Assembly: GCA_921293015.1 (NCBI GenBank)
Contig: OV121092.1
Span: 31,813,764-31,877,763, forward strand
Direction: 5' to 3'
Length of the DNA stretch: 64,000 nt
Source: Phorcus lineatus
Lineage: Eukaryota > Mollusca > Gastropoda > Trochida > Trochidae
Every line of letters begins with the position of its first letter. Position 1 is the stretch's first letter. Below, in pieces: positions 1-64,000 of the stretch. Made by a program: the position numbers and the translations under genes. A model generated the notes under the pieces. That model did not search any database and was not told where the DNA came from. It saw nothing but the letters and a program-made list of their open reading frames with translations.

Positions 1-760
1 TCTACACAAGTTCGTGTCATAAAGTATTGGTTTAAACTCTTAAGAATGGAGCCACAACGCTACCCTCATCAATCCCATTTATTTCTTAAACAACTTGATG
101 ATAATGGTAAAAATACATGGGTGTCCGATGTCCGCCATTTATTATTTACAACTGGTTTCTCTTATGTCTGGATGGCGCAAGACGTTGGCAATTTACAATT
201 TACAATTTACAAATGTTTTCACACAGAGAGTTAAAGATATTTATTACCAAGTCTGGCATGACTCACTATGTAACTTCCCATTTCCTGACGCAGTATTCAA
301 CTTTTAAATCATTATTACGGCCTGAATTTTATTTTACAGCACTGAGTGATAAAACATTAATACGCTAATTTTGTAAACTTCGAATTGCTTCACACTCGTT
401 TAAAATTAGACAACAAAGATTTGACAATGTAAATATTGCTGTGTGTACAAACTGTAATTCTGGGAATATTGAAGATGAGTATCATGTACTGTTCATATGT
501 GAACGATATAAAAACCTCAGAAATAAGTATTTGGGAAATGTAAATCACAGAAACCTGTATGCTCTTGTTACTTCATCAAACATTGAATTGATAAAATCTG
601 TTGCAATCTTTATGAAACATGTATTTGCATTTAAAAAACTAATTATATAAAAATATTTCTGTCCTGTCACGTGACATATGTAAATGGTCACATTCAATTG
701 CACTCTAGCCACATGGCCGAAATACTGAATAAACTGATTTGATTTCAGATTGAGTGAAGA
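1..760 (+). pseudogene. Degenerate 3' end of a non-LTR retrotransposon (LINE)
   Basis: Protein-level remnants of the C-terminal part of a LINE ORF2 are spread over all three forward frames, so the copy carries several frameshifts. The pieces are around 70-180 (a W-V-S-D-V-R-H-L-L-F...GFSYVW-like stretch), around 195-300 (F-T-Q-R-V-K-D-I-Y-Y-Q-V-W) and 117-650, the last with an in-frame TAA at 366-368. The best preserved part (369-650) has the Cys-x2-Cys ... E-D-E-Y-H-V-L-F-I-C signature typical of the zinc-knuckle-like end of many animal LINE ORF2 proteins, followed by the usual C-terminal helix-rich tail and stop. A near-tandem tttacaa repeat at 191-210 sits at one frameshift. The 3' tail (about 655-760) ends in a catggccgaaatactgaataaa...gatttgattt segment, a style common for LINE 3' ends. 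The 5' part lies outside the window. The clade is not assigned. Confidence 0.72.
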
Positions 761-860
761 GGAAAGTCCTACACAACCGAACGAGTTCGAATCTCTATAA
801 AGTATACATATTACAACTTGTATTCCTTGGAACACGGTCGATGTTATCCAGACTGTGGAA

Positions 861-1688
861 ATATGTATTTGGTATTGCTGGGTTTAAGAAAGTCAGTCAC
901 AGCGAATGATCAGATATCCCAATTGACTCTAAACAATAATGAGTTAGCTAACAACTCAAAAAGTTACAAACAGTAGATTATAAAATAACGTTTATTAACA
1001 TCTTCATGATAATAGTTTCTTTCTCAAACATTCTTCCCAGGTTTAAATAAAATTCACAATAAGTAAATCCTTTATTTCGAGAAACAGCGTCATCAAATCA
1101 CTCAAAAACACTTTAAGGCCTATATCGAAGGTCGAGGTTCATTACATTTCAAACATCTTTTGCAACATATTGCACCTCATCATCTCTGCAAACGGGAAAC
1201 CCATTCCTGAAAAAATTAATTAACATTTCAAAAACTTTCAGGTAAATAATTTAAGATTTATATGATTATATATTTTTTATAATTCTTATTAAATTCTATT
1301 AGTCAAATACGTATTTAAATCTCTCCTTTAATTTCAAAATTTTGGAATTAGATTATAGTTTTCTCATCTTACTGTCTTTATGACACTGTGAATTTTTAGG
1401 ACGTTAATACATGATACAAGATACAAGATGCTGTGAGGTCTGTTAATACATAAACATGCATTGAAAAAATAACGTTTATGGGGAAAACATAATGTCATGA
1501 TATTTGCAACGATGTAAGTGAAAAAGAGACTTATGTGAATATATGACATAAAATACTTTTTTTGGTCCAAAAAGTAAACACACACAATCAGAAAATTATG
1601 TCATGAACCAATAAGTTTAGATACCAAACTAAAATTTACAATTTGTTTAACATTCCATTTCAGAGGACTAAAATAAGATACTCCATTA
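861..1688. other. Non-coding stretch; possible distal 3' UTR of gene A
   Basis: No exon-like coding is visible. Reverse-strand polyadenylation hexamers (TTTATT on the plus strand, for example 1071-1076) lie here and could serve the minus-strand gene A if its 3' UTR reads through the satellite. This is speculative. Confidence 0.3.
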
Positions 1689-2501
1689 AGCTCTTTGCTC
1701 TTGACTCCAAGTTTATATTTGTATATTGAATAAATAAACATTAGTTAGCTAAACATGAAGTTATGCCTTTTGAATACTGTCCTTAATATCAAATTATGCC
1801 TAGTAATTTTTGCTCTTGACTCCAAGTTTATATTTGTAAATTGAATAAATAAACATTAATTAGCTAAACATGAAGTTATGCCTTTTGAATACTGTCATTT
1901 AATATCAAATTATGCCTGTAATTTTTATTCTTGACACCAAGTTTATATTTGTATATTGAATAAATAAACATAACATTAGTTAGCTAAACATGAAGTTATG
2001 CCTTTTGAATACTGTCATTTAATATCAAATTATGCCTATTAATTTTTGCTCTTGACTCCAAGATTATATTTGTATATTGAATAAATAAACATTAGTTAGC
2101 TAAACATGAAGTTATGCCTTTTGAATACTGTCATTTAATATCAAATTATGCCTGTAATTTTTACTCTTGACTCCAAGTTTATATTTGTATATTGAATAAA
2201 TAAACATTAGTTAGCTAAACATGAAGTTATGCCTTTTGAATACTGTCATTGAATATCAAATTATGCCTAGTAATTTTTACTCTTGACTCCAAGTTTATAT
2301 TTGTATATTGAATAAATAATTATTAGTTAGCTAAACATGAAGTTATGCCTTTTCAATACTGTCATTTAATATCAAGTTATGCCTAGTATTTTTAGCTTTT
2401 GACTCCAAGTTTATATTTGCATATTGAATAAATAAACATTAGTCAACTAAACATGAAGTTTAGCCTTTTGAATACTGTCTTTTCATATCAAATTATGTCT
2501 T
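1689..2501. repeat. Tandem satellite, about 115-bp unit, seven copies
   Basis: The landmark ttgactccaag recurs at about 1701, 1816, 1931 (as ttgacacc), 2052, 2167, 2283 and 2399, giving spacings of 115, 115, 121, 115, 116 and 116. Each unit carries ttgactccaagtttatattt, gaataaataaacattagtta and aacatgaagttatgcctttt blocks. The third unit has a 6-bp insertion. The array stops about 30 bp from the stop codon of gene A, so it probably forms part of that gene's 3' UTR or immediate downstream region. Copies are highly similar, which points to recent expansion or homogenisation. Confidence 0.92.
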
Positions 2502-2533
2502 GTAGTATTGATGGAATTCACATCATGGTTTCA

Positions 2534-4502
2534 TCATTTACCGTTCCTTCCGCCCATTCCGCCCATTCCACCGCCCATGCTTCCCATGCCGCTCATGCCG
2601 CCCATTCCGCTCATTCCGCTCATTCCGTTTATTGAGTTCATGCCCGGCATCCCCGACATTCCCGGCATCCCCGGCATCCCCGGCATCCCCGACATCCCCG
2701 GCATTCCCATACTAGAGCCTGGAAAGTTCATTCCTGCCATTCCCTGGGACGGGGATCCACCGTACATGATTGGCGTCCCTCCTGTCATTCCTTGGCTGTA
2801 AGGGCTCATGTTGGATGGGCCAAACATGGACGCAACTGAAATTAGTTGGTGGATTATTTTATGATAGAATTTCAAATATATCAATCATATCGCAATATCA
2901 ATTGAAAGAATTGTTCTTGCAATTAATGTTTATATTGGGTACATCGTATCGACTTTCAAAATATGCATTTATGATTGCTGGCAGATTAAACGAAAAGCAG
3001 CAAACATTTATAACTAAGTAGGAGATTTGAAATTGGAAGTTTCTTTGCATCAATAAGGTGAATCATGTTTTTCAACTTCTAACACTTTCTGTTGGCAACT
3101 TTTAAATTCCATGTGCAAAAAAATAGATATTTTCCAAAACGTCAGTTCTTGGTACACTCACTGATTGGTCTATTAACTACTTACCACTCGTGTGTACTTA
3201 TTAACACTTACCTGATATACCTTAAAAGTCCTCAGGTCCACAAGAAACAATAATTATTTTTTCAAAGAAAGAAAGCATTCTGAAGGAATCTTTATTAGCT
3301 TGTCAATGGATAGCATTTATGTTGTCGAGAATTTACACAATATCATTTATCAAAGATCGGTCCGAATGTCAAAGTCAATTTGTTTCACAAATATGAAATA
3401 TGAAGTTAGAAGTAAAAACAATCCATTTTAATGGCTAGCGCTTTCAGCTCAACGAGCCTCTTCAGGCCATACATACAACGGATAATGCATCATTACATTA
3501 TTACGTCACAATATATATATATAGTTGTACAAAGTTTTCAAAAGACGCAAAAGTATTCGCTGCTGCAAGACCTCAAATTATTCTGTCATTTAAAAACACA
3601 ATGTCATATATCATCGAGAAAAAACAATGTTTCATTCATCTATGTATGGTCCTTTAGTTTTCTCTATCTCTTGGAGAATGCTTTTAATCTTTTCAATCTC
3701 TCCAGCAGGGTGTACGGCATTCAAATATTAAACATGAATAGGTTCATGAAGAAGGTTCCCGACATAATGTTATCCATTGGACTTTTTATTAGTTGCCACA
3801 ATAATGATAAAGCTTGTAAACATGTAAAATTCCATTCTTATTTTCTTTATTAGTTCTGAAATTTCAAAAGCATCACATAAAGTAAGTTCACGTTTTTTCA
3901 TAGTTGATTTATCTCTTATTTTTGTTGGTTGCATTTTACTTTACCTACGAGTCGGTCAATTGAAGCACATGACGGCTTAACTTTATTGAAATAAATAAAT
4001 AAATAGCTATTGATTTATGATAACTGACAAAGACGTATTTAACGTTTCTAAAAATATATAACGTATTTTAGGCTTTTGTTGTCATTGAAAGAGTGTAAAA
4101 ATTAATAAAGTATTCAAAATGTTTCTCGGGCAATTGTTGACATTAAAAGAATGCTCAAATAAAGAACGATGGTGGCCATCGATTGCTAATGTCAAAATAT
4201 AGTATACAAATTGAATCTGTCGAAACTTATTAAAACAAACAATGGGAAATGTCCTTTGTTTTGAATTAGATATCATTACTATGTTCATTCATTCATATGT
4301 CAATATATATGATAACACTCAATGGTAAAACGAAAATTACAACATTTTGTACAAATTAGACAATTCATTGTAGCAATATCTAAAAACAAATTAATCAAAT
4401 CGTAATTCATTGAATTTCTTGTTTATAACAATTATTCAATCAAAACTCACCTTGCGTGGTTGCAAAAGCAATAAGACAGGCTAGGAGGTACAATGTATTC
4501 AT
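2534..4502 (-). CDS. Gene A: small secreted Gly-Met-Pro repeat protein (2 exons)
   Basis: Exon 1 is 4502-4451: 17 codons encoding a signal peptide, MNTLYLLACLIAFATTQ, ending in a GTGAGT donor. Exon 2 is 2835-2534, after a TTTCAG acceptor. The intron is phase 1 and the join keeps the frame. The predicted protein is 117 aa with a TGA stop at 2536-2534. The mature part has a Ser/Pro/Gly-rich lead (about residues 18-60), then pentad-like GMPGM/GMSGM repeats (about 61-85), then GMGGM/MGSMGG repeats, and ends G-G-R-N-G-K. It has no Cys and almost no charged residues, so it is likely an unstructured extracellular structural polymer. Met/Gly-rich secreted proteins are known in mollusc shell or adhesive secretions, but I recognise no named homologue. 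Gene B's first mature exon has a related MGP-repeat composition. An ORF continuing upstream of 2835 in the same frame is intronic and was not used. The fit of signal-peptide exon plus acceptor is strong. Confidence 0.85.
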
Positions 4503-4549
4503 CTTGGAAGAAGTTTTTAAAATTCTACGTATACACTTTGCCATATACC

Positions 4550-4557
4550 CTTATATA
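4550..4557 (-). promoter_or_regulatory. Probable TATA box of gene A
   Basis: The reverse strand reads TATATAAGGG about 50 bases upstream of the gene A start codon, leaving room for a short 5' UTR of about 20 bases with initiation near 4525. Position and sequence fit a classical TATA element. The start site is inferred. Confidence 0.6.
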
Positions 4558-4559
4558 CA

Positions 4560-6640
4560 GGCCTTCTTTTCTGATTTATTCACACGCTTCCTAATATGAC
4601 CTAACAAGATCTGAGAGGCTAAAACGCATTTAGACGAAACGTTACATGACACTAAGGTCAAGTTTTTTATTCCCATTACTCAAATCGTGTTTTCCAAATG
4701 TCCAGTATGTCTGACCCTAACCCATGACGATCCCTTACATGTGAAATGGTCAAAGCCGTCTTGTTCTTTTGAGAGGCGTTTGAACCTAATGTCATGAAAT
4801 GGTATGGAATCAGTGTTAGGAGTTACACTAAGGGTCAAGAAACGTCACCGGTATATTTTCGAGATAATTTCAATCACGAGTGATAATATGAAAACAACTA
4901 CCTCATAGTTACATCAAATTTGCAAGTTTTCTTCTGAAACATTCTCATTCACGTCTTTTAAACAAAACGACAATTTTCAAAATCGTCGGTTTTATAATTT
5001 CAGGACAGCAAACGTAGGCAAGATAGGAGGGGGGTGTTTTATGACGTCGACCATATATAATGCGTCTACGAATTTAGATATAAATAACTACTACATCAAT
5101 ATGTCCATATCTCATATGGTTTTAACTCCAATTTCAAACATTTATTGAAAACCCTTAAAAAAATCGCGCCCCTTGATTGTTGAAATTAAATAAAAGTTAA
5201 ACAAAAATAGCATAACCTAATTTGTGGAATTGTGTATATTTTCTACGTTCACTATTACTTTGTACTAGATTAAGTTTACTGGCATCATTTATTTGTTAAG
5301 ACACTGTTGAATATCGGTATGCATTTATCTTCTTGAATATTACATGAATAAACATTAATGAACAATTGTCAAATATAGTTCACACATACACCAACTAGTA
5401 GCAAGTTTCTAAAACAGTTCTTAACACTATAAACATATCATCTGCGTCATCTGATACTAACATTTTAAAAGCTGATTTTAAGTATTGATAAAATCATTCT
5501 AGAGATACTGAAAAGGTCTTACAATGCATCAAGGCATGATACCGGTAAATTAAAGCATCAGGAAACAAACCTTATAGATGAATCAATTTCCATATATACG
5601 AGGTTATGTAAGCTTTGGAATGATTTTATTTATATCTTGACATGTCTTGACACTTATAACTATAAATTCACGTGCATTATATATTGATTCAAAGCAAATA
5701 TATTCACTCTGTTATCTTGCATAAAGGAACATCTAATTATCAATTTCTTACAATTGCGTTCGAAATTCAAGATTTTAGAGTTATTTGGGGTTTTAAGATT
5801 AAAATTGTATTTGGTTTCTAAAAGTACTGATATTATTCACATCATGTTGCTCGTCCTAGATACTCTGTTACATAACTTACATATTCCATATATATCACAG
5901 CAGTTTTTCGACCCACCTGCTCTAGATAAGTTTTCTATTTAACATTTGACGAATTGGCGGAGCCGCTCGCTGTAATGTCTGCCTTTTGATAGAAATATCG
6001 GTATCATTCCTGCATATTGTCACTGAATGAACCAAGAAGCATGAAAATAACGTCACCTTCTACAAATATTTCCAACTAGAAAAAAACACTAATAAACGTT
6101 TGCACTTGTGTTTCAAGTAAAAGCGTGAAGCAAACTGAAGGGAGGTAACTCTTGTTATCTTCAGTCAACGAACAGAAGAGAAAAGAAACTTCCTTTTTAA
6201 GATGTATCATTTGCTATAGCCTATTACATGTAATTGTCATGAAAATATAACCCTGGGAAAACATTAATTTAAATAGTTGTTTCGATAATATGTATTTATT
6301 TATATAAATTCCAATGTATTACAATTCATAAACAAACGTGCAATAATGTAATAAATTGCTATGTAACAGTGACCACATATGGCATGTTAATCGATTTGGA
6401 TCAAAATTTATATCGAAATAATCGAGGATAAATAAATCATCCATGATATTATCGAAAGTTATCGACTAGGTTTGCTTTTGATAAAGTGTGTCAAAACCTT
6501 GAAAAATTATCTTTTGAAGGGTGTTAACCCTTGTTAGCTCCAGTATGAAGTAACTATCCGTTAGCTGTTAAATGTCACTCTGTGTCACACCGAGTTATAT
6601 ATATTTATATAAAAATAGTTTGTTTGTTTGTTTCATTACT
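4560..6640. other. Intergenic, no gene seen
   Basis: AT-rich sequence with short open frames only and no splice-bounded coding signal. It holds the upstream region of gene A. I see nothing else supportable. Confidence 0.5.
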
Positions 6641-6652
6641 TTAATTTTAAGT

Positions 6653-8460
6653 TATAAATGATGATCTCCGATTGATGATGTTATTATTATTATTTTTTTT
6701 ATTTCCATTTTTTACAATGCATTTCCCTATACATTTATAGGCATTTAAACATGCGTTACATGGACAGTTCTTTCATTGTAATAGTAACAAACGTAACAAT
6801 ACAGCCATGTCGATGTTGTTATTATACATTGATGACGATGTCCCCTTTATGATGTTGTTCAATCGATCGTGTTGATGATGTCCCCTTGTTAATATTGCAA
6901 TTAAATCTTGTTGATCATGTCCCCTTGTTGATGTTGTTATTATCGGTTGATGATATCCTTTTGTTGATGTTGTTATCAAATATTAGTCATCATGACCCCT
7001 TAATGATGTTGCTATAAAATCTTGTTGATGATGTCATCTTCATGATGTTGTTCTTAGATATTGATGATAATTTATACTTGGTGATGACGTAGTCAAAAAA
7101 ATGTTGTTAATGACGTAATTAAATGTTGTTTATGATGTAATTAAATGTAGTTCATGATATAATTAAATGTTGTTGATTATGTCCCTTTGATGATGTTGCT
7201 ATAAAATCTTGTTGATAATATCCTATTGTTGGTGATATCCTCCTGTTGATATCCTCTTATGGTGCTGTTTTAAATATTGATGATGATATCCCCTTGATGA
7301 TGCTGTTATTTTTATGTTTTGATGGTGTAATGAAATATTGATGATGTTCTCATGATGATGTTGTTTTGAAATCATGATGATGTTATCCTCTCGATGATGA
7401 TGTTGTTTCTCACTATTGACTATGTTATTTTACTCTCCCACTAAAACTACTTTTATTAAATATAGATAGTGATATTTCAATCGCAAAATTTTTATTTTCG
7501 TTCTCTTGCATTTTGATGACTGTGTTTTTGATTTTCGACGACGATGTATCTGCTCCTGTTGACGATATTCGGCACCACAGAATGGTATTATTTACACCAA
7601 TAATGTTATGTTTCGAGGTCAGAAGAGACGGTTGAATGGTTCATTCCACAAAATTAACTTTAAAAGTTTTGGTAGATCGTTGAAGAGACCATGGGACAAT
7701 ATTTTAAAAAAATAATGTTTTTTTTCTGTAAAACTATTATAAGTGAACAATAGCGTCAAACATCAGTCGTGTACTTCATCTCATGCTAATTCAGGATACA
7801 ATGATACAGTTGTTTTATTCAGTCATTTGAAAGATAGGAAACTGTCTTTTCTTTTACCAACGATGGAAAGTTGAAGAATGATTCGGTTAAACATGGACAT
7901 ATGATCTATTGCATGTGCAAGAAAGTAATCCAATTGACTTCCAAACAAAATCCTGATTACATGTTTGAACTAAGATGAACAGGTAGGAGAACAGTATTTC
8001 GGGGTGCAGCTGTATATTAGTTCTCTTTCCCAATGATTATATTGTTATTTAATCCTAATGACACCTTTTCACTGGCCCTCTGATGATATTGTTATCAAAT
8101 AGTGAGTATGTTGTCTCACTTGCCCACTGAGGACGTTGGTCTTTAGTCTTGACGGAGTTGTTTCTATTTTCAACTGTTGATATTGTCATTTAATCCCATG
8201 TATGTTGTTGCACTTGCCCACTGTTGCTATAATTCATATTGGAAATGTTGCTTCTCTTTCAAACTTATGACATTATTCTTAAATCTTGATGATGTTATTT
8301 CACTCAGTCACTATTGATGTGTTTTTCGAACATGTGATATTATTATTTAATCATTTGAACGTTGTTTTATTTGCCCACTGTCATTATTGTTCTTAGTCAT
8401 TTATGATGTTTTTTCTCCTTAGAACAGTTAAGATCCTTCTTAAATTCTGATGATTTTGTT
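6653..8460. repeat. Degenerate TGATG-rich repeat tract
   Basis: About 1.8 kb dominated by diverged repeats of gatgatgt, gatgttgttatt, ttgttgatgatgtcccctt and related words, with irregular spacing. It is densest at 6820-7420 and decays toward 8460. It looks like an old, strongly mutated minisatellite or simple-repeat expansion. Short reverse-strand frames rich in Thr and His (about 6773-6979) are by-products of the repeat. Confidence 0.75.
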
Positions 8461-8469
8461 CCACTTGCT

Positions 8470-10810
8470 TACTATTGATTTTTTTTTATATATACTGCTG
8501 AATATCTTACATTTGAATATGAATTTTAATACATCTGTACTTCATAATTCACAGTTTCTCCAATGTTATTCACTCATGTTTCGTTTGGACGTTTTTATAA
8601 CCTTGCCCATTCACACAGCATGGTTTGGAATATATACTTGTCAAGTGAGTTCTGTTATGTTCAGTTTTGACAAGCTTCTTATGTTTTATTAGCTTTGGGT
8701 GAAAATAGAGTTTTTTTCTTAAACCAGCCCGCCCAAAACCTGTTATTGAGTTGTTTTTGCAATTGATATAAAATGTCTTAACATGTCCATAGAACAATTA
8801 CTTGAAATAATATAAAAATAACATTTTGGAAAACTGTGAATCTCTATAAGATACTAATTTGACTCAACATCTATCAATATTTTACTTAGATTCAACAGTT
8901 TTGCTTTGACAGTGAACATAATTTTGCCTAGTCATTGTCCAGAATTACAGATTACTTCTGAATTCGTCGATGGCAAAAGGTTGGTGTAAAAGCTTATGAT
9001 AGATAGTCTTTTTTCAAGTATATATTTGTAAATGAATACTTTGAAGTACTTGTATCCAATCCTTTCGATAAAGCAGTATACTACAAGTAGTAATGATACT
9101 CATCGTAAGAATGCAATTTATAGGTCAGTTCTCGTCGTGTTAGCAAAAGGGTCTATCTGTTATAACAAAGGATTCAAAGAACACTTCCCTTCCATACAAC
9201 AAACACACAGTGTATGACATTTACCATATTTTTAGAAAGAAATGGTATTCAAGAAACCTGAGCCAGACATAACAGATCACCTGACAGTGATCACATATAT
9301 TCAGCTTTCAGTAATGTGTCTATCACTTCAAAGGGATAATTTTTTGTATAAGATTTGTATATCATGTTTTCGAACATCACATCACAAGATATTACATGCA
9401 ATGTGAGATTTGATGTGCTTTTGTTTGAAAATGGTTATTATATAAGTTAGATTTCTAGGAGTCAATGACAAACATCGATTAAACATTTAACTGAAACTCA
9501 AGTGAAAAATAATAATCAGATGTTTGATACGAAATGTCCTCATGAAATTTTACATGCACTATACATGTACCATATTTAGATTAAGAAATAATGTACACAC
9601 TGTTGATGTTTTTGATCTACTGTTATCATTGACCACATTTACATTTATTAATGAAAAGTTTTAAAAACTAATCTAGATCTTAATCACTTTAGATAACTAT
9701 ATGTATGATAGGTATATCATTGAAAACTATAGCTTTTAGCAAAAGTAATGCATATAAATTTCATATAATATGAATTCTTGAATTATTGTATCTTGTGTCA
9801 ATCATTTAATTTTTTTACAACCACAGAGTGTTACTATATCCTGTTGGCCAAGTAATTGTTTGACCTTGACCTTTTAACTTTTATTATATACACTTAAGAT
9901 ACAAGTGTGTGAATGGGTGAGTGATTATCTAATCTTTGTCTTTATGCCAAAAATCAGAAATCTTACAAGGTCAATAAAAATTTTTAAAAGGACTTCTTCG
10001 ACGATTGTTCATTAAACGCTGAGCAGCCATTTAGTAATCTTTGAATAATGACTTTAGTCAAATTTTCATTGTTACGCCTGCAAAGAGGCAGTCTTAATAT
10101 CTCAGTCGTAAAATGCTGAAACTTAAGTGTAAGTTTTTTCGATAAATGTGACTTACGTTTTTTAAAAAAAACTTAAGTATAAAAATAACAAAAACGAAGT
10201 TTCTTTGCATACTTTTGTAACATGGTACATGAATAACAAGGAAAGACTGCTATCAAAATGAGATCCCTCTTCACTGGAAACTCAACCCTTGTGATCTCTT
10301 CATTTCTATCTAATTCTCTTAATACTAAAAATAAACTTTGTTTTATTCATAAAACTAAAACCACTTATCTTATACTAGCATATTCTTAAAAGCCTCAGAA
10401 ATGATGAAACCACGTCATAATCGATAATATGTTTATTTCCAAACCACAGGAAGCAGTAATCTGATTAATGACTTGTTATTCTTATTTTTGTTTTGTTCTT
10501 GTGTTCTGCAATTGCATTATGAGTTCAAATGGATGTAAATGCGAAAATGAATTTTGCAGAAAAACTTATATAAAGCAATGCTAACGTAAGACAATTTAAG
10601 CCTTTTAGAACATACTGTATGTTGATATATCATACTTCGTCCATTCTAAGTTAACTCATATTTTATAAAAAGGTTATTTTGTTTCTCAGTACAAAGTGAT
10701 TTGTCATTATGTAACATTAGCATTCTTTTACTCAGGTTTTCTACTTTACTTTTGATGTTTATGTAAAATGATTAATCACGTCAGTGTAATATCGTTAAAG
10801 AGGGACTCTG
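8470..10810. other. Intergenic, no gene seen
   Basis: No coding exon, RNA gene or clear mobile element could be supported. There is a small hairpin around 10118-10180 (aacttaagtgtaagttttt ... aaaaacttaagt). Confidence 0.4.
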
Positions 10811-10814
10811 CTAC

Positions 10815-12844
10815 AGCCCAACTCACACTACGTGCGATCGACTACGATCGCTGTAAGAAAGTGTCGTGTAGTCATCGTGTTGTTATTGTGTAGTTATTGT
10901 GCTGTTATTGTGTGGTAATCGTACATTGTTTGGGCTATTTGTTCAACACTATTCGTTCAAATCGCAAACATGTTCCTGATTTCAGAAAATCGTGTCGTGG
11001 GCGTGTCGATCGTATAGTGATTGTGTGGTGATTGTGAAGTGTATGTGTTGCGATTGTGTTGATTGTGCTTCAGCCTAAGGACACGCTAAGAGCAAAACCA
11101 CAACACGATCGATAAACTGTCCCTCTTGCAATCATACTATTATTGTACTCATGTTAAATTAACCCTTATAGTGCTGAACTTAAGGACCACGATGACAGCT
11201 CGTACAGAATACTGAGTCACACGATTCCTGTACGATCAGGATACAATCGTTACACGATATTGGATTGAACTTGCACCAACAAGAGCGTTTCCCATCAAAA
11301 CGTTTTCCTCAAGTGTGCTTCGCGAGTCTTACTTTCAGTCAACATGTCAGCAAAACTATGGTAAGGTATTGATGGTAAGCGAAAGAGATGAGCGTATGGT
11401 CAAGTTACTGCCGACAATTCTCTACCCGTGCATACCGACTGTTTTGTCAAGTTGTAACTCCGTGATTAATTCCTACACAACAAATGTTCTAATACAAGCT
11501 CTTCTCGGGCTTCCAGCATGTTCCGCTAAAGGCAAAATATTGCAACGTTGACTTAAATACAATATTTCCGCAAATGGAAACGCTGAATGCATGATAACAT
11601 ATTTGTGGTCACACAAGTCCATGAAAGATGCTTTGCTGTGTAAAGGAGACTCAAAGTGCAAAGTGCATTATCGATATCATATATTTGTGTACTTTTGCGT
11701 TTATTAGATCTTCGAAATTATATTTTGTGCAGAATGCAAAGTTTAAAGATAAAAAACTGGGGAATATTTGTGAAAACTTACAATGAATTTTCGACATGAA
11801 AGTTTACCTTTAAATGGTAGAGAAGAAATAAGGTTACAAATTACTGCTGTAAGATTCTGATTCAAGGTATGATAAAATGCAAAAAGAATTCATCACAAGC
11901 AAAATTATGTGTTAGCCCATCAAAGGTATGGGAGACCTATAAATTAAAGAGAAATTAGTGTTTAATATCTTTATGCTTTTTTGAAAATAATGTGCATAGG
12001 ACTTATCAAATTTATGTATAATTTTCGTACGCAAGCATACGAAAATTAAAATAAGTAAATAGAAATAAACCCCCGAACACATTAGATAAAGAAATAGTGA
12101 TTTCACTGGTAAATGAGATGTGATGTTTACTTTGGTTTGTTCTGTTAGAATGATTCGCAGATTTTCATGTAATCAAACTAAATCATTTTCCACAAAGGAG
12201 GTTATAATGTTAACTATGGAGATACTTATTGTGCACTGGACTCTTTTAAATTGTAAAGTATTTACCACAGATTCACGTCTTAACGACCTCGTAAATGGTA
12301 ACTTGGACGCTCAATATTTATATCAAGGGAATGTTAATGTAGAAGTGCGGATGTTTCATAATTTGGTAGGAAGCTAATTATAATGTCCTCATTCATCGAT
12401 GTCGAAAAATAAACTTCCTTAAAGCCAGATAACTCAGGAAGATTGTCCGAAGATAATGTTAGGATTAGTAATATATACCCTCATGTGTTTATCGCAATGA
12501 CTTCGTATTTCATAGCTGCAATGCATCACTGGATGAATAGTAATTCTACATTGATCATCAAAAGCAATGGTTAACCTTTTTTGCCTTTGCACAATGTTTT
12601 TAAAATCGTGCATTATTCTTACACCATTCGTGATTGCATCGTGAAAGCGTTGTGTCAAGTTTGTGTTGTTTGTGTTTTGACCGTGCTAGAATCGTGATCT
12701 TTCGTGCAATGAATGTACCCACATCGTGTACATCACGTGCAGAAACCGTTTTCACAGAACAGATTGTAAGATCCACAGTACGATACCAGTACAATCGAAT
12801 TGTAATGTAACCGAAGTGCAACCATGCGTAGTGTGAGTTGGGCT
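10815..12844. mobile_element. 2.0-kb element with terminal inverted repeats, probably a non-autonomous DNA transposon
   Basis: AGCCCAACTCACACTACG at 10815-10832 is matched by its perfect reverse complement at 12827-12844. Just inside both ends are stretches rich in cgatcg / gtgcgatcg / cgtgtagt words (10835-11060 and 12600-12800), giving the ends a subterminal-repeat character typical of DNA transposons. The interior holds only short frames (for example 11315-11551) with no recognisable transposase. The target-site duplication is not obvious, so element class and exact ends are uncertain. Confidence 0.6.
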
Positions 12845-13299
12845 TAACTGTTGGAGTCATCAATGCCAAACTTTATAGAAGCTGTCAACTGATTGAGAAT
12901 AACTGTTTTTCACATTAAGGTGTCCTTGTAAAGCAAATCGATTTCGTATCGTTATAATGGTAAGAAGAACCGGACAATGACGCGCGTCAATTAGTCAAAC
13001 GTACTTTTGAAACTTAAGATAAGCAGGCAGAAAGGCAGATACATGTTGAAAGTGTTTGATATATTTAAACTAATACCAACGTAAAGTGGAGGACTGATTT
13101 GTCATCTGCAAAGTCGTATTACTGTGTTCAGATTTTGATATAGAGCAAATGATTATCATATATTTATCATTTAAAGATGAATATTTTGTGAAGAGTCTAC
13201 GTCAGCATCCGTACTTATTAAAGCTGAACAATATCTGATCAATAAACTGTGTGGCTCTTGAATGAATTCGTGTACCTTATTAGACCTGTGTATCCTGGC

Positions 13300-13980
13300 C
13301 TTAATGGCGAGACGATATATCCCGATTCTAGTTTTATTAGGCGAGACGATATATCATGGAATTATTGCAAAGGAACCTGCGAGACGATTATCATCACGAT
13401 ACAGTGATTGCGATACAATACGTATCCCGGTTCTCTACAAATTATGAAAAACTATAGATAGGACATAGAAAAGTAGTGTTAATCCTTAGATACCAAAATG
13501 TCAAAGATTTATCATGAAGGGAAATCACAGAATTAAAGTGACTGTGGAATTACATATAAAATATCAGAAATATCATATAATTTCTCTTTCTGTTTCTGTT
13601 CTAATCACTGTTACCTCTCAAATAGAAGAAAAACCTTTTTAGCTTTAACAGTTATTTGTTTGAATGTTAACAGTATCGGGATATATTGTCTCTCATGGCG
13701 ATACATCGATGTATTGTAGACCCTCACGATATACATATCGGGTCTGTGAAGTTGGCAACCAGTTCCCAGTTCCCAGTTCCTTATTTAAATTGTGAAGTTG
13801 GCAACCAGTTCCCAGTTCCCAGTTCCTGGAACTGGGAACTGGTTGCCAACTTCACAATTTGAATAAGGAACTGGGAACTGGTTGCCAACTTCACAGACCC
13901 ATACAAATCCTGATATATTGTCTAAACATGTTTTGTATCGATGCACTCGTATCGCGTAGTAGACGATGCAAACATCGATA
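13300..13980. repeat. Inverted-repeat-rich foldback region
   Basis: GCGAGACGATATATC occurs twice in direct orientation (13308 and 13341), and its reverse complement form CGGGATATATTGTCTC is at 13677-13692. Further cgatat/atatcg words flank the palindrome at 13740-13900. The whole stretch looks like a foldback-type element or nested repeat. Confidence 0.55.
13740..13900. repeat. 161-bp near-perfect palindrome with internal direct repeats
   Basis: The left arm begins gggtctgtgaagttggcaac and contains two copies of gtgaagttggcaaccagttc, joined by a ccagttcccagttcc run. The right arm is its reverse complement, ending ggttgccaacttcacagacc. Arms differ only by an extra 7-bp ccagttc unit on the left copies and one base in the spacer (tttaaat versus tttgaat). 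There is practically no loop between ttcct and ggaac at about 13827. Confidence 0.92.
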
Positions 13981-14499
13981 CTATCGATGAATCGTTACAC
14001 CACTATACCTTATATTTAATTTTTTTTTCATCATAAAATATGAAAACATCGGCAGATTTATGAGGTCTTAACGTTATATCTAAAACTTTGTACCAGTTGA
14101 TGGGTGTTTCATAATTCTATTAAGTATTCATGTAGCGGTCGAGTGACGAGATATTACAGATACCTTAATAATGATGTACGGGGAGGGTGACAGGTTAGTC
14201 GACGGAACGAGAACATCATACATGGTATCATGATGTCAAATCTACTTTGTAAGAAACCCATTTTCTGAACAATTTAATAGATATTCGGATCTCCTAGGAA
14301 TTGTTAAGTTCACCTCACAATTAACTTTGTGACTTTCCCCTGAAAATATTAATGTTTACTTGACGAGTATGTTGTAAATGCTCTTAAAATTACTTGAATG
14401 TAAAGTCAATAACGAGTGAAAGTTTAGCCAGCGACACTTAAATTATTCATTTGCTTGTAAATCTAAATTGGTAATCATATCTATCAGGAAACATTGGTT

Positions 14500-14606
14500 A
14501 TAGAGAATCTCACCCAAGTGTCTTCTGGTATCAAATATAACAACACAAGTTTATAAAAGTTACAAATATATTTGACATCAGAAGACACGAGCGTGAGATT
14601 CTATTT
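14500..14606. mobile_element. MITE-like hairpin element (copy 1)
   Basis: Arms agaatctcacccaagtgtct and agacacgagcgtgagattct form an imperfect inverted repeat about 107 bp end to end, with tcttctggtatcaaatat mirrored by atatttgacatcagaaga. A related copy is at 59941-60060. It has no coding capacity. Confidence 0.65.
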
Positions 14607-14693
14607 ATCATCCATAATCATTTTTCATTTCGATTCTATGAAAAATGGGTATTTCTGACCACTGCACTACTCTAAGACTCTCAGTGAGTGAAG

Positions 14694-14784
14694 TGATGTC
14701 ATAGCATTGTGACGTCATCATGCTTATGACGTCATAGCATTATGATGTCATTTCTTGATGATGTAAAACAATTGTGATGTCATG
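14694..14784. repeat. Short tandem cluster of TGACGTCAT/TGATGTCAT palindromes
   Basis: Five spaced occurrences of tga[ct]/[ct]gtcat-type words, in the context atgtcatagcattgtgacgtcatcatgcttatgacgtcatag. The core equals the CRE/ATF palindrome. However, similar words recur near 43650-43690, 47290-47320 and 59850-59910, so this looks like a dispersed repeat rather than a dedicated enhancer. Confidence 0.5.
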
Positions 14785-14799
14785 AACTTGACTGTAATA

Positions 14800-17700
14800 G
14801 GGCATTGTTCAAAATCTACTGTCAAAACGATATCTCCTATGGAACACAGTTTTGGGATGATAAAGCCTGGTACATGTACCTCGTTTGTATGTTTTACTGA
14901 CATGTATCGTTCAAGGTACTTTTGGAATTTTTATCAAATATGATGACACTAAAATCAGAAATCTAAGCGATGAATGGCGTAAAAAGTTTCTGTATACATT
15001 AAAAAAAACGGAAGTTATGTTTCTAGAAATCAAATAATCAAAATTAATTAATATTATCTTTTTTGTAATTAAACTAAAATAAGAAATCGCGAATTAGCAT
15101 AAAGAGGTTCTCTCAACATAACTGAAATGAAAATTGGTTACACTATGAAGTTTTAATAACTCAGTAGATCTTTTCAGCATAGGTATGCATATTAAAGAAT
15201 ATTCCTAGCAAACCAAATTAAACAAGGTCATTGAATTTTACAAGAAGGTCAAGAGACAAATAACAATATCATTTCACTCATGCTATGTGTGGAAATATAC
15301 ACTTGTACTTTTATGAACGAGTCCTGGATTCGCTTAAGGTCATTTGAATAGAGAATGCTATTATTTGAATACGTAATTTTCGGGATATATCATTTTAGCC
15401 TATCGTACTATACAACAATCAAGCCATAAGGTCAAAATGTGTTCCTTAGTCGGTTGAAAAACTTGACGATGTGGAACCGAAGAAAAACGTGAGAAGACTA
15501 TTGTCATAATTATCATCGTTTGTTCAAATAAAAGTTCATTTACCAATTTCTGAAAATGTTAGGAATTACGTATAATTGAGATTATTATTATATTAACACT
15601 TCACAACGTTCGCTTATTATTTAATTAAATGTAAAATGAAGTACATAATATATTACAAAACCCAGGAATTTGGTTTGATAATGAAAACAGGCCAAACATT
15701 TAAAATGTTTAATAATCATATTGAACCATTTTCAAACATTGCAGGTTGGAGTGTTTTGTTCAACACATCACTTCTCTATATCTGATTTTGTCCACTGGGG
15801 GTATATTTTGAAGTTAACATGGACAGATCAGGAGACGTTACGTTACTTGATCATCAGTTAGTTTAGGATGTGATTTAAACTGTATATATTTTCAGATGGT
15901 ACAGGAAAGGGGGATTGATAAACAAGGTTGCCCCTATATAAATATCGTTCCCCGTGATGTGGACGGGATTTTATACAACGTAACATGTAACATACATTAA
16001 AACAAGAAAGAAATTCATGAATACTTACAGAATATCTAAATACGATGATCAACACAATCTATGAGCATGTGCATTCAAAAGAGAAAATTTTAAAAATGTG
16101 TGATTGCTTTATAAATCACTGGAATCGTTTGCTCATGTCTATAAATGTACAAACAGAATCAACAATTTTCAAGTTAGTGTCATAAGAAAATGTGTTATTA
16201 CCAAAAAGAACAGTTTTTAAACCGAAACCATTTACATAATAAACGCTGTTTGATCTTATACGTGAATAGTTTTGGCAAATGAATAAGTAATGCATAGCAT
16301 AGTTTTGGATGTGAATCGAATGGCGGTGGTCTAGTGCAACCAAAAGTCCTGGTAATCTGGCTGGTCTGTGACATTCCGATGACTCTTTTGCTGTGCATGC
16401 TGCTTATACGTGTGGCATCAACTTCTGCTTATTCAGTAAAACGTGTAGTAAATGATCGCACTCACTCCTCTATTTACTCTTAGTGTGTCGAAATCATGTT
16501 GAAATTTGAAAAATCGTGATTCTGAAAAATACTTTTTCATCAACTGTTAGGCTTCAGTTACGTTTGAAATATATGTTTCATTGTATCCATTCGTAACATT
16601 AGGATTAGACATTAATAAATTCATTTTTGTAAAATAAATTATTAGGACTATATATATTGCACAAATCTTAACACTTTTTACATAATTCAAGTCCACTTTT
16701 ACGTAATAGTAAAAATGACAACAACACAATTTCGACTCGAATCGCCCTAATGTTCGTCTTTTAACTGTGCAAAGCATAAACGAATTTTTTTTCTAAACAC
16801 AAAGCATATTAGAGGAAACATATCAATCTTGAAAAATACAGGCCTCTAAAACTGATTTATATTAAAAGAGACGTCATCGACGTTTACCAACCAACAATCT
16901 AGTGGAGAGATAGGCTTGAATTCACTATCGGTAAAACGGACCTTAACATATTGCTATAAAGTATAAAGTAGTATACCGTTGGAAAAACTGACACAGCCCC
17001 TTCTCAAAGAGCTATGATACTGGAAGGAGACTTGCAGAGACAAGATGTTGATCGACTACGGAGTGCAGCGAAGTAAACATATATGAATTCCATTGAACAT
17101 GTTTCGGACCATATCGACGTGTTGTTCGAATCCTGGATATCCCTCCTTTTACCTCCCTTGAATTATCAAATGCTGTAAATGCATGGGCCAGTATGACTGA
17201 GGCGGTTGCTGTCGCAATGTCAGCATACTATTGTTTAATTTTCCTTTAAACTTAATAGTTATTGATATATTCATCCATATGAAAAGATGGCTACATTCCA
17301 AGGTTAGGTGAACTCTTTTGTAAGTTGCCGATGTCTAGTTTCATGACATACAGCACCTAATGGAAAAAAACAACATTAAATTGAACTTTTTTTAAAATAA
17401 CACGTCATAGCTAAAGTGCAATTATGCATTTTAAGCAGATTCTTGTCATTATTGATTGAACGATTGTGCTACTGGGATTTCTTCAACACTTTAGCCCCTA
17501 CTTTCTGTAAAATCTTAACAGTGACATCAATAAGAAACCAGCTAAACAATCTGAGTTAAATCTACATCTCATCTTTTATTGATAATATGTTTATTGTATA
17601 AATTTCTTGATATATTATTGTATTTATTGTGTCCAAATTTAAAATATCCTAAGTAATCACTGAATAATGGCGATCAAAAGAAAAATCAAGTGATAAACAT

Positions 17701-18100
17701 AAGTGAGTGTGTCTGTAGCTGTTATTTAAGAAAATTACATTTGGCAAAAAAACCCATTGAAATATACTCACAAGGTCACTAATTAAGTGAAAAACTGTAA
17801 CTAATGGTCACGTCATATGATCTCAGTTTGCAAGCAGTAAATGTCATCAACAGGTAACAAAAACGTCTTTTAACCAACAACACGTGGACATTTGATTCCT
17901 ACCTACGGACTTGAGTTATGTACAGTTACAGCTTTAGTTAAATAATAGGATATCTGGAGAATTATTTTGCAATTAAGTTCTAAGAAAACGAATGCAACAC
18001 CTATCGGTTGCTGAGTCACGATCCATAGGTATGAATAGATAAACAGCTGGCTGACTATTTTTTCTTTATTTCCCTTCTATGACATATCGCCCATCACACT
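14800..18100. other. Intergenic, no gene seen
   Basis: No coding exons or RNA genes recognised. The last few hundred bases form the upstream region of gene B. Confidence 0.4.
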
Positions 18101-18142
18101 AGACAAAATTACCCTGCCGCTCCAGTTTTTAACTCCCGATGT

Positions 18143-18150
18143 TTATAAGC
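18143..18150 (+). promoter_or_regulatory. Possible TATA box of gene B
   Basis: TTATAAGC lies about 100 bases upstream of the gene B start codon, which would put initiation near 18172 and give a 5' UTR of about 70 bases. Inferred from spacing only. Confidence 0.4.
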
Positions 18151-18243
18151 AAGATCGGGATAGCTCTTACAGCAGACTATTTTCAGAACGACGACGAAAC
18201 AGAAGTTTTTTTACAAACGTCTTTGTAGGTAGAGATAGACATA

Positions 18244-18566
18244 ATGGCGCCAAATGGGATACTGGGAGCAGTTCTGTCGTTGCTAATGGCTGTCAAAACT
18301 GAAGGTAGATTTCAAAATGGTTTCTTTTTTTAGGATTTCCGTACAAAGGAAAGTTAAATTTACATTTATATGAACGATGAATTGACTTTCTTGTCCTCAA
18401 CTTGTAAACTGGCTTCCTTTCAGTAATTCTTTTTGGCTTCTGGAATTATAGTGAATTCACTAATGATCATAATGACGTTTTATGTTAATGAGTTAACACA
18501 ATTTTAACCGCAACTTCACTCAACTTCAAAGATTCAAGCTTATGGATTGATTATCTCAAAAGGCTC

Positions 18567-18607
<41 letters not shown>

Positions 18608-21600
18608 AATTATTTTTCCTTCTTCGTTTATCAGTTTAGTGAGGATCTAATATACTCATTTTTATTTATTTCAGCCATGGTGATGGGCAACCCGTTCACC
18701 TTTCCAAACATGATACCATCATATCCAATGAGGCCATCTATGGGACCAGCAATGGGGCCAGCTATGGGACCATCAATGGGGCCACAATCACAAATGGGTG
18801 CTCAACAAGGTCCTATGCCAACTGGTGCATGCGCATGCCAGGGAGGAGTCTGCGCGAAACGAACCGAAGGAACCATCTTTTGCCTATGCTTTGAAGGCTA
18901 TAGCCTGGATAAAACCGGAAAAATATGTTTGCGGAACCCCCGTAAGTGAAAATTCATGATTTTTGTATAAGTATCATGATATTTAGTTAAAAATTCTCAA
19001 TGGTGGTAAAACTGTTTCTCAAGTCTTATGTTCCCACGTAACCCGCACGTAATAGCGCAATGTTCTGCTTCCCGCTAAGGGCCCGGCAACTTTGACTGCA
19101 GTAGAGTACTGGTCTTCGTGCAGTAAGGTTATGGAGCAATGGTACACTGAATTTCAGCTCATTAGTTCCAGCCGATGCTCAAAGGTTTCATTGAAATGCG
19201 TAGGCAAATCTCCCTGCAATTATACTAGCAGCCGTGATATTAGTCAAATACTCTAGAAAATTCACCTAAATTTGTCTGATGCCTTAAACATTGGTTTTAG
19301 ATACAATTTCCGAATCGTAAGTCATTTTTCTGTCTGTTTCATATAATTCTTTTTCCTACAAGGTATCTAACGTATAAAACTCAAAGTAAAATTGACGATA
19401 TCAAGCAATCAGTTACTAGCTACCTAAAACTGGAACCTTCGTTTGGATATTATGAAAGATTATTAAGAAAATATAAATCAATTTATCCAAAAAGTTACAT
19501 GTTTACAACGTGCAATATTCTTCAAAGTAAAATATACGATAGCTAATAGTTTCTACCAACTTAGAGCCATTTCAACCTGTTTTTGTTGCAGCTTGTCCGT
19601 CTAAACCGTGCACAAACGGCAAATGCTACTTGTCTTACTATGGCCGTGTTCCCGAATGTGTTTGTGACCAGGGATTCAAAGTATCAGCAACGGACTCTAC
19701 TATTTGCGAATCAGCCAGTTCTTCATCAGGTTCCTCAAGCACAACATGTAAGAACCTAATTTAATGGTTATTATTCGTGTTACTCGATTTCCCATCACTC
19801 TTGTGTTATCTGAGTTGGTTTGTATTGATTTTTGTTTTGTGTCTGATGTGTATGATTTTGTGTTATATCTATTTTTGCTATGTCTCTGCCTTTGTGTGTA
19901 TTTGACACACGTTGTATCTGATTGTGTATTGTGTGGAACCGTGTAATGCGTCTGTTTTTTTTCATCCTCATTTGTGATGTATCATACGTTGTACTTGTTG
20001 TGATATATGTTGTATCTTACAAAGTGTTGTATCTGATTTTGTATTGTGTGTGACCTTTTAATGTGGCTGGCTTTGTTTTGTAACTGTTTTGTGTGGTTCT
20101 TTATTTATCATGTGTCAGACTTTGTGTTGTATCTGATTTTGGGTCTGGTTCTCACTTGAATTTAAGATGAATCGGGATTTGTGTTGTTACTTAGGGTTTT
20201 TCTGATTTGGTGTTGAAGGTTGTATTTCGTTGTTCTTATTTACTGTCATGTCATGTTTGCGTTGTATCCTACTTCAGACTTTATTTGTGCCCTTTTGTGT
20301 GTTGAATCTGCTTTAAAGTTTTATCTGATGTTAGTTATATCTCAATTTTGCTTTATTTGACTTTATCTTCTATTTCTTTGGGTTGTATCTTATCCACTGT
20401 CATGCCGTCTGCTTTTGTTAAACAAATTATTGTATTTCGATTTCGAGGCTAATTTCTACATCTTCTACATCTTCTCAATATGTTTTTGACGTTTCGTACA
20501 ATCCATGTTATAAGTTAACCTTTAGTTTCAGTCAAAAGGCTCTAAAATTAAAGTGACTGTTAACCCGTTATTCATTTTATGATTTCCCATGACTCCAGCT
20601 ACAAGACAGTGCACGGCAAGACGATGCCGCAACGGAAACTGTCAGACGGTTTCTGGAGTATCCAAGTGCGTCTGTAACCCAGGCTACACATTGAATTCAA
20701 GTGATCGGTGCACGTCTACAGCTGCCTCAACATCTCAAGCAGCATCTCCACCTGCTCAGGCAGGACCAACACCAGGAGCAAGAGCAGGACCAGGCGCAGG
20801 AGGAGGGCCTCCTGGGCCTACTGGAACCCCAACCAATAACGGGATGAACAGGGGAGCTTTGAGTAGTGTTCTTGATTTGGGTGAGATTGCCTTTCAATTC
20901 TATATAACTATGGCTCAATTTCAATATATTATGATATCAATCTAATTATATAAGTTACGGAACGGAACAAAATAATGGGGCTTATTACAATGATACCGAC
21001 TCAGGGTATTCGCACGATAAATTGTTTTCCATTTCCAAACCCCAATTTCACAGAGCACGCTTAGTGCTAAGGGCGCCCTTAGGCCATAGTTACAACATTG
21101 AGTTATGATCACTTGAGTCTAAGTGAGCTCTGTAGAATGGGCTCTGGACCACATTTCCCTTACGTGCTACTCACATTATTTTATCACGTAACCTCTGTTA
21201 TGAATGGACCATTTTGTCTAGATTTTACCCTGAGTTTTTGAAAGAAAAGTCGTGTCTAATCATTTAGTTTCTCTACGGCGTTTGGGTACGACTGAATAAA
21301 ACTCACCCGAGTGCATTCAGTAAGGGTTTCTGAGTCCTGTTCCACTAATCAGTTGTAAACTTACAATCAATTGTAGCTCATTATTTTAACATTGATTGCA
21401 ATTGATTGCATCCTTACAATCAATTGTAAGTGTTTGGGTAACGGGCCCCTCAAACTGCTCCATTTGCAATATAAGTTACTTGAGAAGAACATGCCTTGAT
21501 GAACCGCTGTGGGTAGAGAGATGGTTTGTCACATAGACAGTCTATACATTTAGTCCAACATTTAACTTAGCCTTTTTACACTACCGTTTTTTAATCTAAG

Positions 21601-22085
21601 TCAGCAGATCGAAGGTTGGTTTCTAATCACATCACTAATTTCACAATTAGTCCAAAACAAGAGATGAAATATAGATTCCGGGGTGTCAAATATTCTTATT
21701 TCATTCCATAAGACGTCATGCAATAATTTCACATATTTTACACTAAGATTGATAACTACGTATTAAAGGTCTCATATTTCAATATTAGCAAATGAACACT
21801 TATCACTTTTATATAGAAATTCTTGTTGCTGTTTTCGTCGTCTGTGACAGGCCGTTTTCCAAATGGTTTAGAACGATTTAAATAGAATAAGATAGGTAAT
21901 AAAGAAATAATTACACTCAGAAGTGTACTTTGTGACTTTAACGAAACTCGCTCACGCTCGGATAATAAAGAAAATTCATACTTGTTTTGTTTATTTTTAC
22001 AGATCCTGCTGATGCTGCGTTGTTGAGCAGCAGTCGAACGCCCCAGCAAGCATACATGCGATATATGCTACTTACAGAAATGTGA
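18244..22085 (+). CDS. Gene B: secreted Met-Gly-Pro repeat and EGF-like protein (5 exons)
   Basis: Exons: 18244-18304, 18675-18941, 19592-19747, 20599-20880, 22003-22085. All junctions are GT-AG and phase 1, giving 282 aa. Exon 1 encodes the signal peptide MAPNGILGAVLSLLMAVKTE. Exon 2 has a Met/Pro-rich lead with MGPA/MGPS repeats (about residues 38-55), then an EGF-like domain with the unusual first spacing C-x-C-x4-C. Exon 3 is an EGF domain (C-x4-C-x4-C ... C-x-C ... C) followed by a Ser-rich linker. Exon 4 is a third EGF domain followed by an Ala/Pro/Gly-rich linker with collagen-like GPPGPTG. Exon 5 encodes a C-terminal tail ending YMRYMLLTEM. It is paralogous to genes C and D by architecture and tail. 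There is no transmembrane segment or catalytic motif, so it is probably an extracellular-matrix component. No named homologue is asserted. Confidence 0.87.
18568..18606. repeat. (ATT)n microsatellite in gene B intron 1
   Basis: About 13 uninterrupted ATT units, about 70 bases before the exon 2 acceptor. Confidence 0.95.
19042..19245 (+). mobile_element. SINE-like dispersed repeat, copy 1 (gene B intron 2)
   Basis: Begins cgcacgtaatagcgcaatgt, contains a cggcaactttgactgcagta block, then a core ggagcaatggtacactgaat ending in agttccagccgatgctc, and a tail with tctccctgcaattatactag. The same ordered blocks occur on the minus strand at 60145-60402, so this is a dispersed interspersed element. The second copy has a GGTTCGAATCCCGCC stretch resembling a tRNA T-arm/B box, which suggests a tRNA-derived SINE. 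The tRNA-like segment is deleted here. Confidence 0.6.
19788..20415. repeat. Degenerate TTGTATCTGATTTTG repeat tract in gene B intron 3
   Basis: Irregular repeats of tgtgttgtatctgattttgt and variants fill much of the intron. Strongly diverged, TG/TA-rich, non-coding. Confidence 0.65.
21018..21445. repeat. Short hairpins of MITE type in gene B intron 4
   Basis: ttacaatcaattgta appears in direct and inverted arrangement at about 21360-21430 around attgattgcaattgattgca. The upstream block has gcttagtgctaagggcgccc. These look like remnants of short non-autonomous elements. No coding exon is seen between 20880 and 22003. Confidence 0.4.
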
Positions 22086-22269
22086 TGAAATACTTGAATA
22101 TTGCATTTATGTTTCTGCGTTGAACTGTGGTATTTGACCTTGTATCTGCCTTTTCCCTTAGGGTATAACATCCTATGACTAAAGGTTTGGAGAAAATCAT
22201 GTTGATGATATGTAGTTGTATATTATCCTGGTTTGGATAATTTCATGATTCACATATTTGACGAGAAGC

Positions 22270-22386
22270 AATAAATGCATCAACATAAAGATTCAGTTAT
22301 GGGTTTGTTTATAGTTAATGTCCGGAAATGATTCTGATGTGTAAATAGTCGCTAGATATGTTCATCTGTTGTATATTCATAATAAA
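22270..22386 (+). terminator. Polyadenylation signals of gene B
   Basis: AATAAA at 22270-22275 and again at 22381-22386, about 185 and 296 bases after the stop codon. Either could direct 3' end formation. Confidence 0.6.
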
Positions 22387-22399
22387 ATTGTAACAATAT

Positions 22400-25300
22400 C
22401 GAAGTGGGTTTACTGAAATTGTGTTAGAAATATAATTTGTTTGATTCCATAAACATTATCAGTAATGATACGCAATTCAAGACATAGAAGAAAGGCTTTC
22501 TAGCTTGTTTTAATAGGGACATATTGTCACCATAAGAAATGGAAAACAATGTTACCAAGTGTTAGACAATCTTTATAGTCAATAAAACAGTCCTTAAACT
22601 AACATACCAAGTTCAGTTAAACTAATCGAATCCATTCCCCTTACTCAAATGATTACAAGCGGAGAATAACAAATGGATACATGTGATTTTGGACATACAC
22701 CTAGAGTGTTTGAAAATGGAAACATTTTATACTGTATTGATTGCTAGTAAAGTTCAAGTTGGAACTGAACGCTCTCAATCCAGTATAACATGTCCCTGAT
22801 TTTCAAACACACTATGTTTATATTCATTCTACCATGACGATTATAATTATGAACTCTTAGTCCTAGCAAAATACACATATTAAAAGGTCCCGACTTCTGG
22901 AAAAAAATGAACTTGTCTGTATCGGGGATTTAGCGTCATAGTATTGAACACAAACCAAACCGTTATAAAAATAAAACCTACTACTACCTGGCCACGAAAT
23001 GTATTTGTCATATACCTAGCACAAAGGTAAATGTCGAATCCTTTTAAAAGTTTTGTTTCTGGTTTTAATGGATTAAAAAAAACTGCTACCTCCTTATGAA
23101 GCAAATAGATGATTCTAAATGAAAACCTCTATAATGTCGTGATAAGGATTATGACGTCAGAAGCGCTTGCTTGTTTTGTTGTCGTATTCCAAGGATTACT
23201 GCTGCATGACCAGTAGCTTTTAGCTCTATTTACGTTAAATTATAACTCAACTTCTTATGTTATAGAAAATATGACATATACCTCAAACACTATGCTCTCT
23301 CAGTGGAAACACACGAAAAGAGAAAGAATATCCTCAATTGTTGATTGAAGCCTTGTGAATCGGACAAATCAACCAATCAGAATTGAGTATCCAGTACTTT
23401 CATGGTAGATTTTCGGTTGATTCGTAATAATTTCCTTTCGACTACACACATTTGGGTTCAGATAAAAGATGTTTCACCATGTAAAGATAATGCATTGTGC
23501 AAACAATATTGTTTATTTTGGGAACAATTTTTAAAAGAATTTAAATTTCGAAAACTATGCTTAAGTGTCTTTAACATCCACATGAAATCATAATAGATTT
23601 TCCCGATCGATTGCAGGAATCTGCATACGATTTAACCACACTGGTTAATTGGTTGGTAAAAATGAATTAGATTTTTAATGGGTATAAGTAAGCTTGGTGA
23701 TTGTTTAAGAGGAATTACTTACCTATTTTGTTAAGCGCGCTAAACAATTGTTATCGTGTTATCATAAAAGTTTCACATAATGTCACAACATTCTGCTTCG
23801 GCTAATGTTTCCAGATTTGGTTTAGGGAAACGACTATCAAACAGTCTAATTTATGATTGACAGATGATCAAAGTACAATTTCATGGAAAATGTCTTTTTC
23901 CAAATCATAAGACTGAAGAGGCCAATTAAGGTATTCCCTTACCAATCCAAACTTGTACTGAACAACGTTATGCCTTTTAGTAAGAATGTTTTTCAACTTA
24001 AAATTGAGATATTGGAAAAGCAAGTTTAACCTTCAATTTACTTGTAAACTATCTGGTGCTTTATAAACCCTTAGGCCCAGCGCGTTATTATAATCTTACT
24101 TTTTATTCCAGTTTTTTCTAGTACAGTCTACTTTTGCTAAAATGTGTCATTGCAAAGGCAAAAATCCAGCCCAGTTCTCTCTAAAGCGGTCTAATGCATT
24201 ATTTACTTTCCCAAAAGGAACCCATGAGGGTGCTTGTCCAAAATGAATATATTTCAGATTTAAAAAATATTGCATTACTTCGCTGATGAAGATATTAAAT
24301 TAAGTTAACTTGCCTTGATTGAATGGACATAAGGAGTGCAAAATGACAACATGATTTCTTTTATTTTGATTTATGATTTGTAATATGACTTTAACGAGAT
24401 ATCAGAAATTACAAATGACATGACATACATATACTATACTTAAATAACCTTTAGGTTTTTTTGCAAAAAAAGACTATGCACATTTTGTTCAATAGAGGAC
24501 TTGCTAGATACCAGTTGCTCTCATCTGTTGCTGTGCGTCTGTTTTGATAGGTTTATGATAATTGATAATAGAATATGGATACTTTTCTTAAAGATATTCA
24601 TTGCTCCATAGATTTCAAGATAACCAAAATGGTTACACAAACAACTTGAATTGGAAATACACAAGAGTTGTTGGTTCAGATTCGGCAAACGTTTGAAACA
24701 TTGAAAGAGTCAGTGGCAAATTCCTTAAATATAATTCTATAAAATACTGGGAAAGTTCTTAGAATTTTAGCTTTTCTACAAAAAGGATATTTAGAGGGTT
24801 TTTGTCATCTCAGAAATCTTGTTCAGGTACTGATGCGGTTCTGGAATCCTTTTTGTCAAAATACAAAAGAAATTCACAGATACAAAATAGCTCTATCTCA
24901 GGATGTTACTATATATTACTATATAGATCTTAAAGTGAACAAAACTCAATCTAGATAAACAATGAACTTAGAAACGTTATCAATTACTAAACGTTTATTG
25001 TTAACGTCATTACTATTAATTGATAAGTCGCCCTTAATAACAAAAATAAAACGCAAAGGCGATCAATTTTGTTTTTACAACCTGCATTGCTCTTATCATT
25101 GGGGGTGGGAAGGGTGACCCTTAATATCTCATTCACAACACTAAACGTTGCATCTCGAACCGTTTACGAGAAAAATTTCCTTCTTCCATGGAATGAAAAT
25201 TAAACTGAATATTCTTTTAAAGAAGACTCTATTTATTTATTTATTTTCCTCAAACGTTTGAAACGGGTTTAATATTTCAACAGTTAGTAGAATTCAGATA

Positions 25301-27040
25301 TGGTAATCTATTTTAAGGAGTTTCGACATATCTTCTTTTTAAAATAGAAACTTCTTCAGATAAATCTATTGTTGACTTTTTTAAGCTCAGGCTTTATAAT
25401 CGCAAAAGTTCACGTAAAAAAGGTAGAGCTGTAACAAGAGAAGCAATACAACGTTACATGGATGGTCATCCTGCTGAAACTGCGTATTTTCATCAGTAGA
25501 CTTTATGAAAATGTTTTTTATTGTTCCCAAAAGCAGATTGCCATACATGAATACAATACATTCAAGTTCTCAGAATATATCACAATATATTGCAAATAGA
25601 TACTATAGTTGTTTCTCAGTTATCGGATGCAAACATAGATGACCATTTGTTGTCATGTTTAAGCAGATTATTGTTTTTTGTTGTAATAAACTTTCATCAG
25701 AAAGTTTTCATTAAAAAGTTCATCAGTAGACTTCCTTCAGTACCCTGGTATCCATCAGGATAAATGCCTATATGGCTGACGACAACTTGTTCATCTGTAT
25801 GGTAGATGTCTGTGTTTTTCAGCCAATGAGATGTCGTTAGGCAAGGAGTTTGGATTTGGAATGGATTTGTCACTCGGGTAGCGCCGCTTTTGCCAAGTTT
25901 ATGATTGCTATTTGTGCCTGATATATATTGGTATTGAAGGAGCTTAGTGGATTCAAATACGTAAGTTGATGGTCAGGATACAGCTGCTCAACGACACTTC
26001 GTTTCATTACTGTCGAACTTTGTGCTAGTATCATGTATCATTATAGTAGTAAATAGCCTAACTCAACTATCTCTCATTCAAAATGTTACATTTTAGAAGA
26101 TAAAGAAAAAAAACATATTCCTATCATTTATTTAAAGATTTTACATCCAGTTCTGCAGGAACACAGCTGGCACAGATTTTTACAATTGTTTGGTCTAAAA
26201 TTATATTTTCCAATTTCTTGACAAACATATAAATTTATTAGATTAGAAATATGTTTTATCAAAAACGCAAGATATGTCATAATGTTAACCAATAATATTT
26301 TCAAATAATATATTATGAAATATAAAGAATATTAAAAATGTTCTCCTTTTTACCCCATACCACTGAATAACTGTTTGGCATTTATAGGTACCTGGGAAGT
26401 ATGAATGATGCCTGACTGTGAAATATATTGGTTTGTTCAGTATGGATCAATGAACGGGTTTTTCAGTACTGAATTGTCCCTAATATTAAAGCACAAGTAC
26501 GATAATGAAACACATAAGGTAGACAAAATAATTATAACATATCTGCTTTCAACATTGTATGGATTACTTTTTTTAGAATTTTACAGTACCATCGTCACTG
26601 TATTTTTGCGCAACCTAAAAACCAACACGCAGATATGAGTATATACTCTTGACATATTAAAATTGCTAATGTTCTCTAAAATTAGTGGTCATTATTTCAT
26701 ACGAAGTCATGTTTTTTTCGACTTGAAAGACTTTGTGTGTTGCAAACTTTGACACATACTCCATCAGGAAGTTGGGTAATGTCATATTTTGATTGTTACA
26801 TGTGTTCGTCACACAAACTATGACCAGATACTGAATATCAATGAGATAAAGGCGTGAAAGATCATATCAAGGCAATAAAATGGTACAATTTCAGTCATTT
26901 TGATGATCGCCTACATGGTCAAACCTGTCAACAGTGACAGCACGTCATGGAATTGACGAGACTTGACCACCTTGCGTTTATTTTATATCTTAAAAAACAC
27001 CAAGGGAAGTGATCATTTGACATTTAGTGTATAACCCTAT
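22400..27040. other. Intergenic between genes B and C, no gene seen
   Basis: An inverted repeat at 22703-22814 (agtgtttgaaaatggaaaca mirrored by ccctgattttcaaacacact) looks like a small MITE. The rest shows no splice-bounded coding. A possible TATA-like attttatatctt lies at about 26979-26990, upstream of gene C. Confidence 0.45.
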
Positions 27041-27050
27041 TGAAATCACG

Positions 27051-30000
27051 ATGTCCAAATTGCTGATCCTGGTCAGTATCGTTTTGGTAACATTTTTAAA
27101 AGGTAAGAAATTTGTAATACAACTGGTTTTTTTTTTAGAAATGTGTCTTGGTATTTTGTGACGTATTGTAACATCTTTGTACTATATGATTTCGAATTAG
27201 GGGCCAACATCATGACGTATCTTGGTAAGATAATAGAGCAATTACAGATGTGTTTAATATGATTTAATCAGGCGTAATCGGATAGCGCTTGTTTAGTAAT
27301 GTATTGGAGGAATCAAACTGTTATTTTGTTATTTGGATATAACAATATCAACTTACACCAGTATAAAAAAAGCTTTTCAACATTTAAAGCTGAATATTTC
27401 TCTACCACGTTCACCATACACCATACAATTTGGTTTATGAAACCTAAAATTAATTAGCTAATTTATGAAATTTGGGATGGATACTGCCTATTGTATCAGT
27501 CTTCTCATTTCTCTATAGTTAACATGCACATTATAGAATTGGTTCTACTAATATTGCAGAAGAAGAGGAGTTGCGGTAATTTAACTATTCTAACACGTAT
27601 CAATAATGCTGTCCTGTCCATCATACCTAGATTAGCTATGTATTTAAGAGCAAAATTCAAACGTCCATTTCCATGTAGCAAAGTTACGAGATATTTGTAA
27701 GTGTTTTCTTCAATTTTCTTATCATAAAGTAGGAACGATTTTATATATAAAAAATGCCGGTCCGGATTCGAAAAGAATTATCTATATCTTGCTGGTATGT
27801 ACTGGTATAGTTTCCATTGGTCACAATATTCAGCAAACGATTTAAGAGAAATCATCACGAGTTTCTGAAAATAGATCATTATCTTTGCATGACTTTGTAA
27901 TACGAGTTTTTAAATAAAGAATGAAATCATCATTGTTTGTTTGTAAATAAGGTTATTTGAAAATAAGGAAAATGATAGCGGATGCATTATTTCACCTTGC
28001 CTAACCCCTAAAAAACAAATGAAGAAATATGATTTTCCACACCCTACCATAACGCAAGTCTTTATATCATCATACACATTTTGTATCAAAGTCAATAGTT
28101 TCCCCTTGATACAATTTTGTCTTAATTTGGTCCACGATCTATTTCTACAGACTCTACCTAATGCTAGAGAAAAATCTATAAAGTCACAAAAGAGTTCCTT
28201 TTAATATTGCTTGAAACAGCGTAAAGATTTAGGACACATGGGCAATTATGGAAAAACCGAAACCAAAAAGGATATGCGATATCATAATTATCATTATCAT
28301 CGCCAACAGAACAGATATCGGTCTGAATGATATCAACAGATTTTTGCCGGTAAACCAAGATTGAGTCGTTATGCCCGTTTAAAGTGGGAAAAGTATTTGA
28401 GTCCAACAAGGATCATCGAAAATCTGAAAATAAAACCAATGATTATAATCCTTTAACATAAGAGTTTAAGATGGTTGATAACGGTTGGCCATCCGCCAAT
28501 TATAGGTCCAAATTTCAATATTTAAAAAAGATCGATAACTGATATGTACTTGACAAAGAATCGCTTCTCCGTGATTGTCGAGCACCTTTAAAACTATGCT
28601 TAGTAAATATCCAAAGTACACAATCAATATGATTTGAAGATAAATTTTCCTTTAAATTCAAATCCTTCAACTTCAGTATTAAAACTCTAGTGATTTTACC
28701 CAGATGTACGTTGCAAAAGACCCGGATACAGGCCAGAGTGTTTTGACGAGCAGTGCGGTTGTGTTTCCGGACCGTCGGGCAACGAATGTGGCTGCACTGA
28801 AACTCGTATCCCCGGGGTACCGGGATGCGAGGGATGTTATGGAACTGGATGCGAGGGTGGAGTTTGCACCGATTTCCCCGACGGATCAGCCCAGTGTGTA
28901 TGTAACCCTGGTTTTACACTGGATCCTGCCAATGAAGCTGTATGCAACAGAGGTATGATGTATGACTCGTAGAGAAAAATGTTATCTTTGTATGAATTCA
29001 TATTGACATTGACTGACTACGAATCAGATATATACATAGCGAAATTTAAAACACGAATCCTTGAAGAGCAATTAGAAGTTGCATAAACTAACCTGGAACA
29101 GTGATGCCTTCTGGATAAAATCTTCTTTATTGTATAAATAAGTATCATCAATTTTGATATTTAAAAACTACTCTGTTTAACGTAATAAAATAATAAATTT
29201 TTAATAATTTTATTCGCTAGTGAGCAATTGTAAAGATGGACATCTGGCACTATACAAATAAATTATTATCATTAATTATTATTATTAATTATTAATCATT
29301 AAGTACTGTGATTATTATTATTGCTATTATTTTCATCATTATTTCTTTTGCTTTTATTTTATTTGTATTATATCGTTATACTTCAGCTTTGTTTTTGATA
29401 CCTCGAACACCTTTCAGTAAAAACTTAAAGGATATCGACAAACCCAATTTTGAATTCATATTTAAAAACAAAAGTGTTAACAATGGATAATAATTATTCA
29501 TGAAGAGAACTGCAAATACAACAATTTCTATAGATAATAAATCATTTAAAGCAAAAGATGCAAATCAAATTTAGAATATATCTCTAAAATACAAAACGAC
29601 AGTTTCCCACATATACCTCTAGGGGAACGAACTTTTAAAAAGGAATCCTCTCCCAATATTTTTTCCGTTAAACTTGATAATTTTCGTAACATGATTAATA
29701 TCCTGATAACAAATAAGTAAAGATGTACGTATTGCACGGGTTACTTTCTTTCGCTTATCGTGATTGGATACTAACACTCTCTCAATAACACACCCCACGT
29801 TTAGTTTATCTTAACTTGGTCTGCATTCAAATAAATACATAAACATAAATACAATGTGTATCTCTCTTACGTACAGATGACTGCAGAAAACGTCCTTGTC
29901 AATTTGGGACGTGTGAAACCGCAGAAGGTATTTTCTACTGTCAATGCAACCCTGGATTCATGCTTTCAGCCACTGACGACAGTGTGTGTGAACCAGAAGT

Positions 30001-33000
30001 AATAGGTACTTCCTTTTTACTGATGGATTTTACTGCATTTCCAAATATTTCAATGAAGAATATGATTGATTGAATGATTTAGTTATCTATCATACTTTTA
30101 TGACAGAGTTAACATACTAGAATATTTTGCTCAATTATTTTATTTTAAAACTTTGTTTGATGTCTTATGTACCAAACGCCAACAGAAACGAAATTATAAA
30201 GCCAATCAATGTTTATGAACTGAAATGACAGCATAAGTATGAAACAACGAGAAATATGTTAATATTTGGTAATCTTTTCATACATATAATGGCAAATGTT
30301 GGAACAAAGTCAGCATCACGCCATTAAGAAGGTCAACACAGAATGGTTTTGAGTCGGCGCGTGTGCGTCAACAATACACATCAACGCAGTGCCTGGGGAA
30401 TGGAAAGAAACAGGCATCCCAACAAATGGTTTTGGATGGGCCACAAATGCGCTTTTCATTCCAAATCATTCATGTTTTGGAACCCTTCTACTCCGTTCAT
30501 ACCCAAATGTTCGAGAGGATTAATTTCTTGACGTTGAATTCAAATCCATCATGATAACGTGTTCTTTGTTTAAATAATCTTTCATAACCTTGGCTCAACC
30601 AAGCGTTTGCATATTGTAACTCAAAACATAATCCACCGCCATGTTGATCCATCACCACAAGGACACCGAACTGACATTTTATATGAATAACGTGTGTGCA
30701 CTGCTTTGGCGCAGATATGGCATCTTCATGTTCCAATCTTTCCCCTTGCAGTCATAGTGGCCATTTGGGCCTGTTAGTAAGGTGTGGTAAGCAAGAAGCA
30801 GCGGTCCTGCCGAGCAGTTGCCACAAGTGGCGCACAGAGTTAATTTTAAAGTGCGACTGTTCAAAATGCCTGAAAAAAATGTCCAAGTTGACGTACACTT
30901 GATGGATTCACATGAAAGTGTCTGGCAATCATCAGATCAAAAGCACCCTGGCCAACCATTCTAAAGGCTTGAGTTTCTTTCACATGTTCCATCCACGTTG
31001 CTTTGTTTGAAGTTCATTCACAACGTCAGACACAAGTGTTCATGCACTCACTCCATATGAATCGGTATGACTTCATTTCATACCGAGGTCCTCTATTCCG
31101 TTTTTACAATCGTCACCATGGTCACCGTCACACGGTACTGTGACATTCAGTACTCAGGGCGTTTCTATTGGTGTTCAGTATATTTGTTACACATTATGAT
31201 ATAAAAAATATTGATACAACAAAACAAAACACTCTATTGTTCCCGATAAAGTAAACATTTCAATGCAATGAAATATTTCAATTCATATGTCAATGTCAAC
31301 TGTTTTCCTAAATTCAAGTACTTTTCATTATGGTATAGACTGCACAGCTCGCCCTTGTCAGTTTGGTGTATGTGAGAATATAAACGGAATCAATGAGTGT
31401 CGATGCAACATCGGATATCGACCTACACCTGATCCCTTCGTGTGTGTGCCAGGTAGTCTTCTTATTATCTTTATCTTTTTTTTTATTTGTGTCTCTCAAA
31501 GTACATCGTAAACAAACGTCATTATAAACTATTAAAATCATGATCATAAATGTTGATAGAATTATGTGATAAGGTTTCAGCAAGTCTCGACCATCATCTA
31601 ATGTCAAATATATTAACTCGAGCCGATAGAGGTTACAAATGAGCGAGGATTTTTGGTTTTTCATACTTTTTCAACAAATGCATATTTGATTTCTGAAGAC
31701 ACTGGGAGGATATTCCATTTATTATTAAAGTTCACGCCTCGTCTGACGTTTCAAATCAAATGTCTGTCTCTGAATTCAGCACTCAAACCTCCAATGTTGT
31801 AATGGCATCGTGACATACTTATATTTATGAATTTACTTCACTATCATGTCACAGTGAGATGATGCAAATTCATGCAAATGACGATTGCAGTGCATTAAAA
31901 AAAACTAATATCCTTCGTATGTTTTATGATGAAAACGCTATCGATCATGGAATACTATATCATATACAGAGAATCAGTTTAAAACATTTTTTTCTCTCTC
32001 TAAAGGCATTTCTAATACGGAAAACACATGTACTGTGTGTATATGTTTTAAGCCTTGAGTTAAATTTTACAAACTGTTTACAGAGGACTGCACCGTTCGC
32101 CAATGTCAATTTGGTGTATGTGAAAATATAAACGGTATCAGCGAGTGTCGATGCAACAACGGATATCAACCTACAGCTGATCCTTTCGTGTGTGTGCCAG
32201 GTAACCCTCCTCGGCAACAATGATGCTGTGACACGTCTATTTAGATATCTTGATAAAAATATGTAGTGGATATTGAAAGATGAATGTTAATATTTTGTAC
32301 TCAATGCTTCCTTAGGTTATGATTATGATAATACACGATTGAAGTATGATATATGTAAAAACTAGTCAGTTCTAATTACAAATAGTACAATTTTTAAAAG
32401 TTCACTTCCCTTGAATTGTGATTGTAGGTAATCTTACACCACGAACATGGATCAGTTTACAATCAAATGACATGGACTTTAAATTTTTAACAGATGATTG
32501 TACTGTTCGCCCATGTCAGTTTGGTGTTTGTGAGAATATAAACGGTATCAACGAGTGCCAATGCAACATCGGATATCGACCTACACCTGACCCTTTTGTT
32601 TGTGTGCCAATTCAACCAGGTCAGTTAATGTCGTTGAAGGCATTCTGTTAAAGGGATATTATATAAAGAGAGACAGAATATGTTTAACTATGTTATTTGA
32701 AATTGTATATATCTTGGGATGTTTTATTGTGCAATAATCCATTGATATAAAAAATATCATAAATGATTTGCAGTAATCTAAAAACTACTTTTTTGTTTAC
32801 TCAAAGCATTGGTCATCATCTGATTGTCATTAAAAATAATTATATAGTTATCTATAAGAATGGAATTGATTCTTACAAATGATTGCACCGTTCGCCAATG
32901 TCAGTTCGGTGTATGTGAGAATACTAGCGGTATCAACGAGTGTCGATGCAACAATGGATATCAGCCTACCCCCGATCCCTTTGTTTGTGTACCAGGTAAC

Positions 33001-36000
33001 TCCAAGAAGTCAACCATGATGCTTTGATATATATCAATATAGATATAGACATTCTGACAAGGAGGTATAATATATACAGAATAATTCACATTAAAATTTG
33101 TTTCTCTGTCAGAAGGTTCTTTGGACTATTTTCATAGATCAACGCTATATGTACAAGAAATTCAGCAGTAATGAATAAAAATTGTACATTTTATCAATCG
33201 TTGCTTACTTCGTAATGCGACTATCAACAATAATGCACCACGCTTTATGGGCTGATTTTAAACAAATGAGTTATGCCCGTTAACTTTTTTACAAGTGATT
33301 GCACAGTTCGCAAATGTCAGTTTGGTTTTTGTCAGAACAAAATCGGTATAAAGATATAGTTTGTGGATACTTTCGTGAGGAAATATGAGAGATGAAAACA
33401 AATAAATTTCAATATGAAAATCTAAATACGATTTCTTTTAGGTTGTGTTATGTGAATAACACCGGTATTAAAAATATATACGAAATAAATATGCAGCAAT
33501 TACCACCTGAATTTAATCCCTAAACGCCTAATTCATCGCATGATTGTCATGAACCAAATAACTCATTTAAAGCACTTACCTATCAACGTTGATTTGATCA
33601 TATTGAACTGGTTTCAGATGATTGCACAGTTCGACAGTGTCAGTTTGGTTTTTGTGAGAATATAAACGGTATCAACGAGTGTCGATGCAACAACGGATAT
33701 CAACCTACACCTGACCCTTTTGTTTGTGTACCTGTGCAACCAGGTAAATATCTGCAATGTATACACCATGTTATGTCTCTTGAGATACGTCGACTTAATA
33801 AGATGATGAGATTTGCAAATTAGAAATGAATTTAATTAATGACGTAATATTAAATATTGCAATTTTTCCTTTTGAGTTTTTTTGACAGTGAATAGCTTGA
33901 GTGACGTTCGTAACAATGTTATGACGCCACTTAGACCTTTGATTATGGCCTTCTTAGGCGAAAATACACATTGAAAGAAAAACATTCAACATAAAACCGA
34001 CAAAATTCATATGTTAAGTAAAGTATATTTTCCCCCTTGACAATATCAGTTTAGTCTCATCTGATGAGACAAAATGTATTTCACTTGTGCCTGCGTAAAT
34101 GGTGAAATCTTATTTTTTCTACCTCACTCGATCAGTTAAATATGCTATATATAAAGGAGTTTTTGATATGCTCTATTTCTTTAATATTAATAAGAAATAA
34201 GTATACAACAACCATTATCACTTCTGTATTTACAGTGATCACCAACGGTTTTGTTCAGGCATAGTTCTTAACCAAAAAACTCTTTAAATTCACTTATCTA
34301 TGGTACTGGATTGAACATGTTTAACTGTTCACAGATGATTGCACGGTTCGCCAATGTCAGTTTGGTTTTTGTGAAAATATAAACGGTATAAATGAGTGTC
34401 GATGCAACAACGGATACCAACCTACACCTGACCCTTTTGTTTGTGTACCAGTGCAACCAGGTAACTCACTTAAATTATCCACATCTCAAGAGAAATGTTG
34501 ATACCACAAAGGTACAGAGAATAACTGTAGCTGTATGGAGACATATTTCTAATGTGTTACATTTTGACATAAATTTGTTTAGGTTGTGTTCATTGTAACA
34601 CTGGCGTTAAGTTAGGTTTTCATAACTAAACATTAAGCCATCTTAATCCCTTAACTCTTATGTTGCCTTTTAATGCGATTCGAATTAACCTTAAACCCCG
34701 ATCCACGTATTTGTTTCTAAGAATTCTTCTGATAATTTGAACTGGTTTCAGATGATTGCACAGTTCGACAGTGTCAGTTCGGGTTTTGCGAAAATATAAA
34801 CGGTATCAACGAGTGTCGATGCAACAACGGATATCAACCAACACCTGACCCTTTTGTTTGTGTACCAGTGCAACCAGGTAACTCACTTAAATTACCCACA
34901 TGCTATGACACGTTTAAAGAGACATTCTGAGACAATTAAAAGGCATTAAGTAACGAACATTACAGGAGGACATCTTTTTTATGTGTAACTTTTGTCATAA
35001 ATTCTTCAGGTTTTGTTTATAGTGACAATGTCATTGATTTAGGACCCAATAATTAAATCGTTATGCTCTCTTAATGTCTAAACTTGTATTTTTCCGTTTA
35101 ATGCGATTGAAAGTAACCTTAAACCCCGATCCCCGTATTTGTTTCTAAGAATTCTTCTGATGATTTGAACTGGTTTCAGATGATTGCACAGTTCGACAGT
35201 GTCAGTTCGGGTTTTGCGAAAATATAAACGGTATCAACGAGTGTCGATGCAACAACGGATATCAACCAACACCTGACCCTTTTGTTTGTGTACCAGTGCA
35301 ACCAGGTAACTCACTTAAATTACCCACATGCTATGACACGTTTAAAGAGACATTCTCAGACAATTAAAAGGCATTAAGTAACGAACATTACAGGAGGACA
35401 TCTTTTTTATGTGTAACTTTTGTCATAAATTCTTCAGGTTTTGTTTATAGTGACAATGTCATTGATTTAGGACCCAATAATTAAATCGTTATGCTCTCTT
35501 AATGTCTAAACTTGTATTTTTCCGTTTAATGCGATTGAAAATAACCTTAAACCCCGATCCCCGTATTTTTTTCTAAGAATTCTTCTGATGATTTGAACTG
35601 GTTTCAGATGATTGCACAGTTCGACAGTGTCAGTTCGGTTTTTGTGAGAATATAAACGGTATCAACGAGTGTCGATGCAACAACGGATATCAGCCTACAC
35701 CTGACCCTTTTGTTTGTGTACCAGTGCAACCAGGTAACTCACTTAAATTACCCACATGCTATGACACGTTTAAAGAGACATTTTGATACAATTAAAAGGC
35801 ATTCAGTAACGGGGGTTACAGGAAGACATCTTATAGGTGTAACATTTGTCATAAATTCTTCAGGTTTTGTTTATAGTAACAATGTCATTGATCTAGGATT
35901 TCATAATTAAATCGTTATGCGCTCTTAATGTCTAAACTTGTATTTTGCCGTTTAATGCGATTGAAAATAACCTTAAACCCCGATCCCCGTATTTGTTTCT

Positions 36001-39000
36001 AAGAATTCTTCTGATGATTTGAACTGGTTTCAGATGATTGCACAGTTCGACAGTGTCAGTTCGGTTTTTGTGAGAATATAAACGGTATCAACGAGTGTCG
36101 ATGCAACAACGGATATCAGCCTACACCTGACCCTTTTGTTTGTGTACCTGTGCAACCAGGTAATGCTTATCCATGAAGCTTTTTCACGTTTACGGAAACC
36201 TTTTGATGAGGAGATATGAATGATAGATTTTGATTGATGATTGAATTTGTAATTCTAAATAATATTTCATTTGGTTTGTGTTGATGGTGAATGACAACAA
36301 AAGTAATAATATACGCAGCAGTTTAATATCGCTAAGACCTTCAGTAAACATGGCTTTGCTCATCACAAGGGTGTCTTCACTAACATTTCATATTGACTTA
36401 CTATTAGCATTGAAGTGAACATATATCTAACTGTTTACAGATGATTGCACAGTTCGCCAATGTAGATTTGGTTTTTGTGATAACATAAACGGTATCAACA
36501 AGTGTCGATGCAGCATTGGATATCAACCTACTCCTGACCCTTTTGTTTGTGTACCAAGACAACCAGGTAACTATTTGCAAGATGTCAATGAGGATATAAC
36601 ACATACCACAGGTAGAAATTTTGATGAACGAACACGACAGATGGGGACTGATAATCTTCATTGTATTCTAAATGCTATTTCTTCATGTGAATAACTCAGA
36701 TGGATTGAATGAAATGAATATGAAGCATACGTTATCTATTGATACTGAAATTATAACAAAAAACATTTGTAGATGATTGCACCATTCGCCAATGTCGGTT
36801 TGGTTTTTGTAATAACATAAACGGTATCAACGAGATACGAGCCTACACCTGATCCTTTGTTTGTGTATTAATACATACAGGTAACTCTCTATAAGATGAC
36901 TGTGAAAAATAATTCTTGAATCAAATTCGTCGGGCAAAAACATCAAGGTGGACATCAATGATGTGTACACTGGGCCCTTTTCATGTGCAATTTCAAACCT
37001 AGATGTGACTACTCTATTCTGAATTGTTAAATTGTTTTTTAATCGGTCCGTGGTTTTATCGATGATAGTCATCAACTTTAGTTCCGATTTTTTCCCATAA
37101 TCCTGTTCGTTGGAATTTTTAACAGAAGACTGCAAAGTTCAACAATGTCAGTTCAGTGTTTGTGATAATATAAACGTCATATTCGAGTTTCAACGGATAT
37201 CATTCTTAGCTTCTACCTATCTTTGGTAAACATATTTATTCCTTATTTATTTTTCCTATTTTGTTGGTACGATTTCAGAAGACTGCAGAGTTCGACAATG
37301 TCAATTCGGTGTTTGTGATAATATAAACGGCATCTTCGACTGTCGATGCAACAACGGATACCAACGTTCCACAGATCCCTTTGTTTGTGTTCCTCGACAA
37401 CAAGGTAAATGCCGATTGTTATACACTCCAGGGTAAAAGAAACACTTTCAAACCTATTTTAAATATGGTTTTCTGAGCTTCATACTCTCATAAATAATAT
37501 GTCGCCCGGCTGTCAATCCGTAAATTATTATATTATTTAACATTGTGTACGTTTACCCAGTCTAGAAAACGTTCATGGTGTAATTCATAAACATACCATG
37601 TATATTTGGTGACTGTTGCCCTCCACGAACGTTTGGGGCCATGCTTTTTTTAAAAATAAAATTTGGTCTTCCTCTTTAAACTCACGAGCCCCGTATAAGA
37701 GATCTTTACCCTCAGTAGGCTAAATTTTGGATGCTACACGTGATTAAATTGCGACGTCACAAGAGAATGAATATGTCGTCACACCAAACAAAATTGGATT
37801 TCGAAATGGGCAGAAGAATGGTAGAAGAATTGGCAGTGAAATAGGTTTCAAACCTAAACATTATATAAAATTATTAACAATTCAAGTTCTATACTACAAA
37901 TGTGATAGTGTAACGTTTTAATGCTTATTTACAGATGATTGCACTGTCCGCCAATGTCAGTATGGTGTATGTGAGAATAGAAACGGTGTCAACGAGTGTC
38001 GATGCAACAACGGATATCAACGTTCAACCAATCCCTTTGTTTGTGTACCAGTGCAACAAGGTAGAGTTACAGTAAATCCATAACTAAAATCGTAACGGTC
38101 TTAGTTTGATATGAGAAAAAATTAAAACTCTTAACAGCGGAAAATCGACTTTATCATACTTTTATTTCTGATATTCGCAAATAATATGAACTAAATTTGT
38201 AAATTATTTAAACCTCTGTAAACGTACAATAGCGATGTCTTTACAGGAGACTGTAGCAAATTTCCCTGCAGAAACGGTCTATGTATAAATACTAACGGCG
38301 TTCAACAATGCATGTGTAATGAGGGATTTCAGCTCTCAGCCAATGACCCGAGTCTCTGTGAACCCATACGTGCAATTGAAGGTAATTTTATTCTCAGAAG
38401 TTTGTTAACAAGCAAAAAAAATAGTTTCATTAGCAAATATATCAGTTGTATCTTGAAGGTTTGCATTATCCTTAGTAATACTTCTAAAGTTGTAACATTA
38501 GAAACTGTATTACTTTATCCCTTCGTCAAAATCAATAGGAATATTTTAGCAAAAATGATTAAAAAGGTAGGAATGTTGACTTAAAAGTAAATTTCTTAAA
38601 CATTTACAAATGAAGTGTCTTAAAGAGAGAAAATGATGACGCTCTCAACGATGAAATCGAAACGCAATAACATTTACTTGCAATACACAGCAATTTTTAT
38701 AAAGATAAGCATACGATGGATTTTTTTTACATATTTCACAATCATTAGGAGATGTTAGTATTAATTTGTAGATAATCCATGATAGTTTATCTTTTTCAGG
38801 AGGATGCATGTCCCGTCCGTGTAAATTTGGTGCATGTCGCAATATAAACGGATTCTACCAATGTCAGTGCTACGTGGGATACCAGATCTCCAGATCAGAT
38901 CCTAGCGTCTGTGAGGCAAAAACCTTAGGTAATAAAATATTTGACATATATCCTCAAACAGTGGTAATATTTTGGTGACATTTCTAAGCCCCAGGACACT

Positions 39001-42000
39001 GCATAAAGAAAATGATGTAATCTAATTTATTTAAGGCTGTTATATAACAAAGAACAAATGGATTAACTGGACACGAGATGATGGAATTAATGCTTTGAAT
39101 ATCGATATCAATAACGAATCGTGTCAGTGCATTCAGTGGAACAATAATTCTACAGTCACAACGATCAATACCGAAACATATTTGATATAGGTATATATTT
39201 TCCTGATGAAGATTATCTTTTGAGAGGCATGCTCAGTCGCCGTAGCAGTTTAATTAAGGGTTGGTGATTTTAACAAGGCTTTCATTAATGACATGTACTG
39301 GTACTGTTATACATGTAGAAAAGTACATGTACTGTAGCACGTTTTCTGAGAGAAATAAAGTGATCTCTCGACAAAATAAAACAAATGTTACTAATTGCAA
39401 GACGATATTTTTCAAGAAATAAAAGGATTTTTTTAACAAACATACAAGTTCAGTTAAGCCACGCGAATCCATTTCCTTATCTCGAATAAACAATGAGGGA
39501 TTTCAACCTTCCTCCAATGACCCATGTCACTGTGATCATACATGTATACGTGCATTTGAATGTAACTTTGTTAACAGCTAGCAGTTAGCTAGCTGTTAGC
39601 AGCAAATAATTATTCATAGTTTCATAAGCAACTTTCTCAGTTTAAATTTTGCATTATGCTTGGTAAGGCCTCTCAAGTTTTAACATTGTGCTTTGCATAA
39701 ATTAATTCTTAAATTGACAAACAAAAAATTAGCAAAACAAGTTATAAAAAAAGGTACAAATCTTGACTAAAAAGAAAATTTCTTTTCCATTTATTAAAGT
39801 GTCGGGAATAGACAAGAGTAATGACGCAGTAAAAGATATAATCAAAATGTAATAACATATACACTACAAAATGATTACTATAAGTATAAGCATACTATGG
39901 ATATGTTATGTGTTTCATAATCTTAATCACATGTGAGTTTCCATATGTAGGTAATCCATGAACGTTCACTTACAGGAGGATGCATGTCCCGTCCGTGTAA
40001 ATTCGGTGCTTGTAGCAATACAAACGGATTCTACCAATGTCAGTGTTACGAAGGATATCAGCTCTCAAGAACAGATACTAGCGTCTGTGAGCCAAAAACA
40101 TCAGGTTATAACTTGCTTCACTGTACATTTATGAACCAGTGGTATCCTTCAGTCAGCATCGTGAAACATTTCCGGCTTTGGACTTTTCATCAGTAAATGT
40201 CTTAGTCAAATGTACTGCCCTTTAAACCTTTTATGTAACGAAAAACATAGGGAACAACGTGGCATTTCATAATGGGATCAGTGCTGTTACCTTCGAAATC
40301 AATGAACAATCTTTTCACAGCATGATCAGGGACTTGATTCTTAACGTTAAAATTCAAAACTCCTGCCCGATTCCCTGAAACTATTTGAGCCACAACAACG
40401 TGATTTCCAAAACTATATGTGAAGAGTATGTTTTGAGAATCTTTTTCAGTCGACGTAGCAGTTTAATTGATCTAATTGAAACGGCCGCATTAGGTTTTCA
40501 CTTGAAACGTGAGAATGTTTTTCAGGTCTTACCATCTAAGGAAATGATATTTTACAGCAATCAAAATGTAATGGGGAAAATTTTAAAAAACCGCTGCTGT
40601 GCCAAGATGACCGGACTGTCCAAATGTTCATGTTTCCCCCTTTTTTTCATTTATTGACAAAAATATTTTCAATTCAAATGGTAAGTTTATAAGTTAAAGA
40701 TAGAAAAACATAACGTTTTTGATCTTTGATCGTTAAAAAATGTGTAAAGGTTTCTCTTTAAAGAAAACATTACTATTCCAGGACAGATAACAGTCACGAA
40801 CCCATGTGCCTACATCAAGTGTCTAAACGGACAGTGCGTTCGTAACGCCTATGGTTACCCTGTGTGTGTATGTTACCCCGGATTCCAGCGATCAAGGAAC
40901 AATCAATATGTCTGTGATAGAGTATACGTATCTGGTATATATGTTCCAAGTAAGTATTTTGTGTATCGGAAATTGAATAATATCGAGTATTAACATGATA
41001 CAATGTCATATTAACTTTGAAGGATTAAATTTACATATATCTTAAAGTTGGTGTGGTAACTTGAAAATGGAATATGGAACAACTTTTATAGTTAGTCCAC
41101 ATAACCGTTTCTAAACTATTTTTTGACCTTCTTCCGGTATTATCAAACTAAACGACTTGAAGTTGCATGCCCAGAAACATGTGAAATTTATAGAGATGTC
41201 TTCCTCCATAACGTATTTTGTATCTAAAAGGCAAGTAATGGATATTTGAAAAGGTATGGGATCCCAGGGACATTTAATATAATGGTTTTTAAGTGATTTA
41301 GTGTACTACTTCTCTGACTATATGATATCTGTAATTGAAGTAAACACGTAATACTAAAAAAGCAGTTGTATAATAGATCATCTTGTATATGCAATCATAT
41401 CAAACTGTAAAACGATGTAGTGAGCTATGAAATCTCATTCCAAAAACCATGATTGCCTACTAATTAATTATAAGTTTGAACATACACTGTATGTGTAATT
41501 TTAATGTAATTGAAACTGTTTATTTTCTAAAGATTTATTTCAGGCTCTTGACTCTTTGCAAACAATTATGACAAATATGTTATTAAAGAATTACTTTTTC
41601 TGACACACGTTCTATCTTTCTATTAAAAAATGTTTGCAAGATGTCGTTTTCTTCAAAAGATAAAGTTTTTACTTAAGATTCAATAGAAACACTGGTAGAC
41701 ATTATTGGTTCAAATTTCTTTTTCAAATATATTTGCAGATAAACCACCATGCTACTGTTTAAATGGACAGTGTACACGACGACGAAATGGTGTGAATGTT
41801 TGTTCGTGTAATATAGGGTACAGAAAACACCCATTCTACCCACAGTGGTGCGTCCCAATCAGTAAGTACATTACATTTGTATATTGGTGAGGATTCTGTT
41901 GAGGAATTCTTGATACATAAAAACAAGTACCATCAAGATGTACAGGCTTAAATGGCAGACTTTGCAGGTTACATTTTGCTCATCCCTGATATAAGTATTA

Positions 42001-42512
42001 TGATTAGATATTCGATCATTTTGATGGTGCGTTAAAAGCCGTATGGTTAACACAACCACACCTAATTGCAATCATATTGGTTATTCAAATGTATTGTATT
42101 ACATTACTATATATCACATATCCCAACATCAGTATCGTCGACTCATGAAAAAACAATTCATTATTGTTTGATGTACTGTTGAAAGAAAGATAACCAATCA
42201 CGCGAATCTGTAATGTCTGAAAAGTTCTGTTGATGCAGGTATAGTTGCGGTTCAAATTGGGGGATATGTTTTATATAAAACATCCGTAAAAAAGTAGAAA
42301 CCATTTGTCCTAACTAACCATTTTTTTCAAAAATAAAAAAATTACCCTTCTCTATTGTTCCATTTCTGGATCTGTCACTTAACTCACGTGTTAGATATCA
42401 TTTGTAATTTGATCACATTTTTTAACATTTCATTTTGTTTTCAGGAAACTACATCTACCCTAATAATTTGATATCACTATGGGGATATCGATACCTGATT
42501 GACGAACTCTGA
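27051..42512 (+). CDS. Gene C: large secreted multi-EGF protein (about 22 exons)
   Basis: Accepted exons: 27051-27102, 28704-28952, 29877-30005, 31339-31452, 32084-32200, 32494-32619, 33618-33743, 34335-34460, 34752-34877, 35180-35305, 35608-35733, 36034-36159, 36441-36566, 37279-37404, 37935-38060, 38247-38381, 38800-38928, 39976-40104, 40782-40949, 41739-41861, 42445-42512. They encode about 890 aa. Every internal exon is a multiple of 3 and phase 1-1. Exon 1 is the signal peptide MSKLLILVSIVLVTFLK. Exon 2 has an extra Cys-rich segment (CGC...ECGC...CEGCYGTGC) fused to an EGF domain. Most others are single EGF domains with C-x4-C-x4-C-x8-C-x-C-x12-C, for example DCTVRPCQFGVCENINGINE. The Asn-hydroxylation-type consensus C-x-N-x4-[FY]-x-C fits only the exons at 37279 and 38800 and, with CSN, the one at 39976. 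The last EGF (41739) has C-x-C first spacing. The tail ends ISLWGYRYLIDEL. No membrane anchor. Likely an extracellular structural or matrix protein; function unknown. Exon inclusion in the repeat zone needs transcript support. Confidence 0.85.
30300..31060 (-). pseudogene. Degenerate Tc1-like transposase remnant in gene C intron 3
   Basis: On the reverse strand, at about 30975-30905, lies AFRMVGQGAFDLMIARHFHV, matching the usual Tc1-family helix-turn-helix opening (x-GM-x2-G-x5-VARHF-x-V). Further along, at about 30590-30495, frames give MKDYLNKEHVIMMD and then N-P-L-E-H-L-G, the position of the third catalytic acidic region (D-x-NPIEHLW) in Tc1 transposases. These fall in different frames with stops, so the copy is dead. 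GC content is higher than in the surrounding intron. Terminal repeats were not found. Family assignment rests on motif memory only. Confidence 0.5.
32879..32995 (+). pseudogene. Gene C EGF exon with a mutated splice acceptor
   Basis: A complete, in-phase 117-base EGF exon (DDCTVRQCQFGVCENTSGIN...) with a normal donor (CCAG|gtaac), but the acceptor reads ttcttacaa instead of ...cag. Using either of the two nearest upstream AG dinucleotides brings an in-frame stop before the domain. It is therefore probably skipped, unless the genomic A is a sequencing error. If used, the protein would be 929 aa. Confidence 0.75.
33296..33359 (+). pseudogene. Truncated relic EGF exon of gene C
   Basis: After ttttttacaag the sequence is homologous to the first half of the EGF exons (DCTVRKCQFGFCQNKIGI), then hits an in-frame TAG at 33357-33359 and loses similarity. 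Cys 4-6 are missing and there is no donor at the expected place. Confidence 0.85.
34335..36160 (+). repeat. Recent tandem duplication of EGF exon plus intron (about 427-bp unit)
   Basis: Exon starts at 34335, 34752, 35180, 35608 and 36034 give spacings of 417, 428, 428 and 426. The introns following the exons at 34752 and 35180 are almost identical (only a handful of differences over about 300 bp). The intron after 35608 is more diverged, and the one after 34335 more so again, sharing mainly its two ends. All carry taaccttaaaccccgatcc and gatgatttgaactggtttca before the acceptor. The encoded EGF domains are identical or nearly so. Confidence 0.93.
36773..36880 (+). pseudogene. Frameshifted relic EGF exon of gene C
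   Basis: Good similarity to neighbouring EGF exons through NNINGINE, then an internal deletion of about 20 bases removes the Cys4-x-Cys5 segment. The frame runs into TGA shortly after (reading ...IRAYT-stop). A tag-type acceptor and gtaact donor survive. Confidence 0.85.
37126..37225 (+). pseudogene. Decayed relic EGF exon of gene C
   Basis: Starts like the adjacent exons (EDCKVQQCQFSVCDNINV) after a good aacag acceptor, but loses the Cys4-x-Cys5 core. Its length to the next usable donor (100 bases) is not a multiple of three. The intact sister exon follows immediately at 37279. Confidence 0.82.
38300..40475 (+). repeat. Tandem duplication of a two-exon segment, about 1.18 kb
   Basis: Segment 1 (about 38300-39260) and segment 2 (about 39490-40475) align in order: the exon 38247 type, intron, the exon 38800 type, and intron. 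Landmarks are aatgagggatttca (38319 and 39493), gcattatccttagtaa versus gcattatgcttggtaa, ggaggatgcatgtcccgtcc (38799 and 39975) and cgtagcagtttaatt (about 39240 and 40455). Spacing of the intact sister exons is 1176 bp. Confidence 0.85.
39492..39562 (+). pseudogene. Relic duplicate of the gene C exon at 38247
   Basis: Matches the second half of the 38247 exon (NEGF...SSNDP...) including a tacgtgcatttgaatgtaac equivalent of its end, but lacks the first half and has lost the Cys codons in register. It marks the left part of the duplicated segment. Confidence 0.75.
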
Positions 42513-42657
42513 ACGGGCAATATTTTGAAAGAAGACATCATACATCAAACATGATTTCTAAGTTTACCCAAAACTCACATGACATTCGTATGTTATTCAC
42601 ATGGACACCGAAAAAAAGCAGATCATACGTTGTCTAGATAACTTGTACGTGTGAGGA

Positions 42658-42663
42658 AATAAA
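42658..42663 (+). terminator. Polyadenylation signal of gene C
   Basis: AATAAA 146 bases after the stop codon. Confidence 0.7.
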
Positions 42664-42669
42664 TTTTAT

Positions 42670-44930
42670 GAAATTATCGACTATTTTATTGATTGTGTGG
42701 CCAGTGTGCTTTAATGTTGCAGAACATAATTGGCCAGAATGATAATCAGAGGATGTAGACAATGCCTGTTCACGTAATGATCAAAATCTGATCACATATC
42801 ATTTCAAAACATTATATTCATTAAAAGCCACATACAGATTTGTCCAAAGTTAGTTCTAATAAATATCCATATTGAAGTTTTAAGGCATACATTTGATGGA
42901 CAATTAATAGATGAGTATTATTCAATCTAAGGAGATTCTACATGAAACCTCCTTTTTCTTCTGAATTTTAGAACGAATCTGCAATGGAAACAAACGAATG
43001 CCAAACCTTGTCGACTCAAATCGAAAAAAAAATTCATTTGGACTAAGTGCGTTTAGCATATAAACACATCAATATATGTAAAAGTTATGTTTTCATTAAA
43101 TACCTTCGATTAAGTATTGATAGATTTAAGATTTTCAGAATGTTTATGTTACGATCATTATTCTGCTCGTTTGCTACATTAGGATAGATTCTGCTAAACG
43201 TCGCATTTAGAGAATGATGATATGTTTACGAATATGAATTATCTTATTTATGAAGAGCCATTTCAGTAATGCTACCTCGATCACGAAAATCATAATTCAA
43301 TGTCACTTGTCTCAACTATTATGTATAAATACGAAATTATTATTGTTAACAAAAGCGTTTCCTTACATTTTGCCACAAAATGACGTAAGGACACTAATGT
43401 TGGGTGTGAAAATACGTTTATACATACATGTATACATACGTACGATTTACTTACGATAGTAACAAAAGATTTACAAAAACTGAACACTGCTTCTTTTACA
43501 AATAATAGTTGGGTTTCCGATCAAAATAATATATATATGATTGAACTTTCATCTTAAATATATTTATTGCCTAAGAGGGCAATCATATCAGGGTTCATAT
43601 TTTTCATACGAAGCCCTAGGGCAATATATCACTTTAACATTCTGACATCACGTCAAAAACAATGCTTTGACGTCACAGTTCGCTTATGACGTTTTGTTCC
43701 AAAATCGCCTATGCTTATGCTTATATTTAGATGTTGATTTGGTTAGATTCCTGGTATTCTCGACTTCGGTAATAAACAGAATACCATATTCGTGGCCCTG
43801 ACTTACTATGTTTACGACACTCGTGCCTAAATATCAGTATGTCACTCGCTCTCGCTCGGGAAATAATTAAATTAAGCACTCGTTTCGTAAACATAATATG
43901 TCGCTGCCAAACATATAATATCCTCTACATATATATCATATATACTTATAATAGGTGAGGTTGTCAGCCCGATGGTTTGGCATTTGGATTGACAGATGTA
44001 TCAGTTGTAAAGGAATTTGACTTCACTTAGCGTCATCAACCAACTGATCTAAAAGCATTTGCATTTGCAATATGGAACGTTTGGTTATTAAGTGAAACAG
44101 CAACATTGCATATATACAAACTCAATCAATTGATGGCAACATACAGGTGTGTTTTGGAGTAAATGCACCATATAAATATTTCTTGGATATATTACGTGAA
44201 GTTTGACATTCCCGCGAGTCAGCATATGGAATAGAAACTCGTCATTGGTCACCATAGCAACCATGTCATATCATCCTCTACGAGTGGTACGAGTGGTATC
44301 AAAAGTAGAAAAGCCACTTTAGATTTCAACATTTCTTATTGAAAATGCTTTCTCATCTATACGTTCATAAACATCCATTCTGCAATATAAAACATAATCT
44401 GGTAGCATAACGTTAATGATCCATGATTTAGGACATCTATGTAAGGGGATTTATCAACAAAAGGATAATAATCAAATGTATAACTTTCACAATAAATACC
44501 ATGCATAATTAATCACAATGGACACTGTCACAATAGAAATTTAAAGACAGGTGGCATATTTTACTTAAACTTGGTAAAACTTGGTGGAGGATAAGAATTT
44601 TTTTAATCAAAAAATCCCAACTGCGTCCTTCTATGAAAGAGATGTTTCGACGTGACTTTTTGTGATATATGATATGACAGTACAGCTTTATATAGTGTCT
44701 ATACGTATGGGAATATCATTATACATATTTTAAATATATGTTGTATATTTTCATGGGCACAGCCCACGACATGACGCAGATGCATTATCTGTTTCCTCAC
44801 GTCACACACGCTATATCAACCTTTGAGTGGCAGCTATTACTTTAATTGCAAATAAACATGTTAAGATATACGAAGCGCATAAACGGGTCAGGGTGTATAG
44901 TAATAAGAAAAATATAAACACACATACCCT
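42670..44930. other. Intergenic between genes C and D, repeat fragments only
   Basis: An imperfect hairpin at about 43805-43900 (tatgtttacgacactcg mirrored by cgtttcgtaaacataata) encloses ctcgctctcgctcgg, a word also seen near 21948 and 62506. Near 43650-43690 are dispersed acgtca words. No gene is supported. A TATA-like ttaataaagg lies at about 44937, upstream of gene D. Confidence 0.4.
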
Positions 44931-45017
44931 CTGGCAATTAATAAAGGTATTTAGTCTCCGAAACAAAAAAGATATACTTTACAAAATTAGTTCAGTGTGA
45001 CCATATAACGAAGGAAA

Positions 45018-48000
45018 ATGAAAGTTCTACTTTCTACAGTTTTAGCATTACTATTTCAAGGTAAGTTCATCTATTTAACCTAAACTGCATCATCAACTTA
45101 TTTATTTTAAAGGGAGTTGTGGTAGCAGGTATATGAAAATCCTTTGAAAAGTGAAATGACAGTTATAGCAAAACTCCTTCTCATGTACATGGTTTAATCT
45201 TTTCTAAATCAAACTTTGACAGATTAACATGCATTTTATTTGAATATAAAACTAGAAAGCTATTAGATACGACAATAACTACACTATTAATGTTTCGTAT
45301 CAAAGGGAATTTCACAATTTTTTCTTTAAAAACTTTGGTTTGACATGTATTTTTCAAAAGTTAATGGAGATTTATTCATGGTTTATACTTTATGACGAAC
45401 AGGATAATTTATTACAAACTCAGATGTATCCTTCGAGTTTTAGGAAACGAATACGTATGAATGAATTACATAAATAAAAAAAACATGCGCAAATAAAACT
45501 TTCAACTTTCAACACTTAACTATTTTAGTAAGTACCAATTCGTTAAACTTTCGGTACAACTGATCACTAAAAAGTGCAATAGCGTAGATATAATGGTTTC
45601 ACAACAGACAAATTTAAAAAAACTGAAGCAATTTAGAATTGTTGCCAAGCAAATGGTTTTTGTGCACAAAGGATTAATATGTCACTGCCTATGTCGGCTT
45701 GCATATTATATCCTTTATATCTTCAAATATATCAAGATCTAAGAGTCATTCATCCGATGACTAACAGAAGATAGATCTGATGAGACCAATGAGTTTTATA
45801 AATATAGGGTGTGACATACACGATCTGAAGACCACACGCAAAACGAGACATCTGGTATCATAACCAAGCTAAAACGGATCCCTATTAAAATGTTCATAAG
45901 ATATCGCCTCCTATTGTCATATTCAGTAAATAGATTTTCCTTTGGTTTGTTAAGTTTTTATTGTTTTAAGCAATTCATGTTATGCTCATAAAACTGGCAT
46001 CCCTTATACATAAGGCTTAGTGGCTGTACATAAGTCCTGTGCAAGAATCTGGATAAGGTTTCTGCATTATTATAGTTCATTGGATACTTCACAATGGGAA
46101 AGTTTAACCGTTTTCACAAATTACGTTTTATAGTTGTTCCAATGAAATGGTGCTTTTAATTCTTATATCAATACGGTCGTGTAGATACAAAATCATTACA
46201 CAAAATTGAGCTTCCTCAAAACATGGATTACCATAAAGTAGTAAGTCTGTTACTACATTTGATTTGTTGCAGACATGCTACAAATAAGGACGACAATGAT
46301 ATATGGATATACAACTTCTTTATTACACAGTGGCGACGTTTCGGTATAGATCCTTATACCGTTATCAAGCAAATACTTGTATATGCGTGTGTCATACAAG
46401 ACGAATGTGCTAAAATGAAATTGAAGAAACATGATTAGATGAACATCCAAAATTAACAGTTATAATACGTCGAACGTCGTCCTTTCTTGATGTCGAAGCT
46501 AAAGCAGCGTTTTTCATATAAAATTGTTTTCAGATGATGGGACGTGTGTTGTGATTACGATATAACAATTATAATACCCTCCAAAGGAAGTTTTAATCCG
46601 TGTTTGGATTTTCGTACTTTTCAGTTTATATCAGCTTTGAAAAGGACTCAAACACTCAATCAATTTCGTTACAATGAATCAACGTTTTGCCTCAACCGTT
46701 GCCGAGATATCTGGATACGAATCGGAAAGTAATTTACTCTGCAATTGCGGTCTGACGACAGCCCTTTTACGCGCATGTTCCGTTGCCAGTTTAGTGCAGA
46801 CAAGGTCTACATATTAGCAGATTTCATAGAATGATAGGGTGTGCAAAGCAGGATGGTGATGACCATGTAGTATTAGGTAGGTAGGTAGGTGGGTTTAAGG
46901 GCGACGTTGGACCATGTAGTATTAATAATTAACAGGAGTTACTTGCCCCTTGATTATGATAAAGAAAGCCTGTGCCGGAGGCTTAGTGACTGGCACACCA
47001 GACTTGCTTACGAACATACGTCTAAATGCACGGATTTAAGAATGTTTCGCATAGGTTTAGGCTTGATGAATCACGTTCGTATCCCGGTAGATCTAATATT
47101 TTGAAATTATTGTTTTCCGCTGAAAGCGGTTGGTACTAGTGGGACCGCCGAAAATATAGTTTTTTTAAAAGAAAGTTTTCGAAGTGCAGTACAAGAAAGT
47201 TCGATAAAGATTGAGAAACGCTCCATGACAGAATAATTTTGAACCACCTGACGTAATGATTAATTTAGAAAGCAAAACATACTTCATACTTAAAGATTGT
47301 GACGTCATGTGACGTCATGAAGCGCACGGTTTTATGTCACAATGTGTAATTACAATGTATATTCATTAAACGGCGGTACCTCCAACGGGAGAGGCCACAT
47401 TGTCAGCAAAGACAGAAAGTTAGCCGAATTCAAACGGATATTTTACAGGAAAGTATGTCAGTAAAACTTTTTTTCAACGGCGGTTTTTTAGAGCATAGAT
47501 TATCAGGAGGACCGTACCCCCGAATGCTAGTATTTGATATGTTATTATGCACAATACTGTAGTATAATTGCATCTAAAACATGGATGACACTTTCACATC
47601 AGTTCATATAGTTAAACTTTTTTAAAAAATCAAATGCCCATGAATAAACTTAATTCAGAGTCATCATATCTCCATCAAATGTAAAGGGAGTAATATAAAT
47701 TAATATGTAAAATAACTAATGTTATAAACACCTAACATCAACGTATTCAAAAGAAAAGCAAACTTGCAAATGTTGCTTTATATAACAAGTTATGCTGCTG
47801 CTAGGTTAAAAAAGAGATCGCGCTAGTAGGTTACAGGGACAAAGGCAATAAATGTCTTTACACATTCCTTCAGCAAGGCGTATCCTTGTCAGATGTCCAG
47901 CACGTCAAGCTTAGACCATGACAACGCCACAACCTCGTCGCTTGACCGGTTTTACATGAGACAGGGGTGATTTATGAAATACCTCTGTAACATTACATAT

Positions 48001-51000
48001 AAGACAGAAGAGGATTCATATTTGTTTTAACAACTTATATTTGAAACATTGTATAAGAGTAAGAAAAGATATATTTTCATGTGTAGACATATACACAAAA
48101 ACAAGTTAACAAATTCAGTAAATAACAAACCCCACACTAGCTATCAGTCTAATTTTTTTTGTCTTTGACGACTTCCCAGAGAGTGGCCCCTCTTGAACAA
48201 AGTATGCTTCTGTGTGGCATTTATTTGTACTGAAATTCAAAAGGTTAGCTTAAAGGAAATTTGTCACATGTGACGATTGTGATATTTCCCACCAAATGAT
48301 GCATGTTGGGAAAACGGTAGAATACATATACTAATTTGTATTACATTTTATTTCATCTAGATATTACATTTGATTTGTTACTTGCTTAAACATTTATATG
48401 CCTTACAAACGAAAACGAAACAAAACAGCCTTTTCTTTTAGGTTATCTGCGCAAGCATTCTACAATCATCATATTATCTTGTTAAAGTTTGCCTCATATC
48501 GACTATAAGCTAGTTAATCATAATTATACACAGTATGCAGACGCCCATCTTTCAATATCCTTTGTATATTGCCAATATTATTAAAGCTTATAAGAGGCAA
48601 ACGGTAAGAAGACAATCTGGGTTTTTTTGAAGCCTCTCGCTAATATGAATACCCTGATGTAGTAGAATGGTAAAAAAGTAATAAATGGTAATTTTATTCA
48701 AAGAGGTCGTTATAGAATACAATATTGTACTGATAAAGTAATAAATGATAATTTTATACAAAGAGGTCGTTATATAATACAATATTGTACTGATAAAGTA
48801 ATAAATGATAATTTTATACAAAGAGATCGTTATAGAATACAACATTGTACTGATAAAGTAATAAATGATAATTTTATACAAAGAGGTCGTTACATAATAC
48901 AAGATTGTACTGATAAAGTAATAAATGATAATTTTATACAAAGAGATCGTTATAGAATACAACATTGTACTGATAAAGTAATAAAGGATAATTCTATACA
49001 AAGAGGTCGTTATGGAATACAATATTGTACTGATAAAGTAATAAAGGATAATTCTATACAAAGAGGTCGTTATAGAATACAATATTGTACTGATAAAGTA
49101 ATAAATGATAATTTTATACAAAGAGGTCGTTATATAATACAATATTGTACTGATAAAGTAATAAATGATAATTTTATACAAAGAGATCGTTATAGAATAC
49201 AACATTGTACTGATAAAGTAATAAATGATAATTTTATACAAAGAGGTCGTTACATAATACAAGATTGTACTGATAAAGTAATAAATTATAATTTTATACA
49301 AAGAGATCGTTATAGAATACAACATTGTACTGATAAAGAAATAAATGATAATTTTATACAAAGAGGTCGTTATGGAATACAATATTGTACTGATAAAGTA
49401 ATAAAGGATAATTCTATACAAAGAGGTCGTTATAGAATACAATATTGTACTGATGTATTAAAATGTGTCGGATGACAACTTCCTTTTCATTGCAAAAAAT
49501 GTTTCTGGGCTAATTCTTGCCAATTCATCTTGTCTTCATTTTGTCTTCATCTTGTCTTGTATCGTTTCACAAATTTCTAAATGCCTTTGAGGCATTTCAA
49601 TGAAATGTACTAGTAACAAACCATTACATCTTTCTGTGAGGAACAGGACAAGCATTTACTGTTTATACCTATGATTCAAATACGCTATATGTTTTTTAAC
49701 AGGATATGTTATCGGGCTAGCTAAAAACTGTTTAAAAAGTGGTTGCGAGGGAGGGGGCATATGTGTCGACCATGGAAACGATAACTACAGGTGCTCGTGT
49801 GAAGTTGGCATGATTGGCAATGAAACCCACTGCGTAGCTGAACCAGGTACGTGGACAGTTTACTATGACAGTATGTCATACCTTGATATTGAGAATTACA
49901 GGTATTACGTTTGGTAAAAACTCTGAAACTTAATGATGAAGAATCAAGAGACAATAGCCTTTAAAATTTGTTTCTGTCATTACATAACATATTGGAACAC
50001 TTTGAATTTACTAAAACAGAAAGGGTGAAAGTTAAATATAAAAATTCATTTGTCAAATCTTGCTTTTGAATAGGAATATTTTAAAGACAACCAAATTCTT
50101 AATATCTGGTAATTATTTACAAGGATTTTATAACGTTAATTTTTCAATGTTCTAATATCTTTTACAATCAGGCTGTGAATAGACTGAAGTTAACAAAGGT
50201 AATTCAAAGCTTCTTCGGTGGCTGATCATGAAAATATTAAACTGATTATAAACAAATATGGATATTGAACATTTTGACCAAACTAACATTAATGCCAATG
50301 GTGCATTAAGGCGAACATAACTTTTTAACTCATTCATTTAATGTTAAAAAACTAAAATTCCTATATGAATTGTTAATTATCTAAAATAGTTCCATAAATT
50401 TATAAGAATGTATATGTTTCATGTCAACTAACATACAAACTTATGATAATATATAGGTGGATTTGTGGGTGGATGTCACACAACTGGCTGTGTAGATGGT
50501 GTCTGTACAAACCAGCCGGACGGTTCAGCGATCTGTGTGTGTCCCGCGGGCATGGTGCTCGACCCTAAGGACAGAAAAGTGTGCATAAAGGGTAAATATG
50601 GAGAACATGACATCTTTATATGGCAATATGAACATATGTATAAAAGCACATCCCTATGTCACTTCTTAGTCATGGTGTATTACCTGAAGAATACCTTAGA
50701 AAATTCATCTTGTTGAAATTCATAGGTTTTGGTAATGAAATATTAAAGGATGTACGTTTTTTTTTTTTGTCAAATGTATTTCTTTTCTGACCTTTTTCTT
50801 TCTGACCCCATCTGTAGCGTTAGGAAACAACTGAATTACGTCCTGAGTTCGCCATGATAGCGAAGCGATATTGCTATCCTATTCAAAACGTTATGGTCTT
50901 AATCGACGTTTTTGGAAATAAAATTAAGAAAACCATTGCCATTTCTCGTCGAATACATTGTATACCTCATCTCGTGAAGTAGAAATTTATATATGCACTC

Positions 51001-54000
51001 GTGGCTGCGAAACCCGTGAAAATATAAATGTCTACATCACTCTATGAGTTACACAAGGTATACGATTAATAATGCCATCCTCCACTTCTCCGGGTCTTTT
51101 CTGTGTCAAATTACTCGTAACCCAGCCAAATTTCTATTGACAATCTATTTTCCGTTCGAATTCTGTAGAAAACATGTTTATTGTGTGTTCTTCAAATTAA
51201 TGCATGTTTGTCTACAATGTTATATTACTAATAAAGACCTTTACAAACCGACTTTTAATGTTATTGTAAAGGAGACCTTTATAAACCGACTATTCAATAC
51301 ACCACACTGTACGACATAACGTAATATCACTGGGTATTTTTCATTTTTAGATGTAGTGATTTGTTCCACGCCATGTAAAAACGGAAAGTGTCAGCGCCAG
51401 TCGGACGGGTCCGATGTCTGTGTCTGTGATGAAGGATATGTTCTGTCCGACACCGATCCCAAACTCTGCAACCCAATTACATCTGGTAGGTATTTCATTC
51501 TTACTCATGCACCCTATTTTCTCTAGTATCCTCTGTTACAGGTGGAACACGTTCTTGGCCATCCTCGGTCAACAAGCGCTTTGTGTTCAAATACACTTCC
51601 AAAGTCAATTGTAACCATCATCTGGAAAAATCTGTTCTTAAACTTGACTTGAAAAAAACTTTGAAATTGCTATGCCTAATGGAAAATGCGAGCCTCTCAA
51701 AAGTTCTTTTTCCATAAGATGCTTTAGTCTTGTTGTAAGGAAAGGGTTTTTTAATTCCAACTCAGCTCATACTGTAATGTATTCAGCCAATCAGAAAGGA
51801 AGGTTTATTCTAAGAATTCAAATTAGAATATCTGAGCCAGACTATCTAAAATTCATTTAAAAACAAATTTCCACTATTCGCTTCAAGTCGTCTTATTAGG
51901 TTATGGTTTCATAACGAGACTCAAGTGCAGATAATTTCAGAACAAATTTTCCTGACAAAAGCCAAGGGGTGATTTTAAGATTATTGGAAGGTTACGCCAT
52001 GTTATGGAATCGTATATGATAATGTTAGTAATAAAGTTATTTGTGCAGCAGTTTGAGCTATCTAAGCATTCGGTCGGTCAAATAATTACTGATTTGACTG
52101 AAGTTTCTTCACTTGGGCAATACGACCATATGTCATACATCAAAGAAGTAAGAGAAACGGGGCTAAGAAATATGACATCCTAATAACAAACACTGTTTGG
52201 AGAGAATGATATAGTTTATTAGGAAACACATAACATATCTGGTACCCATTACAGCTATAAATGCCCGTCTGTTAAGAACAATTTTTGATTGTTATTTTTT
52301 TTTTATAAATGAACGTAGTGCGTTGTTATCATGCTTAAAATAAGAAGTGTCCACTTTTACGTTTTAGCACATTCAGTGCATTCGAGGCACGTCACTCGTC
52401 CACTTGATATGTGCAGATTTGAGAGAGATTTTCCGGACGCTTCACTCACACGTACAGGATCTCGCTTTGTAGAATCCTTATTGTCCAATGGTTACATTAA
52501 TAAAGCCATTCATTTACAAATGATATTCTATATAATAAGAAAGTATTGCTTGGAAAACGAATTTAGTTTCATTCACTTTTAAAATATATAATTTAATTTA
52601 ATCATCCTGTTCAATCAGATTTAGGTTAAAACTATGAAGTTTTAAAATCATTTAGAGGTAAACTGTAGCGAAAAGGGCGTTAATTTCCTAATTTGTATTA
52701 GGTTAACATTGATGATTCTTTATAAGATGTGTTGTCAGATATAAACTTTATTTGCATATTATTTTATCATCTCATTTCATATCAAACATTTCTGACTACC
52801 TGAATAGCCTATATAAACGTAAAATGATTTAATTTTGTCTGACCTCAGATTGCAATTCTCTGTTGATTTGAGATCTGCATATACATATACATCGTTTTAT
52901 TTGCAACTTCAGGAAATAAATACATGAAATTTTTAAATTCAATTTCAGCTTCTCAAACAGACAACTGTAATGTCCGCCCATGTCAGTACGGTATATGTGT
53001 GAACACAATGGGAGTAAACCAATGCCAATGTATCCAGGGTTACACACTTTCGCAAACTGACAAAAGCGTCTGTGAGCCAATAACGACAGGTACAGTGCTT
53101 ATCTTACGTCATTTATGTAATATTTTACCTGTAAAGAGTTCGCAGTGTAATGTAGGTATTGTCACAGTAATAGCAGTATGATTGATGTTTATGATATAAT
53201 ATACACCTTTTTTTTAATTATTATTTTCCTTATTTTGTGGTACAGGCAAAGACACATTTGACAAAAACAAAGACATTCAGCATATAAATACAGTTACATA
53301 CATCCAAATATATAAGCACAATTCAATTTAGTTAATGAGTGGATTATTTTCCAAGTAGTAAATGTAAAGTTGACCAGTACTTAAAAAACATTTCTTCAGT
53401 TTCTGTTGATAAAAAAACATATCTTGACAAATCGTAATATTGTATAATATCACTTTTAAAATACTCTAACTTCGGTCTAAAACCATTTATGCTACATTTG
53501 TAAATATGTTGTTTGACTAATAAAATGATTGCATTTACAGGATTATTGTTCTTTCCTTTCATTCCCAAAATGATTATTTTATTTGTAAATTTTAGTTTTA
53601 ACTGTACAGAGTTTAACCATGATTCGATTTCTTTCCATAGTCTAAAGATAGGTTCACATTCCCAAAAAATATGATTAATTGTTTCTACTTCTTTTTCACA
53701 AAATGAACATAATGGTGATGATATATATCAAATTTTATAGAGAAATTGTTTTGTTGGGAGAATATTGTGAATAATTCTATATTGCAACCATTTCAAGTCT
53801 GTGCTTCTCGTACATTTATTGGCAATAATATTAAAAATTTTCCAATCATTTTCTTCAAGGTCACTTTTTAGGATTTTTCCCCATCTTGAATAGCATGGCA
53901 GGCGAACAAATTTTGAGTTTATAAGAGAGGCGTACAGTTTTTTATTCCCAATTATGAGGTTAATCTTTGATACATTGAATGGGTAAATAGGATTCGACAA

Positions 54001-57000
54001 TGTCTTCTTGAATTGCTTTGTGTTCATATGTGATCGGGTATATGCCATTATGGCTCTTTTCACTGATTCATAAGTTAGAAAGTTAGTCTTAATAGAAAAA
54101 GTAGTGGAAAATTCTTCATATGTTAACAATCTGCCGTCATCATGAAGCATATCATTCACAAAAACAACACCTTTCTCATACCATTCATAATACAAAAAAG
54201 GACGTTTATCAATTGTAATATTGTCGTTGTTCCATAATGATTGACATTGTATATCTTCTTCATTTACGATTTCCTTTTTATTCATTAATAAAAAGTCTGA
54301 CCATTCTAAGAGTATGTCTTTCCAAAAGGAGTTAGTTGCAAAAGGAATTATCTTAGCTCGTATGAAGGCGCTATCCGTTAGCAGAAGCGGAATTTTGATT
54401 TTTAGTTGATCGGTAAACAAGTATGCCCATTTGCAATCATTACCGCTTATTCTTTTCATCCATTTTAATTTTTGTGATGATATCATCTTTCTAACATTTG
54501 GCGTCTTTATTCCCCCATGCTCAGGGTTTAACATCATTACATTTCTTTGTACCTTATCCGGTTTATTTTTCCATATGAAATTAAAACATTTTTTTTGCAG
54601 TCTTTCGATAACGCATTTTTTCGGATTGGGTAAAGATGAGAACAGATGGTTAAGTTTTGGTAGTATGAGTGATTTAAATATAGTGTTTCTTCCATATGGG
54701 GTTAAGTTACGTGCTGACCAAATGTTCATTTGCCTGTCCATATGGGAGAGCTTTTCATTATAGTTTATATCAATCATTTTATCTAGATCGATGTCGAAAT
54801 GTATTCCCAGAAGAGTGAAATTTGTTTGTGACCAATCGAATTTCCATTCCTTACACATTTTATATCGGGATCTTTTTTTGGAGCCTATCCATATTAGTTT
54901 TGTTTTATCTACATTGACTTTTAATCCTGAAAAACGGGCAAATAATTCTAAGGTATTCAATGCTGAATAAAGGCTTTTTTCTGATCCATCTAAAGTAAGA
55001 GTTGTATCATCTGCAAATTGTGAAAGAAGAAATTCTATATTTCCAAGTTTAATTCCCTTTATGTTTTTGTTGTTTCGTATCATGATACCTAAGATTTCTA
55101 CACATAAAAGAAAAATATACGGAGTTAACGGGTCCCCCTGGCGGCATCCCCTACTGACTTTGAAGGGATTTGATGCGAAACCGTTAACCAAAACCCTTGA
55201 TTCAATATCAGAGTAGAAAGTTTCTATCCAATGTGAAATACTGGGTCCAAAATTAAAAAAACTTAGGACTTTTGTGAGGTAGTTTCTATCTACCGAGTCG
55301 AAGGCTTTTTCACAATCAATTAGAAGCAGCAAGCCTGGTATCTGACAAGCTTCAGTATGTTCCATTAGATCATATATAAGTCTCGTTACCTCGCCAATAT
55401 ATCTCCCCTTGACAAAACCTTTCTGATCTTCGTTGATAATACTGGGTAATATATCTTTTATTCTGTTTGCAATTGCTGCGGCACCAACTTTATATGAAGT
55501 ATTTAGTAGAGAGATGGGACGCCAGTTTTTCATTAATTTCTTTGGTTTATTAGGCTTAGGAATACACGTTATCAAACCTTGTTTTTGCCAATTTGATAGG
55601 TGTCCGTTCTCATAACCAAGGTTAAGCGAATTGAGGAGAAATTCTCCTAGATCTTTCCAGAAGAATTTAAGAAATTCTGTAGTAAAACCATCGGGCCCTG
55701 GACTTTTTTCATTTTTCATGTTTTTAAGAGCGAAAGCTATCTCATTCAATTTCAATTTACCCTCAAGGTTCCCTTTGTCATGTTCATTTAAAACTGGGAC
55801 ATTTTCATTTTTAAACAAAATGTTAAGATTTATATCAGACTGTTCTTGTGCAGTGTATAATTTTTCATAAAACAGTTTTGCTTCGTGGACTAACTGTTCA
55901 CTTTCGGTTATAGACGTTCCGTCATTTCTTTCTTTATACACCTGATGCATATCAAATATAATGTAGAGATTATATCACAGACATAATTTATACTGAAACG
56001 TCTATAGTCCAGGGCCTCATTTTCACAAAGTCCTAAGGTTCCCTAAGGTTACCTTAGTCCAATGTTAAAAAAGGAAGTTAAGGTTAACCTTAGTAAAGGT
56101 TGCTTTGTGAAAGGATACCCTAGGTGTACAACCTTCCATCGATTTCGGCTTTAGCTGTGTATTTTGTAAATCGAAAATTATCATGTCGAAACTTCAAAGC
56201 TAAAATGAAATTATAATATATCTAATTATATTATGAAATGACATGGCAGTAAAAGAATTTATGGTATGTATGAGTATGTGGCTTAATTTTTTCATCTTGA
56301 GTTTTTAGCCCATTACCAAAATGTCCATATCAAAACGTCAACAATTTAGCTTTTCATCATTTCTGTTTTTCAAATTCACACAGATGTAATGTGTTTGGTT
56401 ATTCAACAATATTTGTGATAAATATTAAACAAAGATATTTGATTTGTATATATCATATTGCAGGTCCAGAGCCAAACAATAACCCTTGTGCCTATCTATT
56501 ATGTACAAATGGACAGTGTATGGTAAACGTGTACGGTAACCCTGTATGTAGGTGTTACCAAGGTTACAGACCCTCTCAAGTGCAGCAGTACACATGTGAA
56601 AGAATATATGTTCCACGTAAGTATTTTAATACTCATTGTAATATAAATATGATAAGGGTGTATAGAGCTCGCATTTGATACAGTTGTTTATGTGAAACTA
56701 ATTTTCTGACGCGTAAAAAATGAATATAAAGTTATCATTTAGCATATTTAGATGTTAAAATTATTTTTAAATTAACAACTGTGCTAAAGATTTTAGTGCC
56801 GCTTTATGCTAATTATGTGGTCAGGGAAAGAAGATTACAACCATGTTTGGTTGATGTATCAATCTTTTCATCATTTTAAGCTCCAACAAGTTGCACGTGT
56901 ACAAACGGACAATGCCAACGGGGAACTGACGGTTCAAATGTCTGTGTGTGTTACTATGGTTACGTAAGAGACCAAAACAATCCTACCAACTGCATCCCTT

Positions 57001-58623
57001 ACAGTAAGTCAAAATTCAAATTTTCTTGTCGACAAATAAAACTGATATACAATTTTTTTTTTCATATAGACATTCACGCGTCATCCATTTAGGGCTTTGT
57101 CTGTGAATCATAATATAAGAGAAGCTCCCTGGTATTTAAGTCAATCGGTATCTACATATTGAAGTTTAAGGTAGAAATAAAAAGGCTGCAAACAACTCCT
57201 TCCAAAGGTGGTTCAGAACGTCTAGTAGCTGAAATAGCCATGAGTTCTTACATATGTTATTTGAGTGTAACAATCTAAACAACGTTTGTCGGTATTATAC
57301 AGAATCAGACAGATGAAAATGACTTTTCAATGCCACGATTTGTAGATATTTATCCAAGCACCATAACTGTATGAATTTCTCTGATAAAGTAAACCAGATA
57401 TATCAATGTATCGTTATATCGTTATAAAAAATGCAAGATGAAGTCTAAGCATCACTTAATGAACATCTCTATATATTTAAGCTCAAGCAAGTTGCAGGTG
57501 TACAAATGGGCGGTGCCAACAACGTCCCGACGGATCCAATCTGTGTGTGTGTAACTATGGTTACAAAAAAGCGTTAAACAATCCTTTCAACTGCATTCCT
57601 AATCGTAAGTAGATTTTAGAAAAAAATCATCATATGATAGATAATTCAGATATTTAAAAAATTTAAATCAATAACAACTTCTCAAACCCACGGCAAGAAA
57701 GGAAATATTCCTTTGGCAGAAACGTTCAATGTTATTGAAATGCCTGTGGTATGTATATGAAAAGTAGCATTGCACTTAACTTCGCTCAAGATGTCATAAG
57801 GTACGAGTCAGCGATATTTTAAAAGTAAATGCTGGTAAGGTTTGTGTGATTTTATGTTTTGTACCCATTAACGTACCGAAATACATTGAACAATATCAAG
57901 ATAAAAAAAACTTATGTAATTTACAATTATATTTTACAGCTCCTCCAAGCTGTACCTGCGCAAACGGGCGGTGTCAACAACGCACAGGTGGTACCGCTGT
58001 CTGTCTCTGTAACAATGGTTACAAAAATGACCCAAGCAATCAAATGAGGTGTATTCCCATCAGTAAGTTCAAGAAGATGTAATTTCACACTTTCACACCC
58101 ATGCCAGGTAGAAAGTGTTTCGAAAAGTCTTGAAGCAAACGTAACATATCTAAAGCCACTATTGCTTTATCATTATCAATATATATTTCAGAAATGGAAA
58201 ATTCTTTACTGTTTAGGCGCAGTTTGGTCAAATAATCAAAAGTGACATGATACTTTTCTCAGCGATTGCTCTTATCGCCTATGCTAACTCGTTTCAACAT
58301 CAAATAGGACAGTTAATAGCAGGAGATGACGCATGGAGAATGAAGGAAATTAATTCGTTCTCAGCGTTCCTTTCATTCGGACACTGCTAAGTCATTTCAC
58401 TGTATGGCTATCATAAGCAATACAAGGAAAGCGCTGAAAGGACTATCTGAGGATGAGGGTGTTTTACGAATTAGAATATTCTTAAGGAGCAGGATGGATT
58501 GAAAAGTCGAATTTTTATTATTTTACAGATTCACAAACGAAGCCGCAAAACCCATACCCGTATAACTGGAACGACATGCTGTCAGTGTGGGGAATGCAGC
58601 TGCTACTCGATGAAATGCGATGA
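45018..58623 (+). CDS. Gene D: secreted eight-EGF protein (10 exons)
   Basis: Exons: 45018-45060, 49703-49846, 50457-50591, 51351-51485, 52949-53089, 56464-56616, 56881-57003, 57482-57604, 57940-58062, 58529-58623. All junctions are GT-AG and phase 1, giving 404 aa. Exon 1 encodes a short signal peptide, MKVLLSTVLALLFQ, continuing into exon 2. Exons 2-9 each carry one EGF domain. Exon 6 (NPCAYLLCTNGQC...ERIYVP) is the clear counterpart of gene C's exon at 40782 (NPCAYIKCLNGQC...IYVP). Exons 7-9 are three copies of the short C-x-C-x4-C-x9-C-x-C-x13-C type, counterparts of gene C's last EGF exon. The tail is a Pro/Asn/Tyr-rich spacer ending MLSVWGMQLLLDEMR. The N-terminal domains resemble gene C's exon 2 region in the phrase CxDxPDGSAxCVC. 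Likely a soluble extracellular-matrix protein paralogous to gene C. No named homologue is asserted. Confidence 0.87.
48666..49455. repeat. 60-bp minisatellite with 360-bp higher-order repeat (gene D intron 1)
   Basis: About 13 copies of an exact 60-bp unit (tgataaagtaataaatgata, attttatacaaagaggtcgt, tatagaatacaatattgtac). Variant sites (g/a in aagag[ga]tcgt, tata/taca/tatgg, aatatt/aacatt/aagatt, aatgata/aaggata) repeat every six units. Units starting at 48721-49080 match those at 49081-49440 almost base for base, so the array grew by duplication of a six-unit block. Because 60 is divisible by 3, a 284-codon reverse-strand frame stays open by chance. Confidence 0.96.
53200..55942 (-). mobile_element. 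5'-truncated L1/Tx1-like LINE inserted in gene D intron 5, with 8-bp target duplication
   Basis: The element lies on the minus strand from about 55934 to 53208. Its 3' end (on its own strand) is a short A-run (plus-strand TTTTTTTT at 53208-53215), about 130 bases after the ORF's final stop. The direct repeat TATACACC at 53200-53207 and 55935-55942 flanks it, as expected for target-primed insertion. The 5' part, including any endonuclease, is absent. The insertion leaves gene D's exons intact and runs antisense to the gene. Confidence 0.85.
53344..55950 (-). pseudogene. LINE reverse transcriptase ORF, N-truncated and split by one stop
   Basis: The main frame (55950-53728, 740 codons) contains the reverse-transcriptase domain in normal order: SPGPDG near codon 84, an IPKP...NWRPISLL block, a QKGFVKGR block, LLIDCEKAFDSVD (first catalytic Asp), GCRQGDPLTPYIF, and the catalytic FADDT box near codon 315, followed by the thumb/connection. 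The block order and wording fit the L1-Tx1 clade. A TGA at 53728-53730 interrupts it. The same frame then continues through a Cys-x2-Cys ... His ... Cys knuckle to the natural stop at about 53344. Thus the only visible lesion after the 5' truncation is one in-frame stop, and the copy is young. The first codons before K-E-R-N-D derive from flanking intron and the target duplication. Confidence 0.9.
56018..56115. mobile_element. MITE-like hairpin in gene D intron 5
   Basis: Terminal tttcacaaag (56021-56030) and ctttgtgaaa (56103-56112) are perfect inverted repeats. Inside are ccttagt / actaagg palindromic words (cctaaggttccctaaggtta versus taaggttaaccttagtaaag). About 95 bp, non-coding. Confidence 0.72.
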
Positions 58624-58716
58624 CGTGCAATATTTATTTTCAAATATTTAAATCTGTGGTGTAAAATATTTAAAAACTGTGGTGTTGTGTTTTCATATTT
58701 TGTATACTGTGGTTTT

Positions 58717-58722
58717 AATAAA
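58717..58722 (+). terminator. Polyadenylation signal of gene D
   Basis: AATAAA 94 bases after the stop codon. Confidence 0.7.
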
Positions 58723-59940
58723 AGCTGAAACGTTTTGTCACTGTCAAACATATGGTATTTTCAAGAAGAAAATCATCTTTGATTGTATATTAACATTCTT
58801 TTATGACAATCGTGGCACTAACAAAGTTTCCGTATTATGGAGCATGACAAAATGGATTTATTTGAAAGGACGAGATTAATATTTGTACACATTTTGGATA
58901 TCAGCTACACTTTCGTTTAATTATAATGAAAAATAGAACGGAAAAGATAAAATTGAGATAATGAAAATTGAGGACACACAATTTGAATTAAATAATTAAT
59001 CAGATAGCTTTCAGCAAAGTAACAAATATCATTAGCGATTTGCCTCACATTAAGGGATTATCATATAATTTATTCCCAATATGTCTAACGTTTAATTGAC
59101 AATGTGTTATAACATCAAAAAATTATTAAACTAGCGATATCTTCAACGGGTAGTTACTTGTGTTAGTGAATTGTAGAGATCGCCAAACTTATAGGCAAAA
59201 CATGTTATCACTGCACAGTATTACAGGTGATTTGGGCGATTTTGGTGTTAAGCGCAGCATTTTTTATTGAAGGTTTTTAAGATGCTTCCATACCAACTTG
59301 TTCCCTGATTAGTCTGTGCTGAATGTTCCGATTCTCTACCCTATAACACACCTAGAACTTCTCACCTGGAACACAATGTACTGAAAACATTTTTTTCCAA
59401 ATTTCATATCAAGCCGAATCATTGGACTACTCAAGGCTGATTAATTTGAAAAAGAATTTACTTGATGAAATTCCAATGGGTGACTTTTGAAGAGTTTTGC
59501 AAGCCTTAGGCTTCAACCTAAATGTAAAAGGTCATTTAAAATGACTTAATACATATTAAATGAATTTGCATGGCATGTTTTCAGATACCAACATCCTCCA
59601 ATGGTTTCCTTTAAGCTTCAAAATCGATATATTAAAATACCTTTGTCGATATTGAATATGGATCATGTTGCCGTTTATTACTTGTGATGGACGTCTGCAC
59701 AACATCTGAACTCTAGTTTACCAACCAAAACTTTGTAGGAGATATCGCTAATGGGAGATCAAGGGCTATCTCCTAGGACGTGTCGTTTAGACAGTAGATT
59801 TAGAAAATGCCCAATGCTATCATCAGGTATATATCGTAACAATTGTTTTAATGACACCACAATGCTTCGAAGTCATAAACATGACGACATCACAGTGCCA
59901 TGACATCGCCAGACTGGAAGTCTTAATGATGACAAACGAT

Positions 59941-60060
59941 ACTCAACCTCGTGTTGTCTGATATCAAGGTCATCAAATCTCATTTATAAAAATAAAATCT
60001 TTTATCTATTCGTGTTCATATAATTGATATCAGAAGACATTTTGACGAGATTCTCTATTT
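59941..60060. mobile_element. MITE-like hairpin element (copy 2)
   Basis: Right arm ttgatatcagaagacatttt followed by gacgagattctctattt resembles the right arm of the 14500-14606 element. The left arm ctcgtgttgtctgatatcaa is its imperfect reverse complement. Older and more diverged than copy 1. Confidence 0.5.
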
Positions 60061-60144
60061 ACCTGACTTGGCGAAACCATGTCATTGTAGACATATAGTG
60101 ATCGAAGGCGAGGTGAGGTGGTTAAAGGTTTAGGTTTTACATAA

Positions 60145-60402
60145 TGACTGCTAGAACCATTGCATGGAGAAAGTCCGCAATATCATTGTGGATATGCATT
60201 ACGGTGAGACCTGCGAGCATCTGCTGGAACTAGCGAACCATTGTTTGTACTGCGCTGAAATTCAGTGTAGCAATGCACCCAAAGCTTAGTGCGTGTAAAA
60301 CAGTTCTATCCTGCAGATAAAGTTGCCGAGCCTATGGCGGGATTCGAACCACGGTGTTCATGGTCCAAAGCAGAACATTGCGTTATTACGTGCGGTGTAC
60401 CA
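60145..60402 (-). mobile_element. SINE-like dispersed repeat, copy 2
   Basis: The reverse strand starts gcacgtaataacgcaatgtt and contains GGTTCGAATCCCGCC (B-box-like, typical of tRNA T-arms), then cggcaactttatctgcagga, tacactgaatttcagcgcag, agttccagcagatgctcgca and a ctccatgcaatggttctagc tail. The same block order is found at 19042-19245. No intact tRNA fold or A box could be drawn, so it is not called a tRNA gene. Confidence 0.6.
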
Positions 60403-60419
60403 GGAAGAAAAGACTTGAG

Positions 60420-61100
60420 GAACAGTTTTACCTCCATTGGGCATTTTCATCAAAATGTCATTATACTTATACAAAAATCATGAATAATCGCACTGCGCTT
60501 TGATGGTCGTAAATTACAAGAGCATTTAAAATGTTTGAATGCAAAGAAGAGCAATGAAGCGAAGAGTTTGGCAAAGTATTTGTTTTCATCCAGTGTCATT
60601 TACGTGGCTTTGACTTTTTCCAAAAGCTACATAAAAACAGGAAGCTCTTATGGAAAGGTTAGGGAGGGATTACTATTATTTATAATGCAGCTAAAGCGTT
60701 GGATTCGTATTCTTTGACGCTTAACATTGACGTGTTTTTCTTTAACTTTCAACAAATATAAAAGAATTCATCGCAGTTAGTTACCTTGCAGAAAATAATA
60801 ATTTATCAAGTCATTAATTACCCTGAAACATAATGTTGTTTATGGCATATGTTGTGTTCTTATAGAGATGCACCTGGTTTTTATTAAAAACAATGTCCAT
60901 TTTTCAAATACCTCGTGAAAATATTTTAGTTCATGGACTTGTTAGCTGTCATATTCTGTTAAGTGCTTAAATAGGAGAGTATGAGAGGTTAACGGTAACG
61001 ACAACATACACATAGATGTATATGAGCTACATCAACAAGGAAAGATTGAATTAAACATACAATTTTATGTTTTTGGTGTGCATGTTGCTTCCCGAAATAC
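60420..61100. other. Upstream region of gene E, no other gene seen
   Basis: No exon-like coding. A weak TATA-like cttaaatagg lies at about 60966. Confidence 0.35.
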
Positions 61101-61112
61101 CTTTGTTGAACA

Positions 61113-63704
61113 ATGAAAAAATTTCTAGTGCTCGCTTTTGTGCTTTTAACTTTGAATGTACAAAATGCAGTTAATGGTTTTCAATTTGTGGACCTTGTTG
61201 GTAAGTTTGTCTTTATATTATGTATGAGGTTTCATCTTGAACACGATCGTTTATTATTTAGAATCCACCGCATTAATTTCGATGTTTATTGATGTCACGA
61301 TTAGTTTTACGTTTTACTTAAATTGCAAATGATATTTTAGGCCTTCATTGTATTATCAGTCACGACTACTAGTTTTAACTACAATGTCCTACTTTAATTG
61401 CAAATACTATTGATGTTTATACTGAAATCTCCTTTGGCATATTAAATGTGAGTCCTTTCGAACTTCATGAAAAATACATTTGAAATTCTTAAGATACTGT
61501 TTCATGAATATAAAAAAGTGAAAACTAGTGCTTAAACGCACCGTTCTATTTCCGAAGTCAAACAAGACGGTAGGAATTGTTTGATAAATGATGTTACGTT
61601 CCGCTGAAAACATCCATCAAAGACGAGATATGATCTATATGATGTTTGAAAGCTAGCCTAACGATTTTTTTTTCAGTTTACCATACATCAGAACAACTAA
61701 AAACATCGACATTATTTTTTCAGCAATGTCCTTAATGTTGCTTTGATGTAAAAAGCAATCATTTGAGCAATTGAATTACATACACAAAATACACGAGCAA
61801 TGTTAAAATTGAGTACCCACGTGACATCTGGCCCTTGGTTCAAGAGCAGTAGTCCATACCAAGTATGATAAGTTATATCAGAAATATGAACTATTCATTA
61901 AAGGCAATGGTATATTTTCTTTGCAATAATACCATAAGTTTAATTGGACGGAAGGTAACTGCATATTCATTCACTTACAATACATTTGAAGAAAAAAAAT
62001 CTCGAAAAATGACACGAAATAAATTGAGATGCACCTTGCATATAAAATGTACAAATTCCATCAATGAAACAACCATAAGATACTTTAAAATATGTAGACG
62101 TGGTGTCAATACTAGCACTTTAACTTACAGGTGGCTTAATGCGAATGCTCTTTCCATCGGGTCAATTAAATCATGTCATTGGTAGGTATACTTTTATAAC
62201 GCCACTGTTTATTGTTCGAGTGCATGCGTTTTGGACTTTGTGAATCCAATTAATTGATTGGACGGTCCTGTCTAGGCCGACAGCAAAGTCTCCGCGGTTG
62301 ATAAGTGAAATGAAATAATAATATGTGTGCTCGGGTCGCACAGTTATTAATACTAATATGATAAGAATCATATCACAGTTTTGCTCAGTTTTTAATCTTT
62401 GTAACTCTGGGTAGAACTATTACCTTGCATACTTGTTTCATCGACTTGGTCAATTCTAGAAGACGCAGCATAGTCTGCACTTCAGAATTTGTCTTTTATA
62501 TTCTCGCTCTCGCTCAGGTTATATTCAATAATTAATTCTTGTTAATTCGTACTACTTCCTGGAATTGATCTTCTTGCAGGAGGACTGTTAAACATGCTAC
62601 AGCCATCGAATGGACCAAATACAGGGCTGGGTATAACACACTTTTATAACTCTAAGCACCAACATACAAAATTCTTAAAATGTCAAGTCTTTTACAAATC
62701 TGTCTCTTTTATGTAAGAATGTGTAACCTTCATAACAAATGAAACTTACAGTTAATACGGAAATATATAATTATCTACAATAGGCCCTGTGGGGGCTTAT
62801 TCTTGTGGCATTACAAGTTTATAGACGCTTTAACAAAAGTGTGTGACCAAGATTGTGTCGATAACGTAGTGATAACAGTGATATTTGATTGTATTTTGAC
62901 ATTTAATCCAATCATTTGCATATAAGCTGGTGTTTTTTTTATTCTACATGTATATTGCACTTTTGTTGTACTACTCAGCGGGATTGATAAACCCTTTTCA
63001 ACCGCAGCCCGATGCAGGTTCGTACATATAGTTTTTACTGAAAATCACTTGTTCAAGTACATATTTAAAGAAATACTGTCTTAAAAGGGCATTAATGTTT
63101 CCAATTGCAAGATAATGATTTTAATCAAAAGAAGCAGTTTAAAGACAAACGTACTGTGATCGATTAATTTATACGAATCCACTTCCCCGCCAACGATAAT
63201 ATAAAGGTGCTCACGCTGAAATGGCCGCAAGCAGATTTTGCTTGATACTGGATTATTTCCTCTACGGATGATCGGGTTGAGTAATAAATATAAATTTAAC
63301 GTTTTGCTTACACTCCTAATTATTAAGTAAATTTTGAAGAAATAAATATTATAAAAGCTCGCTACTGTCCCTTTAAGATATTATCATTAGGTAGGTGTCA
63401 CACGTTATTGAATACGTAATACATATTTTGCAATGTCCATGAAAAATTGGCATAGCTTATCAAATTTAGTAGACTTCCAACCATAATTCCATGATCTCTT
63501 ACATGACTAATGACTTTTCTTCACGATAAAATGGCAATAAAACACCATGAAAAATTTGTATTGAAATATTTCAGTGTCTTGACTTTGATAGAATATGACA
63601 GTTGTGATAATATCAGCCAAGTGAATAGAAGATATCTTTAATTCCACATACAGGGAGCTTGATGAATTTACTTCAGCCGCTTCTTCAGGCTCAACCTAAT
63701 ACAG
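61113..63704 (+). CDS. Gene E (5' part): secreted protein of small repeated G-L-x-N-x-x-Q-P exons
   Basis: Visible exons: 61113-61200, 62580-62630, 62979-63017, 63654-63704. All are GT-AG and phase 1; the internal exons are 51, 39 and 51 bases. Exon 1 encodes MKKFLVLAFVLLTLNVQNAV and a short mature start, NGFQFVDLV. Exons 2-4 read GGLLNMLQPSNGPNTGL, AGLINPFQPQPDA and GSLMNLLQPLLQAQPNT, i.e. three versions of one motif, G-x-[LI]-[LIM]-N-x-[LF]-Q-P. Short amphipathic repeats with no Cys suggest a low-complexity extracellular polymer. The gene continues beyond the window, so its size and end are unknown. No homologue recognised. The tiny exons rest on splice signals plus the shared motif and phase. 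Confidence 0.68.
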
Positions 63705-64000
63705 GTATATAGCTCTTCCATAATTTTTAAAAATTATTTTGATAAAATGTTTTCAATAAGAAAAGGAAGTATAATGTGTTCATCAAAAATGATTCTCAAG
63801 TTTCACAGGACAATATTTATTGATGGTATATTAGCAATTGAGAATGATATAGTTTTAATTAGTATGAAATAGATGCAAGCTACACAACTTATTTATTTTG
63901 ATATCAATATACAAAACGACGCCCTTTTTATTAGTATTTTAAGGAAACGTATGTATGTTTTGATATTTAACAAATGTTCATGGCATTTCATGCCATAGCT

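Follow-up and report, generated by a model that had tools for sequence, protein, structure and literature searches.

A tandem cluster of predicted secreted structural-protein genes in the gastropod Phorcus lineatus, most likely serving the shell framework

Five adjacent predicted genes (A to E) in a 64,000-nucleotide stretch of the Phorcus lineatus genome (hereafter the window) raise the question of whether neighboring genes for EGF arrays and low-complexity repeats constitute a co-secreted matrix toolkit, as an earlier note had proposed with shell, byssus, adhesive, or egg capsule as tentative destinations, and which matrix they would serve. The window is carried on chromosome 12 (chromosome assignment from PMC10444997) and proved to be part of a larger cluster that extends past it on both flanks, with 19 genes predicted over ~193 kb from -25.7 to at least +167 kb relative to the window (Table 1).

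Table 1. Coordinates of modelled genes, exons, and an intronic transposon frame in the window.
Feature	Position	Strand	Description
Gene A exon 1	4451..4502	-	Signal-peptide-like MNTLYLLACLIAFATTQ, phase-1 end, donor GTGAGT
Gene A exon 2	2534..2835	-	GMP/GMG-repeat protein; mature length 100 aa, with 32% G and 23% M
Gene B (whole)	18244-22085	+	5 exons
Gene B exon 1	18244..18304	+	Signal-peptide-like, phase-1 end
Gene B exon 2	18675..18941	+	MGPA/MGPS repeats, then EGF 1
Gene B exons 3, 4	19592-19747, 20599-20880	+	EGF 2, EGF 3, G/P/A linker
Gene B terminal exon	22003..22085	+	Tail ...AYMRYMLLTEM
Gene C (whole)	27051-42512	+	22 exons
Gene C exon 1	27051..27102	+	Signal-peptide-like, phase-1 end
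Gene C exons 2-21	28704..41861	+	20 phase 1-1 exons, one EGF core apiece
Gene C exon 7	32879..32995	+	EGF frame intact; acceptor AA, not AG
Gene C exons 8-13	33618..36159	+	Six exons, identical protein
Gene C terminal exon	42445..42512	+	Tail ...LISLWGYRYLIDEL
Gene D (whole)	45018-58623	+	10 exons
Gene D exon 1	45018..45060	+	Signal-peptide-like, phase-1 end
Gene D exons 2-9	49703..58062	+	Eight EGF exons, order as in best-matching C exons
LINE-type reverse transcriptase ORF	53731..55974	-	In gene D intron, outside the gene; Pfam RVT_1 1.7e-34
Gene D terminal exon	58529..58623	+	Tail ...DMLSVWGMQLLLDEMR
Gene E exon 1	61113..61200	+	Signal-peptide-like, phase-1 end
Gene E short exons	62131-62181, 62580-62630, 62979-63017, 63654-63704	+	Phase 1-1, GLxNxxQP type

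The proposal that each of the adjacent genes starts with a signal-peptide-like exon of phase-1 end was borne out, with all five first exons encoding Met and a hydrophobic stretch and ending in phase 1 (gene A on the minus strand and genes B, C, D, and E on the plus strand). The predicted products likewise displayed the expected Cys-rich EGF arrays or low-complexity sequence, the latter as GMP/MGP repeats or as short repeat exons. All 35 internal exons modelled in genes B to E were phase 1-1, a count for which the acceptors of the gene C array had been sought in phase 1 beforehand, and 32 of them were recovered exactly by a splice/codon finder trained on the same B to E exons, such that the recovery is partly circular. 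The finder made three extra picks on the plus strand, including two alternative ends of the exons at 52961-53089 and 62131-62181, and three picks on the minus strand, one of which was the gene A exon. Since nearly all modelled EGF and short exons are phase 1-1, exon gain or loss would keep the frame, as in gene C. A common plan is predicted from these models, consisting of a phase-1 signal exon, a variable middle, and in most genes an acidic-then-hydrophobic tail in the last exon; the middles would be made up of EGF exons, of probably disordered stretches (rich in G/M/P, P/Q/Y, T/S/E, or G), or of both, and several signal exons of the flank genes are one choice among a few candidates. The claim that no unrelated gene lies between A and E held for the listed open reading frames but not for the reverse transcriptase frame in the gene D intron and for tandem-repeat arrays; the coding DNA otherwise found between these genes was transposon sequence alone.

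A total of 31 EGF cores was identified in the window (three in gene B, 20 in C, and eight in D), and the three genes carried the six-Cys pattern together with significant curated-profile matches, including Pfam cEGF in B, C, and D and EGF_CA passing the cut-off in C. The EGF modules also matched Notch and fibrillin in the PDB (best 5e-12), and the EGF exons of genes E and F fell below the Pfam cut-off. Calcium-binding EGF domains are marked by a [DN]-x-[DN]-[EQ]-C start and a hydroxylation-type C-x-[DN]-x4-[FY]-x-C-x-C motif. The start was absent from the EGFs of B, C, and D, and three hydroxylation-type motifs were found among them, all in C. In flank gene Z, one EGF (DKNEC...CINYIGTYHCKC) matches both motifs by eye, and the best acceptors of one EGF exon are in phase 0 instead of phase 1. 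A single gene running on from A into Z was considered and is less likely because Z has its own signal-exon candidate (-5888 to -5981) and a short exon (-6776 to -6720).

Judged by their sequences, genes C and D are clearly tandem relatives by duplication with the same exon order, as the best matches ran from D2-D3 to C2, D4 to C17, D5 to C19, D6 to C20, D7-D9 to C21, and D10 to C22, with D7 matching C20 almost as well as C21. A genome search with the gene D protein (E ≤ 0.001) yielded 26 matches, all 26 in this locus, and gene B displayed weak kinship with C/D (E 8e-4 to 0.01). Within gene C, the seven pairs compared from the exon 8-13 block had no nonsynonymous and 0 to 10 synonymous codon differences, and four other pairs from outside the block had 6 to 11 nonsynonymous codons; the block reads as exon amplification with the protein kept constant. 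Exon 7 is probably skipped in splicing, and a decayed EGF exon is present near 37127-37200. The missing AG of the former and the decay of the latter would suit a reading in which some members are decaying or no genes, gene C carrying damaged exons and gene A being a chance frame over a 9-base repeat. The end of gene A is indeed unsure, since a possible donor directly after 2542 may lead to a further exon, and its genome matches include collagen-like frames, such as composition alone predicts. However, gene A comes with a signal exon that matches, two relatives of greater length are located on its strand at a distance of ~0.5 Mb (51% over ~101 aa; E values of 7.5e-5 and 9.9e-5), and the compared exons of the gene C block changed only synonymously; decay or absence of genes is considered very improbable. 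The similarity between genes A and B suggested previously was confirmed as one limited to composition, and gene B was absent from the 37 matches of the gene A genome search (E ≤ 1).

Gene E leaves the window, its short-exon series leading to an EGF exon (+73744-73890) and a terminal exon outside. A finder trained solely on B to D exons identified 13 candidate short exons on the plus strand and none on the minus strand, at ~four times the control density, and the predicted gene fits the micro-exon type, in which a signal exon is followed by consecutive short symmetric exons. Schistosome micro-exon genes have this same arrangement, while gene E is unlike them in its 39-60 nt exons leading to an EGF exon. 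No micro-exon shell genes were found in a literature search.

On the right flank, 12 minus-strand genes were predicted to encode Cys-free P/Q/T/S/G-rich proteins, and since none of these had a Pfam match, their kinship is argued from position, composition, and tail. An acidic-then-hydrophobic C-terminus was present in 17 of 18 cluster genes, whereas the same kind of ending occurred in 11 of the 62 long frames and 173 of the 828 ORFs used for comparison, the gene F tail being taken from the frame at +88893. A strict regular expression applied to terminal exons gave little (gene D plus chance-looking hits) and looser similarity tests came next, such that many tails had been viewed before testing; the score of the 18-gene tail set exceeded that of every one of 200 shuffles (z 7.2). 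The common tail is a statistical feature of the gene set. Against their own shuffles, 10 of the 18 tails reached z 2 and five (F, I, O, R, and S) had z < 1, the latter being what would be expected of a chance neighborhood in which independent secreted families bear convergent hydrophobic C-termini and no common module. Such a neighborhood is also consistent with the result for the Cys-free genes H, I, J, K, L, and N, whose six tails taken by themselves were reached by 11 of 300 shuffles, with the lack of an upstream k-mer above shuffles common to 13 genes, and with genome-wide searches of two Cys-free C-termini, N and L, each of which found itself alone. It is nevertheless unlikely in view of the set-level excess of tails, the relation of C and D with B weakly attached, and the three picks (scores 17 to 25) that the same splice/codon finder made in the neighboring stretch from -89.9 to -36 kb. 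As for one tandem family across the members, homology was detected between C and D and weakly for B, with the Cys-free genes linked by tails only, and the common descent of the latter and a function of the tail can be supposed. A literature search found no shell-matrix C-terminal motif tied to a gene cluster and no match to six peptide strings.

The locus is best explained as a ~19-gene tandem cluster of predicted secreted structural proteins whose products would together form a matrix, probably the shell framework. The proposed toolkit stood as a co-localized set larger than claimed but lost its byssus option, byssus and bivalve adhesive being ruled out because the genome is that of a gastropod; 16 molluscan hemocyanin units in two groups of eight (two genes) were identified in it. 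Secretion is deduced from the first exon, and the tissue and a role in assembly are likewise inferences. The mantle epithelium would co-secrete these proteins into an extracellular matrix, the likeliest one being the organic shell framework (nacre/prism matrix or periostracum), in which disulfide-folded EGF arrays may serve as spacers or binding rods, Tyr/Gln/Met/Pro-rich segments may build and cross-link a gel, and the C-terminal tail may aid sorting or assembly. A secreted matrix other than shell, such as operculum, pedal mucus/adhesive, egg envelope/jelly, or radula/gut lining, is a rather doubtful alternative: EGF arrays occur in secreted matrices generally, as do P/Q/T-rich repeats, the predicted proteins have no calcification-specific feature by eye, and the nearest thing seen to a long Asp-rich protein was a DDDDDD run in gene K, whereas the secreted low-complexity and EGF types agree, by composition alone, with the shell-protein lists of two gastropods and the byssus option is out by taxon.

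In the vertebrate SCPP cluster, tandem secreted genes have a common signal exon and fast-changing P/Q-rich or acidic middles. The Phorcus cluster, as predicted, resembles it in tandem secreted genes, signal exon, and P/Q-rich middles and differs in phylum and intron phase; no discussion of SCPP together with shell matrix was found in a literature search. The cluster could tentatively be a molluscan SCPP counterpart, in which a single ancestor carrying a phase-1 signal exon and an acidic-hydrophobic assembly tail would have given rise to some 18 or more duplicates, with EGF exons, short symmetric exons, or disordered repeats taking the place of the original middles. If so, unrelated-looking shell proteins of proteomic lists would be siblings told by tail and position, their orthology would be traceable by these two features, and the tail would become a testable assembly or sorting signal. 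This bears on a gastropod mantle secretome that in large part lacks recognizable homologs, almost 85% being novel in Haliotis asinina (PMC1676022).

Similar compositions are found among known shell proteins. Lottia gigantea Lotgi1|173200, with 10 GAMP/GSMP repeats and 20 Cys, resembles gene B in its repeats and many Cys, and among the many Q/P-rich proteins of the same table the P- or P/Q-rich 236689-236691, with consecutive accessions, resemble the right-flank genes, both by composition alone (PMC3374290). The nacre and prism proteins of the nacre-forming vetigastropod Haliotis laevigata fall, again by composition alone, in the same classes (G/M/P-, Q/P-, and S/T-rich repeat proteins), and the word EGF is absent from the main text of that report (PMC6003135). 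EGF-bearing shell proteins include Pinctada maxima EGF-like domain proteins 1 and 2 and oyster gigasin-2 (PMC3374290); gene C differs in its 20 EGF exons. Tandem shell-matrix gene clusters, including an EGF-like pair, were described in Pinctada fucata and are mentioned there for L. gigantea, sharing with this locus neighboring secreted genes from tandem duplication; those clusters are small and for the most part hold a single family, the pairing of alveolin-like with MP10 being mixed (PMC4759782). In contrast, the Phorcus locus, a putative shell-matrix cluster, unites EGF and repeat genes in one neighborhood with a common tail. Tandem shell-matrix gene clusters are already known as a kind, of which the Phorcus locus would be a variant.

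The structure of genes A to E, five predicted secreted-type genes modelled from splice signals and reading frame, gives good support to a secreted matrix as the predicted product of the cluster. A short hydrophobic first exon ending in phase 1 was present in all five models, in agreement with the signal-exon start described in the earlier note. The co-secreted toolkit proposed there (shell, byssus, adhesive or egg capsule) was retained as a matrix but lost its byssus option, which is ruled out because the genome is that of a trochid gastropod; shell is the best guess for the matrix. All 35 internal exons of genes B-E were phase 1-1, although the search of the gene C array was itself confined to this phase, and an exon finder trained on the same exons recovered 32 of the 35 exactly with few other picks in the window. 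Phase 1-1 is usual among EGF exons, and the regularity is therefore unsurprising alone. Among the ORFs listed, no other gene separated the five, as had been claimed, but the wider cluster is interrupted by a reverse transcriptase in gene D, by LINE-like frames around -3.4 kb to 0.6 kb (judged by eye) and by a probable mobile-element block at 105-110 kb. A 60-base tandem repeat (13 copies, frame open on both strands) occupied 48675-49454 within gene D intron 1.

Features of the cluster and its flanks in window coordinates (signed positions and those above 64,000 lie in the flanks)
Feature	Position	Strand	Remark
Gene A	4502-4451, 2835-2534	-	splice signals and frame
Gene B	18244-22085	+	five exons; splice signals and frame
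Gene C	27051-42512	+	22 exons; splice signals and frame
Gene D	45018-58623	+	ten exons; splice signals and frame
LINE-type reverse transcriptase frame	53731-55974	-	inside gene D intron
C-terminal Cys-containing frame of that element	53347-53727	-	same intron
Gene E	from 61113	+	extends beyond window end; splice signals and frame
Gene E EGF exon	+73744-73890	+	downstream of short-exon series
Gene E terminal exon	near +76.2 kb	+	C-terminus ENEFMFDA
Gene F	86048-88106; 88893-89294	+	EGF exons; last frame
H, I, J, K, P, L, Q, R, S, T, N, O	76.6 to 167 kb	-	twelve genes
Gene Z signal-exon candidate	-5888 to -5981	-	then short exon
Gene Z EGF exons (two)	near -21.2 and -21.9 kb	-	first: best acceptors in phase 0
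Gene Z long open frame	to -25727	-	1130 aa stop to stop

Pfam identified EGF families in genes B, C, and D and no match in gene A or the window part of gene E, and an EGF alignment of 19 exons (A1) matched PDB chains of Notch and fibrillin. The genome searched was an assembly of 957.8 Mb in 74 contigs; for xgPhoLine1.1 (P. lineatus), a span of 957.8 Mb in 78 scaffolds is reported (PMC10444997). The window occupies 31813764-31877763 of contig C19, which corresponds to chromosome 12. EGF frames were common elsewhere in this genome (1610 candidates, 150 scored), and all 26 matches of the gene D protein at E<=0.001 fell inside the locus. The gene D exons found their best partners in gene C in order (D2 and D3 with C2, D4 with C17, D5 with C19, D6 with C20, D7-D9 with C21, and D10 with C22; D7 was nearly as good with C20), and genes C and D are sister genes. 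The gene B EGFs matched themselves first; exons of genes C and D followed at a weak E of 8e-4 to 0.01, and matches at two sites on contig C1 were just as weak. Within gene C, the exon type DCTVRQCQFG was multiplied and exons 8-13 encoded an identical 41-residue product. Seven pairs compared among these exons differed by 0 to 10 codons, all synonymous, and identity of the following introns ranged from 99% down to ~49%; pairs extending outside exons 8-13 had 6 to 11 nonsynonymous codons. Exon 7 (32879-32995) no longer had an AG at its acceptor, and a decayed and broken EGF exon lay near 37127-37200. Elsewhere in the genome, 16 haemocyanin beta-sandwich units formed two groups of eight, at 7.65 Mb and 16.56 Mb of contig C12 on opposite strands.

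The mature gene A product was 32% Gly and 23% Met. Its closest relatives (E 7.5e-5 and 9.9e-5) were two longer Met/Gly-rich frames that share its strand and lie ~0.5 Mb upstream. These frames (L042 and L043; 31.306 and 31.314 Mb on the contig carrying the window) are ~8 kb apart and near-identical, with C-terminus NPALLGMYLGGGF, and are perhaps a second cluster. Weaker genome matches on contig C32 included some collagen-like frames, so that composition alone may carry part of the matches. Gene B was absent from the 37 genome matches of gene A; the A-B likeness noted earlier therefore holds as a resemblance of composition. Immediately past the gene A end, 1694-2504 was a seven-copy tandem array of a 116-base unit, which has AATAAA on the plus strand.

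The GLxNxxQP part of gene E was a series of ~39-60-nt phase 1-1 exons up to ~+70.8 kb. A short-exon finder trained on genes B-D only gave 13 candidates on the plus strand of the gene E span and none on the minus strand, at 1.04 per kb versus 0.25 and 0.22 in the control stretch; the candidate at 63340-63390 resembles noise. The EGF exon and end of gene E matched only themselves in the genome at E<=0.01. The twelve minus-strand products of the right flank were P/Q/Y-, P/A-, T/S/E- or G-rich and Cys-free after the signal exon, which was plausible for H, K, N, O, and Q and unsure in the others; none matched Pfam (N scanned minus part of its repeats). Overlapping long frames at ~+105.0 to +109.8 kb (L022), with one sub-threshold phage-integrase match, are probably a mobile element and perhaps DIRS-like. 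The flank was covered to +184 kb, short of the cluster's right end. On the left, the long frame of gene Z was Q-, P-, T-, and S-rich with C-terminus ILMAFLMSEAFA, two frames beyond it had no Pfam match, and a rhodopsin-type 7TM receptor frame lay past the cluster's edge at -72 kb (L010:7375-8364, minus strand).

The last 16 residues were compared in 18 genes (gene A left out), and their summed similarity exceeded all 200 composition-preserving shuffles (z 7.2; many tails had been inspected before the test). In 17 of the 18, gene O being the exception, the tail had an acidic residue and then a hydrophobic end, versus 11 of 62 other frames >=120 aa and 173 of 828 other frames >=60 aa (AUC 0.97). 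The tails of F, I, O, R, and S were <1 s.d. above their own shuffles, and those of H, I, J, K, L, and N alone were barely unusual (equalled by 11 of 300 shuffles; z 2.1). Two of the Cys-free set, N and L, were searched against the genome by their C-terminal parts and gave self-matches only. A promoter word common to the cluster genes was looked for in 13 of them, and none rose above shuffles.

No description of a mixed cluster united by a common C-terminal tail was found in the literature consulted, largely the starts of abstracts. Among tabulated shell proteins, Lottia has one that combines 10 GAMP/GSMP repeats with 20 Cys, together with many that are Q/P-rich and a few that are G/M-rich (PMC3374290), and Haliotis laevigata has repeat proteins rich in G/M/P, Q/P, and S/T (PMC6003135). 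Work on Pinctada describes shell-matrix genes in tandem and mentions such genes in Lottia as well (PMC4759782).
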